Virus record (IMG/VR): IMGVR_UViG_3300009503_000027
Coordinates: 1 to 64,000 of that record
Source: a virus
DNA: 64,000 nt
Strand: one strand, 5' to 3'
Of this stretch, positions 1 to 64,000 are shown one piece after another. Positions within the stretch are counted from its first letter, which is position 1; each line of letters starts with the position of its first letter. Made by a program: the position numbers and the translations under genes. The notes below the pieces were generated by a model that worked only from the letters and a program-made list of their open reading frames with translations, made no database searches and was not told the origin of the DNA.

Positions 1-260
1 CGGCCGCATGGCGGCCCCATGGCGGCCCCATGGGCGGCCGCATGGCGGCCCCATGGGCGGCCGCATGGCGGCCCCATGGGCGGCCGCATGGCGGCCCCAT
101 GGGCGGCCCCATGGGCGGCCGCATGGCGGCCCCATGGCGGCCCCATGGGCGGCCGCATGGCGGCCCCATGGGCGGCCGCATGGCGGCCCCATGGGCGGCC
201 CCATGGGCGGCCGCATGGCGGCCCCATGGGCGGCCGCATGGCGGCCCCATGGGCGGCCGC
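1..260. repeat. GC-rich tandem repeat of 11-12 bp units
   Basis: About 22 head-to-tail units alternate between two forms, GGCGGCCCCAT and GGGCGGCCGCAT, and the array runs off the left edge of the window. Each unit carries overlapping palindromes (GGCGGCCGC, CCATGG) and an ATG, so all frames stay open and give Met-Ala-Ala-Pro-Trp-like repeats. I treat those reading frames as by-products. The composition is far above that of the phage genes. Confidence 0.9.
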
Positions 261-330
261 CATAACAGCTGCCACAGTTGCCAATGGACGCAAAGACGAA
301 CTTCCGTTCGCACTGCAGTCGGCGGGCACG

Positions 331-362
331 AAAAAAGGGCGGCCACCCGGCCGCCCTTTTTT
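331..362. terminator. Bidirectional intrinsic terminator
   Basis: A perfect 14-bp inverted repeat (A6-GGGCGGCC, loop ACCC, GGCCGCCC-T6) gives a strong GC stem with a U-tract in both directions. It sits just after the stop of the minus-strand gene at 369-740 and also closes transcription from the repeat side. Confidence 0.9.
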
Positions 363-368
363 CGGACA

Positions 369-740
369 CTACGCGGCGGAATCGGCCTCGGCGAACGGCA
401 GATCCTGGGCCGCCTCGATGACCGCGGCGGCGATTTCACGCCCCACGGCCGCCAGCTCCGCGGCGGCCGGGTCATCGCTGCCGTTGAGCGCCAACGCGAG
501 ACACAGCACGCCAACCCCGGCGGCTTGCGACATCGGGAGCGGCCTAATGCCGAGGACATTCTCCGCACCGCCTTCCACTTCCACCAGCCCGTGCTTGCGC
601 AGGACATCGACCACGACATGTTGCGCGTACTCGCCGAGCGTTCGTGGCGCTCGGCCAGGGTACAGAATGCCCATGAATACCCTGGCCGGCGCCCGGCGCG
701 CGGGAGACGAGGCGGGCCTCCGCGAGACAATCCGAATCAT
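369..740 (-). CDS. Hypothetical protein, 123 aa
   Basis: No family recognised. The start ATG at 740 has a textbook GGAGGT Shine-Dalgarno 7 nt upstream, and the stop runs straight into the intrinsic terminator at 331-362, so this is very likely a real monocistronic gene. The product begins with a basic Arg/Pro-rich stretch, then an Ala-rich mixed alpha/beta segment (about residues 35-110) ending in acidic residues. It has no membrane segment and no obvious catalytic motif. Its GC is much higher than the phage genes to the right. It is divergent from the small gene at 1131, with palindromes between them. Confidence 0.75.
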   Translation of the reverse strand: MIRIVSRRPASSPARRAPARVFMGILYPGRAPRTLGEYAQHVVVDVLRKHGLVEVEGGAENVLGIRPLPMSQAAGVGVLCLALALNGSDDPAAAELAAVGREIAAAVIEAAQDLPFAEADSAA

Positions 741-769
741 TTAGCATACCTCCTTTTTGAAGGTTCGCA

Positions 770-786
770 ACCGATATCGGTATACC
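770..786. promoter_or_regulatory. Overlapping palindromes upstream of the 369-740 gene
   Basis: ACCGATATCGGT (770-781) is a perfect 12-bp palindrome overlapping a second one, GGTATACC (779-786). The pair lies about 30-45 bp upstream of the minus-strand start at 740, where an operator would be expected. No clear -35/-10 pair was identified for that gene. Confidence 0.45.
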
Positions 787-880
787 CATCCCCGCGCGGC
801 GTTAAACCCGCGGCGGGAAAATTTTTCCTGCCGTTCCCGCCATGCCCGCCAGCACGCCGGCCATGCGTTCCGCATGCGTA

Positions 881-896
881 ATGAACGATCGTTCAT
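881..896. promoter_or_regulatory. Perfect 16-bp palindrome, operator candidate
   Basis: ATGAACGATCGTTCAT is a perfect palindrome of the TGAACG-n-CGTTCA type often bound by TetR-family dimers. It lies in the divergent intergenic region. A related half-site pair lies at 952-965, and a stem-loop with 8-bp arms (910-917 with 923-930) lies between them. Confidence 0.55.
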
Positions 897-951
897 GCCA
901 ATGCCCGCGAAGCCTTGCGCCACAAGGCTTCCCGCGTTCTGCGGCTCTGAA

Positions 952-965
952 TGAACGTCCGTTCA
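952..965. promoter_or_regulatory. Second TGAACG/CGTTCA operator-like site
   Basis: TGAACG-TC-CGTTCA repeats the half-sites of the 881-896 palindrome 71 bp downstream (start to start). Two matching sites upstream of a strong promoter at 1038 suggest one dimeric repressor binding twice. No regulator gene is seen nearby. Confidence 0.5.
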
Positions 966-1037
966 GCGCGTTACGTTCGCGCGGGCAGGTAACACGACGC
1001 GGGCAGAAAAATTCCCAAAAAAAATTTCTGGAACCTA

Positions 1038-1066
1038 TTGACACGCGCGCGCGTCTGTGCTATTGT
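1038..1066 (+). promoter_or_regulatory. Strong sigma70-type promoter
   Basis: Consensus TTGACA (1038-1043), a 17-bp spacer made mostly of alternating CG, then TATTGT (1061-1066). It reads into the small gene at 1131. Confidence 0.8.
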
Positions 1067-1067
1067 G

Positions 1068-1099
1068 AGGATGACGCCGGCAAAGGATGACGCCGGCAA
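1068..1099 (+). repeat. Perfect tandem 16-bp duplication in a leader
   Basis: AGGATGACGCCGGCAA occurs twice head to tail, beginning at the predicted transcription start of the 1038 promoter and lying in the 5' leader of the 1131 gene. Confidence 0.85.
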
Positions 1100-1130
1100 C
1101 CCCTTAGAAAGAAGGAGGAAGAAGGAGGAG

Positions 1131-1304
1131 ATGACACGACAGCGCGCGGTGCTGGCATTGCTCTGGGTCGCGCGGCGGCTCATACCGCCGCGCGCCCGCG
1201 GCGGTTGGGCGCTGATTGGCCTCCTGCTGCAGGAATGCCTTGCCGCGGTTGACAGCCTGGGCGCGGAATGTGAGCAACGGCGGCACGCCCGCAGGCAAGG
1301 GTAG
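1131..1304 (+). CDS. Small basic hypothetical protein, 57 aa
   Basis: The ATG at 1131 follows two purine-rich GAAGGAGGA blocks, an unusually strong ribosome-binding region, about 60 nt after the consensus promoter at 1038. The product starts and ends Arg-rich, with a short hydrophobic helix (about residues 26-34) too short to be a confident membrane span. No family recognised. A GC-rich hairpin at 1328 follows the stop. Promoter, leader, SD and hairpin together argue for a real gene. Confidence 0.6.
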   Translation: MTRQRAVLALLWVARRLIPPRARGGWALIGLLLQECLAAVDSLGAECEQRRHARRQG

Positions 1305-1327
1305 CTCTTTCCCCAACGCAATCCCAG

Positions 1328-1359
1328 GAAGGCCGGCGTGTAGACGCCGGCCTTCGCGT
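1328..1359 (+). terminator. GC-rich hairpin after the 57-aa gene
   Basis: A 12-bp perfect stem (1328-1339 with 1344-1355), loop GTAG, followed by GCGTTTT. The U-tract is short, so termination efficiency is uncertain. Confidence 0.6.
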
Positions 1360-1489
1360 TTTGCGCGTCTGCATGGCGTCTACACGTGCTACGGGCGTCT
1401 ACACGCGTCTACCGGCGGCAATCCTATCCCCATTATGCCTGTTCGTGGGCAATCCCATCACCATATATCCCTAAACGCCGTTCCCCATG

Positions 1490-1632
1490 GCGCCGGCGGC
1501 ATTCCCTTCCCAATGCCATATCCCCAAACCCATACCCTAACTCATTCCCATCCCCGTTCCCAATCCCCCCCCCAATCCCCATTCCCCCCAACCCTATTCC
1601 CCCCAATCCCCATTCCCCCCAACCCTATAGAC
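1490..1632. other. C-rich low-complexity noncoding stretch
   Basis: The plus strand is almost purely C/T/A, with imperfect CCCCATTCCC and CCCCAACCC repeats and hardly any G. Upstream (1370-1420) GCGTCTACAC-like blocks recur. I see no supported gene between 1305 and 2336. The strand bias is the opposite of that at 1805-2200, so the two blocks could in part pair with each other. Confidence 0.7.
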
Positions 1633-1804
1633 GTATCTACATCTCACGGGCGGTGTCCATGATTCTGCCTGTGTAGAGCGCGCTCGCAACACCTATTACC
1701 GGCAGGACTCGCCGCGCGCTTCCCCGCAATGGCCTGAATCCCCACGGATCCGCCTGAATCGCCACGGAAAGTTCCGATGTGCCGTGCGTACTGGTCGGCG
1801 GCCC

Positions 1805-2200
1805 TGCCGCGCCTTTAATAGATGGGTATGGGGGGCAACGCGCGCGCGGGTGGGAGGCTGGGGATGCGTGGGGAATAACGCGCGGGCGGGCGGGAGGAGA
1901 CAGGTGTGGGGAGCGCGGGTGTGTGGGGGACAACGCGGCGTGGGCGTGGGGAGCGGCGTGGGCGCGGGCGGGGGATGTGAGGCGCGCGGGTGTAGGAGGG
2001 GGCGTGAGGCGGGTGTGGGGGGGGGATTGGGGGTGGTAAGGAGGAGAGAGGGGAGGGGATTGCCACCGAATTTTGGGCAGTGGGGGATGGGTGAGGGGAT
2101 GGGATGGGAATGATTGGATATAGGGATTAGGTGGGTGAGGAGTACGCCGGGGAGGGGAGGTAGGGTTCTAGGGTGAAGGGGGGGATGGGGAAGGGATAGG
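1805..2200. other. G-rich low-complexity noncoding stretch
   Basis: The plus strand carries many runs of three or more G. Three degenerate copies of a module reading G4-6, then AACGCG, then GGG-rich spacers start near 1829, 1871 and 1925. Many potential G-quadruplex tracts are present. Open frames here have biased composition and no convincing starts, so I call it noncoding. Confidence 0.65.
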
Positions 2201-2336
2201 GATGCCGCCGTGTATGTATGGGGAATGCCACCGGCCTGGGGGAAGGAAATTTCTGCACGAGGTGTAAACGCGGGCGCCGGTGGGTATCATAGTCCCAGGA
2301 AGGGGCGATGCCCCCAAGACATAGGAGGCGGTTGGC

Positions 2337-2492
2337 ATGAAATTCTATCGGTACAGGGTCGGAGAGAGCCGCATCACGGTCTCGCTACCAATGGAGGCTG
2401 GGTTGGCCGAAGACATATCCCGGAGCCTAGTCCTGCCGGAGGATGAGAAGCTGGTTCCGGTACCGGCGTGGACCGGGCCTGGGGGGTTCTAG
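2337..2492 (+). CDS. Small hypothetical protein, 51 aa
   Basis: ATG at 2337 with AGGAGG at 2323-2328 (8 nt spacing). The predicted peptide begins MKFYRYRVGESRI and has a balanced composition unlike the surrounding low-complexity DNA: a short beta-like N-terminus, an acidic middle and a Pro/Gly-rich end. No family recognised. It is followed 15 nt later by another small ORF with its own weak SD, suggesting a two-gene unit. Confidence 0.55.
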   Translation: MKFYRYRVGESRITVSLPMEAGLAEDISRSLVLPEDEKLVPVPAWTGPGGF

Positions 2493-2507
2493 GTCATAGG
2501 TGATGAC

Positions 2508-2618
2508 ATGGTCACCGCCTATGACGTCGAGCAGGGGAGTATCCACATCCTCTGGCAGGAGCCGATCTGGGCGGACGCGGAGATAGTGCGTGCCGTACGG
2601 CAGGCGGCGCAGGAGTAG
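2508..2618 (+). CDS. Small hypothetical protein, 36 aa
   Basis: ATG at 2508 behind AGGTGA (2496-2501), 15 nt after the preceding gene. The peptide begins MVTAYDVEQG and ends in an Ala/Arg/Gln helix. It ends before a hairpin at 2664-2698. Short and unrecognised; real mainly by its SD, coding-like composition and position. Confidence 0.4.
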   Translation: MVTAYDVEQGSIHILWQEPIWADAEIVRAVRQAAQE

Positions 2619-2930
2619 GCCTGCTCTTTTGCGGCCACTAGCTGTTCCGCTGCCGCGCGAAAGACAGGCAGCCGGTGGGCAATCCGCCGCCTGCCTGTTG
2701 TCATTACGCGTCAGCGTTCCGCGCCCTGATGAACAAGGGATTGAGACACGCCGTGAAGCGTAGGCGCGTCTATGGGGTTGGGTATGGTTAGGGAATGCCG
2801 CCAGGCGCGTGTAATAGGCGTGGGTATGCCGCCGCGGGGGTGTTTGGTAGGGGTTGGAGGGTTATGAAGGTGGTTGCGGGCTTCTTCTGGCTGGTGGGGA
2901 GGGCTGCTTCCGGTGTCGGGGTCTGCCGGT
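2619..2930. other. Intergenic region with one hairpin
   Basis: It contains an imperfect hairpin (ACAGGCAG at 2664-2671 pairing with CTGCCTGT at 2691-2698, with CGG/CCG inside) that could terminate the 2337-2618 unit. It then turns G-rich again up to the end of the minus-strand protease gene. This is also where composition shifts toward that of the phage genes. No att-like duplication or integrase gene is visible here. Confidence 0.55.
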
Positions 2931-3704
2931 TTATATTCGTGTTCCTTTGGGCATGAGGGAGTGGAGGGGGTAGAGGAGTGGGAGGGGGCTTGCTTCCACG
3001 ACGGGGTGTGGGGAGCCGAGGCGGCGGAGGGCCCGTTTGAGCCAGTCGGCAGTTTTGAAGGCTAGGCCGAGGCGCCGGCGGCCGATATCGCGGAGGAGGG
3101 TAGCGAGGGCCCAGGTACCTTGCAGGAGAGAACCTTGGATATAGTTAGAGAACCATGCTTGGGCATTTTCCGGGGCGGTAGCTACGGAGATGATGGTAGA
3201 GGGTGGCAGGATTCTCCATTCAGCGGTACCGAGTTGTGGGGAGTCGTGGAGGATATGGGTAGGGGGGATACGATCGGAGAGCCAGCCGGCGGCGTGGCAG
3301 GCATCTATTATGACGAGGGTAGTATATCTATGCCCCCAGCGGGGGGCGAAGGCGTTCCAGAGGTCGTCATCGGTGAACCAGGTACTTGTGTCTTGGGTAT
3401 CCGTATCATAGGTGAGGAGGGCTTCGTCGTAGTGGTCGGGTTCATCTTGGTTGGTGTCCCAGAGTTGGAGGCCGTGGCCGAGCCAGACCCAGACGATGGG
3501 GCCGTCATAGGAGACAAGTTTAGCGAGTTTACGTTTGAGTTGGGGGGTAGTGATGTTGAGGGTAGGGGGTTGGACTTGCCACCCGATGGCCTGGAAGGCT
3601 TCATTCCAGAGGCGGGCAGAATTCTCCACGGGGACCGGGGTGAGGTGAAGGTCGCGTGGTTCGGCGGGCAGGGCGCAGCCGGTGACCAGGGTACGTACTT
3701 TCAT
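2931..3704 (-). CDS. Metacaspase-like protease (peptidase C14 family)
   Basis: A 257-aa cysteine protease of the caspase-hemoglobinase fold, predicted to cleave after basic or acidic residues (metacaspases usually prefer Arg/Lys). The signature is clear. A hydrophobic strand ends in W-L-G-H77-G, giving the catalytic His. The acidic loop YDTDTQDTSTWFTDDDL (residues 99-115) matches the family's conserved substrate-pocket region. VIIDACHAAG gives the catalytic Cys136 in D-A-C-H-x-x-G. A later ISVATAPENAQAW segment matches the strand after the active site. No signal peptide. It is the second gene of a minus-strand unit after a secreted 3D-domain protein, divergent from the lysis genes. It is a minimal single-domain enzyme with no fused partner. 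Family call is firm; role unknown. Confidence 0.85.
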   Translation of the reverse strand: MKVRTLVTGCALPAEPRDLHLTPVPVENSARLWNEAFQAIGWQVQPPTLNITTPQLKRKLAKLVSYDGPIVWVWLGHGLQLWDTNQDEPDHYDEALLTYDTDTQDTSTWFTDDDLWNAFAPRWGHRYTTLVIIDACHAAGWLSDRIPPTHILHDSPQLGTAEWRILPPSTIISVATAPENAQAWFSNYIQGSLLQGTWALATLLRDIGRRRLGLAFKTADWLKRALRRLGSPHPVVEASPLPLLYPLHSLMPKGTRI

Positions 3705-3752
3705 GTAGCATCACCATGCAGGATTGTAGCATATGATATAGGGATTGCCAAC

Positions 3753-4223
3753 TTACCTGGGTATGATAGCGGCCTGTGTGAGTTTCCAGCCATCGAGGCC
3801 TTGCTGGCGGGCTTGCCTCTTCGAGGGCATCCAGATATCCACCCAAAGGGCGTTATAGCGGGCAGCCTTGCGGTCGTTAGAGGGGGCTCCGCGGTCACGG
3901 ATACGCCGGAGGCCAGTTAGGGGTGTCCAGATACACCAGCCTTGGGGGATACGGTTAGCGCTTGCCGCATCGGGGCCCAGGGGCTGCCCGTGGCAATCTA
4001 CCCGTCCGCTACGGCCCTCCGAAGGATAGTAGGTGGTGAGGACAACGCGGTGTATGGGGGCAAGGTGCATTTGTATGCCTTTCTTGTAGGCTTGTTCTTG
4101 CCACGGCTGGAGGGGGCCATAAGCCCCGGCAAGGGCCTTATTAGCAACCTGGAGGAACGTATTGTCCCCGGCGGGGCCGCCGAAAAAACAAAAGGCTACC
4201 ATCAAGCAGATAGCTTGCTGCAT
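3753..4223 (-). CDS. Secreted 3D-domain cell-wall protein
   Basis: 156 aa, start ATG 4223 with AGGAGGGA upstream. Residues 1-19 form a hydrophobic signal-peptide-like segment. The C-terminal half fits the 3D (Asp-Asp-Asp) double-psi beta-barrel found in RlpA/MltA-type lytic transglycosylases and spore-germination proteins: three acidic positions at Asp110 (DRG), Asp117 (ND) and Asp129 (LWVDIW), with the conserved TTYYPSEG entry strand at 63-70. It probably binds or cleaves peptidoglycan outside the membrane. It is first in the unit with the metacaspase (48 nt gap) and divergent from holin and amidase genes, consistent with a role in wall degradation or modification. Confidence 0.7.
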   Translation of the reverse strand: MQQAICLMVAFCFFGGPAGDNTFLQVANKALAGAYGPLQPWQEQAYKKGIQMHLAPIHRVVLTTYYPSEGRSGRVDCHGQPLGPDAASANRIPQGWCIWTPLTGLRRIRDRGAPSNDRKAARYNALWVDIWMPSKRQARQQGLDGWKLTQAAIIPR

Positions 4224-4248
4224 AACTGGGTTCCCTCCTATCAGAGAT

Positions 4249-4297
4249 ATTATATCATGATTGCGTGCTTGTCAAACAAGGGGGCATGTGTTATATT
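4249..4297. promoter_or_regulatory. Overlapping divergent promoters
   Basis: Plus strand: TTGTCA (4269-4274), 17-bp spacer, TATATT (4292-4297), toward the lysis/virion operon. Minus strand: TTGACA (4275-4270), 15-bp spacer, TATAAT (4254-4249), toward the 3D-domain and metacaspase genes. The two -35 boxes share five bases, so RNA polymerase could occupy only one at a time. Confidence 0.7.
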
Positions 4298-4327
4298 GAG
4301 GCCACTCTGATAGGCAGGTGATGAGAG

Positions 4328-4630
4328 ATGTTAGAGGCTTCTGGGGGCATGGTTGCTGCCGTGGCGGCGGTTGTCTGGCTTCTCATGGATATACAGAAGA
4401 AGGCCGAGAAGCGTGACTGGGAAGGTTTGCTGAAGCAGGTGGAGGTAGTGGCCGTGAGTATTATTTGTTGTGTAGCTTGTTGTGTGGATGTCTTAGGTGG
4501 GGGGACGGTGGCAGGGAAAGTTTTGACAGGCTTAGTGATTGCCGCCGTGAGTACGGGGTATCATAAAGTTGCAAGCACCGCGATAGCAGTACGTGATGCC
4601 AATATGGGAGACGCGCCTAACGAGCGCTGA
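4328..4630 (+). CDS. Holin-like small membrane protein
   Basis: 100 aa, ATG 4328 with AGGTGATG upstream. Hydrophobic segments at about residues 7-20, 38-56 and 61-80 with a charged loop (KKAEKRDWEG) and a hydrophilic tail. It is the first gene after the plus-strand promoter, and its stop overlaps the start of the endolysin (TGATG). Size, topology and position immediately before an amidase are those of a class I/II phage holin, which forms the membrane lesion that releases the endolysin. It could also be an unrelated membrane protein. Confidence 0.6.
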   Translation: MLEASGGMVAAVAAVVWLLMDIQKKAEKRDWEGLLKQVEVVAVSIICCVACCVDVLGGGTVAGKVLTGLVIAAVSTGYHKVASTAIAVRDANMGDAPNER

Positions 4631-5346
4631 TGACCATGATAGGACGTCAAGTAACTCTCGAAGGCTTAGAAGAGCATCTCCGGGGCCTCCGGGGACGGTT
4701 CCTGGAAGGTCATACCGTCACCGAGCTTATCCTGCACCATACGTGGTCGCCAACGGCGGCCCAGTACAAAGGCCTGGATACCTGGGAAGCCATCCGGGCA
4801 TATCATATGAGGGAGCGTGGCTGGCGGGACATCGGCTACCATTTAGGTATCGGGCCGAAAGAGGAGGGTGTCTGGCTCTTGCGGCCGATGACGATGATTG
4901 GGGGCCACTGCACGGGCCATAACAGCAAAAGCATCGGTATCGCCATGGTGGGCAACTTCGACAAGGAAGATCCGGAGTTATGTCTGCCCCAGGCGGTGAG
5001 GGTGCTGGCGGTTTGTTGCCGTGTCTTAGGCTTAGGGCCAGAGGATATCTACTTCCATCGGGACTTTGCCAACAAGACGTGCCCGGGGACGAAAATCAGC
5101 CGCGCGGATGTCCGGGCCTCGGTGGAGCAACTCCTAAAAACAGCGCCCAGTACGCCAAAGAAGCCCGGGAAGCTGCAAGTTGTCCGCGTGATTGATGATA
5201 ACCGTACTGAGGCGATACCATGTAACCCGAAGGTGGAAGGGGATGTTGTCCGGTGTGACCTACGGGCCTTGGCCGAGGCCCTGGGTTACGTAGTCACCGA
5301 TCATATTAAGGATCAGGGAATAGTCTATATCAGTCGGCGGGGGTGA
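4630..5346 (+). CDS. N-acetylmuramoyl-L-alanine amidase endolysin
   Basis: 238 aa. Residues 30-165 are an Amidase_2/PGRP domain that cuts the amide bond between MurNAc and L-Ala in peptidoglycan. It shows LILHHTWS (His36/37), the GYHLGIGP strand, the SIGIAMVGNFD strand, and FHRD...TCPG with His143 and Cys151 as zinc ligands. Residues 185-238 look like a copper-amine-oxidase-N-type or other small beta domain, perhaps wall-binding. No signal peptide, so it would depend on the adjacent holin-like protein. Confidence 0.9.
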   Translation: MTMIGRQVTLEGLEEHLRGLRGRFLEGHTVTELILHHTWSPTAAQYKGLDTWEAIRAYHMRERGWRDIGYHLGIGPKEEGVWLLRPMTMIGGHCTGHNSKSIGIAMVGNFDKEDPELCLPQAVRVLAVCCRVLGLGPEDIYFHRDFANKTCPGTKISRADVRASVEQLLKTAPSTPKKPGKLQVVRVIDDNRTEAIPCNPKVEGDVVRCDLRALAEALGYVVTDHIKDQGIVYISRRG

Positions 5347-5353
5347 GCATCCA

Positions 5354-5545
5354 ATGGGATTCGTGCCTAACTTCTTGGAGAATGTACTGAAGCCCGTCTT
5401 AGAGGAGATGGGCGCATACAAGATAGTGAGCCAGCACTGGAAGGCAGTGAAAGCAACGCTTGAGGAGCGTTATGGGAAGTTATCTGCCCGCGAAGAGCAG
5501 ATTGCCCGTACCGCCTGCGAACGCCTAATAGAGCATATTGTGTGA
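5354..5545 (+). CDS. Hypothetical helical protein, 63 aa
   Basis: It begins 8 nt after the amidase and ends overlapping the next gene. Almost entirely alpha-helical by composition, with amphipathic stretches and alternating Lys/Glu. No membrane span and no recognised family. Co-transcription with lysis genes is likely; function unknown. Confidence 0.6.
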   Translation: MGFVPNFLENVLKPVLEEMGAYKIVSQHWKAVKATLEERYGKLSAREEQIARTACERLIEHIV

Positions 5546-5850
5546 TAACGATGAACCGTGCTGAGGTAATGGCCCATCTGCGGGCCAGCACGATACCACG
5601 GGAGTATCATGAGTTTATTGCCGCCCAGGTAGAAGACGGCGACTATACCCTTGAAGATCTGCTACGTATCGCCGCAAGGCGCCTAATCGCATTGTGGGCA
5701 CTCTCTGATACTGAAGATGGGGCATTAGAGCGTCTTCTACGGATTGCCTTGCAGCAGGAGATGATTTTCTGGCACTTTCTATATAAGCTAGGCAAGCGCT
5801 TGGAGGTTGCCAATGAAATGGGAAATAGTGAGCATCCGGCGCCTGGATGA
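5542..5850 (+). CDS. Hypothetical protein, 102 aa
   Basis: GTG at 5542 overlaps the preceding stop (GTGTGATA); ATG at 5551 is an alternative. Neither has a clear SD, so translational coupling is likely. Helical, Leu/Ala/Arg-rich, with a semi-hydrophobic C-terminal helix (MIFWHFLYKLGK). No recognised domain. Confidence 0.6.
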   Translation: MITMNRAEVMAHLRASTIPREYHEFIAAQVEDGDYTLEDLLRIAARRLIALWALSDTEDGALERLLRIALQQEMIFWHFLYKLGKRLEVANEMGNSEHPAPG

Positions 5851-6016
5851 TGGCTCCCTCGAAGTCGAGCTGGTGCAGAGGGCGGTGGTAGTCTTGCCGC
5901 CAGCGGAATGGGCCGTGCAGCGTGGCAAGAGGGTACAGCGGCGGCCGGTGGAGGAGATCATGCAGAACATCCGCCAGCGGCTAAAGGGGGCGAAGCCCAG
6001 TGGCCAACCTAAGTAA
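5813..6016 (+). CDS. Hypothetical protein, 67 aa
   Basis: I chose ATG 5813 because GGAGG (5802-5806) is 6 nt upstream; an in-frame TTG at 5807 is too close. It overlaps the preceding gene by 38 nt in another frame. Beta-rich first half (WEIVSIRRLDDGSLEVEL), basic C-terminus. No family recognised. Confidence 0.55.
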   Translation: MKWEIVSIRRLDDGSLEVELVQRAVVVLPPAEWAVQRGKRVQRRPVEEIMQNIRQRLKGAKPSGQPK

Positions 6017-6281
6017 TCTTAGCTCCGATCTGCGCCTTGACCTGCAGGGCCTGGAAGTACCCGACGGCCTCGGCGAAGTTGCCCGGGTACGTAAGGCTGG
6101 CTTTATCCGGCTGGATGGGATGATGGAGGTGCGCTTTGAGTGGCATGGGCTGCAGCATACCGTTGTAGTTCCCGCAGATGCCTCTGCCGCGGCCGTGGGC
6201 CAAGCCATCCGTGAGTTCATAGGGCGTGTCGCTCTTGACTTTGCCATCTCTGAGCTCGTCGGGATGGAGGTAGAAGCCTGA
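6000..6281 (+). CDS. Hypothetical protein, 93 aa
   Basis: GTG start at 6000, overlapping the previous gene by 17 nt; its stop overlaps the next ATG (TGATGG). Mixed alpha/beta with a clear beta strand pair (IRLDGMMEVRFEWHG, HTVVVPADAS) and an Ala-rich helix. Its position immediately before the tail spike gene suggests a spike attachment or chaperone role, but the sequence does not prove it. Confidence 0.6.
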   Translation: MANLSNLSSDLRLDLQGLEVPDGLGEVARVRKAGFIRLDGMMEVRFEWHGLQHTVVVPADASAAAVGQAIREFIGRVALDFAISELVGMEVEA

Positions 6282-7858
6282 TGGCTGTCAAGTATTGGGA
6301 CTATGCCAATGGGAGCGATACAACTGGTGACGGCTCGGCTGGCAATCCCTACAAGACACTCGATAAGGCCAGCGCGGAGGCCGGTGCAGGAGGCGAAGTG
6401 CGCTGTGCGGGGCAAGCCTTAGTGGATTTAGGAACTGCCACATGGACACAGGATAGCACAACTGTTACATTCAATAGTGCTCCTTCGTTGAGTGCTGGTG
6501 ACTGGATTAGGCCCGCCGGGGTAACAGACTGCCCCGCGTACCGCGTGGCAAGTGTTGCCGGCACCACTGTTACCCTCTCCTGGGCCTACCGCGGAGCAAG
6601 TGCTACTTGTACAACCCACAAAATACCCCTCGTGACACTCACAGCAGGGCTGAATGTAGCCGCTAATGCCCAGATTTTCACTTTCGGCTGGCGACTCTCC
6701 GATGAAACTCAGCCTGACGGTTATGTATCGGCCTTCCTAGGGAACATCGGCTCTTCCACGCCTATGATTAAAATCACGTATGGCGGGACATGGTATTGCA
6801 ATGGGCGGCTTTTCTTGCTCCAGAATGCCGCATATGACTATGCGGTATATTTCGCCTCTCCGGCATATGATGCAGGTTGCGAGTTCAAGGGGGCACTAGA
6901 CGTCAGCGGTTCTACGATACCGAGTGCGTTCTATGTTACCGCGGGGAACAATGCAGCTATCTGGAAGGTGCTGGTTGAAAAGCTATTAAGTTCATATAGT
7001 TATCAGGTCATCGGGGTTGTCCGCTCGGAGGTAGTTTTCCGCCATTTGGTGGCGCATAACACTGTTGCCCCCACGGGGAGTGCGGGGGCCGTGGCCTATA
7101 TTACAGAGGGTGGGGGCCGCCTATACATAGAGAACTTGCATGCGAGCTATGCTAAATGTGTGGCCTTCGCGTGGGCAGGGACATGCTACATTGGCCACCT
7201 CTGGGCGCGTCAAGCTAGTCAAGTAGGCTACCATTTGGTGGGGAGCAATTATGCCGAAGTTATATGCGGCTACTTTGACGGTGATGATACAGCCGTTACT
7301 GTGGCACAGCGCATCCGGTGTATTGTGGGTGGCCCCGTTACGCAGTGGGTCTATAAGGATGCTCATTGTGGGACTGCCGACAAAGTAGCTGGGCGCACTG
7401 GGTATGGTTTGCGGGTTGACCCCGCCAATTCAATAGTGCCGATGAGCTTGCCTTTCAGGTTTACTGTGGCTTCGGGGCAAACCGTAACAATATCATGTTA
7501 CGCCTATTATAGTGGGACAGGTGGAGTGCCCCGCGTATGGTGGGAACTATGTGACTCCCAGGGCTGTACAGTAGACGCACAACCTATTACTTTGCCTAAC
7601 GGGACGGGCTGGAGCAACGCACAGAAACTCAGCGTGACCTTCACGGGCACCACAGCGCAAGCTGGAGTAATGATAGCCTGGCTTCATATCTGTGATAATA
7701 GCGGCGGGGATGCTGTCTGTTATTTTGATGATTTTGAGCTGTCCACCGGTGCTGGTGACCGGAACACGATGGGTCTCGAGGTGCACGGCACCGAACTCAT
7801 TCTCCAGCAGGCGCAGGCCGCCGGAGGTAGTGGCATAGCGTTTCCAATAGGGCTATGA
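6281..7858 (+). CDS. Tail spike / receptor-binding protein, beta-helix type
   Basis: 525 aa. The N-terminus (KYWDYANGSDTTGDGSAGNP, residues 4-23) is the opening motif common to right-handed beta-helix proteins of the pectate-lyase-like/DUF1565 group. The middle (about 60-380) is a Gly/Ser/Thr/Val-rich beta repeat with many aromatic residues. Residues about 390-490 resemble a carbohydrate-binding jelly-roll (FRFTVASGQTVTISCYAYYSG... YFDDFELS). It is predicted to sit at the tail tip and recognise or cut surface polysaccharide. It lies next to the repeat-rich fibre gene, far from the other tail genes. Confidence 0.75.
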   Translation: MAVKYWDYANGSDTTGDGSAGNPYKTLDKASAEAGAGGEVRCAGQALVDLGTATWTQDSTTVTFNSAPSLSAGDWIRPAGVTDCPAYRVASVAGTTVTLSWAYRGASATCTTHKIPLVTLTAGLNVAANAQIFTFGWRLSDETQPDGYVSAFLGNIGSSTPMIKITYGGTWYCNGRLFLLQNAAYDYAVYFASPAYDAGCEFKGALDVSGSTIPSAFYVTAGNNAAIWKVLVEKLLSSYSYQVIGVVRSEVVFRHLVAHNTVAPTGSAGAVAYITEGGGRLYIENLHASYAKCVAFAWAGTCYIGHLWARQASQVGYHLVGSNYAEVICGYFDGDDTAVTVAQRIRCIVGGPVTQWVYKDAHCGTADKVAGRTGYGLRVDPANSIVPMSLPFRFTVASGQTVTISCYAYYSGTGGVPRVWWELCDSQGCTVDAQPITLPNGTGWSNAQKLSVTFTGTTAQAGVMIAWLHICDNSGGDAVCYFDDFELSTGAGDRNTMGLEVHGTELILQQAQAAGGSGIAFPIGL

Positions 7859-7869
7859 GGTGAACCCCG

Positions 7870-9822
7870 ATGATAGGCGAAGATTACAAGGCTGGCGTGA
7901 GCTACAAGTTTCGGGTGCCGTTGCGGGATGCCTCCGGTGCTCTGCAGAGCGGCAAGAGTCCCAGTCTGGCCGTTTATCGTCCCGATGATACGCCCGACCC
8001 CAGCCCCCCAACAGTCGCCGAGATTGGCACTTCTGGCATTTACAGGTTTAGCTATACGCCCTCTGCCCAGGGCTGTTACACCTTCATAGTCACTGCAACG
8101 GGCTGCCTTCCGGTGGTGTGGAATATTCAGGTGAGAGGGCAAAGTCGTGATGACCTTGCTCCAGCTGCAACCGCCTTGAGCAATATCGTCTGGACGGACG
8201 CGCGGGCAGCCAAGATAGATAACCTGGATGCTACAATTAGTTCTCGTGCATCCGCCAGCACTGCTCTGAGCAATTCGACGTGGACAGACGAGCGGGCTGC
8301 AAAACTGGACAACCTAGACGCTGCCATTAGCTCACGGGCTGCAGCGGCGACTGCTCTCAGCAACACAACGTGGACAGATGCACGGGCGGCTAAGCTAGAT
8401 AACCTGGATGCTGCCGTCAGCTCTCGCGCTCCCGCCGACACAGCGCTGACTAAAGCAACCTGGACGGATGAGCGAGCTGCGAAGTTGGATAACTTGGATG
8501 CGGCTATTTCTTCTCGTGCCCCGGCAGAGACCGCTTTGAGCAATGCGACCTGGACTAACGAGCGGGCAGCCAAACTGGACAACTTGGATGCCACCGTCTC
8601 ATCTCGTGCTCCTGCAGGGGAGTATGACGAGGAAATGTCACGGCTGGATGTGGCGGTGAGTAGTCGCGCTCCGGCGGATACTGCTCTCAGCAACGTGACA
8701 TGGACGGATGCGCGGGCAGCAAAGCTGGACAACCTAGACGCTGCCATATCTTCGCGCGCACCGGCAGCAACCGCCCTAAGCAATGCCACCTGGACGGACA
8801 CACGCGCCGCAAAACTGGATCATCTTGATGCTAGCATTTCTTCGCGTGCCCCTGCTGGGGAATATGATACGCAGATGGCACGCCTGGACGCTCCTGTCAG
8901 TAGCAGGGCGGCTCCCGGGGACGCAATGGCGCTTACAACTGATGAGCGCACGAGCCTTGTCAGCAGTATTTGGAGCGCTGCTAATAGGACATTGACAAGT
9001 TTTGGTAGCTTGGTAGAAGATATTGCCAGCGCGGTATGGGCGGCTACTTCACGGACACTAACCAGTTTTGGCACACTAGTTACGGATACTGCGGCTGCTG
9101 TTTGGCAATACACTACTCGTGAGGTTACTGGTGGCAATATTGACTATGTGGAAGCGCTCAGCACGGCCTATGACGCAGCCAAGAGTGCTGCCAGCAGCAC
9201 GGTCTGGACCAATGAACGTGCGCAAAAGCTTGACAATCTTGATGCAACAGTCAGCAGTCGCGCACCGGCAGGTGAGTACGATGAGGAGATGTCACGGTTG
9301 GATGTGGCAGTCAGCACGCGGGCGCCAGCGGAGACGGCGCTTAGCAATGCGACATGGACGAATGCGCGGGCGGCAAAGCTGGACAATCTAGACGTTGCCA
9401 TTAGCTCACGGGCTGCAGCGGCGACTGCTCTCAGCAACGCAACATGGACAGACGCGCGGGCGGCAAAACTAGACAATCTTGACGCCACCATTTCTTCGCG
9501 TGCCCCTGCTGGAGAGTATGATACGCAGATGGCCCGGCTGGACGTCTCTGTTAGTAGCAGGGCAGCCCCTGGGGCGGCAATGACCCTTACGCCGGGTGAG
9601 CGTGCCGCAATAGCAGATGCTGTATTGGATGAAGATGTCCAGAGCGCCTCCGCGAATGGGACGACTCTCCGTGCTGCCGCGAAGGCGGCTTGGGCACAAG
9701 GCTTTGGCAAATGGGTACTAGAAAACACAACCTTGACACTTTATGGCCCCGACGGCGTTACAATCGTAAGGCAGTTTGAGATAGATGATCCTACAGCCCC
9801 ATCGTCGCGCACACCAGTATGA
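7870..9822 (+). CDS. Tail fibre protein with ten coiled-coil-like repeats
   Basis: 650 aa. Residues 1-90 form a beta-rich Ig-like head. Residues about 100-560 are built from ten copies of a roughly 29-residue unit of the form TALSNATWTDARAAKLDNL followed by DAAISSRAPA. Some copies have an inserted (A)GEYDEEMSRLDVAVSSR variant, and a spacer block (about 360-430) has its own repeat, SxVWxAxxRTLTSFGxLVxD. The unit is a known theme in phage fibres and is expected to form a trimeric shaft. The C-terminus (570-650) is a small globular tip. Its stop overlaps the next start (ATGA). Confidence 0.8.
   Translation: MIGEDYKAGVSYKFRVPLRDASGALQSGKSPSLAVYRPDDTPDPSPPTVAEIGTSGIYRFSYTPSAQGCYTFIVTATGCLPVVWNIQVRGQSRDDLAPAATALSNIVWTDARAAKIDNLDATISSRASASTALSNSTWTDERAAKLDNLDAAISSRAAAATALSNTTWTDARAAKLDNLDAAVSSRAPADTALTKATWTDERAAKLDNLDAAISSRAPAETALSNATWTNERAAKLDNLDATVSSRAPAGEYDEEMSRLDVAVSSRAPADTALSNVTWTDARAAKLDNLDAAISSRAPAATALSNATWTDTRAAKLDHLDASISSRAPAGEYDTQMARLDAPVSSRAAPGDAMALTTDERTSLVSSIWSAANRTLTSFGSLVEDIASAVWAATSRTLTSFGTLVTDTAAAVWQYTTREVTGGNIDYVEALSTAYDAAKSAASSTVWTNERAQKLDNLDATVSSRAPAGEYDEEMSRLDVAVSTRAPAETALSNATWTNARAAKLDNLDVAISSRAAAATALSNATWTDARAAKLDNLDATISSRAPAGEYDTQMARLDVSVSSRAAPGAAMTLTPGERAAIADAVLDEDVQSASANGTTLRAAAKAAWAQGFGKWVLENTTLTLYGPDGVTIVRQFEIDDPTAPSSRTPV
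8170..9560 (+). repeat. Ten-copy DNA repeat inside the fibre gene
   Basis: Ten degenerate copies of an 87-90 nt unit encode the shaft repeats. Copies differ mainly at synonymous sites (CTGGACAAC/CTAGACAAT/TTGGATAAC), so protein is conserved more than DNA. The repeats create long spurious antisense frames, which I rejected. Confidence 0.85.
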
Positions 9823-10088
9823 TTATCATTCAGGGGCTCAAGAGCAATAAGCTGGTCCTGCAGGGCTATAGCCTACGTGTAGCCGTAGTGTGGTTGATCC
9901 TGCAGGGCAGCCTTATGGGGAGGCTGGTGATAGTGGATCCTATGCCCCCGCTCATTGTGGCGGCAGTTGAAGAGAACAAAACTATCGAAGCAGAAGCCCA
10001 GGAAACCGACATTGCGGCTTCTGTAGAAAGCAAGCTTATTGCTGCTTTTGCTGAAGACAGGCTTATCGCTGCCAAGGTCTTGCGCTAA
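9819..10088 (+). CDS. Hypothetical protein, 89 aa
   Basis: Overlaps the fibre stop by 4 nt. First half hydrophobic and beta-like (NKLVLQGYSLRVAVVWLILQG), second half a repeated Ala/Glu/Ile pattern (EENKTIEAEAQETDIAAS, ESKLIAAFAEDRLIAAK) that could be a small beta-solenoid or coiled coil. Possibly a fibre accessory protein; no family recognised. Confidence 0.55.
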   Translation: MIIIQGLKSNKLVLQGYSLRVAVVWLILQGSLMGRLVIVDPMPPLIVAAVEENKTIEAEAQETDIAASVESKLIAAFAEDRLIAAKVLR

Positions 10089-10108
10089 TGTTGTGGTTGG
10101 CATAAAAT
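10080..10108 (+). promoter_or_regulatory. Possible promoter before the 10133 gene
   Basis: TTGCGC (10080-10085), 17-bp spacer, TAAAAT (10103-10108) in the only gap between 9819-10088 and the next gene. The -35 box is weak; the -10 box is good. Confidence 0.4.
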
Positions 10109-10132
10109 AGTTGTCAATAGAGGGTGATAGCG

Positions 10133-10462
10133 ATGCCCGCTAATGAGCCACAAATGCGTTACCAAGGCGAGAATAATGCCCTGCGCCTGAAGCTCATTGA
10201 GGCGAATGGCAACCCCATTACGCTGACTGACTGTTCTATTGCCTTCTATGACCACAATGGTGCCCTAATTGAGGAGTTTACCAAAACGGAGTCGCCGTCG
10301 TTGTTTTCCTTCGAGAACAATATCTTGAGTTTCATCTGGAATGTAAACCCCGCCACCTACCCCGCAGGGCAATATTATGCAGTATGGACCTACGAGGCTT
10401 CGGGGCAGATCTACAAAACTCAGGTGGCGATTGAAGTACGCGAGGCGCCCAACCTCGCATGA
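10133..10462 (+). CDS. Putative tail/baseplate beta-sandwich protein, 109 aa
   Basis: ATG 10133 has AGAGGG 8 nt upstream; an in-frame GTG at 10124 would add three residues. Alternating beta strands (LRLKLIEANGNPITLTDCSI... GQYYAVWTYEASGQIYKTQVAIEV) look like an Ig-like or BppU-type domain that phages use to mount receptor-binding proteins. The ATGATG at 10459 couples it to the next gene. Structural role inferred from fold-like pattern and position. Confidence 0.5.
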   Translation: MPANEPQMRYQGENNALRLKLIEANGNPITLTDCSIAFYDHNGALIEEFTKTESPSLFSFENNILSFIWNVNPATYPAGQYYAVWTYEASGQIYKTQVAIEVREAPNLA

Positions 10463-10731
10463 TGCTTGTGGCCCAAAACAATGGCGACATCGTGATCAAT
10501 GAGCGTACCAAGGTCCCCTTACGGGTAATCTTGGCCGTAGCGGGCATATTACTAGCTGGGGCGGCAGGGTGGTTTCAACTGAAGGGCGAGGTTGGGCAAA
10601 AGCTTGATAGCGCAGTTGCCGCCCATACATATGTCACGCGCGATGAGTATCAGAAGGATTACGAGGGGCTATGCCAGCGGCTAGAACGCATAGAAGACAA
10701 GATTGATAGGCTAATGGAGCGGAATAGATGA
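10459..10731 (+). CDS. Membrane protein with C-terminal coiled coil, 90 aa
   Basis: One transmembrane helix (about residues 19-40, VPLRVILAVAGILLAGAAGWF) followed by a charged helical tail with a heptad pattern (LCQRLERIEDKIDRLMERN). This layout resembles haemolysin XhlA-like or spanin-like lysis helpers. It overlaps the next gene by ATGA. Assignment to lysis is inference. Confidence 0.55.
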   Translation: MMLVAQNNGDIVINERTKVPLRVILAVAGILLAGAAGWFQLKGEVGQKLDSAVAAHTYVTRDEYQKDYEGLCQRLERIEDKIDRLMERNR

Positions 10732-10931
10732 GCCGTGCAGACCACAACTTGATATGCTTCTTGCTCATTCTGGTTGCTATTTGCATGGTGGCCATCGCTG
10801 GCACGCCTCGGATGCCTCCCCTGACCTCAGACTGCCCCTCTGTCAGTCAGCATGCACCTAATGTGGCTATCCAAGCTGCGGATCGCATTGATGCCAAGCT
10901 GGACATGCTACTATCCCGAGGCATGCATTGA
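10728..10931 (+). CDS. Small membrane protein, 67 aa
   Basis: An N-terminal hydrophobic helix (about residues 8-25, ICFLLILVAICMVAIAG), then a Pro/Ser-rich linker with two cysteines and a short amphipathic helix. It pairs with the preceding membrane protein. Could be a spanin or accessory holin component; no cysteine lipobox was found. Confidence 0.5.
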   Translation: MSRADHNLICFLLILVAICMVAIAGTPRMPPLTSDCPSVSQHAPNVAIQAADRIDAKLDMLLSRGMH

Positions 10932-11632
10932 GCAGCAAGCGCTACGGTTGGCCATTCATCATTGCCCGTCATAAGAGCCTGTGGGATACCACATTCCCCT
11001 GGCCGCGCGAGATTGTGTTAGACTCCTGGGCAGAGGCGCCCAAGGCACGGAGCACTGATGTGATCCGGTGTAAAGAGCCATTGGTTTCTGCCCAACAGGT
11101 AGCGGTCTACCTTCCGATCATTGAGGCGGCCTTGTTGACTTACCGTGCGGTGGTTGCTCATTGTTTGCTTCCAGGGGTTTTGTCTTTTCTGCCACCCGCA
11201 TGTATCATACAATATAGTCCTTCTATCTGGGCGCATAATTTGCCACTGGATAGCTTGCGTGGGCGGCTGGCATGGATAATAAGTGGCCACCCACGTGACC
11301 AGTGGCGTACATTCCTAGAATTGACTACACGCGGTGTTTGGGTGGCAGGGTTGACCGTACATGCGACAAAGGTCACGTGGAGTGCCGATTTTGTACCCAC
11401 GGGTCGAGCAGCAGATGTCCACCGAGGCACGGCAAGCCTGGTGCGCGTCTGGCGCTACCGAGTGGCACAACTATGCACGCTTTCTCCTGGTGTGCCGCCA
11501 CCGGGCCCTGTGGAAGAAGCCGTTCCGTGTAAAGCAAGAGTGGCTGGCACAGATGGGGCTGCCACCAAACGTGGAAGCTGCCGCCCGACAGATCCTACTG
11601 ACCAAAGCATCTGCAACCATACGGGGGCATGA
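10928..11632 (+). CDS. Hypothetical protein, 234 aa frame (3' third doubtful)
   Basis: TTG start overlapping the previous stop. The first 155 residues look like genuine protein, with mixed aromatic, hydrophobic and charged residues (PWPREIVLDSWAEAPKARST; QVAVYLPIIEAALLTYRAVV). After about 11390 this frame turns into unusual Pro/Thr/Arg/Cys-rich sequence, while the +1 frame (11412-11642) becomes protein-like. Either two genes overlap by 221 nt, or one protein is split by a frameshift or sequence error near 11395. No family recognised. Confidence 0.4.
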   Translation: MSSKRYGWPFIIARHKSLWDTTFPWPREIVLDSWAEAPKARSTDVIRCKEPLVSAQQVAVYLPIIEAALLTYRAVVAHCLLPGVLSFLPPACIIQYSPSIWAHNLPLDSLRGRLAWIISGHPRDQWRTFLELTTRGVWVAGLTVHATKVTWSADFVPTGRAADVHRGTASLVRVWRYRVAQLCTLSPGVPPPGPVEEAVPCKARVAGTDGAATKRGSCRPTDPTDQSICNHTGA

Positions 11633-11642
11633 GAATGGCTAA
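11412..11642 (+). CDS. Hypothetical protein, 76 aa
   Basis: ATG 11412 (MSTEARQAW); weak SD. A helical basic protein (WHNYARFLLVCRHRALWKKP) ending just inside the small terminase gene. It lies in the +1 frame relative to 10928-11632 and may be that gene's true C-terminus. Its position directly before the terminase is where phages often carry a small DNA-packaging accessory protein. Confidence 0.5.
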   Translation, partial: QMSTEARQAWCASGATEWHNYARFLLVCRHRALWKKPFRVKQEWLAQMGLPPNVEAAARQILLTKASATIRGHENG

Positions 11643-12240
11643 GCCGCCGAAGATAGTGATACGCGAAGACGCAACCGAGGAAGATATTGCTCCGCAACTG
11701 TCAAGGGCCTCGCTTACTGACCAGGCGGAGTATGTACAGAAGGCCTTAAGCATGATCCGTGCTGAGGTGCTTCCGGAGAACGTGAGCGGGATGGATAGCC
11801 GGAAGCTCCTGGCGGCATATCTGCTATTCCAGCACCATAGCATCCCGCAGGTAGCGCAGATGCTTAAGCTGCCTGTTCAGACAATTCATGCCTGGCTGGC
11901 CTGTGATGATGACTTCCGCATGGTGATGGATAGGTTTACTGAAGTGGCAGAGCAAGAGGCCTATGCCAAGGCACTTGAACATCTCCATCATCTGCTTGCC
12001 AGCCCTGGGCTTAGCCCACAAGAGATGATGCAGCTGATAGACTTGGCTGTCCGTGTCCGGCGGGTATCCGACCAGCGGGTGGCAACAAGGACCAATACTA
12101 CCCTGAAGGCACGCGAATTAGAGGCACGGATGGCCCAGTTGCGGCAAGGCCACGAACCGAAGTTCGCTTGGCTCGACGATGCTTTCGGGGGCAAGGACGC
12201 GGTTATAGAGGGAGAGTTTACGTCGGAGGATGCTGAGTAA
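11635..12240 (+). CDS. terS: Terminase small subunit-like protein
   Basis: 201 aa from ATG 11635, with a G-run about 8 nt upstream (an ATG at 11629 is also possible). Residues about 65-92 form a helix-turn-helix (HHSIPQVAQMLKLPVQTIHAW) of the kind TerS proteins use to bind the packaging site. A long central helical region for oligomerisation and an acidic tail follow. Its stop overlaps the large terminase start (TAATG). The call rests on HTH plus gene order. Confidence 0.75.
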   Translation: MAKPPKIVIREDATEEDIAPQLSRASLTDQAEYVQKALSMIRAEVLPENVSGMDSRKLLAAYLLFQHHSIPQVAQMLKLPVQTIHAWLACDDDFRMVMDRFTEVAEQEAYAKALEHLHHLLASPGLSPQEMMQLIDLAVRVRRVSDQRVATRTNTTLKARELEARMAQLRQGHEPKFAWLDDAFGGKDAVIEGEFTSEDAE

Positions 12241-14096
12241 TGTATCTTGCCCAGAACCAGATACAGGTGGAGGGCCCGCGTGGGCCGGTGCTTCTTGCAC
12301 CTGTCTGGACACAAGAGCAGTGGGAGAAGCTTTCTCCGGCCCAGCAGCAGTTCATATATAATGCCCATACCGACTTTGCGTTCTACTTCTATAAGTGCTT
12401 CTTGCCCTTTCATTCAGAAATGGAAGGCGAAAAGTATCCCCCGGCGCTTCCGTGGCACCTGCGGGAATTCTGTGCTGACTTGTATGCGGCTATTCCTTCG
12501 GCCTTGTTGCCGTTCAATAAGGAGGACATTCCGGAGAACATTGTTGCCCTTGTTTGGCCAATGGGCCACGGCAAGTCCATGACAACCTATGCCCTATGTA
12601 CGTGGCTCATCGGCATCAATCGTCGTATCAGTATCCTTTCTGCTTCCGCATCGGCAGAAACCGCCGAGCTGACGGTAGAGGCGGTCAAGCGCCATCTCGA
12701 AGAGAACGAGCGGCATATTGACGTATTCGGCCGCGCCCGCTTACCGGACAGCACAGGCCCTTGGCAACGACGTAAGTTCACTGTCGAGCGCCCTGTCCAA
12801 AGGCATGCCCCTACAATGTTTGCGGCGGGGGCAGAAGGCGAGATAGAGGGCCGCCGGTTTGATATTGCCATCCTGGATGACGTCACCACCGCCAAGAATT
12901 CCCAGACGGCCCATATGCGCGAGACGGTGAAGCGCTGGATTAACCAGGTTGTCTGGACACGGCTACATCCTCAGCGGCGTATCATGATTGTTGTGGGCAC
13001 AATGCATCACCCGGATGATTATCTGGCGGGTCTCAAGCGGCTGGCTGCTACCACGCCAGGCTCCGTGCGATTCAAGCAATATCCGGCAATTTTGCGGGGG
13101 CAATGGCCCCCCGCCAAGATCGACCAGTCTAAGCCCTATAGCCTGGATAATGTTGTCTTCGATCCTGAGCTGGAGGTACTTTGGCCGGAATTCTGGAGCA
13201 AGGAACGTCTGTTCGAGGACTGGCTGAATGACCCTGCTGCCTTTGCCCTCACCCGGCAGCATCAAGTTGTGACCAATGAGGGGGCACTCTTCCCGCAGGC
13301 ACTGCTCGAACTGAATTGTAGGGCGGACGGGGCCGAGAATAGCTTCGGCAACGCCAAGCCTGTCATCCGCGCATGGAAGACAGGTCTGCCGAAAGAACGC
13401 AACCTGGCTATCTATGAAGCACAAGGCGTGCGTATCACGCAGACAGTGCTAGGGATTGATCCTGCCGCCTCGGCACCGCGGCCCGGTACAGATCCGGACT
13501 ATACCGCTATGGCGCTATGGGGACAAACAGAGGATGGTATTAATATTTGCTTGTGGCTGGATCGCTTCCGGGATTCTGATCCTGCCCGTGCCCGTGCCCG
13601 TATCGCTGAGGCAATCCGTACCCTGTCTCCTGATGAAGTGATCTACGAGGCCCAGGCGATGGAGCGCTACTTCGCTATTGATCTGTCACGCGAGGTAGGC
13701 TTTCCTGTCAAGACGCGGGCGCTAAAGAGCCTTAAGCAAGAAGAAATCAATGCCCTGGCCGGCTATGCGGCAGCAGGGATGTTGATGTATGCTTGGGGAG
13801 ATAGCCAAAGTCAGGCAATGATGTCAGTATTGGAGGAAGAACTGAGCGAGTTCCCACACGGGCGGCATGACGACACTGTTATTGCCTCCCTACATGCTGT
13901 ACAGATTTTGCGTCGCCGTCGCGGCGTAGGTGTCACCGCTAGCCTGATCTCGCAGGGCAAAACAGAGACAGTTAGCAGCGAGGAAGAAGAAGATGTTGAC
14001 AGGACGAGGCGTGTAGGGCACACTTATGGCCTGGCTGATAGGCTACGCATGATGACTCGTCGGCGTCCATTGGAAGTACCGCGCCGCATGTTATGA
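12240..14096 (+). CDS. terL: Terminase large subunit
   Basis: 618 aa. The ATPase domain has Walker A WPMGHGKS (106-113) and Walker B DIAILDD (208-214). The C-terminal RNase H-like nuclease starts at LGIDPAAS (about 400) with the first catalytic Asp, and a later acidic site GRHDDTVIA near residue 545. It pumps DNA into the prohead and cuts concatemers. The stop overlaps the portal start (ATGACATC). Normal length. Confidence 0.93.
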   Translation: MYLAQNQIQVEGPRGPVLLAPVWTQEQWEKLSPAQQQFIYNAHTDFAFYFYKCFLPFHSEMEGEKYPPALPWHLREFCADLYAAIPSALLPFNKEDIPENIVALVWPMGHGKSMTTYALCTWLIGINRRISILSASASAETAELTVEAVKRHLEENERHIDVFGRARLPDSTGPWQRRKFTVERPVQRHAPTMFAAGAEGEIEGRRFDIAILDDVTTAKNSQTAHMRETVKRWINQVVWTRLHPQRRIMIVVGTMHHPDDYLAGLKRLAATTPGSVRFKQYPAILRGQWPPAKIDQSKPYSLDNVVFDPELEVLWPEFWSKERLFEDWLNDPAAFALTRQHQVVTNEGALFPQALLELNCRADGAENSFGNAKPVIRAWKTGLPKERNLAIYEAQGVRITQTVLGIDPAASAPRPGTDPDYTAMALWGQTEDGINICLWLDRFRDSDPARARARIAEAIRTLSPDEVIYEAQAMERYFAIDLSREVGFPVKTRALKSLKQEEINALAGYAAAGMLMYAWGDSQSQAMMSVLEEELSEFPHGRHDDTVIASLHAVQILRRRRGVGVTASLISQGKTETVSSEEEEDVDRTRRVGHTYGLADRLRMMTRRRPLEVPRRML

Positions 14097-15913
14097 CATC
14101 CCAAGGATCGGGTGGATGCTCCGTGGCTAACTATGAAACGCTGAGGCTGCAAACTAAAGACGGGCAGGAAGTGGAGGCCCTGGTGGTGCCGGAGAGTATC
14201 AGTGCTCACGTAATTAGTGGCGCTATGGCAGGGCGGCAAGCATGGCTGAAGGTGCGCGGGGGTGAAACTGACGTACAAAGCCTCCGGAAGCAATTCGACT
14301 CCATCTGGCGGCTGTATAGTGTTACAAGTATTCTTCCTCCACCTATACCACCAGAATATTATACCGAGATATATCGCCGTGACCCAATGTTCCGAGCAAC
14401 CATTGATGCTTGTGTAGCAGCAGTTGTGGGGCTAGGTTATACCCTTCGGTATAAACCAGATATTGATTTTGAGATGGGAGTGCCTAATGTAAAAAAGCCG
14501 GGGTCTGCCAGCCTAGCTCGTCGTGATCGTATCTTGGCTGCATTCGAGAACTGCTGGCCCGATCTTTGCTTCCAAGATGTCCTCACCGCCGTCTGGACAG
14601 ACTATGAGGTCACGGGCAATGCCTACATCGAGCTGACACGGAACGGCAATGGCGACGTAGATGGCTTCCGGCACCTCAAGAGTACCCGCGCACGCCTTTC
14701 TACCGACTATCAGCTCGTTTACGAGGTTGACTCCGGTATGCCGGTGGCAGTCTTTGGCCTCTACGGTACCGGTATCACGGCTGTCATGCTGAAAACCGAG
14801 GCCTTGCGCACGGGGCGGCGTGCGGAAAATTGGCACCGTGTGGTAGATTGGACCTCCGTTGGGTTCACGTTTGAGCAAATCGCCAAGGCGCAAGCCGAAG
14901 GGTACACTATAAAAGAAAGCAATGAAGTAGTACACCTGCGCAATTATAGCCCGCACAGTAGCTACTATGGCGAGCCGCCAATCCTCTCGGCTATTGAGGA
15001 TTATATCGGCTCCATCAATGCGCGCCTGTTCAATATTTCGTATTTCAACAATGCCACTGTGCCCCGCATGATGATTATCCTCCGCAATGCCCAGTTGTCA
15101 CCGGATACTGAAGAGCGTATCCGCCAGTTTGTACGTGAGCAGGAAGCATTGGATGCAATGAACCAGGTACTCGTGCTGACGCTGGGAGAAGGTGTGGAGT
15201 TCCAAATAGAGCGCCTATCAAGCAACCAGCTACGGGATGCCGGCTTCTTAGAGTACCGCCAGGCATGTGACGAGGCCATCCGGCGTGCCTATCGGACACC
15301 AGCCTCCTGGGTAGGCATTACAGAGGGGGGCGGGCGGCAACAAATCGTCGAGACCAACCAGAAGTACCTGCATGGGTTCATTGCTCCCCGGCAAGTTAAG
15401 CTATGTGAGGCGTTCAACCGCGTGTTCCGTGAACGCATGAACACAGATGACTGGGTACTGCATCTCAATCAGCACCAAGTGATGGACCGGGATGGATTCG
15501 CCCGGTTTGTAGATATAATGATGCGCCACGGTGTTATGACTATTAATGAGGTGCGGCGCGAACAGGGCATGGCGCCAATTGATGGTGGCGACCTAGCATT
15601 CATTACCCCCATGGGTATGGGTGTAGTGCCGGTGAGTGTTCTGCCCACCTTGACAGAGGCCTACAAGACGGGCCAGGCGGATGTTATAGAGGCACAGAAG
15701 CCGGAGGGGCAACCGGGGGCGCGTCCTCTGGGGCTGACCGTCTTCACCGATCCCCGTGCACGACAATTGCCCCCAGGGGCACGGCGCGAACTGATTGACT
15801 TCCTAGTACAGATGGAGGCTATGGCACAGAATGGTACACTACAAAACGTCATCAAGACGCTTTCGGTGGGCCTTGATGAATGGGAAACCGATACCCCTGA
15901 AGACGGAATATAA
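14093..15913 (+). CDS. Portal protein
   Basis: 606 aa. Typical portal order: an N-terminal alpha/beta region with YTEIYRRDPMFRATIDACVA, a long helical stem region (AIEDYIGSINARLFNISYFN, NNATVPRMMIILRN) and the AFNRVFRERMNTDDWVLH clip/wing part. The position between TerL and the ChaB/protease genes confirms it. It forms the dodecameric vertex through which DNA is packaged and to which the tail joins. The last 100 residues are variable. Confidence 0.88.
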   Translation: MTSQGSGGCSVANYETLRLQTKDGQEVEALVVPESISAHVISGAMAGRQAWLKVRGGETDVQSLRKQFDSIWRLYSVTSILPPPIPPEYYTEIYRRDPMFRATIDACVAAVVGLGYTLRYKPDIDFEMGVPNVKKPGSASLARRDRILAAFENCWPDLCFQDVLTAVWTDYEVTGNAYIELTRNGNGDVDGFRHLKSTRARLSTDYQLVYEVDSGMPVAVFGLYGTGITAVMLKTEALRTGRRAENWHRVVDWTSVGFTFEQIAKAQAEGYTIKESNEVVHLRNYSPHSSYYGEPPILSAIEDYIGSINARLFNISYFNNATVPRMMIILRNAQLSPDTEERIRQFVREQEALDAMNQVLVLTLGEGVEFQIERLSSNQLRDAGFLEYRQACDEAIRRAYRTPASWVGITEGGGRQQIVETNQKYLHGFIAPRQVKLCEAFNRVFRERMNTDDWVLHLNQHQVMDRDGFARFVDIMMRHGVMTINEVRREQGMAPIDGGDLAFITPMGMGVVPVSVLPTLTEAYKTGQADVIEAQKPEGQPGARPLGLTVFTDPRARQLPPGARRELIDFLVQMEAMAQNGTLQNVIKTLSVGLDEWETDTPEDGI

Positions 15914-16097
15914 GTATCCAGAGTGCCCCCAATGCCACGCGCTACTATCGGCGCTTTGCGAGGAGGCGCGGGTTTTGGCAGAGGAATTGGGGGCAGTAGT
16001 CGTGGCATGTCGTGTTTGTGGCAGTCTGTATGAAGCACGTCTGCCCCGCCGTGGCAAATACTGGCTCATAGTTCCCGTCTCTGGACAGGGTACTTGA
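15876..16097 (+). CDS. Small zinc-ribbon protein, 73 aa
   Basis: I chose ATG 15876 (MNGKPIPLKTEY) inside the portal 3' end, with GGTGGG upstream. CPQC and CRVC pairs about 35 residues apart make a likely zinc ribbon. The C-terminus is hydrophobic (KYWLIVPVSGQG). The stop codon lies inside the -35 box of the next promoter. Function unknown; small zinc proteins beside portal genes are common in phages. Confidence 0.6.
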   Translation: MNGKPIPLKTEYKYPECPQCHALLSALCEEARVLAEELGAVVVACRVCGSLYEARLPRRGKYWLIVPVSGQGT

Positions 16098-16123
16098 CAA
16101 TACTGACAACATTGCTTTACCAT
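16094..16123 (+). promoter_or_regulatory. Promoter overlapping a stop codon, near-leaderless
   Basis: TTGACA (16094-16099), 18-bp spacer, TACCAT (16118-16123). The predicted start is only a few bases before ATG 16134, which has no SD, so the ChaB-like message may be leaderless. The TGA stop of the zinc-ribbon gene is part of the -35 box. Confidence 0.55.
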
Positions 16124-16133
16124 AGGCACCGGT

Positions 16134-16340
16134 ATGCCCTACAACAGCGTTGATGATCTGCCACCGGCATTCAAGGGCTTCACGCCCGAACAGCGCAGGT
16201 GGGTACTGCCTGTCCTGAATGCGCTACTGCGTGTCTATGATGACGAAGGCCAGGCAATTGCTATCGCGATAGCATTGCTAAAAAAGCACTTTGGCTTGGG
16301 GAATGACAATGGCCGAGGCAGCAAGCGAACAAAGAGTTGA
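16134..16340 (+). CDS. ChaB-like protein
   Basis: 68 aa. MPYNSVDDLPPAFKGF at the N-terminus and the Gln/Ala-rich helices ending in ALLKKHFG match the ChaB family (MPY-x(3)-DLP ... A-x(3)-KK-x-F). Phage ChaB-like proteins usually sit next to head protease or portal genes, as here. The molecular role in virions is unclear. It overlaps the protease gene. Confidence 0.7.
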   Translation: MPYNSVDDLPPAFKGFTPEQRRWVLPVLNALLRVYDDEGQAIAIAIALLKKHFGLGNDNGRGSKRTKS

Positions 16341-17880
16341 GAAGATACAACTCTTCTGGGTGAATGTCGACAAAGTCGAAGAAGGCGACGAGTGGGCATT
16401 TCACGTTATTGCCTCCACGGATACCCTGGACAAGCATGGTGAAGTGATCGATCCGCAGGCAATCCGGAAGCTAAAGCAGGTAGAGCAGATACCATTCTGC
16501 CTGGCGGAGAGCCATGAAGCTGCCCGCGTCATGCCTACGGCACAAATCGGATGGTTCTATCCTAATAAGGATGGTCCCGACAATATTTATGACGGCCGGG
16601 TTGTCCTCTTCAAATGGCATCCTGAGGCGGCCGTCTATTGGCAAGTTGTCAACGAAAACCCCAGCGATCAGAAGTGCAGTATCGCTGGCGACTTGGTTGC
16701 GGCCACAACGCGGCGGCGGCCGACCCGTATCCTTGATATGATCCCTGACCATATCTTGGCTACACGTGCTGCCGTCGCGGCCAACCCTGATACCAAAGTA
16801 GAAGTTGATATGAGAACCGCAGTGTGGAAGTCTCTTACCGCCGCAGTAGGAGGCGAGAACATGAGCATGGATACCGAAGAGCTGTGGGACGAGAATGAAG
16901 AGGCGGATGAGCTAGTCGTTGAGGGGCTAGAGGAACTTCCGCGGGATGCAGACATCGAAAAGGCAGACATTGAGGTCTCGAATAAGCCCTGGCGCACCAT
17001 CGGGTATGCTAAGCGTCTGCCCAAGGAATGCTTCCTCTATGTTCCGGATCCGGAGAAGAAGTCTACATGGAAGTTCCCCGTGTACGAGGGGAAGAACCCC
17101 GATTCGGATGGCAACTTCCAGGATCGTGGGCCGCTCAACTGGCATGCTCTCCGCAACGCGGCAGCACGCCTCATCGCTATTAAGAACCGCCTCGCGTCCG
17201 GCCGTGGCTTCCGTGGCATGTCTGACGCGGAGGCACGCGACCTAGTATCCACGGTAGCACCCAAGATAGTAGAGCTGTATAAGAAGATCGGGAAGCCGAT
17301 ACCAGAAGCACTAGCAAGATATGATAAGACTGCTGAGGAAGGTGGCATAATGGCCAAGACTTCCACGATTATCGAGGCGGTTAAAGAAGCAATTAGTGGC
17401 GTCATGGGCGAGCTGCTAGGCGCGCGTCAGCCAGATGCTGCACCCGCCGAGCCACCGGTAGCCGAACCCCCTGGTGACGATGTTGCCAAGACCGAGGAAC
17501 CTCCGGAGGCAGCGCCTGCCGATGCTTCTGTTGCCCCGGCACCCGGACCTTCTCTGGAAGAGCGCCTGGCAACGCTCGAGGCCATGTTCGCCGAGATGAA
17601 GGGCGTGCTCGAGCAGTTTGCCGCCGCCAGTGTCGCCAAGACCGATGAACCCGAGGAAGAGCCTGCCGACATCGGCAAGGCTGTTGCCGAGGCTCTGCAG
17701 CCACTTGTGACTGAAGTGCGCACGCTTCAGGAGCAGGTGGACAAGATTGCCAAGGCCCGTGGGGTTTCGCTGCAGGTGGAGAAGGCGTCGGAGCCTGTGA
17801 GCGAGCCGATAGGGCGGCGCATGGGCACCCTGGGGCCACTTGATGACTTCGAGGGTGTCCTTCGCGCACATGCTAAATAA
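16303..17880 (+). CDS. XkdF-like prohead protease fused to scaffold
   Basis: About 525 aa. ATG 16303 is favoured; an in-frame TTG lies at 16291. Residues 10-150 resemble the PBSX XkdF/prohead serine protease domain: VIASTDTLDKHGEVIDP, then a His (AESHEAARV) and a Ser (KCSIAGDLV) in the expected order for the catalytic pair. A middle domain (about 200-320) contains WHALRNAAARLIAIKNR. From about 340 it becomes Ala/Pro/Glu-rich and coiled-coil (LEERLATLEAMFAEMKGVLE), the mark of a scaffold cleaved during capsid maturation. It lies directly before the capsid gene. Confidence 0.75.
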   Translation: MTMAEAASEQRVEKIQLFWVNVDKVEEGDEWAFHVIASTDTLDKHGEVIDPQAIRKLKQVEQIPFCLAESHEAARVMPTAQIGWFYPNKDGPDNIYDGRVVLFKWHPEAAVYWQVVNENPSDQKCSIAGDLVAATTRRRPTRILDMIPDHILATRAAVAANPDTKVEVDMRTAVWKSLTAAVGGENMSMDTEELWDENEEADELVVEGLEELPRDADIEKADIEVSNKPWRTIGYAKRLPKECFLYVPDPEKKSTWKFPVYEGKNPDSDGNFQDRGPLNWHALRNAAARLIAIKNRLASGRGFRGMSDAEARDLVSTVAPKIVELYKKIGKPIPEALARYDKTAEEGGIMAKTSTIIEAVKEAISGVMGELLGARQPDAAPAEPPVAEPPGDDVAKTEEPPEAAPADASVAPAPGPSLEERLATLEAMFAEMKGVLEQFAAASVAKTDEPEEEPADIGKAVAEALQPLVTEVRTLQEQVDKIAKARGVSLQVEKASEPVSEPIGRRMGTLGPLDDFEGVLRAHAK

Positions 17881-17902
17881 CATAGAAAACCACATGTTTG
17901 TT

Positions 17903-17924
17903 GGGGCAGGTGCCCCGTGATACA
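17903..17924 (+). promoter_or_regulatory. Palindromic element before the capsid gene
   Basis: GGGGCA-GG-TGCCCC followed by GTGATACA, ending 2 nt before the capsid GTG. A near copy, GGGGCAC-CT-GTGCCCC-GTGGTATA, lies at 23892-23915. The palindrome may sit between a weak TTTGTT and GATACA promoter pair, or fold in the leader next to the ribosome-binding site. Confidence 0.5.
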
Positions 17925-17926
17925 AA

Positions 17927-18940
17927 GTGTCGACTGAAATCGGAAAGACGGCTGTAACTATCACAGACCTGCAGACCAATGGTGTCTTGCAGGGCGAGCA
18001 GCTGGCACAGTTCATTGATCTCGTCGTTGACGAAACGGTGATGATCAAGCTTGCCCGCAAGCTCATGACGAGCGGTGGCAAGGCATCGTGGAGCACCTTG
18101 GGCATCAGCGGCCCCGTCACCATCTGGGGCGGGCATGCCTCTGACTGGCCCACCTATGGCGATACCTCGGTCACTGCTACCGACTATTCCATCCAGGCAG
18201 TGTCGGTAGAGGCCAAGGTGAAGCTTGACGATGTTGTGCTGCCAGCGTGGAATATCGAGGGTGAAGGCTTCCAGAACACGGCAACTGGCATGCTTGCCAA
18301 GGCCTTCGCCAACGACCTCGAGGATGCGGCAATCAATGCCGACAGCGATGGCTCTGACCCGTATTCAGGTCATAAGGGTGCGGGGATGCTGACGGCCTTC
18401 GATGGCTACTACGAGACCATCCGCACCTCGGGGAACGTTTACGACCACGCTGGGGCGGGCGTCAATGCGGCTCTGTTCTACGAGATGTGGGAGACCTTGC
18501 CCACCAAGTATCGTTCCAATAGGGCCGATTGGCGCCTCTTCGTGAGTCCCAACGTCTTCGATGCTTGGGCACGCCATGCTGCAAGCGTTGCCCATACGGG
18601 CACCAGCGAAGCCTGGGTGACGAACACCGAGTCGGGGCTCGTGCTCTACGCAGCCGGCATCCAGCTCGTTAGCGTCCCCAAGATCCCCGAGAACAAGCCG
18701 GGCATCCTGAGCCAGTCCGAGGTTACTGAGGGCCAGTTCTCGTTCGCTATCCTGGCCCAGCCCGATAACCTCCTTGTGGCTTTCGACCCCGAACTCGAGT
18801 GGAAGATCGGTGTCGAGTCGGATATCCGGCGCAAGGTCCTCTACCTGAAGACTGGCTTCGCGGCGGGGATTCTCAATCCCGAAGCCTGCGTCGTTGCCGT
18901 GAACGTGCTGCCTGAGCCAGCCACAACGATCACGCCGTAG
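17927..18940 (+). CDS. Major capsid protein (HK97-fold, inferred)
   Basis: 337 aa, GTG start at 17927. Downstream of the protease/scaffold and upstream of connectors, with the codon choice and strong downstream hairpins expected of an abundant protein. The sequence shows an N-arm region, VEAKVKLDDVVLPAWNIEG, an E-loop-like part and a C-terminal beta domain (FDPELEWKIGVESDIRRKVLY) like other phage capsid proteins. The lack of a visible SD is surprising for such a gene. Family call is by position and pattern. Confidence 0.75.
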   Translation: MSTEIGKTAVTITDLQTNGVLQGEQLAQFIDLVVDETVMIKLARKLMTSGGKASWSTLGISGPVTIWGGHASDWPTYGDTSVTATDYSIQAVSVEAKVKLDDVVLPAWNIEGEGFQNTATGMLAKAFANDLEDAAINADSDGSDPYSGHKGAGMLTAFDGYYETIRTSGNVYDHAGAGVNAALFYEMWETLPTKYRSNRADWRLFVSPNVFDAWARHAASVAHTGTSEAWVTNTESGLVLYAAGIQLVSVPKIPENKPGILSQSEVTEGQFSFAILAQPDNLLVAFDPELEWKIGVESDIRRKVLYLKTGFAAGILNPEACVVAVNVLPEPATTITP

Positions 18941-18962
18941 GGCGGTGGATAGGCAGCCTGCT

Positions 18963-19020
18963 GGAGGGGAGGGGCTTATTCCCCTCCCCTCCTAGGGCAA
19001 TTGATGGCTTTCGCCATCAA
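18963..19020 (+). terminator. Two stacked perfect hairpins after the capsid gene
   Basis: A 12-bp stem GGAGGGGAGGGG/CCCCTCCCCTCC (18963-18974 with 18981-18992) is followed 8 nt later by TTGATGGC-TTTC-GCCATCAA (19001-19020). Neither has a long U-tract. They probably end part of the capsid message or protect its 3' end, letting capsid be made in excess. Confidence 0.7.
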
Positions 19021-19048
19021 ATAAACAGTGCGTAGGAGTGGTGTAGAA

Positions 19049-19471
19049 ATGTTGATCGTCGTAAACAAGCTAGCAGCTGAGCGCAAGCAGGTTCCCAGCA
19101 GGATGCGTATCACCAACACCCCATCGGGGCAAACATATGTCATCAGTAGTGACCCCATCAATGTCACCAACGAGGAAGACCTTGAGTTTCTCTTGGGGCT
19201 GAAGGTAAAAACTCCCTGGGGGCAAGAGATACCCTGTTGCATGGAATGGCAACCGGAGGGCTCTGCCCGCGAATGGTCAGAAGCCGATACGAAGGCCCTC
19301 AGCGAAGAACTGGAAGCCCTGCTCAATGCTAATAATCAGCTGCAAGAGCGTGTTGCGCAGTTGGAAGCAGAAGTGGACAACCTCAAGGCGGCGGGTGCAA
19401 AGTACCCTTCTTCAGGACGCGGACGGCGCAACGCTGGCACATCCGACACGGCGGAAGAACCTACCGAATAG
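19049..19471 (+). CDS. Coiled-coil head-completion-like protein, 140 aa
   Basis: ATG 19049 with AGGAG 10 nt upstream (an in-frame GTG lies at 19028). The N-terminal 60 residues are a beta domain (MRITNTPSGQTYVISSDPIN). Residues about 80-120 are a clear coiled coil (SEELEALLNANNQLQERVAQ), followed by a disordered Ser/Gly/Arg tail. Its place right after the capsid gene suggests a decoration or head-completion protein. The frame of the downstream GT9 gene is open across its 3' end (see findings). Confidence 0.55.
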   Translation: MLIVVNKLAAERKQVPSRMRITNTPSGQTYVISSDPINVTNEEDLEFLLGLKVKTPWGQEIPCCMEWQPEGSAREWSEADTKALSEELEALLNANNQLQERVAQLEAEVDNLKAAGAKYPSSGRGRRNAGTSDTAEEPTE

Positions 19472-19542
19472 ACCGCACGTGGCAGCGTGTCCCCACGCCG
19501 CAGGCTACTTACCTGCTGCAGCAGATACATTGTGAGCTGGAA

Positions 19543-20457
19543 ATGGATCCGCCTGTGCGGTTCCTCAGCGCCGATGGATTATTGCTGCTACATGAGCTCC
19601 AGGGGCAACGCTTACAGCAGCGGTGGCAACCTCCACACCTTGAAGATATTCCCCCCGGTAAGATGATGATAGTCCGCCGGGGTGGCATGGGAGATATTGT
19701 TCTCTTGCGTCCCGCCATTCAGACCTTCCGGAACCGGCGCCCCGACGTTGAAACCATCCTAGTGACTGATTGGCCAACCCTGGGCAATGCACACCTTAAC
19801 ATTGATGAACTCATCCTTTGTGGGGATGAAAACATATTGCTTCTCCAGGAGTATGTTGAGTGGCATGAAGGAAGGTATAAGATACATCGGAGCGATATAT
19901 TTGCTTATGGCTTCGGCCTGGGGGGCTGCGACAGCTACGATATTACGCTGCCCTGGGATGGCCCCCGGCTGATTGAAGAAGACTACCTCGTAGTGCAGCT
20001 TTCGGGTAGTTCGAAGTACCGTTGCCCCTCGGTGGGATATATGTGGCGGCTAGCGGAGGCAGTTTCTAAGAGATATAACATTGCCATTGCCACCTTAGGC
20101 AACAGCCGGATTGACCTTGGCGACTTCAATTACACGGGCCTACTTGCGGAGGCAACTGTGCTTTCTCTGCTCCGATATGCTCGCATTGTCATAGCAGGTG
20201 ACAGCGGGCCATTCCATGTAGCAAGGGCCCTCGGCACCCCCTGCGTAGGCTTTTATGGCCCTATCCCCCCAGAGCTGCGTGTAGCGGGCTTGCCGGATTG
20301 CTATCGGATAATTCACGCTAAGTGCCTTTATGGGAGCCCTTGCCAAGAGGATGGCAATTGCAATAAAATAGACGTGGCCAAGTGCCTAGAGGGCGTTCCC
20401 TTAGAACACGCTCTGGCGGTTGTAGAGGAACTGATGGAAACATGCCCACGGCGATAA
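19543..20457 (+). CDS. GT9-family glycosyltransferase (heptosyltransferase-like)
   Basis: 304 aa from ATG 19543. GT-B fold enzyme of the ADP-heptose:LPS heptosyltransferase family. Shows RRGGMGDIVLLRPAIQ (45-60), the family's glycine loop, and GDSGPFHVARALGTPCVGFYG (219-239), its nucleotide-sugar site. It would transfer an activated heptose or related sugar. It is placed inside the head gene cluster, where sugar enzymes are unusual, pointing to virion glycosylation. A Cys-rich C-terminus (CLYGSPCQEDGNC) is odd for the family. The same frame stays open upstream to about 19381 with protein-like sequence but no standard start. Confidence 0.82.
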   Translation: MDPPVRFLSADGLLLLHELQGQRLQQRWQPPHLEDIPPGKMMIVRRGGMGDIVLLRPAIQTFRNRRPDVETILVTDWPTLGNAHLNIDELILCGDENILLLQEYVEWHEGRYKIHRSDIFAYGFGLGGCDSYDITLPWDGPRLIEEDYLVVQLSGSSKYRCPSVGYMWRLAEAVSKRYNIAIATLGNSRIDLGDFNYTGLLAEATVLSLLRYARIVIAGDSGPFHVARALGTPCVGFYGPIPPELRVAGLPDCYRIIHAKCLYGSPCQEDGNCNKIDVAKCLEGVPLEHALAVVEELMETCPRR

Positions 20458-21197
20458 TTACAAAGGCTTGGGATGACCTACGGACGGGCAACTATGATGA
20501 GGAAGGGGCCGTTGAAGAACTACTTACCGGGGTGCTCACAGATGCGGCGGGCACTACTCTAGCCCAAGTGCTCTCAGCCACTGAGAAGGCGACCATCGTT
20601 GAGCGCTACCGGGCGATGGCCGGTGATGAGATCCGGCGGCGGGCCGGGCGGGACTTTGCCTTCCATCAAGATGTAGAGGTATACGTCAATGGCTCGGGCA
20701 CCCCATACCTAGACCTTGCCCAATATGGTTTCTGGCCGCTATATGAAGTTAGCCAGATGCTGGTTGAGGACACGGGGCAAGCCATTGATACGCTCATTGT
20801 AGAACCTTCAGGTCTTATTCACTTTGCCAATGAGTGGCAATTCCCCAAGGGGAACCGGAACATCCGGCTCACTATCAGCTGGGGCTTCAGCGATACAGTA
20901 GCGGGTGTCCGGCCGGTGCCCCAAGATGTCAAGGATGCCCAGAGCATGTTGGCCGCCGCCAACATCCTGGAATACATACAGGCCACTAAGAATGTTGATG
21001 GCCTTGGTGGCATCAGCATCATCCAATACGGCGAGATGTCCATCCGGCAGTATCAGCGTGGCCGCTTCTCGCCTACGATTGATGCCTGGAAGGAGCGGGC
21101 TTATGCCACCTGCAACTTCTACCGGGGGGTGAACTTCCATTACCTTGTGCCCGCTAATGTGCTAGAATATGGCGAGAAGATACAGGAAGCAAGATGA
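20442..21197 (+). CDS. Head-tail connector-like protein, 251 aa
   Basis: ATG 20442 overlaps the GT9 3' end. Helical N-terminal half (EYATIVERYRAMAGDEIRRRAG-like pattern) and a beta-rich middle with LDLAQYGFWPLYEVSQMLVE. The size and position (two genes after the capsid, before tail completion) match gp6/gp15-type adaptors that bridge portal and tail. No diagnostic motif. Confidence 0.55.
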   Translation: MPTAIITKAWDDLRTGNYDEEGAVEELLTGVLTDAAGTTLAQVLSATEKATIVERYRAMAGDEIRRRAGRDFAFHQDVEVYVNGSGTPYLDLAQYGFWPLYEVSQMLVEDTGQAIDTLIVEPSGLIHFANEWQFPKGNRNIRLTISWGFSDTVAGVRPVPQDVKDAQSMLAAANILEYIQATKNVDGLGGISIIQYGEMSIRQYQRGRFSPTIDAWKERAYATCNFYRGVNFHYLVPANVLEYGEKIQEAR

Positions 21198-21781
21198 CAA
21201 CCATCATTGCCTATACTAATCCGACACGCATCTATCGTGCTTATCGCGAGCTACAGCACGACCTGGCAACGTATTTGCAGTATGCAGACATTTATGGCAC
21301 CGATACATGGGCACGGGTAGGGGAAGTAAGCGACAGTATGCTATTCTTGCCCGCACCGGGGGAGTACGTCCAGACGGAAGCCCCTGTGACACTCTGGTAT
21401 CCACCCGATGTGGACGTAGACCTGGGCTATCTAATAGAGGTCAAGCATGCGATGTATTATGATGGCCGGCTAGTGGCAGTGGAGACAACTCTTGCTGCCG
21501 ATGCCGCCGCAGGTGACACATCCCTGCCTGTAGAGCGTGCCTACGGCTTCCATTCGGGAGATGTGGTACTCCTTTCTGCATCCAATACTATTGAACGCTG
21601 CCGTGTCCGGTTCGTTGACACCCGTAATCACGTACTCACACTATATTCAGATACGCCATTGCAGAGTGATTGGGCCACAGGGAGCAGCATACGGGCTTCC
21701 GACTTCTATGAAGTGGTGGCCCTAGAGCGGGCACAGATTATTCGGGCAACTTGTAACCGTGTGCATCCTAAGAACGAGTGA
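21194..21781 (+). CDS. Putative head-closure protein, 195 aa
   Basis: ATGA overlap with the connector. Beta-rich with a central SH3-like or small-barrel pattern (AADAAAGDTSLPVERAYGFHS, GDVVLLSASNTIERCRVRFV) typical of phage stopper or hub proteins. Function inferred from gene order. Confidence 0.5.
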   Translation: MTTIIAYTNPTRIYRAYRELQHDLATYLQYADIYGTDTWARVGEVSDSMLFLPAPGEYVQTEAPVTLWYPPDVDVDLGYLIEVKHAMYYDGRLVAVETTLAADAAAGDTSLPVERAYGFHSGDVVLLSASNTIERCRVRFVDTRNHVLTLYSDTPLQSDWATGSSIRASDFYEVVALERAQIIRATCNRVHPKNE

Positions 21782-22536
21782 TGGCAATGGCACAGAAGAT
21801 TGACCACTCGCCTGAGATTGCCGAAGGTATACGGAACTTGCTCCTGGGGCGTGTCCGGCTCAAGGCGGACTATGCCGCCGGCGACAGAGTTGTCAAAGTG
21901 GGCTACGAGAGTGGCTATTGGCCGAACTCTGAGCCTGTCCCCGGGGCGTATTTGTGGTTCAACAACACCGACGAGGCGCGCCTTGTGCAACCTACTGCTC
22001 AGCATATCGCTGGGGGCATAGAATACAGCGAAGATGTTACGATTACTGATGCTAGCGGGTGCCATGCGATTATCTACCCCCCTGCCACGCATAACTATAC
22101 CACGGCGCGGAAGGCCTACTTGTGCCTGCGCACCCCTCCTATCCCGGACTTGAAGGTTATCGCAACCGATCCGGAAAGTTTGCCACCTGATGAAATCCAA
22201 GAAAAATGGTTCCCATCAGTAACAATCATCCGGCGGCAATTTACTCCCACCTTCCGCCCATCAACCGCCGTTGAAGGCAAGTATAGATTTGTTATCCGGT
22301 ACGCATGCCTTGTGACTTCCGGAGAAAGCAGCGGTGATAAGCTCCTACAGGATACGGCCACAATCGTTAACCTATTTGCTGAAGATCCCTACATAGGGGC
22401 GACGGTAGAGAACTGCGACATCGAGGGGGTAGAGAGTTTCCGTTTCCGGCGCATCTCGGCTAACCGTACTATGCTCTTGGGCGACATCTACCTGGCGATT
22501 GAGCGGACATCTGCCTATACCAAATTGGGGACTTGA
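21781..22536 (+). CDS. Putative tail-completion protein, 251 aa
   Basis: ATG 21781, or an adjacent GTG 21778 overlapping the previous stop (GTGATG). Beta-rich, with a repeat of the AADYAAGDRVVKVGYESGYW barrel pattern seen in the preceding protein. It then has FRFVIRYACLVTSGESSGDKL-type strands and ends in DIYLAIERTSAY. The position right before the tail tube gene suggests the terminator that caps the tail. The TGA stop lies in the next promoter's -35 box. Confidence 0.5.
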   Translation: MAMAQKIDHSPEIAEGIRNLLLGRVRLKADYAAGDRVVKVGYESGYWPNSEPVPGAYLWFNNTDEARLVQPTAQHIAGGIEYSEDVTITDASGCHAIIYPPATHNYTTARKAYLCLRTPPIPDLKVIATDPESLPPDEIQEKWFPSVTIIRRQFTPTFRPSTAVEGKYRFVIRYACLVTSGESSGDKLLQDTATIVNLFAEDPYIGATVENCDIEGVESFRFRRISANRTMLLGDIYLAIERTSAYTKLGT

Positions 22537-22560
22537 CACAATAAGGACTTCTTGTAGAAT
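22533..22560 (+). promoter_or_regulatory. Promoter overlapping a stop codon
   Basis: TTGACA (22533-22538), 16-bp spacer, TAGAAT (22555-22560). As at 16094, the preceding gene's TGA is embedded in the -35 box and the next ATG follows within about 20 nt of the -10 box, so transcripts would be nearly leaderless. It serves the tail genes. Confidence 0.65.
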
Positions 22561-22577
22561 ATATCTTGTGGCAGGTT

Positions 22578-22970
22578 ATGCCTATGAGAACACCTATGGA
22601 TGCGCCTAAAATCGAATATTACATTACGGCCGACTTATGCGAAGCGGCCATATTGCTGATGCGGCCGCAGTGTATCCTGTGCCAATGCGAATGGGAAAGC
22701 GAAGCCGACAGGGTTGGCCGTTGGGTGATCTTGATAAGGCCTAATTCGGGGTTCTCTCTAGCCGAACTGCGGCAGATCATCGAAGACCTGAAGACCGGGG
22801 ATTACCTAGTGGAGCCTCGGGCGTTCATGAGTGCCCTCCGCAAGGCCCGCGTGGCTATGCAGGAGTTTCTACAGAGTAAAAATGTGGAGCCCCCTACTCC
22901 ACGCCAGGTAAGAAACGTAGTAAATCCCAAGAGTAGGGAGAAAAACAATGCCAGTTCCAGCACTGTCTAA
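22578..22970 (+). CDS. Hypothetical tail-region protein, 130 aa
   Basis: Start ATG 22578 or 22584, close to the predicted transcription start. Contains a Cys triplet (CILCQCEWE) and a helical half (SLAELRQIIEDLKTGDYLVE). The C-terminus overlaps the tail tube gene by 23 nt. No family recognised. Confidence 0.5.
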   Translation: MPMRTPMDAPKIEYYITADLCEAAILLMRPQCILCQCEWESEADRVGRWVILIRPNSGFSLAELRQIIEDLKTGDYLVEPRAFMSALRKARVAMQEFLQSKNVEPPTPRQVRNVVNPKSREKNNASSSTV

Positions 22971-23886
22971 GCACACCGCAGTGGGGATCGCCCTACAGAC
23001 GGCTTATAACACTCCGAATGTTGCGGGGATTCAGTGGGCGGCAATAGATGCCGAAATGAACTTCCAAGAGCAGCTTAACTTTGCTGTCCTGGACCAAGGC
23101 GACATGTCCGACTGGGAATATGATGCCTGGACGCCTGGCACCCATTACCAGGGGAATATTCCCTTCTCGGCTATACCAAGCATGATGAGTACGTATGCCG
23201 CTTGGTGCCTTGAGCGCGACTCGTACAACCAGCCAACGTATGCCACCATTGCATTCTACGATGACAAGCGGGGCGGTCCTATCGCGGTCCAGGACTGCGT
23301 AGTGAGCCAGGTAACGTGGACGTTCAACAAACGGGCAGCAGTAACGCAGGCAATCACCGCATTTGGACGAAAGGAAGCATCTTCTGCTCCCAGCATACCT
23401 ACCCCCGCCGACGTTGTCCGTGGCATGCCCTACGTGTGTAAGGAAATCACCGTCCAGGTGGACTTCGGTTCGGGCTACGTAACCGTGGCAGATTTCGAGT
23501 CGCTCACCATCGTGGTAGATACCCTTGCCGAAAACCCCGATGAAGGTTTTCGCCTGGAATCCTCCGGGCATCCCCACACAATGTACACCCTCGGCGGCAT
23601 CCGCGTGTCGGGCAACATGACCCGCGACTATGTAGATGACAGCTTCCGCGAGATAATATCCGCCATGCGTGACGGGGCAGTTGGAGACTTCAGCAGCCGT
23701 ATCGCCATCAAGGTGACGGCCACACGCGGTGCTTCCTCCTGCACATGGGAGATGCCTTATGTGCAGTTCATGAACTGGGAGGCGCCGTTCCCGGGCAACT
23801 CGACCAGCCGGCGCCAGGAAGCAATCGAGTACCGCGCATTCACGGGCGCTGACGGCACGGAAGCCCCCCTGACAATCACGGCGTAG
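22948..23886 (+). CDS. Major tail tube protein
   Basis: 312 aa, ATG 22948 with AGGGAG upstream. Its place before the chaperone/tape-measure set is diagnostic. Beta-rich with VTWTFNKRAAVTQAITAFGR, a duplicated-barrel feel, and FRLESSGHPHTMYTLGGIRV. This protein stacks to form the tail tube. The flanking palindromic element and a terminator (23918-23946) fit a highly expressed gene. Confidence 0.72.
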   Translation: MPVPALSKHTAVGIALQTAYNTPNVAGIQWAAIDAEMNFQEQLNFAVLDQGDMSDWEYDAWTPGTHYQGNIPFSAIPSMMSTYAAWCLERDSYNQPTYATIAFYDDKRGGPIAVQDCVVSQVTWTFNKRAAVTQAITAFGRKEASSAPSIPTPADVVRGMPYVCKEITVQVDFGSGYVTVADFESLTIVVDTLAENPDEGFRLESSGHPHTMYTLGGIRVSGNMTRDYVDDSFREIISAMRDGAVGDFSSRIAIKVTATRGASSCTWEMPYVQFMNWEAPFPGNSTSRRQEAIEYRAFTGADGTEAPLTITA

Positions 23887-23891
23887 CAAGA

Positions 23892-23915
23892 GGGGCACCT
23901 GTGCCCCGTGGTATA
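23892..23915 (+). promoter_or_regulatory. Second copy of the capsid-gene palindromic element
   Basis: GGGGCAC-CT-GTGCCCC followed by GTGGTATA matches the element at 17903-17924. It lies immediately after the tail tube stop and before the 23918 hairpin. Confidence 0.5.
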
Positions 23916-23917
23916 GG

Positions 23918-23946
23918 GTGCCCCTGTCTGTAGCGGGCAGGGGCAC
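23918..23946 (+). terminator. Hairpin after the tail tube gene
   Basis: A 9-bp perfect stem GTGCCCCTG/CAGGGGCAC (23918-23926 with 23938-23946), 11-nt loop, followed by TCGTTTTC. Likely a partial terminator separating the abundant tube message from the chaperone genes. Confidence 0.65.
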
Positions 23947-23981
23947 TCGTTTTCAGACACCATAGGATGGTGGTGATTAGA

Positions 23982-24533
23982 ATGACCGTTGAGGAACGAC
24001 TGAAGCAGTTGGCAATGCGGCGTGGGCCGGAGATCACGCGAGTGAACCTCTACGAGCGCGACATGCTCCGGTCGGCGGAGGATGATAGCTATGCCTCCGC
24101 AAAGGTAGACATCTCCGATGGTGGCAGGTTCTATGTTTCATTCAGGACTGCCTCCGGAACGCAGATGGCGGCCCTGGAATCCGCTGCGGGCAGGGGCAAA
24201 ATAATCAACGAAATAGACAGCACTGGCCGTGCCCGCCAGATCCTGGAATTCCACGACTGGGATATTGTGGAATGTGCTATACGGTTAGGGTTGATAGTGG
24301 ATGCTTGCCTCCCCGCATTAGACGATGACGGCAGCTTGACAGAATTTGTCATTGAGAAGGGCGACGATCCGGCCAAGGTTTTGTCCAAGATCAACGAGGG
24401 CGGCGGCAAGCTCATTCCCGTCCTGGCCATGATGATACGCGATAGGTATTTCGGAGACGAAGAGGGTGATATCGCGCTGAGTACGAAGGTGGTGGAAGAG
24501 GCGGGAAACTGCTTGAACGCCTGCTCCCAGTAG
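23982..24533 (+). CDS. Tail assembly chaperone, short form (G-like)
   Basis: 183 aa from ATG 23982. An in-frame ATG at 23967 sits within the purine-rich SD. Basic and helical at the N-terminus (MTVEERLKQLAMRRGPEITR), then a mixed domain like other tail chaperones before the tape measure. In lambda-type phages this protein binds the tape measure and recruits tube subunits. A canonical slippery heptamer near its end (24503-24509) would let a few percent of ribosomes make the longer form. Confidence 0.72.
   Translation: MTVEERLKQLAMRRGPEITRVNLYERDMLRSAEDDSYASAKVDISDGGRFYVSFRTASGTQMAALESAAGRGKIINEIDSTGRARQILEFHDWDIVECAIRLGLIVDACLPALDDDGSLTEFVIEKGDDPAKVLSKINEGGGKLIPVLAMMIRDRYFGDEEGDIALSTKVVEEAGNCLNACSQ
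24503..24509 (+). promoter_or_regulatory. Programmed -1 frameshift site GGGAAAC
   Basis: In the zero frame the codons read GCG GGA AAC, so the heptamer is the canonical X_XXY_YYZ form G_GGA_AAC. Slipping back one base joins the upstream frame to the -1 frame, which is open through to 24940. It lies 8 codons before the zero-frame stop, in the same place as the lambda G/GT site. Confidence 0.85.
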
Positions 24534-24940
24534 GGCGTCTGGATGCAGTGAGTATTGCCCAGGCGCGGCGCGACATGCGTGCGGAGCAGCTTGATATGAA
24601 GTTGCCAGGTGAATCCGACCCGTGGGTGCAGGAACACTTCCGGCGCCCCGATGGTAGTTTCGACGCGTTGCGGTATCATCGGTGGTTGCAGGAAGAGACC
24701 GCCCGGCTCCTTGGGCCTGTAACTGTGACAATGTACGATTATTGGATGGAAGCATTGCTAAAACGTGTCGTAGAAGAAAGTAATATGTTCTACGGCGGCA
24801 TGGTACCACTCCTACCAACCTACTTCCGGGGTTACGACGAGGTACCGTGGGAAGAGGCCACCTTATGGGCACGTGTGGCGGCAATCAACGAACGCATCCG
24901 GGAGGAGCGAAGCCATGCCGGTCGGAGAAGTCCTCATTGA
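24509..24940 (+). CDS. Tail assembly chaperone extension (GT-like T domain)
   Basis: The -1 frame continues for 143 residues after the slippery site. Internal GTG 24548 would be a start only if translated alone. The sequence runs on smoothly from the shift (LLERLLPVGRLDAVSIAQAR) and is helical with many charged and aromatic residues. The full fusion would be about 319 aa from ATG 23982. In known phages only the fused GT form binds the tail tube protein. It overlaps the next gene. Confidence 0.75.
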   Translation: MLERLLPVGRLDAVSIAQARRDMRAEQLDMKLPGESDPWVQEHFRRPDGSFDALRYHRWLQEETARLLGPVTVTMYDYWMEALLKRVVEESNMFYGGMVPLLPTYFRGYDEVPWEEATLWARVAAINERIREERSHAGRRSPH

Positions 24941-25430
24941 ATGTAGGGCCCTCGGTGCGGGCGTCACCCTTGAGCGGATAGCCCGCGAAGTGTTGACCGA
25001 GGTGCTAAATGAGATTGCTAGCGCCCCTGATGTTCCCGAGTTTGAGGGTGCACTAAAGCACGGTTGGAGCATTGTTGCCAGCGGGGGCGGGGCGAACGAG
25101 GGTTGGGCAGTAGCCGAAAATCCTTCTACTGTCCTGCCACCTCGCGAGAGCCAAACCGGGCCAGCACCGTATGACTATGCCCGTGGTATAGAAGAAGGGC
25201 ACCGGGGCCACTGGGTAGATTTGCGCCCCCGGAGAGCTCGCCGCCGCCACCGGCAGAAACTGATCCGCTGGATACAGACGAAAGGGCCCGAATGGATGCG
25301 CGAGCAGTTAGCAGATCGGAAGTTCGTTTGGATACCGCGGTATCCCCCGCATCCCTTTGCGCAGCCCATCCTGGAGAGATGTGTCAACAACCCACGGCTC
25401 ATCCGAGCGGTCTTGCGGCGCCTGGGGTGA
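24915..25430 (+). CDS. Minor tail / gp10-like protein, 171 aa
   Basis: ATG 24915 (MPVGEVLIECRALGAG) with GGGAGGAG upstream. Helical N-terminus, a Gly-rich middle and a basic stretch (RRARRRHRQKLIRWI). Lies between chaperones and tape measure. Family uncertain; structural by context. Confidence 0.5.
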   Translation: MPVGEVLIECRALGAGVTLERIAREVLTEVLNEIASAPDVPEFEGALKHGWSIVASGGGANEGWAVAENPSTVLPPRESQTGPAPYDYARGIEEGHRGHWVDLRPRRARRRHRQKLIRWIQTKGPEWMREQLADRKFVWIPRYPPHPFAQPILERCVNNPRLIRAVLRRLG

Positions 25431-25435
25431 TCTAA

Positions 25436-28400
25436 ATGGCAATGAACGTCACTGTCCGTGTAATTCCCGATCGCACCACGCAGGAGCTTATGGCCATTCT
25501 GTCGGGGCGCCTCCAGCGTGCGTGGAGGATGAGCATCTTTAGTCGGGGCGACCAACGCGCTATTGAGCAGACAATAGCGCGCATGGTACAGGCCCAGACG
25601 CAGATTGCGGAGCTTCAAGAGCGACTAATAAATGCCGAGAGCGATGAACACGATAGGATACGCAGCCGAATTGCCGGGATACGTGTGCTACTAAACCTAG
25701 AACGCCAGCACCTGCGCATCCTGCAGTTACAAGCACAACAAGGAACGGTACTAGGCCGCATCTTCAGGGGCCTCAGGACAGTATGGCAGCGCACATGGGG
25801 AGTATTTTCATCCATCTACACGCCGATCATGCGTGCCTACTGGACATTGGTGTCCTTCTATTACATGGTAGGCCACCTTGTTAGGCCGATTGCCACACTT
25901 GAATATGCATTGTTAGGTCTTGCCCGCCGCGCCTTGTCTGAAGTCGTCCGTGGCATCCGGACAATGATTACCTCTGCCCAAGAGCTAGAGGGTGCTGTTG
26001 CGCGTTCCCGGGCCCTTTTTGGGCGGGGAGCAGGTACCCGGATGGTTCAATGGGCAATGGGCCTCTCCATTGGCACACCGTATCAAGCAGAACAGATCTT
26101 CGGCGCGGCCCGTATGGCCCAGGCCCTACAGCTAGGCAGGTACGCTAACATTCAGGACATCATCTTGCGTGCTGCTGGGCCATTGAGTGTTGTCTTCGCA
26201 GATCGTCTCCAACGGGGCATGGAAGATGCCATGTACGGTATTGGCCGTGCTGTGGTAGGTGGCTACTGGCGTATCCTGCGCCGCCTCGGTATCACGCCCG
26301 AAGATCTAGCAGCTAAATATGGCACTCCCATGCCAGGAACGGAGGCTTCCCGTACAGAAGCGGGCCGTGCTGCTTTGCTCCGCGCCATCATGGCAGAAGT
26401 GATGGCCCGTTACGGGGGAGCCGTGCAAGAGTTCGCGGGCACATGGCAAGTCCTGCTAGCCGACCTCAAGGATATATGGCAGTACTTCGTGCTCCGGTAT
26501 GACTGGAACGTCCAGGAGGACACGCAGAGGCAAGGGACAATTACATCTCTAATTAAGCAACTTGTGAAGGGCTTCCGCGATACATTCCTGTCCTGGATGC
26601 AAAGTGGCAAGCTCGACCGTTTCATTGAGTCATTGGTGGCACTAACAAGCTGGATGCAGCCCCTGGTCAGCTGGATAGTCCAGCATATGGAGCCATTGAT
26701 TGACTATGCCACCCAAGTGCTAGACCGGCTCTACAAATGGTTAGACGAGGCATTCCTACGGTTCTTTGGTGTAAGACTGAAGGACTTGAATACGCCTGAG
26801 GGCTTGGCCCTCTTCGGCAAGGGGCTCATGGCAAACATTACTAGCATAGGCTCCGATATAATTGGTATTCTCCAGGCGGGCTTGGTCCTCCAGAAGGAAA
26901 TGATGAATATAATGTTCTTGATAGCCGATATTCTGGCTCGCCTGACTGACTACTTCACGAAGGGCAAATACGGTGTAGCGCAGAAGGTCCAGGTGCTTTG
27001 GGGCGCCGCTACCCAGACGATGGGCAAAGTTATAGGCTGGGTAGGCGCCGCGGGCCAAAGGGTAGGGCAATGGAGTGTTTATTGGCGCCGCGAAGAGTTG
27101 CAAGAAGCATTGCGGCGCCTCGGCTATGATGAGCCGGAAATCCAGCAGATATTGGCGCGGGTAGACCAACAGGTAGCAAGTGATCGGAATATTGAGACGC
27201 CCCAGCAACAGGAGGCAGTCTACCGCCGGGCCGTTAACTGGGCGTTAGAAAGGTTGCGGGCAGGAGAGTTTCAGCCAGCGGTACCACAAAGCTTCCAGCG
27301 CGGTGGCAAGGTCGAACGTAGTGGTCTGGCATATGTACATAGAGGGGAAGTGATAGTACCTACCCGGCCGGAGTGGGAGGAACTGTCGCCACGCGAGCGC
27401 GAGAGACAAGCACGGGCCTTGGAAGAGGCCATGGGCTGGCGCCGCCCCGCAGTCTGGGAACGTGCTATCGGATGGTTGCGTGGGCACAGGGATCTTCTCA
27501 TGGGCGAAGCAAGCCTTATTCCTTGGCTCCTGCCCGCTGGAGCAGGGCAAGGGCGTATTCCAGAGGGGCTCACACGAGCCTGGAACTGGGCTAGGGGCTT
27601 GTGGGAACAGCGCAGGTTGGAAAGAGATATAGCGACCGATCCCGAAAGCGTGCAACACAGACTAGGGGAGTATGTCGCCCGTTATGGGGGACCACGTGGC
27701 CAAGGCTTAAGTTGGGCGGACTGGCAAGATGCGCTCTTTATTCTCAGCTTTCTCTTCCCCATAGAGGGGGAGGTATCCAGTGCCATTGGAGTGCTTATGC
27801 GGATGGGCCGACTTAGCAGGGCTTGGCGCTGGGTACAGCTAATTTTGGGTGGAGGTGAGGCTGGGGGAATTATGGGATTTGCAGAAGGCGCCCATAGGGA
27901 ACCATGGCTCACACGCGCCTGGACTTGGCTCCGCCGCCTTGTAGGCGGGGCGGATGAGGCACAGATTAGACAATGGAAAAGACTTGCGTCTCAATTGGCG
28001 CGTGAACGCAAGTGGAGAGAGGCGCGGTTCTTTGGTAGGCGGGCCCGCCTAGCCGAACTTCGCCTGGATCAGCGTGCAGTTGAGGTGTTGCGTACGTGGC
28101 TGCGTGATAAATGGACCTGGTGGAGAAGGCACTTCGGTGATTTGGAACGTGAAGTGTTTCATCACAAAAGAGGAGTTAAGATGTTAAGAGAGGCGCGCCT
28201 AATTGAAGATGCGGAGGCCAGGAGGGGGGCGATCCTGCGGGCACGGCGTAGTGAGCTCGCAGAGGCAGCACAGGCCCACCGAAAGGCGCGTGCTGCACGA
28301 GAACGATCGATATGGAGAGCCATCTGGACTAGATTCGCGAAGATCCGGGCTAGATTTGCAAAAGAGGCCTCCGAAGAAGCCCCACAAATCACAGACCCCG

Positions 28401-28852
28401 AGTTGCGGTGGATAGCAAATCAGCTAGAAGAATTAAAGCAGGGCCAGGTACAAGTGGGCAAGGCCATAAGACGTGGCCGCATACTGGCATGGTTAAAGTG
28501 GTTAATACCTGCCGCCGGTGTACCAATTATATGGCACTATGCGCACCGGCGGGGCGAAGAGGTAGCTAAAGGGGCGGGAGAGGCAGTCGGCGGTGGCTTC
28601 GAGGACTTACAGAGGATGCAAGAACAATACCAGCAGCAACCAGGTTGGGGCACTCCTGCCCAGCCTCCTGCTTGGGGTACTAGCCAGCCGCTGCCGCCGC
28701 CCACCGGCGGTGCCGCAGGAGGGGCGCCTAATATCTATATAGGGGGGAATGTTATTGTGAACAATCCCAACCGCCGCTTCTTAGAGGACTTCTCGGAGGC
28801 TATCGGGATTGACCCATCAGAGCTTGACCAGAAGATGGGGGCAAACTACTGA
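25436..28852 (+). CDS. Tail tape measure protein
   Basis: 1138 aa, the longest gene. Long coiled-coil-like helices at the N-terminus (residues 20-90). A hydrophobic segment (about 125-165, YWTLVSFYYMVGHLVRPIAT) and the EFAGTWQVLLADLKDIWQYF motif (about 325-345) are characteristic of tape measures. About 620-640 has a GGKVERSGLAYVHRGEVIVP loop also seen in this family. The C-terminus is helical, then Pro/Gln/Gly-rich. At about 0.15 nm per residue it predicts a tail near 170 nm. It serves as scaffold and genome-ejection protein. Confidence 0.9.
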   Translation: MAMNVTVRVIPDRTTQELMAILSGRLQRAWRMSIFSRGDQRAIEQTIARMVQAQTQIAELQERLINAESDEHDRIRSRIAGIRVLLNLERQHLRILQLQAQQGTVLGRIFRGLRTVWQRTWGVFSSIYTPIMRAYWTLVSFYYMVGHLVRPIATLEYALLGLARRALSEVVRGIRTMITSAQELEGAVARSRALFGRGAGTRMVQWAMGLSIGTPYQAEQIFGAARMAQALQLGRYANIQDIILRAAGPLSVVFADRLQRGMEDAMYGIGRAVVGGYWRILRRLGITPEDLAAKYGTPMPGTEASRTEAGRAALLRAIMAEVMARYGGAVQEFAGTWQVLLADLKDIWQYFVLRYDWNVQEDTQRQGTITSLIKQLVKGFRDTFLSWMQSGKLDRFIESLVALTSWMQPLVSWIVQHMEPLIDYATQVLDRLYKWLDEAFLRFFGVRLKDLNTPEGLALFGKGLMANITSIGSDIIGILQAGLVLQKEMMNIMFLIADILARLTDYFTKGKYGVAQKVQVLWGAATQTMGKVIGWVGAAGQRVGQWSVYWRREELQEALRRLGYDEPEIQQILARVDQQVASDRNIETPQQQEAVYRRAVNWALERLRAGEFQPAVPQSFQRGGKVERSGLAYVHRGEVIVPTRPEWEELSPRERERQARALEEAMGWRRPAVWERAIGWLRGHRDLLMGEASLIPWLLPAGAGQGRIPEGLTRAWNWARGLWEQRRLERDIATDPESVQHRLGEYVARYGGPRGQGLSWADWQDALFILSFLFPIEGEVSSAIGVLMRMGRLSRAWRWVQLILGGGEAGGIMGFAEGAHREPWLTRAWTWLRRLVGGADEAQIRQWKRLASQLARERKWREARFFGRRARLAELRLDQRAVEVLRTWLRDKWTWWRRHFGDLEREVFHHKRGVKMLREARLIEDAEARRGAILRARRSELAEAAQAHRKARAARERSIWRAIWTRFAKIRARFAKEASEEAPQITDPELRWIANQLEELKQGQVQVGKAIRRGRILAWLKWLIPAAGVPIIWHYAHRRGEEVAKGAGEAVGGGFEDLQRMQEQYQQQPGWGTPAQPPAWGTSQPLPPPTGGAAGGAPNIYIGGNVIVNNPNRRFLEDFSEAIGIDPSELDQKMGANY

Positions 28853-29103
28853 TGAAGATAGTCATTCTGCAGTGGGACGATCTGGCATATGTATTTAGGT
28901 CTGCCCCCGGCAGGCTTATCTTGGTTGACCGGTCAGACACACAGCCCAGCCTGCCCGTGGCAAAGTTTGTCAAGGACATCCAGCGCTGGGCCACAAATGT
29001 GGGGGCAGAGTGTGACGTGCGTAAGCTTGCCCCCGATGCGTCAATCCACGAGACGCTGGAGAAGCTTGCCGCCGAGTATGATGCACACTTGGTAGGGATA
29101 TAA
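28852..29103 (+). CDS. Hypothetical tail-tip protein, 83 aa
   Basis: ATGA overlap with the tape measure. A compact alpha/beta protein (KIVILQWDDLAYVFRSAPGR). Between the tape measure and distal tail genes, so probably tail-tip associated. No family recognised. Confidence 0.55.
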   Translation: MKIVILQWDDLAYVFRSAPGRLILVDRSDTQPSLPVAKFVKDIQRWATNVGAECDVRKLAPDASIHETLEKLAAEYDAHLVGI

Positions 29104-29107
29104 GCAT

Positions 29108-32068
29108 ATGGGCTGGGCAAAGTCACAAGTGAGAATGGACATTGCCTGGTCGGGTACGATACAGGCACTCAATCAGATCCTTATGCCGCCTAGCATAGGC
29201 CTTCTAACATTCAAGTCGGCAAGCCTTTCTGGTCCTGGTGGGAGCATATCTCTAGAGGGGCTGGGCATGAGGCTTCAGAAACGATCCGGTAATATCTATG
29301 CCGCCTACATGTACTTCAGATTAACCATACAGGCCTGGGGGAGCAGCATGCCCCCCCCGTCCTTAACCAAATACATTTGGCTCTACTTGGGCGAAATTGA
29401 GCTCCCCCCCCCTCCTGTCGAGCCTCCCCCGATACCTCCTGATGACATTGTCGTGGATGGCCCCAATCTTACATATAGCATCTCAGTCCAAGTCACAAAT
29501 GTTGACCTTTGGTTCAAAACGACCGAGGCAGCCCTAACCAAACGTGGCTTCCTTTGGTTTGGTGACCGCAATGCATCAGAGGGGTGGGGTATAGGTGAGG
29601 GGAGTACGACCACAGTGACAGCAACTGGCCCCGGCGGGCCATTCCAAGTACAGGGCAATCTCAATCCGGTAGAGCCTACAGGAGACTTAGGAATAGGGTG
29701 GGCCGTCACCGGAGGCCTCTCTTGCTACAGAGCACCCGAAGAAGTAGTCGGCTTGCCCCTGGCGCGCGTCAGCGCAGTTAACTTCAACGGGATCGCAGTT
29801 GATTTCTCGCAGTGTGAGCTATACAATCCGGGGGCCAATGCCCCCGATCCGTACAACTCTGCGTGGGGCAGAACATCTACGCAGACTAATTGTTGGTGCA
29901 TACGCCCCAGCACAGATGGTGCCGAAATGTACCGCCGGGGCAATAGCACAGGGTCTGAGGCCGTCTGGGGATTCACCATCTGGCAACCCATACATGCGAA
30001 GTTCATCAACCGGACAGGCAACTTCGGTGACGATGCCACCCGTGATGATATTGTAGTGTGGGGTAGCCCTATCGAATGGTACCAAGAAGGCGGAGTATGG
30101 AAGTCGCGCCCGAAGAAATGGGCAGGGGACCTTGAAGTTATCCAACAGTACCGCTCTTGGCTATTCCATTATGAGTGGCAGACGCTATCCTCTCAGACAG
30201 TCTTTGTCAATGTTGATACGGAGTGGCGGGAGGCTAACAATGAAGACGTTGGGGGCACTAGCAATGGTGATCCCCAGAACGATATCCCTTGCCCCCTTAT
30301 CCTACATCCCCTAAATGTAACAAACTTAGAGGGCGACCCAACGGCGGAATGGGGCAGCTGGATAACGGTTGCGCATTCAGAGCCTATTGCATTTTTCGAC
30401 AAGGATGACAGTGACAGGCCTGCCGCCTGGACCGGGAGCAATGGCCTCACACCGGGGGAGTATCCCGATGACTACATCTGGCAGGTGGCGGCAAGGTCGA
30501 ACAATCCCACCGCTACGCTCACAACCGTTTCGCGCAAGTGGCTAGAGCTTGATAGATTGCAAGAAAAACTAAATGATCCCGAGAGGCAGCACAATCACGA
30601 CTGGGTAATACAGAACTACCCTAACCTGCCAATAGCGCAGAGCCAAGACGATCCCGAATGGCACGAACAGATACCTGTTGAAAACGAATGGCATTGGCAG
30701 AATCAAACCTGGCTAGAGATTGACCTTAATGCCCCGCGTGATGCTACAATACAAGTTGTGGTGACCTATTCGGAGATATACGTATACGATCCTTGGTACA
30801 CCTGCTTCGAACACACGTTCGGCGCAGAGGGAGAGTGGGAATACAGCCGTACACAGAAGCAGGTTGTATATACTGCCACCGTCGAGAAGACACCGGCGGG
30901 GCAAGAATTCACGCCAGTCCTAATTGACCTTTGCAGCCCGGTATCGGGCGAACGGCCGCCGCGTCTCTGGCATGTTGACAAGGTAGACATTGTTATCATC
31001 GGAGAAAGCCCCGCAGAGGACGAAACATGGACGCTGCACTCCATCTGGCTTACTGGTATGTATTGGAAAGATGAGTGGGGGCCAGATCCACCCACATTCT
31101 TCAGCGTGCGGGAATATGACCCCTATGATTGGTTAAGTGACTATACTGGCTTCGCCAGTATCACGGATGGCAAGCCATGTTTCGACATAGTCTATGGGTA
31201 TGAAGAGCATGAGTCGGTAGAGCGTAGTCTGAAGCAGCGGCAGAAGTATAGGCATTGCCCCGAATCGGAGGCGGAAGGCATCCTCGATTATGCCAAGCCC
31301 CTGGCCCGGCTGCTGGATGAGATCAACTGGCAGCGCGGTTGGGAGGCAGGTTGGACTAACGGCGACCCTCACCTCGGGCCTAAGAACCGCGACGCCGAGG
31401 GCAATACATTCGTCAGTACATTCCGTTGGTGGGACTTGCTACGCTCACATGAATATAAGTTCTTGCAGTATGCCGAGCTAAAAGGAGCACCAATAGTACG
31501 TGGATGGTATCTTGCCGCCGGTATCAAGCACACAATCTATTATGAGAAGTGGCCCCAGGGCCGCATCCACGGCATGGCCTACACGGGGAATAGCCGTGCA
31601 CGGAACATGGGCACTGTTAGGCTCTACCGGCGGCCCGCCGAGGGTGGCGACTGGGCACTAATAGATACCACCACGACTGATGAGCACGGCAGGTTCAGGT
31701 TCGACCCCGTTCAGGAGAAGGGCTGGATATACCGGGTTAGTACGGGCGGCTCCATGCTCTACGCAAAGAACGCGCGCTACTCCTGGTCGTTGGGGGCGCT
31801 GGAGGCTGGGGCGGGAGTACTTGCCTGCAACATGTTCGGCAACATCTACCGATTTGAGTCGCAGGGCAATAGTGTGATATTCTATTGGGCACAGGGGTTA
31901 GGGGGCCCTTGGCATGGGCCGTATACCCTGGCGACCTTTGATCAAAGCGTGGCAAAAGTAGCTGCCACCGAACTGTCAGGGTCTATCCAGGTGGTAGTGG
32001 TGTTGTCTGATAATACTACCAAGCTGGTACGTTGTACTAAGCTGGGGGCAGGGAAGATACTTGGCTAA
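29108..32068 (+). CDS. Large distal tail / tail-tip protein, 986 aa
   Basis: Starts 5 nt after the previous gene. A beta-rich N-terminal 100 residues are followed by a polyproline linker (ELPPPPVEPPPIPPDD, about 98-113), a long beta region, a central Trp-rich region and, near residue 830, a carboxypeptidase-regulatory-like Ig domain (GTVRLYRRPAEGGDW ... DEHGRFRFDP). The end (about 890-980) looks like beta-propeller blades. Probably the tail-tip complex that contacts the host surface. No firm family. Confidence 0.55.
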   Translation: MGWAKSQVRMDIAWSGTIQALNQILMPPSIGLLTFKSASLSGPGGSISLEGLGMRLQKRSGNIYAAYMYFRLTIQAWGSSMPPPSLTKYIWLYLGEIELPPPPVEPPPIPPDDIVVDGPNLTYSISVQVTNVDLWFKTTEAALTKRGFLWFGDRNASEGWGIGEGSTTTVTATGPGGPFQVQGNLNPVEPTGDLGIGWAVTGGLSCYRAPEEVVGLPLARVSAVNFNGIAVDFSQCELYNPGANAPDPYNSAWGRTSTQTNCWCIRPSTDGAEMYRRGNSTGSEAVWGFTIWQPIHAKFINRTGNFGDDATRDDIVVWGSPIEWYQEGGVWKSRPKKWAGDLEVIQQYRSWLFHYEWQTLSSQTVFVNVDTEWREANNEDVGGTSNGDPQNDIPCPLILHPLNVTNLEGDPTAEWGSWITVAHSEPIAFFDKDDSDRPAAWTGSNGLTPGEYPDDYIWQVAARSNNPTATLTTVSRKWLELDRLQEKLNDPERQHNHDWVIQNYPNLPIAQSQDDPEWHEQIPVENEWHWQNQTWLEIDLNAPRDATIQVVVTYSEIYVYDPWYTCFEHTFGAEGEWEYSRTQKQVVYTATVEKTPAGQEFTPVLIDLCSPVSGERPPRLWHVDKVDIVIIGESPAEDETWTLHSIWLTGMYWKDEWGPDPPTFFSVREYDPYDWLSDYTGFASITDGKPCFDIVYGYEEHESVERSLKQRQKYRHCPESEAEGILDYAKPLARLLDEINWQRGWEAGWTNGDPHLGPKNRDAEGNTFVSTFRWWDLLRSHEYKFLQYAELKGAPIVRGWYLAAGIKHTIYYEKWPQGRIHGMAYTGNSRARNMGTVRLYRRPAEGGDWALIDTTTTDEHGRFRFDPVQEKGWIYRVSTGGSMLYAKNARYSWSLGALEAGAGVLACNMFGNIYRFESQGNSVIFYWAQGLGGPWHGPYTLATFDQSVAKVAATELSGSIQVVVVLSDNTTKLVRCTKLGAGKILG

Positions 32069-32351
32069 CTTGGCCTGCGTCTGGACAATGTACTATATTG
32101 TCGTCCTCGAACAGAAGAGTGACGGTATCTATTGCCGCCGATACAATCCCGTGAATGGCCAGCAATGTAAGTTCTCTGATAACAGCTACGAGAAGCGCGT
32201 TATACCGTACAGTTCGGAATTCGATGCCGTGCAGGATGGCTTTACCATAATTGTCTACCTGGCGAGCGAGCCGGGCTACTCGGGAGAGACCGCTACTCTT
32301 TATGTGTCCTACGACATGGGTGAGACCTTCGAGCGGAGGCCAAGGGAATAA
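32061..32351 (+). CDS. Small Asp-box/BNR-like protein, 96 aa
   Basis: TTG 32061 overlaps the previous stop; ATG 32088 is an alternative. The C-terminus contains YVSYDMGETFE, an Asp-box (S-x-D-x-G-x-T-F) typical of sialidase-type beta-propellers, and the preceding gene ends in propeller-like strands. The two may form one propeller, split between genes. Sugar binding is plausible. Confidence 0.5.
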   Translation: MANLACVWTMYYIVVLEQKSDGIYCRRYNPVNGQQCKFSDNSYEKRVIPYSSEFDAVQDGFTIIVYLASEPGYSGETATLYVSYDMGETFERRPRE

Positions 32352-34996
32352 TGTCCGATACAAGGGCACGGGTTGCCGCACATTTCAGATTGTATGACCT
32401 GCCTCATCCACCATACTCGGTGAAGTATCAGTCCATTGCCTTCTATGAGCGCATCTCAGATATATGGAACCGGGGCACAAGGGATAGACGTGGCTCAGAA
32501 GCGTGTATGAGTTATGTAGATGTTACGGAGATCTTCCCTCTCCATCCTGAAGGTGTTATTGTTGACACCGCCCAAGGCAAGCGCGTGTATGTCCCCGCGG
32601 TCACCTATGTTAGCTCCATTGGTAGCGCATTCCTGACGCCAATCCCCAATGGGGCAGTAAAGATGGACCTATCTTACTTCACCCCTGGTGGTGAGCATGC
32701 TGGCGACTGGATGGATGACGTTCCGTCCTTGCCGGGCGTCAAGAACCGCTGGCTGATCATGCCCAATGGCGATGCCCTTGAGCCGGGGCAATGGAATATA
32801 CTTACTTCTAATTTTACACTGCCCCCCAACCCCACCATCATCTTCCAGTTAGCGATGGCTAACCGCGTCCCCGAAGAGACAGAAGGAGAGGGCGAAGGGG
32901 AGCCCCAGCCGGAAACCCGCGACTTCCAGGGCGTAGTGGTAGACTTTGGCCGTAATGAGCGCCGCTACATTAGGTTGTGGTTTGCCATTGAGGGCGGCAT
33001 TGCTGTGGAGTATTGTGACAATGTGCTCACGTCGGGGCAGGCGGTGTATGTGCAATTAGGTGGGGCAGGTTCGTATTATGCAGAGCTGCCGGCATTAATG
33101 AGTATCAACCGGGGCGAAGCACGCGGCGTACGGATGATGGTACAGATAATGAAAACCGTTGGTGGCATCGCCATCACCACAAACTGGTGGCGCAACTGTA
33201 TCCTCATAAACCTACCCCTGGAGAGCAATGATGACTTTGCCCCGCCACACCTGTGGGGTATACCGTGGCAGATACCGGCATCGCCTATAACATTCATGGG
33301 GAATTGCGGCATCTGGGCGCTGTCATACTTTCCTACTTGGATGCCCCGTGAGGGGGGCACTATTAACGGGCCCGTCCGCAACTGTGCCTATAACTGGGTA
33401 AACAATCCCAATCCGTGGGAGTTTCGTTCCCTCATAATGGTTCCGACAGAGGGGGGCAGTATCACAGTCAGCCCCTGTTTCGACAATTCGGGCAATCCTA
33501 TTCCGGGGCGTGCCACCATCCCATCCGTAGACGGCGGCAGTCCCGATGAGCGCTGGCGTTTCGAGTGGCAGGCGTGTCTGACACCCGCCGAGTGGACCTA
33601 TGGTGAAACCCAACAGTTCAAAACATATACTTCGCCGCATCTTCTATCTGTTACTGCATACAAGCGGGCGTATGTAGAGCAAAACACCTCTACGTATCGC
33701 GACATCACGGCGGACGTCAAGTCGATCAACATAGACGCGGCGGAGAGTGGTGCAGTGACGGGGGAGGTAGAGATAGACCGTAAGCCTTGGGAGGCAATGC
33801 TCAGCAACTGGACACGCTACCGACGCCGGACTGCCCAGCTAGCTCTTTGGTGGACCGACCCGCAGGGCAACCCCGTAGGCCTGGTGCCCGAAGGCCAGTA
33901 CGACTTCGGCGGCATGGCCTCGCGTCCTCAAGCCACCACGGGACGCGGCACTTCACCAATACTTTCCTTCCCTATCGCCGACTATTTGTCGGCATTGGGC
34001 AGCGATAACCGAGTAATAGACATCCCTCCCGGTGATGCCTGGCCCCTCAAAGACTACCTGGAATATATCCTACAGTCGGCGGGCATAGGCCCCGCATTAT
34101 ATACCAGCGAAGATGTCGACAAGGGCCTGGAGGACCTAGGGATAGTGATTCCAGCAGGTGACCTGACTGCCCCCGCCTTCAAGGGCTCAGCCGAAGCTAC
34201 GGTAGCCGGCCTAGTAGACAGCCTGCGCCTCATTGGCCTAGGGGCACGGCTTTGGGTCAACGGCGGCATCGTTACATGGTCATGTCAATATTGTGGCTAC
34301 AAGCGCAGCCCCGATCCGGAAGACCCTCACTTCTGGTACAACCACATTAGTGGAGGCTACCGTAGCCCCGGCTGCCTAGAATTCGATAAGCTACGGGGCA
34401 CACTCTATGAGCCGGGCGATGGATATACTTACGGCTACGATATCGCGGTGTTCTTAGGGATCAAGAATGCTCCCCTGAGCCGGACAACCTCAGGGCTATA
34501 TGGCGATGCCCTCGAACCCTTAGCGTTGCCCGAACTGGACACAGAAGAGAACATATATTCCACCATCAAGACCTATGGGCAGTCCTACTATCTAGGGCAG
34601 GCAGGACAACGCGAAATCAGGGAGTACACCGTCGTTGCTACCAAATGGGACGCCCTCAATAATCCATACTCCGCAGACTATACCGGCCAAGATAAGATTT
34701 TTGCAATTGGTCCTGCCGCATGGCTCAAAGATCCCCGCTGGATCCGCGCCATCACGTTGATGGAATACTACCGCCGGTGCTTTTCTTGGCAACGGCTCAA
34801 TGTGACCATTCCCTTCTGGCCGGGGGCCAAGGTAGGAAGGGTATTCTTAGTGCACGGCGGCAAGGATCTTGGGCTTGACGGTACTCTATGGCGCGTGATA
34901 CGATATAGACACACCTTGCGCGCGGGGGCCAAGGATGTGCGGAGCTATGCTGCAACACAGCTAACAGGTGTCAAAATAGGCCCCCTGACATCGTAG
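32351..34996 (+). CDS. Tail hub / baseplate-like protein with zinc ribbon, 881 aa
   Basis: Start overlaps the previous stop (AATAATG). Beta-rich first 450 residues with an acidic EEtEGEGEGE-type linker near 178. Residues about 455-620 resemble a tail hub domain (ADVKSINIDAAESGAVTGEV). A CQYC...GYRSPGC pair (about 648-679) forms a possible zinc ribbon. It ends in barrel-like strands. Likely the central hub or tail-associated protein; sequence-level family not certain. Confidence 0.55.
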   Translation: MSDTRARVAAHFRLYDLPHPPYSVKYQSIAFYERISDIWNRGTRDRRGSEACMSYVDVTEIFPLHPEGVIVDTAQGKRVYVPAVTYVSSIGSAFLTPIPNGAVKMDLSYFTPGGEHAGDWMDDVPSLPGVKNRWLIMPNGDALEPGQWNILTSNFTLPPNPTIIFQLAMANRVPEETEGEGEGEPQPETRDFQGVVVDFGRNERRYIRLWFAIEGGIAVEYCDNVLTSGQAVYVQLGGAGSYYAELPALMSINRGEARGVRMMVQIMKTVGGIAITTNWWRNCILINLPLESNDDFAPPHLWGIPWQIPASPITFMGNCGIWALSYFPTWMPREGGTINGPVRNCAYNWVNNPNPWEFRSLIMVPTEGGSITVSPCFDNSGNPIPGRATIPSVDGGSPDERWRFEWQACLTPAEWTYGETQQFKTYTSPHLLSVTAYKRAYVEQNTSTYRDITADVKSINIDAAESGAVTGEVEIDRKPWEAMLSNWTRYRRRTAQLALWWTDPQGNPVGLVPEGQYDFGGMASRPQATTGRGTSPILSFPIADYLSALGSDNRVIDIPPGDAWPLKDYLEYILQSAGIGPALYTSEDVDKGLEDLGIVIPAGDLTAPAFKGSAEATVAGLVDSLRLIGLGARLWVNGGIVTWSCQYCGYKRSPDPEDPHFWYNHISGGYRSPGCLEFDKLRGTLYEPGDGYTYGYDIAVFLGIKNAPLSRTTSGLYGDALEPLALPELDTEENIYSTIKTYGQSYYLGQAGQREIREYTVVATKWDALNNPYSADYTGQDKIFAIGPAAWLKDPRWIRAITLMEYYRRCFSWQRLNVTIPFWPGAKVGRVFLVHGGKDLGLDGTLWRVIRYRHTLRAGAKDVRSYAATQLTGVKIGPLTS

Positions 34997-35005
34997 GTGA
35001 GCCAT

Positions 35006-35194
35006 ATGCGATTAGAAGACTGGCTCTTACGGGATCTCCGGCAGCGTATGTACAGGCCTCAGCAGCTAATTGACTTCGAGCGCCGCGACATCAGTCCATA
35101 CATGACACCAGATGCGATACAGCTCATAGATCCGGAAACCAACCAAATATACCCCGACTTCTATGATTTTGGTGGCTATCAGGGGGAAGAGTAG
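35006..35194 (+). CDS. Hypothetical small tail protein, 62 aa
   Basis: ATG 35006 preceded by AGGTGA; a GTG at 34997 is in frame. Helical N-terminus (MRLEDWLLRDLRQRMYRP) and a Tyr/Asp/Pro-rich end. No family recognised. Confidence 0.5.
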   Translation: MRLEDWLLRDLRQRMYRPQQLIDFERRDISPYMTPDAIQLIDPETNQIYPDFYDFGGYQGEE

Positions 35195-35196
35195 CA

Positions 35197-36162
35197 ATGT
35201 CAAGCACAACTGATGGTTTATTGGGGATACCCATCAGCCGGGAAGCGGGCGATGGGGGCATGGCGAGTGACCACAATAAGGATGCCCGATGGCTGAGCAT
35301 TCTTTGCCGGACACTTATTGATGGCCCCCTGGAGCCGGGCTTCATGACAGACTATGCCCCCGAAGTTGACCTGGAGACTGCGCGGATAACACCTGCCACC
35401 CTCAAGGGCTTCGCAGGGGGCGTCCCCATTTACATGACCACAGAGCTAGAGCATGGCGGCACGGCAAGTAGCGGCTCAACAACCTCACTAACCGATCCCA
35501 ACCTTTACGGCGAAACCAACTTCTGGCAAGGGGCCTATATCGTTTTCACTTCAGGGAGCAATGCGGGCACGGCCCGCCAGGTGGCAAGCTATACCCCCTC
35601 CACCCATACCCTCACATGGGCAAACCCTCTACCGACGGCGGTGCAAGCAGGCGATACATATGTTGTAACCTATTTCTACATCAAGGATGCACTCGTTACT
35701 GGTACGCGCTACCTATTCGCAAGCAGCATGCAGAAGTGCATCTACAATCCCAGTGGCACGACCAGTATCTTATATGCCCCCGCCAAGTTTGAAGCACGGG
35801 GCGCAGCTACACCTGCTTCTGGCGAAGTTTACATCGGCAGCATGGAAGTCGCCGAGGGGGCCATCGTAAGCGTCAGCTACGTAGATGCCCAGATGTTGCT
35901 AGCTGCCCATATGGGCCGCTGGGAAACCCTCACCGGAGAAGTAGAGATTACAGAGCTGGGCGGCGATGAGCAGATAGAAGTCGAGATTACTCACGATCCT
36001 CTGATGCTCTTCGGGGGGATTGAAGTATCTGCCCCCCAACCACACAGCGTCACCGTTACACAACACTATCGCAACGACCGGTTCACCATCCTGGTGACGA
36101 ATGGCACGAGCTATCCTGCCTCGTTCACTGTAACGTGGACTCGTTGCGGCAGAACAATATAG
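35197..36162 (+). CDS. Distal tail structural protein, 321 aa
   Basis: Starts 3 nt after the previous gene. Ser/Thr/Gly-rich beta region (about 90-150, GTASSGSTTSLTDPNLYG) with the SGSNAGTARQVASYTPSTHT motif seen in phage fibre and capsid-decoration domains. It ends in Ig-like strands. It is the last virion gene before the glycosylation cassette, so it is a candidate substrate for glycosylation. Confidence 0.55.
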   Translation: MSSTTDGLLGIPISREAGDGGMASDHNKDARWLSILCRTLIDGPLEPGFMTDYAPEVDLETARITPATLKGFAGGVPIYMTTELEHGGTASSGSTTSLTDPNLYGETNFWQGAYIVFTSGSNAGTARQVASYTPSTHTLTWANPLPTAVQAGDTYVVTYFYIKDALVTGTRYLFASSMQKCIYNPSGTTSILYAPAKFEARGAATPASGEVYIGSMEVAEGAIVSVSYVDAQMLLAAHMGRWETLTGEVEITELGGDEQIEVEITHDPLMLFGGIEVSAPQPHSVTVTQHYRNDRFTILVTNGTSYPASFTVTWTRCGRTI

Positions 36163-36176
36163 GAGGTTCGATATAA

Positions 36177-37988
36177 GTGAAGGCCTTGCCTGCACGGCTA
36201 CGGCGACTACCGGCAGGCCGCTCCGCTACTGTCTTCCGGCCCGCGCCGCCTCCCGACACCAGTCCTGATGCTATGGCATCAGGAGGTGCTGTTGCTGTCG
36301 GCTGCTACCCAGGCCTGGGGGATATGTTAGTGGCCTTGCCGGTAGCGTACGCTCTAACAGAAGCAGGCCGCACCGCTACTATCCACATTGTTGAGCCGCA
36401 GGCAGACCATAGGCTAACACGCCCTACTTTGGCAGATCTTCCTGCTCTCCCGCTGGTTTGCCACGATTTTGGCGCAAAGAAGGTAACAGATGTCTGCCGC
36501 GGATGGCACCTTGATGGTAGTCCTTTAGTAGATGACGCCCTGGCCAGTGTAGGTATACACCGTGGCAGCACCCCGCCATATGCTGCCCTCCTAGAACCCC
36601 CCGATGCTGCTGCACGAGTACAAGAACTCGTTGGCAACCGTCCATATGTCCTGGTGGCAATTAGTGGGCATCATCGTAGCAAAGACAAAACATTGACGCC
36701 GGAGCAGATACACCGCATCGTTACAGTTTGTGCGCGGCGGGGCTTGCAGGCAGTGCTTGTGCACTCAGAGCAAGTGGAGGCGTCCTTGGAGGGGCTGCTG
36801 AATCTCTCCGACCAGACAACGATAACTGACCTCATTGCATTGGCAGCGAAAGCCACAGCCGTTGTGGCGCCCGACTGTGGTGTCCTGCACTTAGCAGGCG
36901 CCTATGACCGGCCACTTCTGGGCATCCTAGGCACGACTGTCGCACCGCGACGCCTGCCACCATATGTCCCGCATGTATACCTACGGGGTAGGACTGCTGC
37001 TGATGTATCACCGGACAACATTGAGCGTGGCCTACGGCGGATACTAGATGCCGCCATGCTGATGCCGGTGTGGGCGGTGATACCGGCCTGGCCGTGTGGC
37101 GTCGTGGCAACGGCCCAACGGGTGGCCGAGCCAGTCGGGGGCCGCGTCTGTGACATGGATGAAGTACCGAAGGAGGCCCTTGCCATCGCAGAAGCGCACG
37201 ATGCTCACCTAGTACGTTGGCAGAAATGGCTAGCGCGGCCCGGCGCGACGCTGGTATCCGTCCACGCCGGGGGGCCAGAAATCGCCACTGGCTGGCCCGC
37301 AGCCGTGCGCGGCGTAGGCCTACAGAAGGCCTGGGCTACGATGGGTATCAGCGTAGAGATGGTGCCATTGCCTGCCTGGTGGCCCCCCATAGAGCCCCGC
37401 GCTATACCACAAGGTCAAGTTATCGGCTGGCATGGAATGATACACAAGGCCAAACGCCTAGATACGTTGGTGGCAGCTTTCCGGGAAGTGCGTGCCCACA
37501 TGCCAGGGGCACGGCTACTGCTAGTTGGTTCGCAGCCGCCCTTCGCAGCAAAGGAAGCAGATGAACTAGCAGCGTCGCTGAGCAAGGAGCCGGGCGTTGA
37601 CTTAAAATATCGCCGCGCCTGGTCGGAGAAGGACATACGGGCGGCACTGGCCGAGGCAGATGTGCTAGCCTATACAGATGGTGGTGACCGCGAACAATCT
37701 GCCGCGGCATCCGATGCAACGGGATTGTCGCGGCCTATTATTGTGGGAACAGGGCGTCGGTATGCGGATTTAGCCCCGTGGGGGTGGCAAGTACGCCCCG
37801 AGTCCAGCGAGATCGCCCGCGCTATCATACGAATACTCGCCGATCCGACGGAATATGCCCGCCTATCAGTGCGTGCCTGGCAGGCGGCTTCCTATCGGCG
37901 GCCCGACCTGATAGGTAGACGCCTAGTGGCCCTGGCACGGCAGGCCTGGCTAGACAGGAGCGGAGATTCCGTCAATGACAGCCGATGA
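36177..37988 (+). CDS. Fused GT9-like + GT4-like glycosyltransferase, 603 aa
   Basis: GTG start at 36177 with AGGAGG upstream. Residues about 38-290 are a GT9-like domain (VGCYPGLGDMLVALPVAYAL; VAPDCGVLHLAGAYDRPLLG at 230-249). Residues about 355-590 are a GT4-like GT-B domain (IGWHGMIHKAKRLDTLVAAF, ARLLLVGSQPPF, DVLAYTDGGDREQSAAASDA). A two-domain enzyme could add two different sugars in sequence. First gene of the cassette; ends inside the methyltransferase gene. Confidence 0.75.
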   Translation: MKALPARLRRLPAGRSATVFRPAPPPDTSPDAMASGGAVAVGCYPGLGDMLVALPVAYALTEAGRTATIHIVEPQADHRLTRPTLADLPALPLVCHDFGAKKVTDVCRGWHLDGSPLVDDALASVGIHRGSTPPYAALLEPPDAAARVQELVGNRPYVLVAISGHHRSKDKTLTPEQIHRIVTVCARRGLQAVLVHSEQVEASLEGLLNLSDQTTITDLIALAAKATAVVAPDCGVLHLAGAYDRPLLGILGTTVAPRRLPPYVPHVYLRGRTAADVSPDNIERGLRRILDAAMLMPVWAVIPAWPCGVVATAQRVAEPVGGRVCDMDEVPKEALAIAEAHDAHLVRWQKWLARPGATLVSVHAGGPEIATGWPAAVRGVGLQKAWATMGISVEMVPLPAWWPPIEPRAIPQGQVIGWHGMIHKAKRLDTLVAAFREVRAHMPGARLLLVGSQPPFAAKEADELAASLSKEPGVDLKYRRAWSEKDIRAALAEADVLAYTDGGDREQSAAASDATGLSRPIIVGTGRRYADLAPWGWQVRPESSEIARAIIRILADPTEYARLSVRAWQAASYRRPDLIGRRLVALARQAWLDRSGDSVNDSR

Positions 37989-38634
37989 ACTACTAAAGCA
38001 GCTCTGGCGAGATTGGACACAGGGCATGCCACTGGTGGCAGCATGGCGATTACCCATTGCCACGGCTCCGGAGGATATGTTGCTGTTGTATGAAGCAGCG
38101 GCATCTGCCACCCTCCCAGAGGGGCATATCCTCGAAGTCGGCACCGGCTTGGCCGTCAGTACACTTGCCCTTGCGCGAGGCAATGCCGCACGCAGGCGCG
38201 GGGAGATGGTACTGACGTTGGACACCCTTGTTGAGGCCCGCAAAACTGCCCTAGCCGGAGCAGCCTGCGCACTTTTAGCTATTCACGCGACTGGACGATA
38301 CGGCATTGTATACATGCAAGGTGATACGGCGCATCTGCGCTGGTTAATTGGAGAGCGTAACCGGCGCTTCCGGATAGCATTCATAGATGGCGACCATACA
38401 TACGATGGCCTGGCTAATGACCTGGCTATTGTTGCCCCATTGATGACCAGTGGCGGCGTGATATTCGTGCATGACACTGGTGAGTGGGAAAGGTGGGCAG
38501 ATAAGGAACCAGGATGCTGCCGCTTGTGGAGATCCCTGAGGGAGGCAGGAATGTATGCTGCCCCCGATGGTCGCATTTGGAAGCCCATTGACGTTTCAGC
38601 AGCAATGGGCCGGATGGACCTGATGTCGGAATAG
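37975..38634 (+). CDS. Class I SAM-dependent methyltransferase
   Basis: 219 aa. SAM-binding motif I ILEVGTGLAVST (about 51-62) and the Methyltransf_24 signature FIDGDHTYDGLANDLAIVAP (about 137-156), then GGVIFVHDTGEW. Family members often O-methylate sugars or hydroxylated side chains. It sits between two sugar-enzyme genes, which suggests methyl capping of a glycan. Confidence 0.75.
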   Translation: MTADELLKQLWRDWTQGMPLVAAWRLPIATAPEDMLLLYEAAASATLPEGHILEVGTGLAVSTLALARGNAARRRGEMVLTLDTLVEARKTALAGAACALLAIHATGRYGIVYMQGDTAHLRWLIGERNRRFRIAFIDGDHTYDGLANDLAIVAPLMTSGGVIFVHDTGEWERWADKEPGCCRLWRSLREAGMYAAPDGRIWKPIDVSAAMGRMDLMSE

Positions 38635-38638
38635 AGGA

Positions 38639-38667
38639 TTATCTGCCCCCCGCAATGGGTGTAATAT
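38639..38667 (+). promoter_or_regulatory. Possible promoter before the epimerase-like gene
   Basis: TTATCT, 17-bp spacer, TAATAT (38662-38667), followed by a good SD (GGGAGGA) 7 nt before ATG 38706. This is the only sizeable gap within the cassette. Confidence 0.4.
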
Positions 38668-38705
38668 CAACAGAGCATCATACCACTCCTTGGGAGGAAT
38701 AGAAG

Positions 38706-39755
38706 ATGCTTCACTTAATAATTGACGCCAACAACTGCCTCGGGCGCCACCTGATACCCAACTTATTGGGCTATGGCGAGCACATCATTATCTGGGACAG
38801 CCGCATAACACAGCAAGCACAGGAAAGCCTGCGCATTCTCCCTGGTATCAGGGGCATATATACTGCCCCCATAATTCCCTGCGCTGCAACTGGAGCTACA
38901 TGGCGAGAGCATGGGGAGGATCTGCCACCATTCGCAGGGGTAGATGTGCTATGGTATCTTGCCGCCAGCACTAGCTCCATACCACAGCCAGAAGGCCCGT
39001 CTGAAGCCGCGGATCCCGCCATGCAGGGGACATCCCAGTTCGCCCTCACAGCATTGCAAACTGTGTGGCAGATTGTAGAAATCGCCCTCAACAACAATAT
39101 CCCTAGGATAATCTTCTTCTCGTCAGATGCCGTCTATGGTTCTGCCACCTGCGCAACAGAAGAAGATCGGTTGCGGCCTATGTCGGTATATGGCGCAGTT
39201 GCAGCAGGCAGCGAAATGATACTCCACGCGGCAGCTAGCTACGGCCTCGATGTCACCATATTGCGGCTTGGCAATGTTATAGGCCTGCCACTGCGATACA
39301 AAGGAGAAACGGAACTCCTTGCCCCCGGCATCCTTGGGAGCATCATAGAACAGATACGCCAACATCCTGACCATATTACAATCCGCAACGATGGTACTCC
39401 TCTGAAAAACTACATACATGTGACTGAGGTAGTGGAGGCAGTAATGTATGCCCGCCACGGAGCAAGGTTCAACAATCCTGAGATCTACAACGTTGGCCGG
39501 CCCGATACTGTCAACATCCGGGAAGTGGTGGGGCTTTTCCAGGACATAACAGGCTTGACACCATACGTGCAGTACGGTAGCCAGCCGTACGATTGGCCGG
39601 GCGAACCTTACGAGATAGGATTGGATAACGCTAAGCTGCTCAGTCTTGGCTGGAAGCCACGCTTCAAGAGCAGTACCGGGGCAGTACGCTATGCGATCCA
39701 GGAGTGGTGGCGCATTGAAGGCCGTGATCTTATGCAGCGCGCAAGCAACACATAG
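38706..39755 (+). CDS. NAD-dependent epimerase/dehydratase-like protein, motifs altered
   Basis: 349 aa, extended short-chain dehydrogenase fold (sugar-nucleotide epimerase family). The fold is clear: FFSSDAVYG, the Y162 strand, IRNDGTPLKNYIHVTEVVEA and the C-terminal substrate domain. However, the Rossmann glycine loop is DANNCLGRH instead of TGGAGFIGS, and the catalytic Y-x3-K reads Y162-G-A-V-A, so the Lys is missing. It may bind but not turn over a nucleotide sugar, or use altered chemistry. Confidence 0.75.
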   Translation: MLHLIIDANNCLGRHLIPNLLGYGEHIIIWDSRITQQAQESLRILPGIRGIYTAPIIPCAATGATWREHGEDLPPFAGVDVLWYLAASTSSIPQPEGPSEAADPAMQGTSQFALTALQTVWQIVEIALNNNIPRIIFFSSDAVYGSATCATEEDRLRPMSVYGAVAAGSEMILHAAASYGLDVTILRLGNVIGLPLRYKGETELLAPGILGSIIEQIRQHPDHITIRNDGTPLKNYIHVTEVVEAVMYARHGARFNNPEIYNVGRPDTVNIREVVGLFQDITGLTPYVQYGSQPYDWPGEPYEIGLDNAKLLSLGWKPRFKSSTGAVRYAIQEWWRIEGRDLMQRASNT

Positions 39756-40338
39756 GCTGCTAGCAGAGGTAGCAGGAGTGCCCCTCATAGATTGGCTGTT
39801 GGCCTCCTTGCCGCTGGATAGGAGCAAGCCATGGGGTTGCGAGGCTATTGTGCTTATAGCTGGAAGTGAGTGCACAGAGGTACAGAAATATATTGCCGCC
39901 CACCACGATAGAACGCCCTTTAAGGAAGTGCCCATCAAGGTGCAATACTCAGCAGGCACGAAAGCGGAACAGCTATTGTCGGTACGTGAGGAAGTACTGG
40001 GCACAACGGCACTAATCAATAGCGACGTACTGGCCGAGTTTTCGTGGCATGATTTGTGGCAATTCCATACCAGGAACAAGAATATAATTACCAGTGTCAC
40101 TTGCCGCCACACAGACACAGGCATATACCTGCTAGAGCCGCACTTCCTGGAATATCTTGCCAGGGGCAACAACGATTTCGACCTCGCGGCTTCGCGACTT
40201 TGCATTGCATTCCACAAGTGTGACCAATACATTGACCTGAGTGACCCCGATGGACTTTCTATGCTTGGGCAATATATCGCAGAAGCTATCCATATAGGAG
40301 GTCAACAGGGCAGCGAGGAGCCATGTATACCAAGGTGA
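39715..40338 (+). CDS. Sugar-phosphate nucleotidyltransferase-like protein
   Basis: 207 aa, TTG start at 39715 with AGGAG upstream. N-terminal MKAVILCSAQATHRL and GVPLIDWLLASLPL follow the pattern of glucose/heptose-1-phosphate nucleotidyltransferases. The GG-x-GTRL triphosphate loop and the PKPL lysine are absent. A middle GTTALINSDVLAEF segment matches the metal-binding strand, with Asp present. Probably a divergent or inactive family member. The start is in the 3' end of the epimerase-like gene, so translation is coupled. Confidence 0.6.
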   Translation: MKAVILCSAQATHRLLAEVAGVPLIDWLLASLPLDRSKPWGCEAIVLIAGSECTEVQKYIAAHHDRTPFKEVPIKVQYSAGTKAEQLLSVREEVLGTTALINSDVLAEFSWHDLWQFHTRNKNIITSVTCRHTDTGIYLLEPHFLEYLARGNNDFDLAASRLCIAFHKCDQYIDLSDPDGLSMLGQYIAEAIHIGGQQGSEEPCIPR

Positions 40339-41276
40339 AGCTACGCTACAAGGGGCAGGTTAAAGAAGTCTTCTGCGAAGTACAGAAGACGTGGCGGGAT
40401 ACTGTTTTGGCCTTACCATCGGATTATGTTGCCGCCCGCACGGTAGCTATCAAGCGCGACGGCGGCCTAGGCGATATTGTTATGCTAACGGCGGCAATCC
40501 ATCGCCTAGTGGAACTATATCCCCACTTGGCCGTGGATGTCTACACGAGCGAAGCGTTTATACCGCTCTTGAAGACAGACCCATACATCATGGACGTCCG
40601 GCCCATGAACGAACTGAACAAGTGGGCCTACGATATAGTCCTGAATTGCGTCGGCTTAGTAGAGCGTTCGCGGCACGATACTACTATAGACAGGGTCACG
40701 CTTTTCTCGATGAAGATCTGTGGAGAACCGCCTTCAGAGGGCCCGCTTGTGTTCTTGCCGCCGTACGAAACCGTTGCGGAGGCAGTTCAGCCATTGTTAG
40801 AGATGCAAGAATATCGCGTAGGGATTGCCCCCTGGGCGGCACGCGTGCACAATGACTGGCCCCATACACAGGCACTAGTAGATACTCTGCGCGCCAATGG
40901 GATAACTCCATACCTGATACACAACAATGCACAAAGGATGGCCACAATCGAAGGCGCCATACCGGTGACGCTAGATCTCATCTCTCTTGCCCATTTTCTT
41001 GGGCATCTTAACGTATTGGTGGCAGTAGACTCCGGCGTCCTGCATCTCGCAGCGGCCAATGGCTACAAGCAGCCCTACATCATAGGCCTCTTCGGCATGG
41101 TACACCCACGTCTCCGTATCCGCTGGTACCACAACATAGTAGGCTTGGCAGATGAAAGTCTACAATGCTTCCCATGTAACATGGCACCACAATGTAGTCT
41201 GCCGTCGCCATGTATGGTGAATTTGCGGCCCCAGCAGATCGCTCCAATGATCCTACAAAGGCGTGCAAGATATTAA
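40323..41276 (+). CDS. GT9-family glycosyltransferase (heptosyltransferase-like)
   Basis: 317 aa. IKRDGGLGDIVMLTAAIHRL (43-62) and VAVDSGVLHLAAANG (about 235-250) are the two GT9 signatures. The C-terminus has Cys/Pro-rich QCFPCNMAPQC, echoing the Cys-rich end of the 19543 enzyme. Last gene on the plus strand. It would transfer heptose or a related sugar from a nucleotide donor. Confidence 0.82.
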   Translation: MYTKVKLRYKGQVKEVFCEVQKTWRDTVLALPSDYVAARTVAIKRDGGLGDIVMLTAAIHRLVELYPHLAVDVYTSEAFIPLLKTDPYIMDVRPMNELNKWAYDIVLNCVGLVERSRHDTTIDRVTLFSMKICGEPPSEGPLVFLPPYETVAEAVQPLLEMQEYRVGIAPWAARVHNDWPHTQALVDTLRANGITPYLIHNNAQRMATIEGAIPVTLDLISLAHFLGHLNVLVAVDSGVLHLAAANGYKQPYIIGLFGMVHPRLRIRWYHNIVGLADESLQCFPCNMAPQCSLPSPCMVNLRPQQIAPMILQRRARY

Positions 41277-41370
41277 GGGGAGCTTCTATGGCCGGCTGAC
41301 CACGACCGAGCTGTACCTGAACCTGTCGCCCGAAGACGCCATCCGCGAGTTCATGGAGATTGGCCTTTGA
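41272..41370 (+). pseudogene. Broken 3' end of a tyrosine recombinase-like gene
   Basis: Reading from 41272 to TGA 41370, the last 25 codons encode RLTTTELYLNLSPEDAIREF and a short tail. This resembles the C-terminus of XerC/D-type tyrosine recombinases, including the active-site Tyr, but nothing upstream in frame matches the rest of the family. GC rises sharply at about 41290. It overlaps the end of a convergent gene. It may be a degraded integrase or a captured attachment site in a host recombinase gene. Confidence 0.45.
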
Positions 41371-41566
41371 TAAGGCGTTCATATTCTGGATATTTTTCGG
41401 GCCAGGCAGGCAAAACTGCCTCCTCAAAGTAGGAGCACCGCTTTCCGGTAAAAATGTAGCAAGGATGCCCCCAAACGCAGCTCCTGCCAACCCAATTGGC
41501 ACACTCCTCGCGCACTAGCTGCCCTATTTTCATAGTTCTTGGGAAGGATTTCCTTATTTTAGCCAT
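41351..41566 (-). CDS. Cysteine-rich small protein, 71 aa
   Basis: ATG 41566 (MAKIRKSFPRT), overlapping the end of the upstream gene. GGAGGGT lies about 9 nt upstream. Four cysteines in CANWVGRSCVWGHPCYIFTG and RCSYF suggest a small zinc site. Last gene of the minus-strand arm and convergent with the cassette. No named family. Confidence 0.6.
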   Translation of the reverse strand: MAKIRKSFPRTMKIGQLVREECANWVGRSCVWGHPCYIFTGKRCSYFEEAVLPAWPEKYPEYERLIKGQSP

Positions 41567-42225
41567 TCTTGCCACCCTCCCCAGGGGCGTCCTATTACCT
41601 TGCGGCCAGCCGCATGGGCAATCAATGCCCATAGCGTTGGCCCCCAAGTACTTTGTAGCTCAATGTACATCTTCCCGCTACAGATATGGCTGATGATATC
41701 TTCGAAAGCCACAGGCCGGACTATACTCGCTTGGGGGCAAATCCGTACCATCTTGATATGGGGCGTTTCTCCAAGCTGGTCAGTAAGTTCAACTAGGAGG
41801 ACATTATTGCCCCCATAAGTGGAAGGTTGCCTACAGATTTCCTGTTCAAGCCGGAAGTCAACAGGGCGATTGGGTTCCACTACCATGACAAGGTCGTATT
41901 CCGGTGTCGGGGCCGATATGTTGTCCAGTTTAGGGAAGCCCACGCGCACACTTTCCCAAAGGGAGCCTAGGCCGCCTCCCGTCTTGCCTAGCAGCCAGCC
42001 CATCTCGGAATATGTACAAAAGCGTAGGATAGCACCGCTCTCCACAGCCCGTAAGAGACTCTCCCAGTCGGGGACAAGGTCCTGATGAGGCCGCCCAATG
42101 AAGGGCACCTCCCAGGCATAGATAGCGGGCCATATGATATCGTATTCCTCTGGGCATTCAGGAGGTTGCCAAGCACCTTCTATGCCTAGATATGTTGCAA
42201 CCAACATCCCGAATGGTGTGCTCAC
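41554..42225 (-). CDS. Hypothetical protein, 223 aa, possible GT-like C-terminus
   Basis: GTG start at 42225 with AGGAGCGG upstream. N-terminal Trp/Pro-rich region and a central Rossmann-like pattern. The C-terminal IELQSTWGPTLWALIAHAAG followed by RKVIGRP resembles the donor-binding half of GT-B glycosyltransferases. I cannot exclude a different role. If it is a glycosyltransferase it would add to the cassette across the convergent junction. Confidence 0.45.
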   Translation of the reverse strand: MSTPFGMLVATYLGIEGAWQPPECPEEYDIIWPAIYAWEVPFIGRPHQDLVPDWESLLRAVESGAILRFCTYSEMGWLLGKTGGGLGSLWESVRVGFPKLDNISAPTPEYDLVMVVEPNRPVDFRLEQEICRQPSTYGGNNVLLVELTDQLGETPHIKMVRICPQASIVRPVAFEDIISHICSGKMYIELQSTWGPTLWALIAHAAGRKVIGRPWGGWQEWLK

Positions 42226-42234
42226 AGTCCGCTC

Positions 42235-42624
42235 CTATAGGTGACGGCTCATGAGTGCCACCAAGCCCCAGCCAGTACAGAAGGCCGTCAGCAACTCAAC
42301 TATCTCAAATGAGGCCTTCCAGTATGCGGCGCGCCAAGCATCAGCGGCCATTGTCTTGTCTTTTGCCACATCAGGCCGGTAACTGACTAGCGTAGCCCAG
42401 AATACTCCTTCCACCCAGAGGGCAGCTCCCGCCATCAGCACAATGTCAGGCCAATATAGACCTAGATGCCACACGCCAATGACAAGCCCGTATAATGCCA
42501 ATACCATGACAGCACCGGGCGTGCACAGCCAGACTATCCCTACCACCAACAGCATGACGCGCGCCAGCACCGTAGCAAGCAGGGTGAAAACAAGGGTTAT
42601 GGCTTGCCCACAGCAGCGTATCAT
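42235..42624 (-). CDS. Membrane protein, 129 aa
   Basis: Hydrophobic helices at about residues 8-28, 30-50, 55-80 and 100-125 predict three or four spans. No signature residues. First of two genes (with 42621-42857) that overlap by ATGA. Could be holin-like or superinfection-exclusion related; neither is proven. Confidence 0.6.
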   Translation of the reverse strand: MIRCCGQAITLVFTLLATVLARVMLLVVGIVWLCTPGAVMVLALYGLVIGVWHLGLYWPDIVLMAGAALWVEGVFWATLVSYRPDVAKDKTMAADAWRAAYWKASFEIVELLTAFCTGWGLVALMSRHL

Positions 42625-42857
42625 TTGCTATCACTCTCCGTTGGTTCTTGTTGCCAGTCAACGGTGGCCAATGACTTTTGCCACCGCCGGGCCGCGTCTA
42701 CATAACCCGCCAGGAGACCTACTGCTATCAGGACCCTCGGATCTTCAAGGCCCTTCAACGCCCGTGCAAGCAGGTAGCTCTGTTCCTGGAAGTACCTTGT
42801 GGCGGCAGGATCTTCCAGCAACAAGATCATCTGGGCTATGAGTTCTTGTGTATCCAT
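42621..42857 (-). CDS. Small hypothetical protein, 78 aa
   Basis: Mostly helical (TQELIAQMILLLEDPAATRY) with a hydrophobic patch LIAVGLLAGYV near residue 45. Overlaps genes on both sides, so co-translated. No family recognised. Confidence 0.5.
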   Translation of the reverse strand: MDTQELIAQMILLLEDPAATRYFQEQSYLLARALKGLEDPRVLIAVGLLAGYVDAARRWQKSLATVDWQQEPTESDSK

Positions 42858-43579
42858 GAGGTCCTCTGTGGTCGGCGGGGCCGCTCGAATTCCACTTCGG
42901 GGAGGCCTAAGGCGCGGCGGCGCCGGTTAACCGTATGTTCATATTTTTTGTCTAGGGATGCCCACCAAAGATCAAAGCCCAGCTCGTATCCCTCAGGCCA
43001 TGAAAGATAAAGCTGGTTGGCCGCATTAGCCCAGGCCCTGACCATCTGGGCAGCAGCAAAGGCCATAACAATAGCATATGCCCGTCCAGCTTTCTGGAAC
43101 AGATCATCTGCCTCAGCGGGCCATAGACAGCGCACAACATCTTCCACCCGTGCTTGGGTGCGGTCCCGATACAGGGCATAGTAGTCACCGGCCGTTTCGG
43201 CAGGTGGTGATACTTGCCACAACCAGCTCCGCAGACGCTCCCGTATAATATGCACGTAAGGTATCGCCAGGGTGTCATATGCTACTGCGATCTGCCCGAC
43301 GACCGCATTACGGACAAAGTACCAGCGGTCACATCCTGGTAATAAGGTGACAATTGCCCCCAGCCCGGTTTGGTATTTGTCTATAATGGACGTAAAGAAT
43401 TCCAAGAGGGCAGTAACTACCTTATCTGCCCGGCGATACTCTATCTGCACGTTACATACCTCCACGCCACCAGGCGTCAGGGCTACTGCCACCGCATAGT
43501 CATGGGCTGGCCAGCAGCCCAAGAAGCTCTGGGGCACTTCCTTAGGCAACTGAATTGTCACGAAATTAGGTGCATTCAT
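42836..43579 (-). CDS. Hypothetical protein, 247 aa, possibly RNase H-like
   Basis: ATG 43579 (MNAPNFVTIQ) lies within the 3' end of the phosphatase gene. Strand-helix order (SFLGCWPAHDYAVAVALTPG, VVTALLEFFTSII, LGAIVTLLPGC) recalls a RuvC/RNase H fold, as in phage Holliday-junction resolvase-like proteins. The expected acidic catalytic residues are not in their usual places. Function uncertain. Confidence 0.5.
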   Translation of the reverse strand: MNAPNFVTIQLPKEVPQSFLGCWPAHDYAVAVALTPGGVEVCNVQIEYRRADKVVTALLEFFTSIIDKYQTGLGAIVTLLPGCDRWYFVRNAVVGQIAVAYDTLAIPYVHIIRERLRSWLWQVSPPAETAGDYYALYRDRTQARVEDVVRCLWPAEADDLFQKAGRAYAIVMAFAAAQMVRAWANAANQLYLSWPEGYELGFDLWWASLDKKYEHTVNRRRRALGLPEVEFERPRRPQRTSWIHKNS

Positions 43580-44141
43580 TGATAATTCTCTCCGTGATTG
43601 CTTCCCAGTTGCCGTAAGGCCAGCCCACATAGAGAGATGCCCGCACACCTGCCTGCAACCCCGCCAGTATATCAGAAGGAGTATCGCCTAGCATATAGGA
43701 ATGGCGGATGTCGACTTCATTTGCCTGGGAGAGGATAAGCCCTGGGGCGGGCTTCCTACATGGGCAGCCTGCTGCCGCCCCGTGGGGGCAGACTAAGAAC
43801 TTCATGCGCACCTGGCCACGCTGAGTGATGAGCTGCTGGATATAGCTAAAATCTGCCCCCATGGGCAAGTAGGCGAACTCCATATCGCAATTCCCTAGGA
43901 TGGATTCTGCCACCGCCAGATTGACATCCAAAACACCTGCAAGCGCAGAAGCATCCCGCGCTACTATTGGCTGGTTGGTGACGCAGATGAGCCGCAAGCC
44001 AGCCTGGTCAAGCTGCCGGAGAGCATTGACAGCATTGAGCCAGATACGTATCTGGGAAGGGTCAAGGTAGTACTGCCCCCGCGGTAGCGGCTCCAGCACT
44101 GGCCCATCTCGGTCGAAAAATACTGCCCTACTCAAGAGCAT
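43566..44141 (-). CDS. GmhB-like HAD phosphatase (heptose-bisphosphate type)
   Basis: 191 aa. All four HAD motifs are present: FFDRDG (Asp10, Asp12), VTNQ, CRKP lysine and LGDTPSD. The CPH...CPC zinc knuckle (about 128-138) is specific to the GmhB/histidinol-phosphatase branch. GmhB removes the 7-phosphate from D-glycero-D-manno-heptose 1,7-bisphosphate during nucleotide-heptose synthesis. Unlike other sugar genes here its motifs are intact. It sits among recombination genes, overlapping RusA. Substrate inferred from family. Confidence 0.78.
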   Translation of the reverse strand: MLLSRAVFFDRDGPVLEPLPRGQYYLDPSQIRIWLNAVNALRQLDQAGLRLICVTNQPIVARDASALAGVLDVNLAVAESILGNCDMEFAYLPMGADFSYIQQLITQRGQVRMKFLVCPHGAAAGCPCRKPAPGLILSQANEVDIRHSYMLGDTPSDILAGLQAGVRASLYVGWPYGNWEAITERIINECT

Positions 44142-44517
44142 GGACAGACACCTCTACACCTGCCGGTGCCTCGTAGACCTTTGATACATGTAGCACCGCT
44201 ATCTGAGAATCATCACGATAGGCGATACCCGTCAGGGCATCTTCAACGGGCTTGGCAAGGTTACCTGCATCCGGGCGCCGGATATGCCACTTGCCGGGGC
44301 GCATCTTCTTAGGCCGGGGCATATGGAACCGGAGTTCGAGATGTACTGCCCCCGTCGGGAAGGCAGGGTGCGGCTTAGGTACCATTGCCTCGGCCACCAT
44401 CCGTATGACTGTCTGCCAAGCACAAACATCCTCCGCACGCACGTGGAACACCCTACCATGCGCGATGACGCGCTTCCGGCGCTCAGGCTTCGGCTGGCCC
44501 GGCACAAAAAAACTCAT
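44128..44517 (-). CDS. rusA: RusA-family Holliday junction resolvase
   Basis: 129 aa from ATG 44517 (MSFFVPGQPKPER). RPDAGNLAKPVEDALTGIAY with DDSQI is the RusA signature carrying the metal-binding Asp residues. The dimeric enzyme cuts four-way junctions in recombination or packaging intermediates. Both ends overlap neighbours. Confidence 0.9.
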   Translation of the reverse strand: MSFFVPGQPKPERRKRVIAHGRVFHVRAEDVCAWQTVIRMVAEAMVPKPHPAFPTGAVHLELRFHMPRPKKMRPGKWHIRRPDAGNLAKPVEDALTGIAYRDDSQIAVLHVSKVYEAPAGVEVSVHALE

Positions 44518-44698
44518 CTGCGCAGTCCGGACACACATCCTTGACTATATCCCCATCACGCTCATATGTCCAGCCCATCGCCTCCATTTGCCACTCCGCA
44601 TCATTGAACGAGTGGCAATCCTCTATATACTCCTCGCGTCCACAATAGTCGCACTTGGCAAGGTACAATCCATGCTCAAGTTGCTCAATCACGGCCAT
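44483..44698 (-). CDS. Zinc-binding mini-protein, copy 1
   Basis: 71 aa. CDYCGREEYIEDC and VCPDC form a zinc site, with GWTYERDGD between. It is a paralogue of the next upstream gene (44699-44902): same spacing of Cys pairs and same MGWTYE motif. It lies 1 nt from that gene. Likely a small regulatory or host-takeover factor; function unknown. Confidence 0.65.
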   Translation of the reverse strand: MAVIEQLEHGLYLAKCDYCGREEYIEDCHSFNDAEWQMEAMGWTYERDGDIVKDVCPDCADEFFCAGPAEA

Positions 44699-44902
44699 CT
44701 ACTCTCCTCTCAAAACATAGTGCCTAATCTCACATTCCGGGCATACAAGAATGCTCAAATCGTCGTCCTGTTCGTAGGTCCAGCCCATCTTGCTGGCCTC
44801 CCAGAAGGCATCATACCAGGAACCACAGCCGTCTATGTACCTGCGCCGGCCGCAGATGTCACAAGTGACGCAATATACTCCCCGGTCAATCTCCTCCAGC
44901 AC
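44699..44902 (-). CDS. Zinc-binding mini-protein, copy 2
   Basis: 67 aa, GTG 44902 preceded by GAGGAGGA. CDICGRRRYIDGC and VCPEC with GWTYEQDDD in between mirror the 44483-44698 product, showing a tandem duplication. Starts inside the 3' end of the annealing-like gene. Confidence 0.6.
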   Translation of the reverse strand: MLEEIDRGVYCVTCDICGRRRYIDGCGSWYDAFWEASKMGWTYEQDDDLSILVCPECEIRHYVLRGE

Positions 44903-45731
44903 CGGACTGTTCCTCCTCGCTGGGCTTGGCACCCTTTTTGTGTTGCCACTTAGTCCATGCCTCAGCGATCTTGGCAAGCAGGTCATCTTCGCTAAGCTTA
45001 GACCATTCCTCAAAGTGGCGCGGATTCTGCAAGTACTTGGTCGTAGCAGCAGCGAACTCGGCATTCCCTACAGTCATTGCGATTTGGTTGACACGGGCAA
45101 TGAACTCATTAGCAACGAGAGTTTTCTCTGCTTTTGCCGCCCCTGGGGTCTTGCCGGGGCTGGTTTCCGCTTGCGCTTCGCGCCGCCGCGCCTCCATTAT
45201 CTCTTCATATGTGGTTCCCGCCAGGACCTCTACGCCCAAGGCACGCAGGGCACGCCCTAATGCTGACGTGGCGGCATTCTCGATACAATGATGTACATCG
45301 GCGCCATATTCGCGCCGGAGCTGCCCAGGGTGCTCAGCTTCTGCGATGTCGCGCGGAGTGAGCACCACGCCGGTGGCAATACCCTCTGCCTCACCTACAA
45401 GGTCACTGCTAACGGTGACCTTGACGGTGATAAAGCGCTTGTCAAGGATTTCATTGCCCGTGGGTATGATCTCCGTCCGGACGGAATAGCGGACCGGGCG
45501 CTTGAGGGCTTCGGCGGCACGGCCGTGGGCATCAGCAAACATCCGCAGAAGGCCGCTGACCTTCATATACGGGACAGACGCTCCCCGGTCACTAATTGAG
45601 ACGGCGAACTCACTGTAGTCCTTGACACGGACGCGCACGGGGCCAATGTAGATTTCCCGGTCTGCCCCCGCCTGGGGGGTAAAATCGTCAATATTTTCCG
45701 TCCACAGCTTATTCTGCTCCAAAGAAGTCAT
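44886..45731 (-). CDS. Single-strand annealing-like recombination protein
   Basis: 281 aa. Central IENAATSALGRALRALGVE (about 148-166) resembles the conserved helix of ERF-like annealing proteins. A Lys/Glu-rich disordered tail (200-281) follows. Gene order with SSB, an exonuclease-like protein, RecA and RusA supports a role in phage recombination. No exact family confirmed. Confidence 0.55.
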   Translation of the reverse strand: MTSLEQNKLWTENIDDFTPQAGADREIYIGPVRVRVKDYSEFAVSISDRGASVPYMKVSGLLRMFADAHGRAAEALKRPVRYSVRTEIIPTGNEILDKRFITVKVTVSSDLVGEAEGIATGVVLTPRDIAEAEHPGQLRREYGADVHHCIENAATSALGRALRALGVEVLAGTTYEEIMEARRREAQAETSPGKTPGAAKAEKTLVANEFIARVNQIAMTVGNAEFAAATTKYLQNPRHFEEWSKLSEDDLLAKIAEAWTKWQHKKGAKPSEEEQSGAGGD

Positions 45732-46065
45732 CTATATCACTCTCCTCTTCATGCGCCATACTGAATGGCCGTGCCGTCGTCACGGAAATGATCGTCCTCC
45801 ACTGGTCGTTCACCTTCTCGGTATCGAGACGCCCCTCAATATACATAAGGGTGCCTTCTTTGACCTTGGCAATTGCCTCTGCAGCATTGCCCCAAGCCCG
45901 CGCCCAATGGAAGGACCTTTGTGGCTGTCCTTGGCGCGACCGATCTTCCTCGATGACGAGGACGCACCTCACTACGGGCCTACCGGAGGTAGTATACTCC
46001 AGCCGTATACCGCCCTCCTTCGCTCTACTTTTTACCCTTGCCACTGCCATGACCTTGTTTATCAT
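45709..46065 (-). CDS. ssb: Single-stranded DNA-binding protein
   Basis: 118 aa from ATG 46065 with GGGGGAAG upstream. OB-fold strands (RCVLVIEEDRSRQGQPQRSF, FHWARAWGNAAEAIAKVKEG, YIEGRLDTEKVNDQWR) and an acidic tail ending DIDDFFGAE, as in SSB proteins that recruit partners through their last residues. Overlaps the annealing protein by a few codons. Confidence 0.85.
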   Translation of the reverse strand: MINKVMAVARVKSRAKEGGIRLEYTTSGRPVVRCVLVIEEDRSRQGQPQRSFHWARAWGNAAEAIAKVKEGTLMYIEGRLDTEKVNDQWRTIISVTTARPFSMAHEEESDIDDFFGAE

Positions 46066-46816
46066 GCTGCTTCCCCCTGCTAAGTTCCTGGCGGACAATC
46101 CGCCGTATCCAGGCCTCCAGGAGGCCCTGAGCCGCCCAGACATACGGCGGCACATACACATCTGCAAGGTTCACTGCTTGCGCTATTGCCCTTTCGCGTT
46201 CTACTGCTTCTTCGGGTGCATCTGCGCTAACATAATAATACCCATCTGGGTCGCGCCATAAACCATAACCCTCCTTGCGCAAAACCCGTGCAGCATTGAT
46301 CAGCCACTCCGCATCATATACCTGCCCGCTACGCACAGACGTGCGCTGCATATAGCTAAGCAGGTCGCGTTCCGATATACGCCCCGTGGCCCTGACGATC
46401 ATCATCAAGGCGGCATAATCCTCGCGGGGGCCATGATACTCAGTGAGGAACGGCCCAACCACAAGATTGGTCCCTACGGTATCAAGGACTTTCAGGGCTT
46501 CGGGCAGCTTGTAGAAGGTATACTCTTCGGTCACACGGGCAGTAATGGGCACCTGGAGGAGGACATCTTCGAGGGGCACAAATGTACTGGGGACATCATA
46601 CCGGATGCCCCGCCATCCTTTGGGCACCCGCAACTTGGGCACAAACAGGAAGACATCCGTGACGGTTGCCCCGTTCTCGGCCTGCTCTTCAAGGATAACC
46701 GTGTAGAGTTGCCCCGCCTGGGGCTCAGTCTCGGCTTCTACAAAACCCCAAGTGCGCACAACTCCTACTCTGCTATCCTGGTATGATGAGTCTGCCGCGC
46801 CCGTCGTGGCCGGCAT
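46025..46816 (-). CDS. Hypothetical replication-region protein, 263 aa
   Basis: Beta-rich first 100 residues, then a helical part (REDYAALMMIVRATGRISER) like a winged helix, and a Gly/Lys-rich tail. Overlaps both SSB and the downstream small gene. Possibly a DNA-binding replication factor; unproven. Confidence 0.5.
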   Translation of the reverse strand: MPATTGAADSSYQDSRVGVVRTWGFVEAETEPQAGQLYTVILEEQAENGATVTDVFLFVPKLRVPKGWRGIRYDVPSTFVPLEDVLLQVPITARVTEEYTFYKLPEALKVLDTVGTNLVVGPFLTEYHGPREDYAALMMIVRATGRISERDLLSYMQRTSVRSGQVYDAEWLINAARVLRKEGYGLWRDPDGYYYVSADAPEEAVERERAIAQAVNLADVYVPPYVWAAQGLLEAWIRRIVRQELSRGKQHDKQGHGSGKGKK

Positions 46817-46997
46817 GGATCTTATCCTCCCAAAATTCTAGGATGTCAACGAGCTTCCCGCACTCGTCACCTGTTAGGTCACGCACCCGCGGCTTACCGA
46901 AGTGATAGTAGATTAGGTCGTGCAGATACTGGTCGACAACCTTGCCGGCAATCTCACGCCCTAATCCGTATATGAGCCGATGCTGCTCATCCGTCAT
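46773..46997 (-). CDS. Hypothetical protein, 74 aa
   Basis: ATG 46997 (MTDEQHRLIYGLG) with GGTGG upstream. Helical, with IAGKVVDQYLHDLIYYHFGK. Overlaps the nuclease gene. A small accessory factor; no family recognised. Confidence 0.5.
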   Translation of the reverse strand: MTDEQHRLIYGLGREIAGKVVDQYLHDLIYYHFGKPRVRDLTGDECGKLVDILEFWEDKIHAGHDGRGRLIIPG

Positions 46998-47727
46998 TGT
47001 CTTCCACCACCCTGGGTTCTGTCCAGTCCCCACAGATTGTATCATACTCGCAGACAATTTTGGCCTCTGGCCCACAGGGGCATTCCATGACAGCAGGCAG
47101 AAGATGCTGCTGAGCGAGTTCCACTACCAAAGAGATCCGTCCGCGGACTGCCTCCCATACCGTATCATTCCAGTAGACTACGTACTCGCCCACAAACTCT
47201 TCTTCTCCACGCCGTACCACATGAATATAGCCCTCGTTCACGGGATAACCCGCAGAACGCGCCAGGTGGATATAACAATGTACCTGCTCGCTCCATTTGG
47301 TCTCATAGTATCCCAGGTCTTTCACCCACGGGCTGATGGACTTGCACTCGCAAAGGTACCATGTATTCTCTATGCGCACGAGTGCATCCGCAGTACCCTG
47401 CAGGTGCAGCTCTTCGTCTACCATCGGCACCTCAGTATGCAGTTCGTCTATCCGGCCTTGCTCTAACGCATTGGCTAAGAGAATATGGTAGCGGCTATGC
47501 ATTTCAGTACCTGCCTCGGCGAAGCGAACCTCCGTAAAGTTCATGGGCCGCGCAGGGATACCTAGGAAGGCCATCACCTGCCGCCGGAGGCAAGACGTCA
47601 CCATCGAGGGTGAAATGTACCCCGGCTTCCTGCGGGGCAGATATTGCGTTGCCAGGAGCTTATTCAGCACGAGGGCCCTTTCGGGTTCGGCGAAGGGTGT
47701 ACCGTCACTCACTTGTATTTTGCGCAT
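46987..47727 (-). CDS. PD-(D/E)XK nuclease (Cas4/RecB-like)
   Basis: 246 aa from ATG 47727. GTADALV supplies the metal-binding Asp and YLCECKSISPW gives the E-x-K catalytic pair. Cys near the N-terminus (TSCLRR) and four at the C-terminus (MECPCGPEA ... CEYDTICGDW) are placed like an Fe-S cluster of Cas4/AddB proteins. It would resect DNA ends to feed annealing and RecA. Beside recombination genes, not CRISPR. Confidence 0.75.
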   Translation of the reverse strand: MRKIQVSDGTPFAEPERALVLNKLLATQYLPRRKPGYISPSMVTSCLRRQVMAFLGIPARPMNFTEVRFAEAGTEMHSRYHILLANALEQGRIDELHTEVPMVDEELHLQGTADALVRIENTWYLCECKSISPWVKDLGYYETKWSEQVHCYIHLARSAGYPVNEGYIHVVRRGEEEFVGEYVVYWNDTVWEAVRGRISLVVELAQQHLLPAVMECPCGPEAKIVCEYDTICGDWTEPRVVEDNDG

Positions 47728-48016
47728 TTTGTGCCTCCAGTTTATGCATCCTATGCAAGATACCTGCATACTGCCGGATGTTGGCTATCAGGGCCGCATC
47801 CCTTAGCGCTGGATCAATAGCCACAAGGTACCGTGGATACGCCTCAAGGGCCTCTTCGTACGAGCAGCCATGCTCTTGGGCAATTATACGGGCGGCCTTC
47901 TTGACATGCCAGATGTACTTCTTGGGGGCAATGAAGCCCGACTCTGAGGCCAGCAGCATCTCCTTAAACTCATCTAGCAGCTCCTTCTTCTCGTCACTGA
48001 TCGGCACTGCCACCAA
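47705..48016 (-). CDS. Hypothetical protein, 103 aa
   Basis: Helical, with a charged N-terminus (DEKKELLDEFKEML) and a HMHKLEAQNAQNTSE tail. Lies between two nuclease genes and overlaps both, so it may be an accessory subunit. No family recognised. Confidence 0.5.
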   Translation of the reverse strand: MVAVPISDEKKELLDEFKEMLLASESGFIAPKKYIWHVKKAARIIAQEHGCSYEEALEAYPRYLVAIDPALRDAALIANIRQYAGILHRMHKLEAQNAQNTSE

Positions 48017-48293
48017 CCTCCCGTGCCCAGTCTTCGGGACTCATACAGACAAGTTCGAGAGTGCCCCCGGGGCCTAGAAAACGCAGAAGCAATAAGGGAC
48101 GCTTGCCCTCTTGTAGCGCCTCGGCGGCAATCTTCTCCCACCAAGCACGCTTCACGGCGATCTGCTTGCCCCCCGTTGCCTTTTCTTCAATGAGCCAGTG
48201 CTTATCGTAATGGTCTCCCTTCCAGAAACCAGCACCGCTGGCATATTGTTCATACACCTTCAGGGGCCCGATTATGCGTGTTCTTCTGCCCAC
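47994..48293 (-). CDS. PD-(D/E)XK endonuclease, Holliday-resolvase-like
   Basis: 99 aa. GAGFWKGDHYDKHWLIEEKA has the D...E-x-K arrangement, and the rest (KRAWWEKIAAEALQEGKRPL) matches small phage and archaeal Hjc-like nucleases. A second resolvase in addition to RusA is notable. Overlaps RecA and the next small gene. Confidence 0.65.
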   Translation of the reverse strand: MGRRTRIIGPLKVYEQYASGAGFWKGDHYDKHWLIEEKATGGKQIAVKRAWWEKIAAEALQEGKRPLLLLRFLGPGGTLELVCMSPEDWAREVGGSADQ

Positions 48294-49309
48294 GGTGGCA
48301 ACTCCCCCGTCTCCAGAAGCCGCCGGATGTCCTGGTAGTACTTATGTATGAGCACCAGTACACTGGACTCCCCTTGGCATTTCTTGCCCAACAGGTTGTA
48401 CCAACTGCCCGACTTGGTCAGCAAGCGCCTCTTCTCAAACAGCCGCATGAGCATAACCGCATCCGTGATGAACGGGGCGCGCATCACGCTCTCCTTATCT
48501 TCCGGGTCAGGCACATCGGCGAAGTATATGGCATACATGCCCTTTCGCCCCATGGCGGGCATGTACTTGCACCTATCACACCGCCACTCCACGACAACCC
48601 CCCTAACTACCTCTGCGTCATCCTCTTTCGCCTTGATAGCGTATCCGCCTTGGGCGAGGCGTACCTGCAGTATGAGGGATGAATTGAACCTTTGCGCGTG
48701 CCCCCCAGGGAGTACATATGCTCCCGTCTGCGGGTCGCGGTAGGTCTGTTGGATAATCACCAGGGCTATCTTGGCCTTGGCGATGATATGTGTGACACGC
48801 CGGATCAAGGCATTGAGCGCTTTCGGGACATGGGCATAGCTTGTAGATTCCAGCATGGATCTGCCCGCGTCGTGGTGGCTAACGAGCGCCGTCGGGCCAT
48901 CAATAACTATAAGGCTGACGGGTGGATTAACGGTAGCCGCCTCATAGACCACGTCCGCCGCAGCCTCGATCGTCTCCACGCTCTCCACGATACCAATCCT
49001 GTCAGGATTGACGCCCCAGGCCTGCACCCAAGGAGCCTGAAGACGCTTCTCGCAATCTATCCAGATGGCCTCTGCCTCTGGATTGGCCGCAAGAGCGTTA
49101 AGGACGAGGCTTGTCTTCCCGGTATCGGGGGGCCCGTAGATGACGGTTATACGCCCGCGGGGAATGCCCCCGAAGCTCTCGTCAAGGGTAACCAGTCCCC
49201 AGGAGAGGAACTCCAGCGGGGGCAGATCCGCCATCCGCTTGACAACTCCACGCTTTATCAGATCATCCAGCGGCAGTGTTGTCACCTTCTCTGACTGAGG
49301 ACTGCCCAA
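48272..49309 (-). CDS. RecA/RadA-type recombinase
   Basis: 345 aa. Walker A GPPDTGKTS (59-67), a Walker B strand VSLIVIDGPT, and IIQQTYRD as the sensor strand. The Cys pair in EWRCDRCKYMP is unusual for RecA and suggests a small zinc insertion. ATP-driven strand-exchange protein for repair or replication. Its end overlaps the nuclease start. Confidence 0.8.
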   Translation of the reverse strand: MGSPQSEKVTTLPLDDLIKRGVVKRMADLPPLEFLSWGLVTLDESFGGIPRGRITVIYGPPDTGKTSLVLNALAANPEAEAIWIDCEKRLQAPWVQAWGVNPDRIGIVESVETIEAAADVVYEAATVNPPVSLIVIDGPTALVSHHDAGRSMLESTSYAHVPKALNALIRRVTHIIAKAKIALVIIQQTYRDPQTGAYVLPGGHAQRFNSSLILQVRLAQGGYAIKAKEDDAEVVRGVVVEWRCDRCKYMPAMGRKGMYAIYFADVPDPEDKESVMRAPFITDAVMLMRLFEKRRLLTKSGSWYNLLGKKCQGESSVLVLIHKYYQDIRRLLETGELPPWAEEHA

Positions 49310-49547
49310 TCTGCCACCGTTCCCCGGTCTTCGGATCCTCCACGCTGAACGTCACCGTAAATCCCAAGGCCCCGGCGATAACGCACAGTTCTTGCAGCCG
49401 GATGAGGGTAGGCTTGCGTACCAGCTTGCTTAGGCGCGACCGGGTGAGCCCGGTCCGGCGGCAAAGTTCGTCGTGGCCCATCTGCTGCACGCGCTCATGG
49501 CGTAGCAGGCCCTCGGCTAGCTGAGCCGTCTTTGTTCGATACTGCAT
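49263..49547 (-). CDS. XRE-family helix-turn-helix regulator
   Basis: 94 aa, ATG 49547 with GGAGGAAC upstream. HDELCRRTGLTRSRLSKLVRK is a helix-turn-helix. The C-terminus adds an acidic tail (VTFSVEDPKTGERW). It starts inside the primase-helicase gene and ends in RecA, so it is co-transcribed. Possibly controls early genes. Confidence 0.7.
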   Translation of the reverse strand: MQYRTKTAQLAEGLLRHERVQQMGHDELCRRTGLTRSRLSKLVRKPTLIRLQELCVIAGALGFTVTFSVEDPKTGERWQIGQSSVREGDNTAAG

Positions 49548-51648
49548 AATCGTTCCTCCGGCCTTCTGCCAGGCCCCGCGCCTGACGCTCGAGGCGCTGG
49601 TCCTCAATGATGTACTGCGCTTCCAGTTCTACGCCAACGGGCAACGGCCCGGGTTCCACCCAATAGACAGCAGGCGTATAGAGCATAGACTGGGCGGGGG
49701 CGAGGGGCCACTCTTCCCCGTAGCGGTTCTTGGTGATCTTTGCTACGATCTCCAGTGGCTGCCCGGGCTTAGGATACCGCCTCCGGAGGGTGACCTCGTA
49801 ATCCGTTTGCGCCTCGCCCCCGAACATCGCCCCTGCCTCGCCGATATCGGCTATGCGGCTAGAAGCGCGATGGCGGGCCACCTGGCGCAGGACTACCACA
49901 AAGGTGTTGAGGACGCCCGCCATCGTCTGGGCATCCTTAATGACCTCCATCATATGCATGAAGCTTTCCTTCTGCTGAGACCTTGCCAGTTCGAGGTAGT
50001 CCACGAAGACGAAGTCTACTTTCCGGCCGATATGATCAACCTCTATTTGCCGGACTGCCGCCTCAACCTCCTGAACCGTTGTTGGGCCGTGCAGGAAATA
50101 GACATTCGTGCGCATCATATCGGCCACCAAGTCATGCGTTACCGTCCAGGCTTCCTCATTCTCTCTCAGTTTAGATAGTACCCGCGCCGGCGTCGTACAA
50201 ACATCTTTTTCTACGTACCCTGCACGGGCGGCAATATTGATTGCAGCCCGCAGGATGATATCGGCCGGCGAAGGCTCGAAGCCGACGACGACTATGCCCG
50301 GCGGAGATGCAGTCCCCAGTAGGTTGAGCACCAACTGCACCATGAGCGCCGTTTTGCCGATGCCTGCCCGGCCGACAATATGCATGATCTTCCCAGGGAT
50401 CAAGTCGATATGTTCATCAAGTACAGGGAAGCCGAGGGAGTAAGGGGCGCGGGTGGCAAAGCTATCAACAATTGCTTCCAGGCTCTGCCAAGCGTCATCA
50501 ACGCTATATACCGGGAGGCTGCTTCTGCCACGGGCAGTGAGAAATTGCCGGGCTACAACTGGCTCGATCTTCCACGCCTCGGCTACGATTTGTTCTATCT
50601 GGCCCCGTAGCGCGGGACTCGCAGAGGCATAGACATGCCGAAGGGAGCGTTCGGCTTCCTCTCTAGGGCGCTCTAGTAAGGACCTGGTCTGCCACAGTTC
50701 GAGTGGCATGACGGAGGATATTTGCTCTTTAAGCGTCCCTGCCACCAACGACTCGTTCGCGTCCTTCTCCCGCAAGACGAGCACAGACACCGGCCCGGAG
50801 TACTCCTTGCGGAGCACAGCTGCATTACGATGGGCCTTTTCAATGCCTTCACCGGTTGTATCGGGGCAGAGGATGATATGCGGGTCTTTGAAGATGTGAA
50901 GGATTGCCGCAACCTGGGAGACACCCAGGAAGCCCATGTGGGCAACCGCCGCTACCCCGCACTGCCAGAGTGAGATCGCATCATAGGGCCCCTCGACCAG
51001 GTACAGCTTGCCATCATAACGAAGCCGGGCTTGCGCCAGGCCCCAGACGGCTTCGCTACGCTTGAAATACTCCGTTGCTTTAGTTTCATACTTAGGACCG
51101 TCTTCGGGCGACTTGCCACGGGACAGGCGGTAAGCCGCAGCCCGACGAAGGTCATCATTCCAGTTGTGGAACTGCCACCCAATGTGGTGACCGTACCTGT
51201 CCGTCACGGGCAGGACAATCTGCCCGGTGCGGAAGACACCTACATGATAGGCCTTCAGCGCATCGTCAGAAATCCCACGCGAACGCAGGTACTCGAGAAC
51301 CGCGTTGTTCTCCCAAAGGGCGGCATGCCATTGGTGTGCCGCCGCCTCCAGCTGCTGGTACCGATTGAACCGCCGCTGGGCCTCTTCTGCATTCAGCTCA
51401 ACTCCCACGGTGGGGGCAAGCTGGACCAAGGCCTCATAAGGCGAGATGCCCCGGACATGGGCTACCCAGTCGAAGACGTCACCTGACTTGCCGCAGCCGA
51501 AACAATAGAAATGGTCCTGATAGATATGGCAGGATGGTGTCTTTTCCGTATGGAATGGGCAGAGGACCTTATCACGCTTTAGCTCATGAGACTGGGCAAC
51601 AACCTGCCGCAAGTCGAGACGTAAACGTACCTCATCCCAAGGAAGCAT
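49495..51648 (-). CDS. Primase-helicase
   Basis: 717 aa, ATG 51648 with AGGAGG. N-terminal CHC2-type zinc site CPFH...CFGC (Cys30, His33, Cys49, Cys52). A TOPRIM segment (LYLVEGPYDAISLWQ, IILCPDTTGEGIEKAH) synthesises primers. The DnaB-like helicase half has VGRAGIGKTALMVQLV as Walker A, and RQVARHRASSRIADIGEAG at the arginine-finger region. Single-polypeptide layout like T7 gp4. It unwinds and primes the replication fork. Confidence 0.9.
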   Translation of the reverse strand: MLPWDEVRLRLDLRQVVAQSHELKRDKVLCPFHTEKTPSCHIYQDHFYCFGCGKSGDVFDWVAHVRGISPYEALVQLAPTVGVELNAEEAQRRFNRYQQLEAAAHQWHAALWENNAVLEYLRSRGISDDALKAYHVGVFRTGQIVLPVTDRYGHHIGWQFHNWNDDLRRAAAYRLSRGKSPEDGPKYETKATEYFKRSEAVWGLAQARLRYDGKLYLVEGPYDAISLWQCGVAAVAHMGFLGVSQVAAILHIFKDPHIILCPDTTGEGIEKAHRNAAVLRKEYSGPVSVLVLREKDANESLVAGTLKEQISSVMPLELWQTRSLLERPREEAERSLRHVYASASPALRGQIEQIVAEAWKIEPVVARQFLTARGRSSLPVYSVDDAWQSLEAIVDSFATRAPYSLGFPVLDEHIDLIPGKIMHIVGRAGIGKTALMVQLVLNLLGTASPPGIVVVGFEPSPADIILRAAINIAARAGYVEKDVCTTPARVLSKLRENEEAWTVTHDLVADMMRTNVYFLHGPTTVQEVEAAVRQIEVDHIGRKVDFVFVDYLELARSQQKESFMHMMEVIKDAQTMAGVLNTFVVVLRQVARHRASSRIADIGEAGAMFGGEAQTDYEVTLRRRYPKPGQPLEIVAKITKNRYGEEWPLAPAQSMLYTPAVYWVEPGPLPVGVELEAQYIIEDQRLERQARGLAEGRRNDYAVSNKDGSASRGPATP

Positions 51649-51679
51649 GTAGTGCCTCCTGCTTCAATTCACTAGATAC

Positions 51680-51696
51680 GGAGGCCGGGGGCCTCC
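51680..51696 (-). promoter_or_regulatory. Hairpin before the primase gene
   Basis: GGAGGCC-GGG-GGCCTCC lies in the gap between the small membrane-protein gene and primase-helicase. No U-tract, so it is more likely a processing or attenuation element than a terminator. Confidence 0.45.
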
Positions 51697-51712
51697 AGGT
51701 GAGCGAGCAGCC

Positions 51713-52030
51713 TCAGCCGATAAGCCCGTCGGCCTTCAGGCGGGCAAGGATAGCCTCTACTTGTGCTTCATCTACTGTGCAACCCAGGAGCTCTTCTGCT
51801 TTGGCGACTGCCAGCCGCAGCTTCTGCTTCCCCTGCACTTCCGCCTGGGCTTCGGCCCAAAAGATAGCCGCCTCAATCGCCTGCCGCACCGCGTCATTCT
51901 GGACGTTCGCTGCAGCAGCCTTGGCCTTAGCGAACACCCACTGGACAGCGGCAACGATCAGCACGAGCACCCCTAGCAGGGCCCCTGCCTCAAGCAAGTG
52001 TAATGCCTCCTGCAACGCGGCTTGCATCAT
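51713..52030 (-). CDS. LL-H-type holin-like protein
   Basis: 105 aa. ATG 52030 follows GAGGTGAT. One transmembrane helix (about residues 16-34, GALLGVLVLIVAAVQWVF), then a helical AAIFWAEAQAEVQGKQKLRL and VDEAQVEAILARLKADGL end, like the Holin_LLH family. A second holin candidate, unusually placed in the replication arm with its own promoter. Confidence 0.6.
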   Translation of the reverse strand: MMQAALQEALHLLEAGALLGVLVLIVAAVQWVFAKAKAAAANVQNDAVRQAIEAAIFWAEAQAEVQGKQKLRLAVAKAEELLGCTVDEAQVEAILARLKADGLIG

Positions 52031-52048
52031 CAATCACCTCGATGATCT

Positions 52049-52076
52049 ATTATACCCCGGAGCGCGGGGAACACAA
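52049..52076 (-). promoter_or_regulatory. Promoter with a palindromic spacer
   Basis: TTGTGT (52076-52071), 16-bp spacer TCCCCGCGCTCCGGGG, TATAAT (52054-52049). The spacer is itself a CCCCG/CGGGG inverted repeat. It drives the holin-like and primase-helicase genes. Confidence 0.7.
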
Positions 52077-52083
52077 CACGTAT

Positions 52084-52590
52084 TTACAGCCGCTCCTCCG
52101 GATCTAGGGCGCCCTGGCCACAGAGGGCGGCCCGTTCGCCTTCGGCACGCCCCAGTAGGTACATCATGGCGGCATAATACTGGGATATACAGACTGCTAC
52201 CTCGGCCATCTCTAGCTCTTCCTCTGTCACCTCGGTGTCATTCCGGTGCGAGGCCCACAAGAGGAAGGGCCACATGATTACATTCAGTTCGGGGCAATTC
52301 TCCAGGACAGGATTAATGGCCTTTTGCAGCTTCTCCAGGGGCAGTCCACCCCATGAGTCACGGATAGCTTCCATGACAGCTTCGGGGCTATAGCCCTCCA
52401 GCGCCAGGCGTGCATCGAACTCCTCTATGCTGCGGCGGGTTGCTTTCGCCCAACGCTCAGCGTAGGCCAGCGCACGCCGTGGCGGGCAAAACTGTACCCT
52501 CCTGAGCCACCGCTCCTCAACCCAAGTAGCCAAGGAAGCCCCTACCACAACTATACCCATGCCTATCAACATACCCCAAAGAAGCATCAT
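52084..52590 (-). CDS. Hypothetical membrane-anchored protein, 168 aa
   Basis: N-terminal transmembrane helix (about residues 3-22, LLWGMLIGMGIVVVGASLAT), then a soluble helical domain. Co-translated (ATGA overlap) with the next gene upstream. Function unknown; part of a run of small membrane proteins (52084-53463). Confidence 0.5.
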   Translation of the reverse strand: MMLLWGMLIGMGIVVVGASLATWVEERWLRRVQFCPPRRALAYAERWAKATRRSIEEFDARLALEGYSPEAVMEAIRDSWGGLPLEKLQKAINPVLENCPELNVIMWPFLLWASHRNDTEVTEEELEMAEVAVCISQYYAAMMYLLGRAEGERAALCGQGALDPEERL

Positions 52591-52994
52591 TGCCCAGTCT
52601 CCTCGTCGTGGAAGTCCACGCCATCTACACTCGGGCGCAATAGCTCCCCTGCAAAGAACGCAGAGGTACGCAGCCCATCCCTACATACAGGCGCGACTGG
52701 CGTGTAATAAAGCCTAGGATGGGTTCGCATGGCATACCGGCAATGGCAAAGCTTTACTAGCACGACACCGGTCTTGCCGGTCAGGTAGACGTCTGAGTGC
52801 ACCGGGTCCCAGCCATCGGACAGCCGGCCAGAGACAACCAGTACGGGATGCGACTCGCCACCTGCCTCCACATACCGAAGCATTATTATATCAGGCCGAG
52901 CATACTTATCAACCGCACCATAGACGAGGACAAATAAGAGCCAAGGTGCTGCCAGGAGCGCAACTATGCCTACTCTACGTGCCCGCTCACTCAT
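52587..52994 (-). CDS. Hypothetical membrane-anchored protein, 135 aa
   Basis: One N-terminal helix (about residues 8-27, GIVALLAAPWLLFVLVYGAV), then an outer-domain-like part with two Cys (KLCHCRY) that could form a disulfide or metal site. No family recognised. Confidence 0.5.
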   Translation of the reverse strand: MSERARRVGIVALLAAPWLLFVLVYGAVDKYARPDIIMLRYVEAGGESHPVLVVSGRLSDGWDPVHSDVYLTGKTGVVLVKLCHCRYAMRTHPRLYYTPVAPVCRDGLRTSAFFAGELLRPSVDGVDFHDEETGQ

Positions 52995-53006
52995 CTGCCC
53001 TCGCCC

Positions 53007-53252
53007 CTACACGGACGTATTAGAGCGCTCACGCGCGCGCTCTTCTGCTTGGAGGCTATTCCAGAGTGCTATGCGCAAGTCAGCTACCTGACGCTTCCGT
53101 TCTACATTCTCGCGCTCTAGCTCCCCGACACGCGCCGCTAGACGTGAGACCTGGGCAATATATTGTGCCTCCTGGGAGCGCCAGGCGAACACTAAAAGCA
53201 GCATCCCCCAGATAATGCCACCGATGAACGCAAGAACGTATCCATAGATCAC
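53007..53252 (-). CDS. Spanin-like protein, 81 aa
   Basis: N-terminal membrane helix (about residues 5-25, YVLAFIGGIIWGMLLLVFAW), then a coiled coil (QVSRLAARVGELERENVERK). Layout of an inner-membrane spanin subunit; no lipobox partner identified. Confidence 0.5.
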   Translation of the reverse strand: MIYGYVLAFIGGIIWGMLLLVFAWRSQEAQYIAQVSRLAARVGELERENVERKRQVADLRIALWNSLQAEERARERSNTSV

Positions 53253-53265
53253 TTGCCAATCACCT

Positions 53266-53463
53266 CTACTTGGCAGGGCTCCACCAATGAAAGACGTCCA
53301 CTACTAGGCAGTATAGCAGCAGGAACCAAATGGCTAACACCACCGTGGAGATAATGCCCACAGTGAGCACCCACAAAACTGCGCCAACGATAGCAGCCAG
53401 GGCCCCGAGGACTGTCTCGAGGAAGATGACGATCTTGCCCAACCAGGGCCATATACCTTTCAT
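53266..53463 (-). CDS. Small membrane protein, 65 aa
   Basis: Two long hydrophobic helices (about residues 9-33 and 35-58) with a charged N-terminus and a WWSPAK end. Together with the neighbouring membrane proteins it forms a possible lysis or membrane-modification set. No family recognised. Confidence 0.55.
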   Translation of the reverse strand: MKGIWPWLGKIVIFLETVLGALAAIVGAVLWVLTVGIISTVVLAIWFLLLYCLVVDVFHWWSPAK

Positions 53464-54395
53464 TGTAGGTCCCAGAGATCCGAGGTGCTCTCTCTAGTCC
53501 ATTGTACCCACTGGTCTTCGTCTTTACACAGGTCGCGGCAAAAATATTTCGTCAACTGGCAGCCGAAGAGAGGCCCGTAATCTGCTACACGGACGCAGTT
53601 TTCGGGCCGTATATGTTGCTTCCAGAGAAGGTAGCGGGGAGCAAGAGTGCCCCGACGCGCATGACAGACAGCTATCAGGTCGGGCATCCCTAGGCCACTA
53701 TAAGTGCCCGCCTGGACAACCTGTACAGGAATGATAGCCCCACAAGCCTGGGGGGCAGTCGTTATCCATGCCCAGGGGTCATCGCGACTACTAATGTAAT
53801 CAACTGCCCGCCGGGCAATTTCATCCAGGGGGGCATTGCGCCAGTCGGTGACACGTAGACGCAGAAAGAAGCCCGCTATCCACTCGTCGGGTACGTCTCC
53901 CCACCAGGGACCTTCTAGGAGACGTACAGCAGCAAACATCCGCCGCATCATCTCCGGCCATAAGGCATGCCTATGCGATAGGCAGTCGAGACCATACCGG
54001 CGCTGCATCTCCTTGACAACATCCTGCCACGTCCGGGGGGCAGTAATCGTATCCCCTGCATCCTGCCCCGCCTCCGCCACCACCTCAAAGGCATCTGCAT
54101 ATCCAAGAAATGCAGAACCTTCCCCCCGCCGGTACTCGGTATAACGCTCATCTACATCTACTATACACAATGCCCGCTGGATGACATTACGCACCTCGTC
54201 GGGGCCGAGCCCTAGCTTGTTGTGCCAGAACACTAGGCGAACGTCCCGCTCGGTAGGCGGAACGAAGGTGTTATAGTACCTGCCCACCGTCTCCTGCCAA
54301 GCCGCAAGAAGCGGGTTAATCCTCAGCTTGACGGCGGCACTACGCTTCTTCTTCGGCGCTTCCTCTACTTCGTGCCACCCGGGGATGTCTTCCAT
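53460..54395 (-). CDS. Hypothetical protein, 311 aa
   Basis: Helical, Trp-rich soluble protein. A Lys/Arg-rich N-terminal region (APKKKRSAAVKLRI), a QDVVKEMQRRYGLDCLSH segment and a C-terminal Cys cluster (FGCQLTKYFCRDLC). Overlaps the SWIM-domain gene by 31 nt. May be a replication or DNA-binding accessory factor. Confidence 0.5.
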   Translation of the reverse strand: MEDIPGWHEVEEAPKKKRSAAVKLRINPLLAAWQETVGRYYNTFVPPTERDVRLVFWHNKLGLGPDEVRNVIQRALCIVDVDERYTEYRRGEGSAFLGYADAFEVVAEAGQDAGDTITAPRTWQDVVKEMQRRYGLDCLSHRHALWPEMMRRMFAAVRLLEGPWWGDVPDEWIAGFFLRLRVTDWRNAPLDEIARRAVDYISSRDDPWAWITTAPQACGAIIPVQVVQAGTYSGLGMPDLIAVCHARRGTLAPRYLLWKQHIRPENCVRVADYGPLFGCQLTKYFCRDLCKDEDQWVQWTRESTSDLWDLQ

Positions 54396-56221
54396 AAGTA
54401 TCCCTCGCTGAAAATCGCCGCGTCACCTACAGAGTCTACCCATTCGCGGAGCTCCCAAAACGTGTCATCGTAATCATCACAATCCGCCAGTTCGCACAAA
54501 TGTTCGACCGCGGCGGATATCGTCCACGGGCCGAGATCCTTCGTCGCGGCCTTCTCGGCCCAATAGTGTATCAGCGTGCGGACCGAAGCACTATGACCTG
54601 CATAATACGGTACCCGGTCTTGCCAATCCTCTTCGGGGGCCCACTTCGCGCTGCGTCGAACTAATGTTCGACGCGCGGCGAGTATATACTTGACCATGCG
54701 ATATACGTGCCGGCACTTCCCACCGAAGGCGCGGCAATGACACGCACCGGCGGCACCAAGACGTAGGTAGCAATGACGAGGTAGGTAGCGTACCCTCTGG
54801 TACATCAGTAGGTCCGCAAAGGGGCAGCCCCAATCCGGTAAGCTGCCATCATCATCCAGTACCCACTTAGCCATGAACCGGGCCTCTGCCAACGGTAGGG
54901 GTTGACGCCCAACGGAACGGTGAGGCCCGGCCGTTGCGCCCCCCGGTGCCCCTCCCAACCCCCGGCGGCATGTACTTACCAACCCCTCTAAACATACGGG
55001 GACGTCAGTCCCCGATAGTGCACGATCACTTGTGTGCTCTAGGACTGTTTTTTCTGTTCTATTATTACCCACGTCCCGGTGGGCTCCCACGCGACTATAA
55101 TTAACCCCTAAACTACTCTTTAAATACGTATTGGTCAATACAGTATAGTAGGTCTTTTTTGGTTGCTGTCGTGATTGGGAGACCAAAGAAAAGAGCGGGT
55201 TCCATTGCCACCGGGCGTATTCCTCCTCACGTTCTGCCAGGGCCAGCCGCAAGGGCATGTCCGTTGCGATATGGAAGAGCATGTTCTGTACGCGGCACAT
55301 GTAGGGGGAGGAGATGTCGACTGCCGCCCGTGGCAAGCCTATCCCGTAGGCGGTCCGTTCCTTCGGGAGGGGTATCGGCTGGTATTGCCTCTTAGGCCTG
55401 TGCGGGAAGGCATCGTAGCGGAGTTTGCGGCAGCGGGCGGCAAGAACCTGAGCAGGCCGGTGGCCGCTCAGCGCGGGGCACTCGCCGGAAGATGGGGCGG
55501 GGGAGGTTCCCGCCACGGAGGACCCACGGGAGGGGGATGGGTCCTGAACGACGCGTTGCCGGCGCCGCCGCCGCAACTCCAAAGATTCCTTCTTCATCTT
55601 ACGAGCCTGCTCTTTGACCTCCTGGGGGAGGTTCTCTAGCCGGCTCCTGCGCCTTTCATACCAACCCCGGTCGTAAAGGGGCTTTGGGCCCTTGTTGATC
55701 CAGTAGGCGTACCGCTTGCGCCCCGTGATGGGGTTGGTGACGCGTTCCCTATGCAGATAGCCCCGGTTGGTGAGCTTGAGCAGTATAAGCCGGGCCGCCT
55801 TGACTGGTATGTTAAGGTAGTCTGCCACCCGGGCGGCAGTACAGTAATTCTTCTTGCTAAGGAAGCGAACCGATATGTAGACTGCCGCCGTGCAGCCGCG
55901 TAGCCCCGGTGGCCGGGTGGGCTTCTTCCGGCGCCTGTAGAAACGTGCACGCCAGTTGAGACACACAGGCTCTTGTAAAGGAGCGTCGCATTCTACCTGT
56001 TCCGGCGGCAAGACCTCATACTGTGTCTTCTGGGCATGTATGCGCTTAGTGCCGCTGATGACACCTTGCTTCTTTAGACGCTTGAAGGCGTATTCTGCCT
56101 CCGACTTCGAGACACCTAGGTACCGCGCACAGTCCCGTATGGAGGGCTGGTCGTGCAGCAACGTGAATAGAAGCTGATAAACTTGCGCATCAATACCCTG
56201 TAGGTAGATTTTATCGCTCAC
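54365..56221 (-). CDS. Winged-helix and SWIM zinc-finger protein, 618 aa
   Basis: N-terminal winged helix (IRDCARYLGVSKSEAEYAF, about 28-46), a second one (AARVADYLNIPVKAARLILL, about 128-147), a basic Arg-rich linker (to 250), a long disordered/Pro-rich middle, then CHCRAFGGKCRH (about 508-519), the C-x-C-x(n)-C-x-H pattern of a SWIM domain. Proteins with this order suggest a replication initiator or DNA-binding control factor. Function inferred. Confidence 0.55.
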   Translation of the reverse strand: MSDKIYLQGIDAQVYQLLFTLLHDQPSIRDCARYLGVSKSEAEYAFKRLKKQGVISGTKRIHAQKTQYEVLPPEQVECDAPLQEPVCLNWRARFYRRRKKPTRPPGLRGCTAAVYISVRFLSKKNYCTAARVADYLNIPVKAARLILLKLTNRGYLHRERVTNPITGRKRYAYWINKGPKPLYDRGWYERRRSRLENLPQEVKEQARKMKKESLELRRRRRQRVVQDPSPSRGSSVAGTSPAPSSGECPALSGHRPAQVLAARCRKLRYDAFPHRPKRQYQPIPLPKERTAYGIGLPRAAVDISSPYMCRVQNMLFHIATDMPLRLALAEREEEYARWQWNPLFSLVSQSRQQPKKTYYTVLTNTYLKSSLGVNYSRVGAHRDVGNNRTEKTVLEHTSDRALSGTDVPVCLEGLVSTCRRGLGGAPGGATAGPHRSVGRQPLPLAEARFMAKWVLDDDGSLPDWGCPFADLLMYQRVRYLPRHCYLRLGAAGACHCRAFGGKCRHVYRMVKYILAARRTLVRRSAKWAPEEDWQDRVPYYAGHSASVRTLIHYWAEKAATKDLGPWTISAAVEHLCELADCDDYDDTFWELREWVDSVGDAAIFSEGYLWKTSPGGTK

Positions 56222-56224
56222 ATC

Positions 56225-56689
56225 CTACCGCCCCTCAAGGAAGGCTTGTTGTTCCTCCGGCGGCAATGCCAAGAACCGCCGGATTATCTCGCGTAGCAAG
56301 TCCGTTGTATGGACTGGCCCCGCGTCTATGAATTCTATCATAGTGCCGAGTTCTATGCAAGTACTTTTTTCTGGAATATTTTTGCCCTTCCAGTCGGCGC
56401 CCTTGACGAACACATCCGGCCGGAGGCGTCGTATAAGCTCAGTGGGCGTAGGCTCTTCGAAGATGATTACATCTGCCACGGCACGGTGGGCACTGAGGGC
56501 TGCTGCCCGCGCCTCTGCAGGGAGGCAAGCATACCACTTCAACCGGCGGGTGACTTCATCGCCATTGATGCCTACCAGGAGGTCATGCTCGGGATAAAGG
56601 GCACTAATCGTGCTTAGTAGCGCAAAGTGATGTGCGGTGGGCAATGCGAACACCCCGGTTGTAAGAACCCTTTTACGGCCTGTCATCAT
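56225..56689 (-). CDS. HldE C-terminal-like nucleotidyltransferase
   Basis: 154 aa from ATG 56689 (GGAG SD). Matches the RfaE/HldE C-terminal domain that makes ADP-heptose from heptose 1-phosphate: VLTTGVFALPTAHHFALL (the HxGH position reads T18-A-H-H), LLVGINGDEVTRRLK, IIFEEPTPTELIRRLRPDVF and VKGADWKGKNIPEKS. PPAT enzymes also begin this motif with Thr, but the Gly to His change is unusual. With GmhB and GT9 genes it implies heptose metabolism. Located downstream of a large inverted repeat. Confidence 0.78.
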   Translation of the reverse strand: MMTGRKRVLTTGVFALPTAHHFALLSTISALYPEHDLLVGINGDEVTRRLKWYACLPAEARAAALSAHRAVADVIIFEEPTPTELIRRLRPDVFVKGADWKGKNIPEKSTCIELGTMIEFIDAGPVHTTDLLREIIRRFLALPPEEQQAFLEGR

Positions 56690-56710
56690 AGATGCTCCAT
56701 GAGTGCAGTT

Positions 56711-56778
56711 GGGGAGAGCCCCCGGCTGCTGGGCAGTAGATGGGGCGCGCATTATGTTGTCTGCGGGGGACTCTCCCC
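56711..56778. terminator. Long inverted repeat upstream of the nucleotidyltransferase
   Basis: GGGGAGAG-CCCCCG (56711-56724) pairs with CGGGGG-A-CTCTCCCC (56764-56778) with one bulged A, giving a 14-bp stem around a 39-nt loop. It fills the gap between the zinc protein gene and the HldE-like gene, and may end one transcript or protect another. No U-tract. Confidence 0.6.
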
Positions 56779-56861
56779 GTGTCATTCCAGGTGTCCGCGT
56801 TGACTAAAAGCGTTTGGACGCGAAATGCGCCCGAAGAACGGCGTTACCACGCCGGTTCTTC

Positions 56862-57212
56862 CTAGTCCCAACCCCTGCAGCCACAATAGAAGCCATCGTA
56901 TTCGGCGGGGCCGCGGGGCACAAAATGGTCGCAGTACTTGTTGGGATGGGCCTCGATGTACATGCCACATTTGCACTTCTTTGTTGCGTATGGGCTGCCC
57001 GGCCCGCGCCACTCGAAGAATGGCAGGTCGAAGCTACTTGGGCGCAGCTTGCCGCAGTACTTGCATTGGGCCTGCCGGCCACTAAGATCCGGAAGCTCTG
57101 CTACCTCCATTGCGCCCGAGTCAAGCCCTAGGCAGATTGGGCATGCCGGCCGGCCTGTCTTCGTGTCGGTGGCTATCCCAAGGTGGCCACATTTCATCAT
57201 CGGTGCTATCAT
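56862..57212 (-). CDS. Multi-zinc-finger protein, 116 aa
   Basis: CGH, CPIC, CKYC, CKCG and CGC pairs suggest two or three zinc sites (residues about 8-27, 50-84, 93-113). It starts right after a promoter-like TATAAT and hairpin at 57234-57301. Perhaps a small DNA- or RNA-binding regulator of this arm. Confidence 0.6.
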   Translation of the reverse strand: MIAPMMKCGHLGIATDTKTGRPACPICLGLDSGAMEVAELPDLSGRQAQCKYCGKLRPSSFDLPFFEWRGPGSPYATKKCKCGMYIEAHPNKYCDHFVPRGPAEYDGFYCGCRGWD

Positions 57213-57233
57213 TGTACCGTCTCCTCTGCCCTA

Positions 57234-57301
57234 GGGGGAGAGGGGAATGGGCCACTCTCCTCTCCCCCATTAGGCTTCCTATCACTTCTAGGGTTATTAT
57301 A
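57234..57301 (-). promoter_or_regulatory. -10 box and leader hairpin for the zinc gene
   Basis: TATAAT at 57301-57296 on the minus strand, without a good -35. It is followed by a GGGGGAGAGG/CCTCTCCCCC inverted repeat (57234-57243 with 57259-57268) in the leader before ATG 57212. The hairpin could act as attenuator or as a terminator for the phosphoesterase upstream. Confidence 0.5.
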
Positions 57302-57307
57302 CCCAAC

Positions 57308-58384
57308 TTAGCGCCGAACATGCACACTATGTTTGTCTACGCCTAGCCAAATGCTGATAGCCCCCAGGTCTGCAGGGGGCAAGCCCATCTCCGCTGGATA
57401 GCCCCTGTGCTTGAGAAAGGATGGTAACAATACCCTGTGTTGGCCATAGGCTACTACGAGGCCCTGTTCGTTGGGGCCGAAGCGGATGTCGCGCCAAGCC
57501 ATCTCTTGATGCAAGTGCCCCACCGTCACGATATCTGCGTTTGTGGTTGCAGCTATCCGGTCGGCACGGGAGACTTTTGCGCCCCGCGTCTGGGAAGCTC
57601 CCGCCCCATGATGGTGGTAATGGGTGTACATCTGCTTGACCTTGCCATTGATGATTAGCTTATATGTGAGATGGCCCTCGTAGCCCCAGAAAGGCAGGCC
57701 GAGCCGGTTGGCAAGCTCCTCCGAAGGATCCAGGTTTGCTTGTAAGAGGCGTGTGATGCGGCGGTCGTGGTTTCCTGTGAAGATGGCGATACCCTGGCTG
57801 GTGATAGGCCGTAGCCGCATGGTTAGTAGGTCTAGGGCTTCATTGAGTTCGCAGAACTGTTCGCGTAGGAGGCCTGGGCTTCCTGTTGTGGCCAGGTCGA
57901 AGTTGTCCCCGCCCAGGAACCATCGTGCTGTTGGGGTAGCGGCTATCCATTCCACCAGTTCGACGAACCGCTTGTAGTCGCAGTGCTTGCTGCCCAGATG
58001 TAGGTCTGAGATGGGAACGAGGCAGACTTCCTTTGTCCCACGGGGCACTTTCCATTCATATTCCAGGACTCTTTCTTGGGCTTCTGATTGTTCGAGGTAC
58101 TCCGCATCGAGGTCTTCCACCGTGCGTGCATCCGAGAAACGCTCGTTGCGCTGGAACATTATGGACTTCCGCCCTGTATGCTTCCCATGGCAGCCTAGCC
58201 CCAGCTTCCGGAAACAGTGCTGCATTGTGGAGGGCGAGAGGCCCACCCATTCGGCGGCAAGTTTAGCATTCCCATGGAAGCGCTGATGGAGAAGCAAGCC
58301 GCCTATCTCGTAGCCTCCTAGCATCTGCCATACTTGCCCCCCAACCCCGCGTAGTGCATCCCAATCTATCTTGTCGGCTTTCAT
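57308..58384 (-). CDS. Calcineurin-like phosphoesterase (Mre11/SbcD-like)
   Basis: 358 aa. Metal motifs in order: DLHLGSKH (Asp, His), GGDNFD, FTGNHDRR, YTHYHHHG and GHLHQ. An N-terminal helix-turn-helix-like part (AAEWVGLSPSTMQHCFRKLG, about 43-62) may recognise DNA. Phage members act on DNA ends or in recombination. Overlaps the first methyltransferase gene by ATGA. Confidence 0.82.
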   Translation of the reverse strand: MKADKIDWDALRGVGGQVWQMLGGYEIGGLLLHQRFHGNAKLAAEWVGLSPSTMQHCFRKLGLGCHGKHTGRKSIMFQRNERFSDARTVEDLDAEYLEQSEAQERVLEYEWKVPRGTKEVCLVPISDLHLGSKHCDYKRFVELVEWIAATPTARWFLGGDNFDLATTGSPGLLREQFCELNEALDLLTMRLRPITSQGIAIFTGNHDRRITRLLQANLDPSEELANRLGLPFWGYEGHLTYKLIINGKVKQMYTHYHHHGAGASQTRGAKVSRADRIAATTNADIVTVGHLHQEMAWRDIRFGPNEQGLVVAYGQHRVLLPSFLKHRGYPAEMGLPPADLGAISIWLGVDKHSVHVRR

Positions 58385-59331
58385 GGCTCTACCTCGGCGG
58401 CAAGATCTTCCTTATTATACCCCGCTTCGCTATCGGATACACTATCCCATAGGCTGAGCTGGCCAACTTTCTCCTGTGCTGTTTGTGGGTCAATCCATAG
58501 GGATTCTATTCGGGGCTGCATGGTTGATCTTGCCCCGTTGCCCCGGATACCGGTGGCCCTTGTACAAGCTGCTGCTAAGCACGTCCTATTGAAGTCAAGG
58601 CGTACCCACCCGGCCTCTTCCAGGGGAGCATAGACCTCGTGCTTGTATCCCGACAAGGCAAACTTCCCCGGTAACCCTAGGATAGTGCGAACAAGCTCTG
58701 CATGGTCCTCCACCGTCATTTCGTGCATATATACATCGGGCGACCGTCGGACATCGGGGACGTATGGTGGGTCAAGATAACAGAACGAGTGCGGAGAACA
58801 GTATTGTTGCAAGACTTCAATGGCGGGACGCGACTCTATGTGCGCTCCATGGAGGCGGGAGGCACATGCGGGCAATACCCTAATCGTGCTCAACAGACGT
58901 GCACAGGTGCCAGCCATGTGGCGGGAGGTAGTCTCAACTGCAAGCGACCAGCTGGCCCCCCAGTAGCCCGAAAAGGACTGCTTGGCAACTACCCACCAAC
59001 GCCACGCCCTACGCACTGGGTCAGTTTCGTTGTTCCATTCGCGGCGGCACTCCTCATACAGTTCCCGGCTGTGTAAGGTGAAGTATGCTAGATGCATAAA
59101 CTCATCCGGGTGATCGCGTAGGACACGAAAGAATTCCACCAAGGGCTGGTGGATATCATTGATGACCTCGAAGCGGGCTGGTGCTTTAGCAAAAAACAGG
59201 GCGGCAGAACCACAGAATGGCTCAATGTATACATCATGGGCTGGCATCAATGAAAGCAGTTGTCGCAGGAAGGGCGTTTTGCCGCCATACCAGAAGAATG
59301 GCGCTGGTATCCTTGGTCCATTACTGGTCAT
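58381..59331 (-). CDS. D12-class adenine-N6 DNA methyltransferase, copy 1
   Basis: 316 aa. FFWYGGKTPFLRQLLSLMP, SAM motif VYIEPFCGSAALFFAK and the catalytic CYLDPPY identify a Dam/D12 family enzyme. It methylates adenine in short target sites, protecting phage DNA from restriction or host defence. Tandem with and paralogous to 59328-60212, joined by ATGA. Confidence 0.9.
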   Translation of the reverse strand: MTSNGPRIPAPFFWYGGKTPFLRQLLSLMPAHDVYIEPFCGSAALFFAKAPARFEVINDIHQPLVEFFRVLRDHPDEFMHLAYFTLHSRELYEECRREWNNETDPVRRAWRWWVVAKQSFSGYWGASWSLAVETTSRHMAGTCARLLSTIRVLPACASRLHGAHIESRPAIEVLQQYCSPHSFCYLDPPYVPDVRRSPDVYMHEMTVEDHAELVRTILGLPGKFALSGYKHEVYAPLEEAGWVRLDFNRTCLAAACTRATGIRGNGARSTMQPRIESLWIDPQTAQEKVGQLSLWDSVSDSEAGYNKEDLAAEVEP

Positions 59332-60212
59332 GCCTCTTCTCCTATTAATTGCGTCTGTGCCCGGACCAGCTTGGCAGTTTCGGGGTCAAGCCAGACGGAC
59401 TCAACCCGCGCTTGTTTTTCCAAGACAGTGCCGTCGCCCAGGAGCCCCGTTCGGCGCGACCGTGCGGCGGCATAGCATCCCGTGGGGAAGTCTATCCGTA
59501 CCCATCCTGCCTCTTCCAATGGTTTGTATACTTCGTGGTTATATCCTGATAGCATGAAGCGCCCAGGCAAGGATAAGAGGACCTCAACTAATTCTTTATG
59601 CTCTTCTACAGACATTTCGTGGTCATATACGGTACTACTGCGGCGTGTGTCAGGAATATATGGCGGGTCGCAGTAGCAGAACGAGTTTGGTGTGCAGTAT
59701 TGCTGCATGACTTTGATAGCGGGGCCGCACTCTATCTGGGTACGTTTGAGACGCTCTACACAATCGGGCAGGTGTTCAACTGCTGAAAGCAGAGCACTAC
59801 AGGACATCGCCATGCCACGGCGTGATAATGTGATGTTAGATCTCCATCCTGCTCCCCAGTTGCCGGAGAAGGACTGGCGCGCCACTACCCACCAGCGCCA
59901 TGCTTTGCGGACCGGGTCTGTTTCTTCGCGCCATTTGGCCCTGCATTCTTCGAATAACTCGCGGCTATGGATTGTCAGCCTGGCGAGTTCTATGAACTCT
60001 TGGGGATAATCGCGGAGAACCCGGAAGAACTCCATCACGGCATGGTCAATGTCGTTAATGGTTTCAACCAGGGCCGGCTCCTTGGCAAAGAAGAGTGCTC
60101 CACTGCCAAAGTACGGTTCAACATACTCCCTGTGTGGGGGCACTAGGCGTAGTAGCCTTCCTATCATGTTGCCTTTACCTCCGTAGCGGCAAATGGGCGA
60201 GTGCAAGTGCAT
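59328..60212 (-). CDS. D12-class adenine-N6 DNA methyltransferase, copy 2
   Basis: 294 aa. CRYGGKGNMIGRLLRLVP, YVEPYFGSGALFFAK and CYCDPPY give the same architecture as copy 1, and the RAWRWWVVARQSFSGNWGA block is near-identical across copies. The target-recognition part differs most, so specificity may differ. Confidence 0.9.
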   Translation of the reverse strand: MHLHSPICRYGGKGNMIGRLLRLVPPHREYVEPYFGSGALFFAKEPALVETINDIDHAVMEFFRVLRDYPQEFIELARLTIHSRELFEECRAKWREETDPVRKAWRWWVVARQSFSGNWGAGWRSNITLSRRGMAMSCSALLSAVEHLPDCVERLKRTQIECGPAIKVMQQYCTPNSFCYCDPPYIPDTRRSSTVYDHEMSVEEHKELVEVLLSLPGRFMLSGYNHEVYKPLEEAGWVRIDFPTGCYAAARSRRTGLLGDGTVLEKQARVESVWLDPETAKLVRAQTQLIGEEA

Positions 60213-60222
60213 GTTCGGTTGC

Positions 60223-60513
60223 TCACCTTAGGGACTCTAGCGTAATGCGTGGCCTAAGATGCAATGCGGCGGCTATCTTGGCGATGGTCATTATGCTACA
60301 TCGCCTGCCGCGCAGTATTCCACGGATTCCCCTAGGATTTTCGCCTATCCGGGTGGCAAGATCCTCAATACTCATCTGCCTATCTTGGAGGTGCTTCAGT
60401 ATTTCTTCTGCCAATGACAGGACTAGGCATTCAGCTATGTATTCCGGATCGTGCTGTAATTCCCGGATATGCTCTTCTACTGTCCGCACAGTACGCCCCC
60501 CTAGAAGCGGCAT
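60223..60513 (-). CDS. XRE/HigA-type helix-turn-helix protein
   Basis: 96 aa. EDLATRIGENPRGIRGILRG is a helix-turn-helix, and the C-terminus (TIAKIAAALHLRPRITLE) completes the four-helix XRE fold seen in antitoxins and phage repressors. No adjacent toxin is obvious. The start codon has no SD and is probably coupled to the gene before. Confidence 0.65.
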   Translation of the reverse strand: MPLLGGRTVRTVEEHIRELQHDPEYIAECLVLSLAEEILKHLQDRQMSIEDLATRIGENPRGIRGILRGRRCSIMTIAKIAAALHLRPRITLESLR

Positions 60514-60515
60514 TC

Positions 60516-61091
60516 TTACTTGAGCCGGATTGTGCCCTGCCGGCTTCTGTCTGTTATCCAGACATGGATGCTAAAGCCCCGGATACCTAGGTCAGACAGG
60601 AGTGCCTGTACATGCATTGCCTCATCGCCACGGTAAAGATCGAATAGGATATATCCTTCGTGCCCGCAAGAGCCAGTAGTATTTATACCCTCATTGCGGA
60701 GAGCGTAAACCACCGGCCGGATGCATTCGTCTATTGCCTGGTAGAAGGACGTTTCGGGCGGCGTGGGCAATGGTCTACTTCCCGCAACTACCTCAATCCC
60801 ACATGCACGGAGCTTTTGTACCATCTGTTGTTGGCGCACGGCTTCTCTTACATCCTGCAGGTATGCTTTGGTCGCCGGGGCAGAGTCCAGCCAGTCTGCC
60901 CCTTCCCAGGTTACCCAACTTGCAAAGTGGCATAGGAAATGTTCAGCCGGCCAAGCCTCCTCGAGGGTGCGCGCCTGGCGAAGAGCAAAGTCGGCAAAAC
61001 TTTGTGCTATCTGGTGGCAAGCTCCTTGCCTCACGGCGAAGCTGTAAAGCTCGCTTCTCAATACGTCCCATGTTGTTGATGGGCCAACCAT
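60516..61091 (-). CDS. Hypothetical protein, 191 aa
   Basis: Helical protein with SCGHEGYILFDL and a WEGADWLDSAPATKAYL segment. Overlap with the HTH gene downstream suggests co-translation. The start at 61091 lacks a good SD. No family recognised. Separated from the deoxyribosyltransferase-like gene by the tmRNA-like fragment. Confidence 0.5.
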   Translation of the reverse strand: MVGPSTTWDVLRSELYSFAVRQGACHQIAQSFADFALRQARTLEEAWPAEHFLCHFASWVTWEGADWLDSAPATKAYLQDVREAVRQQQMVQKLRACGIEVVAGSRPLPTPPETSFYQAIDECIRPVVYALRNEGINTTGSCGHEGYILFDLYRGDEAMHVQALLSDLGIRGFSIHVWITDRSRQGTIRLK

Positions 61092-61148
61092 TACTGTTGT
61101 GCTTTTCCCCTGTGCCTCTTGGTCATTAGGGCGCCCCTCATGCTGTTA

Positions 61149-61185
61149 GGTGGAGGCGGCGGGAGTTGAACCCGCGTCCGGTGGC
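61149..61185 (-). other. tmRNA (ssrA) 3'-end fragment, att-site candidate
   Basis: Minus strand reads GGAC-GCGGG-TTCAACT-CCCGC-CGCCTCC-A-CC. This is the T-arm (61159-61175) plus 3' acceptor strand and discriminator of tmRNA. The U of the G-U pair used by alanyl-tRNA synthetase is at the expected place. The final A of CCA is T. No 5' tmRNA half is visible; genes flank it. Phages that integrate into ssrA carry such a copy as attP. Confidence 0.7.
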
Positions 61186-61189
61186 AAGC

Positions 61190-61618
61190 TCAATCCGCTT
61201 GCACATCGTCGAGCCCATCGCCCCCAACGAATGGTACATCTTCTATCTGCCTGTAGATGATTTTACCATGTTGCTGGGCATGTGCCAACTCCATGTCTGC
61301 TCCCTTTGAGGGAGCAAGATACAAAAGTGCATCCACCATCTCAACTATCCGGAGGTCCATCCGCATGAAGTCTTCCCACTTAAGTTTATACCCAGAGAGA
61401 AGTGGCATCCAGCAAGTCATGCTATGAGGGACTATGACTGCCCAGCCTTTCTGCATCAGCTGTACACCCGCGCGGACTGCCCTATATATGTTCCAGACCT
61501 GTTTGATGAAAGACAGGGGCCAGGGCCACCCGCGGCCCATGTATGGCCCTGCAATGTAAATGATTGGCAGTTTTCCCTGTTCTTGAGCGCACCCTAGCGG
61601 GGGGCGGCAGAATCTCAT
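61190..61618 (-). CDS. DUF4406 / nucleoside 2-deoxyribosyltransferase-like protein
   Basis: 142 aa from ATG 61618 (GGAGGTAA SD). PIIYIAGPYMGRGW at the start and PSKGADMELAHA with the catalytic-type Glu near the end are family hallmarks. Enzymes of this fold move bases between deoxyribosides; phage versions may modify nucleotide pools. Stop lies directly before the tmRNA fragment. Confidence 0.7.
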   Translation of the reverse strand: MRFCRPPLGCAQEQGKLPIIYIAGPYMGRGWPWPLSFIKQVWNIYRAVRAGVQLMQKGWAVIVPHSMTCWMPLLSGYKLKWEDFMRMDLRIVEMVDALLYLAPSKGADMELAHAQQHGKIIYRQIEDVPFVGGDGLDDVQAD

Positions 61619-61632
61619 TCGTACTTTACCTC

Positions 61633-62550
61633 CTACAGTTCTGAGTGGCCGAACAACTTGCCACTTTGTATTCCTAGCTCTTTGGCTGTTCTGGGGTCGA
61701 GCCACACCGACTCGATGCGTGGCTGCATAGCCGTAGCGGCGCCCTTGCCTAGTATGCCGGTGCCGACTGTCCGGCCAGCCGCATGGCAGGCTGTCCGGAA
61801 GTCCACGCGTGCCCAGCCCGCCTCTTCTAGGCGGGCATACAGCGGATTGGCATACCCGGATAGTAAGACCTTCCCCTTGACCTCCCCTGACAGGAGGAAG
61901 TCAATAAGACGTACGTGGTCCTCCTCCGACATCTCATATGTGTACACTTTGGGTTGAATTCGCGTACTCGGCAGATATGGCGGGTCTAGATAGTGCAAGC
62001 AATCTGGCGTATCTGTCCGCATAACAGCCCTCTGCCAATCCGTGCAAGAAATCTGAACACCTTGTAAGCGCGCAACTACTTGCGGAAGGCTCTCTACGCA
62101 AGACAAGAGGCTGGCCACTCCTTTGGGCATTGCGCCAGCAGTTTGTGTGCGCGTATGTCCCCACGCTGCTCCCCAATTGGCCGCGAAGCTCATCCTTGCG
62201 ACTACCCACCAGCGCCACGCCTTGCGGACAGGGTCTGTTTCTTCGCGCCATCTGGCCCGGCACTCGCGCCAGAGTGCTTCACTATACTCTGTGAGGGCGG
62301 CAAGTTGAATGAATTCCTCTCCGTGGTCGCGAAGCACGCGGAAAAACGTGGTCACGGCCTCATCTATGTCATTGATGGTTTCGTGGGGCGCCGGGGCCTT
62401 GGCGAAGAACAAGGAGCCGCCGCCAAAGAACGGTTCGCAGTATTGCTGATGAGAAGGCACCAGCCGTAGAAGTCTTCCCACCATGTTGCCCTTACCTCCA
62501 CGGCGCTGGATGGGCGAGCGGAGCCGACGTTTCCTTTTGTCGGGTGCCAT
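61633..62550 (-). CDS. D12-class adenine-N6 DNA methyltransferase, copy 3
   Basis: 305 aa, ATG 62550 with AGGAGGG. RRGGKGNMVGRLLRLVPSHQ, YCEPFFGGGSLFFAK and HYLDPPY. Third member of the paralogue set, with the shared REETDPVRKAWRWWVVAR block. It differs most in the segment before DPPY, so it may recognise another site. Confidence 0.9.
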   Translation of the reverse strand: MAPDKRKRRLRSPIQRRGGKGNMVGRLLRLVPSHQQYCEPFFGGGSLFFAKAPAPHETINDIDEAVTTFFRVLRDHGEEFIQLAALTEYSEALWRECRARWREETDPVRKAWRWWVVARMSFAANWGAAWGHTRTQTAGAMPKGVASLLSCVESLPQVVARLQGVQISCTDWQRAVMRTDTPDCLHYLDPPYLPSTRIQPKVYTYEMSEEDHVRLIDFLLSGEVKGKVLLSGYANPLYARLEEAGWARVDFRTACHAAGRTVGTGILGKGAATAMQPRIESVWLDPRTAKELGIQSGKLFGHSEL

Positions 62551-62573
62551 GCTTGCCCTCCTGTTATAGCGGC

Positions 62574-63707
62574 TTACTGCTGCTGGCCTGTCACCCTCAT
62601 AGGCATCACAATGTATATGTAACCACCTAGGTCACTAGGCCGGAGCATGGCCGCCTTGTCGTAGCCATTGAGATGGAACTGCCACGTCTGTGATGGCCCC
62701 AGGGCCTCCAACGGCTCCAAGAGGTATTGCCCATTGAACGCGAAGGTTCCCGGCCGGCCGTCCAAGGTGGCAGGAACTTCCTCGCGGAACTCACCTATCT
62801 CTGTTTCTGCGGTTTGCACACAAATAGCGTTGTCTGTGACCTCTAAAACGACGCGGTTGACGCTATGCTGAGCGATGGGCAGGGCGCGCCGTAGGGCATT
62901 GGCAAAATGATCGCCCTGGAAGGTGACAACATGCTCAAAGCTTTCTGGTATCACCCGGCTATAATCGGGAAACCGTGCATCGATTAGCAAACTGGTGAGC
63001 ACACTATTGCCTGTGCTGAACTCCACGGTGGCATCACTTACACATACATGGAAACGCGCCTCTTCGTCTTGGTATTCTGTGCACTTCAGTAGCTCGCGGA
63101 TGCACTTTGTTGGTATTAGCGCGGCGGCATCGCCTGGGCCCTGTTCATATGTTATGCCCTGTAGTTTCACTTGCGCCAGGCGGTAGGAGTCACTTGCGGT
63201 CAATAGTATGCCATCGTCAGCGGCCTGTAGAAACACGCCTCCGAGGGCAGGGCGTGTTGCGTCGCGGCTAACGGCGAATGCCACCGCTTGCAAGCCTTGG
63301 CGCAGGGCATCCATAGGAACGGTGAACGTCAAGCCCTCTGGTGTCTGCAGGCGCTCAAGGGCTTGGGGGTCAATGCCACGAAGTTGGTAGCGTGTCGCTC
63401 CGGCGGCAATGGTCAGTCCAGCATCGCTGCCTTCCAAGACCACTTGGCCAGTCAGCTTCTTGGTGGCCTGGTCTAGCAGTTGTGCCCACACGGCGACGGC
63501 CCCCTCTTGCTCTACGGTTGCGGGCACTACCTGCTGCATCTGTACTTCCCCGTCGAATGCAGATACACGTAGACTGTCTGTCTCGGCTTCAAGTAGTATG
63601 CAGTTGCGGGTTGTCATGCCTACACTTAGTATGTTGGCGCGTGCTGCCGTCCGTGCGCAGCTCGTGACTGCCCTCGATAGTAGCTTGGCGTCTATCGTCA
63701 GTCGCAT
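62574..63707 (-). CDS. dnaN: DNA polymerase III sliding clamp (beta subunit)
   Basis: 377 aa. Three-domain clamp: RLTIDAKLLSRAVTSCARTA start, SAFDGEVQMQQVVP, TRPALGGVFLQAADDGILLT, ASDSYRLAQ, IDARFPDYSRVIPESF and the C-terminal YIYIVMPMRV strand. It encircles DNA and tethers polymerase. No polymerase gene is in the window; the clamp may work with the host's. Confidence 0.92.
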   Translation of the reverse strand: MRLTIDAKLLSRAVTSCARTAARANILSVGMTTRNCILLEAETDSLRVSAFDGEVQMQQVVPATVEQEGAVAVWAQLLDQATKKLTGQVVLEGSDAGLTIAAGATRYQLRGIDPQALERLQTPEGLTFTVPMDALRQGLQAVAFAVSRDATRPALGGVFLQAADDGILLTASDSYRLAQVKLQGITYEQGPGDAAALIPTKCIRELLKCTEYQDEEARFHVCVSDATVEFSTGNSVLTSLLIDARFPDYSRVIPESFEHVVTFQGDHFANALRRALPIAQHSVNRVVLEVTDNAICVQTAETEIGEFREEVPATLDGRPGTFAFNGQYLLEPLEALGPSQTWQFHLNGYDKAAMLRPSDLGGYIYIVMPMRVTGQQQ

Positions 63708-63730
63708 TTTATATGCTCCCTCCTAGGGAC

Positions 63731-63898
63731 TTATGGCTGGGTTGCGTTTTCTATTGCCGCCGTTGCATTCTGGACTACATTGCGAACGGTCTGTCCCAGC
63801 TGTGACCAGACTGCTAGCCCCGCAACTACTACTATGGCCAGCAGCAATGCATACTCAACGCTTGTTACTGCTGTTTCGTCCTTCCACAGGGTCCTCAT
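63731..63898 (-). CDS. Flp-type pilin-like protein, 55 aa
   Basis: ATG 63898 with GGAGGAG about 10 nt upstream. MRTLWKDETAVTSVEYALLL then a hydrophobic helix to residue 32 and an Asn/Ala-rich tail. This matches Flp/Fap type IVb pilins: DE-x(3-5)-(A)-VTSVEY with Glu at +5 of the predicted cleavage site and Tyr at +6; Ala replaces the usual Gly at -1. No pilus-assembly genes are near. Starts inside the 3' end of the partial gene. Confidence 0.65.
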   Translation of the reverse strand: MRTLWKDETAVTSVEYALLLAIVVVAGLAVWSQLGQTVRNVVQNATAAIENATQP

Positions 63899-63998
63899 CG
63901 TTCATCATCTCCTCCGGGATAATCTCCCACCAGAGGGCTTGTATGGCCTGCCGCAAGGCAGACCAATGAAGCTTCCCGTCCTCGCCGCGCGCCCTTGC
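63855..63998 (-). CDS. C-terminal part of a hypothetical protein (cut by the window edge)
   Basis: An open frame runs in from the right edge to a TGA at 63855-63857. The visible 47 residues (GKLHWSALRQAIQALWWEII ... GRNSSNKR) look like a helical C-terminus. Overlaps the pilin-like gene. Too short to name. Confidence 0.4.
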   Translation of the reverse strand, partial: ARARGEDGKLHWSALRQAIQALWWEIIPEEMMNDEDPVEGRNSSNKR

Positions 63999-64000
63999 GA

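Follow-up and report, generated by a model that had tools for sequence, protein, structure and literature searches.

A caspase-type peptidase gene beside the lysis genes of a tailed phage and its possible part in lysis

The window analyzed here is a stretch of 64,000 b that makes up bases 1-64000 of a viral record of 80,834 b. Near its left end, a 156-aa ORF and the gene of a caspase-type cysteine peptidase are located on the minus strand, upstream of and divergent from a lysis unit that comprises a holin-like membrane ORF and an amidase endolysin (Table 1). The holin-like ORF overlaps the start of the amidase gene, and 926 b with two ORFs separate the caspase gene from the amidase start. The preliminary description of this DNA had called the caspase divergent from the lysis genes, and this is the arrangement that we found: caspase and endolysin lie on opposite strands, with promoter-like sites back to back.

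Table 1. Features at the caspase locus, in window coordinates
Feature	Position	Strand	Basis
Tandem array of ~23-b units, left part	1..258		same array in record 80678-80834, at the right end
Caspase-type cysteine peptidase (orthocaspase-like), 257 aa, ATG start	2931..3704	-	PF00656, conserved columns, fold
Promoter-like site directly before caspase, TTGGCA-17-TACAAT	3723..3751	-	consensus scan 10/12
156-aa ORF upstream of caspase, same strand	3753..4223	-	signal-peptide-like N-terminal stretch by eye
Inverted repeat, arms 4237-4246 and 4305-4314, enclosing both divergent promoter-like sites	4237..4314		exact 10-b arms
Promoter-like site of the 156-aa ORF/caspase unit, TTGACA-17-TAATAT	4247..4275	-	consensus scan 10/12
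Promoter-like site of the lysis unit, TTGTCA-17-TATATT	4269..4297	+	consensus scan 10/12
Holin-like membrane ORF, 100 aa	4328..4630	+	PHROG holin E 0.07 (weak); hydrophobic segments by eye
Amidase_2 endolysin	4630..5346	+	PF01510 E 6.7e-15; PHROG endolysin E 1.1e-25

The peptidase had been described as a metacaspase-like protease with the full layout of the family, and our analysis upheld this assignment. Its match to PF00656 (caspase domain, Peptidase C14) scored 26.7 bits (E 5.5e-6), above the curated Pfam cut-off of 21.4 bits, which excludes a chance match. The catalytic dyad is present, with His77 within GHG and Cys136 within D134-A-C136-H, and so is an acidic stretch (D83..D87-E88-P-D90..D93-E94), followed by TDDD at 111-114. 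In an alignment of the window caspase with 44 caspases of viral contigs (45 rows), 10 columns were invariant (L19, G76, H77, G78, D90, D93, E94, D112, D134 and C136), and the window caspase has all of them; its identity to the other phage caspases is 18-28%, and the N-terminal G-I-N-x-Y motif that is usual in most other rows is missing. No PHROG, NCBIfam or PADLOC family matched the protein, and neither a signal peptide nor a C-terminal membrane anchor was visible by eye. The acidic residues D87, E88, D90, D93, E94 and D134 are retained and, as a putative orthocaspase, the protein would be expected to prefer cleavage after Arg or Lys. Codon usage was set aside as proof of coding: the ORF scores -0.04 per codon and a longer antisense ORF at 3120-3920 (+) scores alike, at 0.03. 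Since codon usage fails to separate the two, the coding case for 2931-3704 consists of homology and fold.

The preliminary description had proposed a comparison of the predicted structure with p20-type caspase folds, and a caspase fold was indeed obtained. The AlphaFold2 model, built from the alignment, had a pLDDT of 72.9 and a pTM of 0.74, with block pLDDT values of 72-94 across the p20 part (residues 31-140). Residues 147-192 were modeled with low confidence (mostly pLDDT <50) and precede a putative p10-like C-terminal part, modeled with helices at 192-209 and 218-229 and a strand at 235-237. The best PDB match in Foldseek was the metacaspase of Candida glabrata (7qp0, E 3.3e-8), and the best in VIA-align was Arabidopsis metacaspase 9 (AtMCA-IIf; 8a53), with Z 16.9 over 197 residues at 2.7 A. 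By sequence, the best PDB match was GSU0716 of Geobacter sulfurreducens (3bij, E 0.0033), which was also among the Foldseek matches. Thus, the caspase fold of the window protein is well supported by structure prediction.

The 156-aa ORF had previously been called a 3D wall protein, a name that our searches did not sustain. Its resemblance to a 3D domain is by eye only; there were no Pfam, PHROG, NCBIfam or PADLOC matches at the limits used and PDB matches were at chance level, although a 3D domain could escape such searches. A single-sequence model of the ORF was worthless (pLDDT 36.7). The divergent promoter-like sites upstream of this ORF and of the lysis unit share one -35 element (4269-4275), their -35 hexamers overlapping at 4270-4274. 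Of 1000 mononucleotide shuffles made from the 104-b intergenic stretch, two had repeat arms as long as those of the inverted repeat around the sites, and the RNA fold of the divergent promoter stretch was unremarkable (z -1.1). Because the two sites have one -35 in common, the sequence agrees with the earlier suggestion that the caspase promoter excludes that of the lysis unit; both sites are putative, being consensus matches only. A scan of 6 kb gave six such sites versus 2.6 (sd 1.7) expected, so that any single one is weak evidence. The caspase may also be read separately, from its own promoter-like site at 3751-3723.

PHROGs recognized a terminase, a portal, a virion protein, a primase-helicase and an integrase on the viral record, and the virus is a tailed phage with an integrase. 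A GC-rich tandem array occupies both ends of the record (258 b on the left, 157 b on the right) and occurs nowhere else in it; the terminal 76 b on the right have an identical copy near the record's start. The raw ends themselves overlap, suffix to prefix, by no more than 5 b, so that a circle is reached through the array; IMG/VR classes the record as linear. A circular map broken within the repeat is the simplest reading. If the map is circular, the caspase gene is internal to the phage genome, between the end array and the lysis genes. The possibility that 2.9-3.7 kb is host DNA next to an integrated phage, raised in the preliminary description, was ruled out because both record ends share the array (76 identical bases) and the caspase sits between the array and phage genes; the gene is phage-borne. 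A sister contig, identical across the terminase and the amidase, begins inside the amidase and hence cannot confirm the caspase.

Several other features of the record were observed. A phage-borne tmRNA-like gene at 60852-61242 (-), with the ARAGORN tag AHPRGGLAG and a match to Rfam RF00023 at 61148-61225 (59 bits), could relate to the integration site. Three paralogous ORFs on the minus strand (58381-59331, 59328-60212 and 61633-62550) resemble D12-class DNA adenine methylases by eye. In the record at 72020-74558, a MoxR-like ATPase is followed by a protein with a vWA-like end, by eye a CobS/CobT-like pair; PHROG matches there were one ATPase family and one family labeled HNH endonuclease. The stretch 2337-2618 (+) reads well as a coding frame, with a lead that resembles a ribosome-binding site and the highest codon score among the stretches tested, but one in-frame TAG interrupts it; a broken gene, a pair of small overlapping genes and an error could each account for this.

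Caspases of this kind are almost absent from cultured phages. Against 50,697 phage records, the window caspase retrieved a single protein at chance level, and two other phage caspase queries retrieved 1 record, an unannotated 485-kb uncultured phage, in agreement with the earlier remark that phage-encoded metacaspases are rarely described. Gp90 of Mycobacterium phage KayaCho (E 0.2) was rejected as a relative, being a DUF932 protein matched by chance. Scans requiring exact short peptides, which miss distant kin, found no close relatives of the window caspase in viral contigs; in genome contigs, 61 stretches fitted a pattern and none was confirmed. A two-row alignment query gave one distant genome-contig match, which lies within a long ORF of a MAG assigned to Gammaproteobacteria. 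In BFVD, which comprises predicted viral protein structures, 23 models matched at E <= 1e-3, and the names listed were all of eukaryotic viruses.

An alignment of seven IMG/VR caspases, used as a query, retrieved 77 loci, which together with five further ones gave 82 caspase loci, falling into 72 clusters at 80% identity. A lysin, confirmed by family search, was found within three called genes of the caspase in at least 15 of the 72 clusters and was its direct neighbor in 11 (the 15 being L120, L121, L122, L123, L127, L139, L141, L145, L150, L152, L153, L155, L163, L171 and L173, with the lysin below the Pfam cut-off in L153 and recognized by PHROG only in L171). These lysins belong to PF11860, PF01183, PF01510, PF05257, PF00959, PF05838, PF01520, PF13539 and PHROG endolysin 894. 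The placement of the caspase beside lysins is direct, often overlapping, and extends across many lysin families; several other phage caspases lie in apparent operons on the strand of the lysin. Caspase and lysin were on the same strand in all 15 clusters, whereas in the window they are divergent, with two ORFs between them. No recognized lysin was present within three genes of the caspase in 57 of the 72 clusters, nor, by eye, in any of 13 contigs longer than 100 kb.

Proximity was tested on 47 caspase contigs of 20-100 kb, which were searched for eight lysin families and later for PF11860 as a ninth. Lysin matches were obtained in 18 contigs (two below the family cut-off), and 29 contained none of the families searched. 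The lysin was located within 1.5 kb of the caspase in 8 of the 18 contigs versus 1.02 expected by random placement (P ~3e-6), and within 7 kb in 12 versus 4.29 expected (P ~9e-5), relatedness among contigs being only partly removed from these P values; in the other six, the distance was 15 to 39 kb. A CHAP search had no match in the 47 contigs, and neither did the PF11860 search, which gave no match anywhere and is hence uninformative. For comparison with other accessory genes, an HNH family was searched and found in 8 of the 47 contigs, four of which also had a lysin match, with the pair within 1.5 kb in 1 of the 4; with four records carrying both, the sample is too small to tell caspases from other cargo. 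Firm phage genes at the loci include a tail sheath (L120) and terminases (L119 and L123). One terminase family, PF03237, was present in 18 of the 47 contigs, 11 of them above the cut-off, so that phage origin is not established gene by gene for all contigs.

In a quick tree (71 rows), 13 changes were needed for the lysin-adjacent label, compared to a mean of 13.7-13.8 for shuffled labels, and well-supported branches force 6. The label is thus scattered on the tree, and a single inherited caspase-lysin arrangement appears unlikely. The window caspase forms a long branch, and its place among phage caspases is unsure. Ten small membrane ORFs beside the caspases of other contigs matched no holin family in PHROGs. 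By eye, a hydrophobic, tail-anchor-like C-terminal stretch of ~20 residues was seen in the caspases of 7 of the 72 clusters (L119, L121, L164, L166, L171, L172 and L178), but not in the window caspase. Outside the viral contigs, plasmid pCYAN10605.01 of Cyanobacterium aponinum (NC_019777.1 49834-52088) carries a caspase and, divergent from it, a gene cluster that includes a lysozyme-type glycoside hydrolase, in the same geometry as in the window; the plasmid also has CRISPR type III genes. It was set aside as evidence for a phage link, as the PLSDB table annotates no phage structural gene on it.

The window caspase shares with prokaryotic metacaspases such as GSU0716 (3bij) the Pfam family, the His-Cys dyad, an acidic S1-type stretch and a single chain with a p20 and a putative p10-like part, but differs in being phage-encoded and in lacking the G-I-N-x-Y that most other rows of the alignment have. 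In G. sulfurreducens PCA, an amidase domain has been reported within a metacaspase operon, in a passage that leaves the gene unnamed and in which one sentence also refers to eight phage-related metacaspase operons in Clostridium botulinum (PMC3501461). The latter represent an earlier mention in print, and that sentence states no link to lysis. The metacaspases of Medusavirus and Heterosigma akashiwo virus 01 (HaV01) have been called the first of cultured viruses (PMC6450098). These are likewise virus-encoded proteins of the caspase fold, but from viruses of eukaryotes. To our knowledge, no phage-type lysis genes lie beside them. In bacterial gasdermin anti-phage systems, a caspase-fold protease is tied to membrane rupture and cell death (PMC9612521); unlike the caspases of those systems, the window caspase is itself phage-borne and adjoins phage lysis genes, and no PADLOC defence model matched beside it. 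A survey of bacterial metacaspases does not use the word phage (PMC4933709). Our search of the titles and abstract openings of openly licensed PubMed Central literature found no description of a caspase in a phage lysis cassette.

Because of its caspase fold, its proximity to the lysis genes, the shared promoter region and the analogy with other viral contigs, we tentatively favor a role of the window caspase in lysis, as a possibility that stays somewhat short of probable. The protein would be a minimal cytosolic orthocaspase-like peptidase serving as a late-infection accessory of the lysis module. Late in infection, it would cleave a small number of proteins, perhaps only one, behind basic residues. 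The substrate would be one of the lysis proteins (holin, antiholin or endolysin) or, on the host side, a protein of the envelope or cytoskeleton; such cleavage may bring on cell collapse sooner or set its time. Lysis timing had been among the guesses of the preliminary description: the other viral contigs favor the tie to lysis (8 of 18 versus 1.02 expected), but the window gene is divergent from its lysin, and this orientation, together with the long-branch position, counts against the lysis reading, as do the 57 clusters with no recognized lysin within three genes and the 29 contigs that lacked the lysin families searched. Accessory genes may also gather around lysis genes without any connection to lysis. 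For the other three guesses (virion processing, killing of competitors and blocking of a host caspase), the analysis gave no direct evidence in either direction. More doubtful is the wider proposal that caspases are a recurrent, independently acquired part of phage lysis cassettes, which would switch on or time the rupture of membrane and wall for viral exit. Gasdermin cell death, in which a caspase triggers rupture, would follow the same logic, there without viral exit.

The lysis role has its main rival in a defence function directed at other phages, because caspase-like proteases of bacteria take part in gasdermin systems against phages (PMC9612521). The caspase, expressed from the prophage, would stay dormant until a second phage enters and then cleave proteins of the cell and abort the infection (superinfection exclusion), the neighborhood of the lysis genes being a mere common landing site for cargo. 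The integrase of the phage and the promoter-like site of the caspase itself agree with this scenario, as does the match of the PADLOC generic caspase model to 5 of the 7 phage caspases submitted from other contigs; for the window caspase and its two neighbors, however, PADLOC matched no family (E <= 0.01), the 257-aa protein has no sensor or regulatory domain, and several other phage caspases are placed in apparent operons on the lysin's strand. We consider defence fairly unlikely. Neutral cargo, or cargo that benefits the host, for example in stress response, is unlikely as well. In that case, the enrichment near lysins would mark the places where phages tolerate insertions, which accords with the 57 clusters that have no recognized lysin within three genes and with the divergent orientation in the window, but less well with the excess of lysins within 1.5 kb and with the direct, often overlapping placement next to lysins of many families.

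Two further roles appear far less probable. In counter-defence, which we regard as very unlikely, the phage caspase would bind or out-compete a host caspase or cleave a host defence effector; anti-phage systems of bacteria do include caspase-like proteases (PMC9612521), but the window sequence itself contains nothing that points to counter-defence. Because the His77/Cys136 dyad is intact in the window caspase, a simple inactive decoy is unlikely. Hardly probable at all is a part in virion maturation by cleavage of head or tail proteins. Proteases dedicated to this step are common among tailed phages, but they are usually grouped with the portal and capsid genes, whereas the caspase is encoded ~10 kb from the portal gene and on the opposite strand. 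The ORF at 16291-17880, a candidate prohead protease, had no PHROG match.

Caspases are known above all from animals, where they act as cell-death proteases; their roles in bacteria are much less well defined. With a caspase of its own next to its lysis genes, this phage provides a small, tractable setting for the function of prokaryotic caspases. If the enrichment near lysins reflects function, phage lysis would include proteolysis as a further layer, in addition to holins, endolysins and spanins, and virus-driven cell rupture and caspase-driven cell death would have a mechanism in common.

Follow-up and report, generated by a model that had tools for sequence, protein, structure and literature searches.

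The DNA that we analysed (the window, 64,000 bases) covers positions 1 to 64,000 of an 80,834-base (80.8-kb) IMG/VR record of a tailed phage. It carries three genes with GT9 glycosyltransferase domains, other sugar-related genes beside two of them and, on the opposite strand, a HAD-IIIA phosphatase and an HldE C-terminal-type nucleotidyltransferase (NT). These genes are listed below with two of their neighbours. Counterparts are given from a related phage, G032 (IMGVR_UViG_3300028908_000001, 93.9 kb), which was reached by searching for a tmRNA-like element.

19543-20457, plus strand: GT9-A (PF01075, 36 bits), in the head operon
36177-37988, plus strand: GT9-GT4 fusion, or GT9-B (PF01075, 45 bits; PF13692, 36 bits)
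37975-38634, plus strand: class I methyltransferase (Methyltransf_24; PF13578, 42 bits)
38706-39755, plus strand: extended SDR with sugar epimerase/dehydratase fold (PF01370, 89 bits)
about 39691-40338, plus strand: possible nucleotidyltransferase (GlmU-like) remnant, tentative (weak NCBIfam GlmU match, E 6e-4)
40323-41276, plus strand: GT9-C (PF01075, 31 bits), last gene of the late operon
41554-42225, minus strand: uncharacterised protein, convergent to the cassette that ends with GT9-C (34.9% identity to G032 78011-78820)
43566-44141, minus strand: HAD-IIIA phosphatase with zinc knuckle (TIGR01656, 87.9 bits; cut-off 84)
44128-44538, minus strand: RusA Holliday-junction resolvase (PF05866, 77 bits; 42% identity to G032 82406-83131)
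56225-56689, minus strand: HldE C-terminal-type NT with a degraded signature (TIGR02199, 78 bits; cut-off 181.5)

The tailed-phage markers found were a terminase, a portal, a capsid-type protein, a primase-helicase, a RecA-like protein, RusA, SSB, D12 methyltransferases and a tyrosine recombinase. A DnaN-like protein, read from the sequence and matched by cellular ORFs, is also encoded. Because both contig ends fall in the same GC-rich tandem repeat, the genome is probably near-complete. IMG/VR protein scans with TerL, MCP and GT9-A recovered only one near-identical second contig (3300027863_000216; 99.96% across window positions 4731-24093), with TerL additionally reaching distant terminases, and the scans with the HAD protein, NT, GT9-B and GT9-C gave no matches. 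The phages collection held no GT9 relatives and only weak relatives of the HAD protein and NT. DnaN was nearest to Chloroflexota genomes (29% identity), and this affinity together with the tree neighbour of the NT, a Dormiibacter HldE, hints at Chloroflexota as the host, which is suggestive rather than proof. A host search via the 3' end of the tmRNA was uninformative, its matches being spread over many phyla. The tmRNA-like element itself is 78 nt long, is reduced to the tRNA-like domain and was present in three viral contigs.

The comparison of gene content rests on G032 as the one informative relative. Both phages share a common backbone, with 56% identity for TerL, 61% for the capsid protein (MCP), 48% for the portal, 33-50% for the tail proteins, 48% for the RecA-like protein and 49% for the primase.

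All three GT9 domains named in the preliminary description of this DNA were borne out, each scoring above the curated PF01075 cut-off of 22 bits, and an N-terminal GD motif and a C-terminal D-x-G-x-x-H were present in all three proteins. The gene at 36177-37988 does contain the GT9 domain that it had been given, but it is not a GT9 alone, being fused to a GT4. With the equivalog models of heptosyltransferases I, II and III (TIGR02193, TIGR02195, TIGR02201), the GT9 proteins scored 23-45 bits and did not reach the cut-offs of 134-185. The GT9 genes share their strand with the virion genes, and the ORFs overlap or almost touch. GT9-A has a capsid-proximal gene (19028-19471) on one side and a head-completion gene on the other, and GT9-C belongs to a single run that follows the tail genes. 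Both hold their positions in G032. GT9-A was 41.5% identical to 48707-49825 of that phage, with gene order kept, and GT9-C was 46% identical to 71006-71968 at the same position, making it the conserved anchor of the cassette. These identities (42-46%) are near the range of the tail proteins (33-50%).

The picture is different for the genes that separate GT9-C from the last tail gene, a variable cassette that begins with the GT9-GT4 fusion and shows no conservation in G032. At the corresponding place G032 has a different GT9 and a stand-alone GT4, together with a type I phosphodiesterase and an FkbM methyltransferase; we found no homologue of the fusion there, the local GT9 being unrelated. In gene content, the middle cassette is swapped between the relatives for a different set of like enzymes. 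The list of sugar genes given earlier had missed the methyltransferase, the SDR, the possible NTP-transferase remnant, as well as the GT4 to which GT9-B is fused. In the SDR, the GxxGxxG motif reads DANNCLG and YxxxK reads YGAVA (lysine to alanine), while both NAD-motif glycines and the YxxxK lysine are kept in 27 of 27 references. Since the catalytic lysine is lost, established SDR chemistry predicts that ordinary dehydrogenase or epimerase activity should be abolished. We rejected HldD as an identity for this protein (TIGR02197, 34 bits vs 275), also in view of the active-site loss. The possible GlmU-like remnant is without the GGxGTR and PK motifs and had neither a Pfam match nor a clear cellular match. 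For the ORF at 39646, a role as GDP-heptose (HddC-type) transferase could not be supported. The convergent protein at 41554-42225 had no Pfam match and gave the impression of a GT-B-like C-terminus. A promoter scan of the cassette returned 5 promoter-like sites, compared with 5.6 expected by chance. In their GC pattern by codon position the sugar genes match the phage itself, and plausible ribosome-binding sites accompany several of them, so they look long-resident rather than fresh debris.

The frame of GT9-A is open from 19336, upstream of its first ATG, and this stretch is homologous to that of G032 (it scored 60, where 1000 shuffles reached at most 49, with 36% identity across 44 residues). 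In both phages the open frame lies at -1 relative to the capsid-proximal gene that precedes it and overlaps that gene. Conceivably, a -1 frameshift might join GT9-A to the capsid-proximal protein, which would place a glycosyltransferase in, or tethered to, the capsid and let it glycosylate during assembly; we consider this quite improbable. No canonical slippery heptamer was found, codon-position differences were only weakly biased, and a Met aligned in both phages could serve as an ordinary start.

The protein at 43566-44141, previously described as an intact GmhB-like phosphatase, does have the HAD catalytic motifs (DxD, TNQ, CRKP, GD..D) and the zinc ligands (C-x-H-x5-C-x-C), and it keeps 13 of the 14 columns that are invariant in 27 references. 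Its identity as GmhB was not established. It scored nearly equally with the GmhB model (TIGR00213, 54.2 bits; cut-off 149.6) and with hisB_Nterm (53.4 bits; cut-off 140), and with PRK08942 it stayed at 72 bits, below the cut-off of 178. As controls, E. coli GmhB scored 337 bits with TIGR00213 and 286 with PRK08942, and E. coli HisB scored 281 with its own model. Relative to GmhB and HisB-N, the phage protein carries an extra segment of about 25 residues. In trees it sat on a long branch, and a grouping with histidinol phosphatases, named earlier as the finding that would speak against GmhB, was not rejected (AU p 0.447, and 0.481 with the G032 homologue added), so that no tree separated the GmhB placement from that of HisB. 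Single-sequence AlphaFold models were discarded owing to their pLDDT (36 for the HAD protein, 49 for the NT).

The NT at 56225-56689 is derived from HldE-C, as had been proposed, according to both TIGR02199 and the tree, but its catalytic HxGH is degraded to TAHH. It reads GVFALPTAHH for GxFDxxHxGH, in which the D, H and G are kept in 33 of 33 references. The VKGxDW and TPxxLIxxxxPD motifs are present, and LKGxxRP has become LKWYAxLP. A counterpart in G032 (12080-12559, 49% identity) has its HAGH intact, which confines the TAHH change to the lineage of the window phage; the FD to FA change is common to both. In the tree, to which no other nucleotidyltransferase subfamily was deliberately added as outgroup, the phage pair adjoined the Dormiibacter HldE-C (support 92/86), and the neighbours were HldE-C proteins rather than the unrelated cytidylyltransferases against which the assignment was to be checked. 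From its residues, the NT of this phage has probably lost or changed its activity. Recent decay of all sugar-activation genes was considered and found to be half right, as HxGH survives in the G032 protein although FD has become FA there too.

The preliminary description held that the phage encodes both activation and transfer of heptose, with a GmhA-type isomerase and an HldE kinase not visible. Both absences were confirmed: PF13580 and PF00294 (PfkB kinase) had no match across the entire 80.8-kb contig, and E. coli GmhA and HldE kinase as queries found nothing significant in the contig or in G032. HldD, the 6-epimerase, is absent from the phage as well. Transfer of sugars is supported, with GT9 motifs conserved in the late operon and two of the GT9 genes kept in G032. 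Heptose activation by the phage is not, given a HAD protein not assignable to GmhB, a degraded NT signature, the missing isomerase, kinase and 6-epimerase, and GT9 proteins below the heptosyltransferase cut-offs.

To call this an undescribed system was also an overstatement, as phage heptose-pathway genes are published (PMC7378029, PMC7029224) and present in cyanophage Sf-CH8. Cyanophage SynMITS9220M01 was reported with a heptose kinase, a phosphoheptose isomerase and a 6-epimerase (PMC7378029), pelagimyophages with rfaE and, next to tail-fibre genes, with glycosyltransferases and sugar genes of the LPS type (PMC7029224), and a cave-pool contig likewise adds published phage heptose genes (PMC11671562). 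Cyanophages Sf-CH8 and Sf-CH5 have heptose genes in their annotation and resemble the window phage in an HldE-C-like nucleotidyltransferase, an NAD-dependent dehydratase, a methyltransferase and glycosyltransferases. In these two and SynMITS9220M01, however, an isomerase or kinase is present and the genes are clustered, with a canonical HPGH in Sf-CH8, whereas in the window phage the isomerase and kinase steps are missing, the NT signature is degraded and the NT lies apart from the glycosyltransferases. Pelagimyophages are larger myophages with mostly GT8 enzymes, unlike the window phage with its GT9 core genes, one of them within the head operon. Compared with GmhB and HisB-N (HAD-IIIA, TIGR01656), the HAD protein shares the catalytic and zinc motifs and falls below all equivalog cut-offs; compared with HldE-C/HldC (TIGR02199), the NT shares tree placement, VKGxDW and TPxxLIxxxxPD and differs at FD, HxGH and LKGxxRP. 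What is distinct here is GT9 genes fixed within virion operons together with degraded activation enzymes.

The reading that we favour, with about even confidence, is that of a virion-linked glycosylation module with a variable cassette in a poorly known tailed-phage lineage, and not of heptose synthesis. It builds on what can be read directly, namely homologies, gene order, strand, overlap, conservation in G032, motif states and missing enzymes. Both GT9-A, within the head operon, and GT9-C, following the tail operon, are conserved core genes that travel with the virion genes. Late in infection the glycosylation enzymes would be expressed alongside capsid and tail proteins, and would equip virion proteins, the presumed acceptor, with a short glycan that they also trim or methylate; the exchangeable cassette would vary this glycan. 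As no working activation pathway is encoded by the phage itself, the donor nucleotide sugars would most likely be made and supplied by the host. Since sugar-attaching enzymes are built into the particle gene blocks, the phage probably adds sugars to its own particle. There is precedent for glycosylated capsids and for glycosyltransferases encoded by phages in PMC11256854, which cites Freeman 2023. That paper describes mycobacteriophages (Che8 and Rita; Maravista by prediction) whose glycosyltransferases are thought or shown to glycosylate virion proteins, with those of Maravista near the 3' genome end, in contrast to GT9-A, which adjoins the capsid gene (PMC11256854). Against virion glycosylation, the GT9 proteins are far below the heptosyltransferase equivalog cut-offs. 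In addition, the cassette sits behind the tail genes of a phage that encodes a tyrosine recombinase, and lysogenic-conversion genes also sit in post-tail cassettes.

In the leading rival, the GT9 and GT4 enzymes would alter LPS or another envelope glycan of the host and cause superinfection exclusion or serotype change in lysogeny. The heptosyltransferases of LPS synthesis belong to GT9, the recombinase suggests a temperate phage, and O-antigen modification is the favoured reading for pelagimyophages (PMC7029224). We nevertheless regard host-surface modification as rather unlikely here, with GT9-A locked inside the head operon, GT9-C following the tail genes without an obvious promoter of its own (the scan finding no excess over chance) and neither a flippase nor a membrane partner noted in the vicinity. 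It appears very improbable that the same enzymes glycosylate phage DNA. DNA hypermodification by viral glycosyltransferases is known (Pyle 2024, as cited in PMC12619734), and DNA modification by this phage is shown by its D12-type adenine methyltransferase genes; on the other hand, no hydroxymethylase, deaminase or TET-like base-modifying genes were found among the ORFs searched, and the glycosyltransferases are placed with virion genes rather than replication genes.

The HAD protein and the NT call for readings of their own. That GmhB and HldE-C activate a host-supplied heptose phosphate, which the GT9 enzymes then transfer, seems distinctly unlikely to us. In its favour are the intact catalytic and zinc residues of the HAD protein, the grouping of the NT with HldE-C, the HxGH kept in G032 and the example of Sf-CH8, which encodes HldE-C plus GmhA, a dehydratase and glycosyltransferases. 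It is opposed by the TAHH signature in the window phage, the absent isomerase and kinase, the degraded motifs of the sole SDR found, the equal distance of the HAD protein from GmhB and HisB, the location of the HAD and NT genes in the early operon, 12 kb apart and away from the glycosyltransferases, and equivalog cut-offs of which none was reached. A tentative possibility for the HAD gene only, compatible with glycosylation of the virion, is that its product removes phosphate from nucleic acids or nucleotides (polynucleotide 3'-phosphatase-like) and processes DNA together with RusA and SSB, the NT being unrelated. The HAD and RusA ORFs, both in the early operon, overlap by 14 bases, and a syntenic homologue near RusA in G032 (28% identity) has PNK3P as its best Pfam match (32 bits; cut-off 22) and lacks the last zinc cysteine. 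With NCBIfam this homologue again gave a mixed GmhB/HisB picture, and the window protein itself scored only 15 bits with the DNA-3'-Pase model vs 88 with TIGR01656. Matches of this type are weak evidence because even E. coli GmhB reaches 29 bits with the DNA-3'-Pase model. Overall, the gene comparisons suggest that the HAD protein and the NT are old conserved phage genes of the early replication operon that do not form a heptose-activation pathway.

If the virion-linked reading is right, GT9 enzymes would belong permanently to the gene blocks for head and tail, the sugar cassette that lies between them would be exchangeable, and the phage would offer a testable model for particle self-glycosylation in non-mycobacterial phages. 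The names GmhB, HldE and epimerase overstate function here, several of the proteins being without the catalytic residues that such names imply, and overstated family names of this kind matter for lists of phage auxiliary metabolic genes.

A tmRNA-like RNA of 78-82 nt was detected in three viral contigs (the window, L333 and L335), with tmRNA matches of 57-62 bits, and comprises the tRNA-like domain only.

Window 61148-61225, minus strand
L333 6187-6268, minus strand
L335 12955-13036, minus strand

The reduced RNA keeps the 5' GGGG..UCGACG and the T-arm, with a single hairpin standing where the tag and pseudoknots would be. Its stems differ among the three contigs, yet still pair, and from the sequence we read G3-U70 as an alanine identity pair. 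The element may represent a tmRNA mimic charged with alanine, or else the relic of an integration site; a tyrosine recombinase lies approximately 5 kb from it in the window. The window also carries the following genes.

Window 58381-59331, minus, D12-class DNA adenine methyltransferase
Window 59328-60212, minus, D12-class DNA adenine methyltransferase
Window 61633-62550, minus, D12-class DNA adenine methyltransferase
Window 62574-63707, minus, phage-encoded DnaN-like sliding clamp

The three methyltransferase genes are mutually related, and all of them match one gene of the related phage G032. The clamp has Chloroflexota matches at 29% identity.

A GC-rich tandem repeat (unit of approximately 23-26 bases) occupies both ends of the phage's whole contig, L001: window 1-260 and the far end. 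L001 also carries the following genes.

Window 2931-3704, minus, caspase-like peptidase bearing the motifs GHG and DACH (27 bits with PF00656, against a cut-off of 21)
L001 5266-6702, minus, Mg-chelatase/ComM-type ATPase
L001 10020-11102, plus, MoxR-like AAA gene, paired with the next
L001 11083-12558, plus, VWA/metallopeptidase-like (DUF2201) gene

Among the heptose-pathway families, the HldE C-terminal domain and a GmhB-like phosphatase are naturally fused in one 384-aa frame in a Bryobacterales MAG (L209/L263, G006:C243:20761-21663).

Comparison of the window phage with G032 revealed an open, conserved extension before the first start codon of the glycosyltransferase gene GT9-A (window 19336-19543, plus strand). 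In both phages, this extension overlaps the head gene before it and lies in the -1 frame relative to that gene, an arrangement suggesting a possible programmed frameshift.
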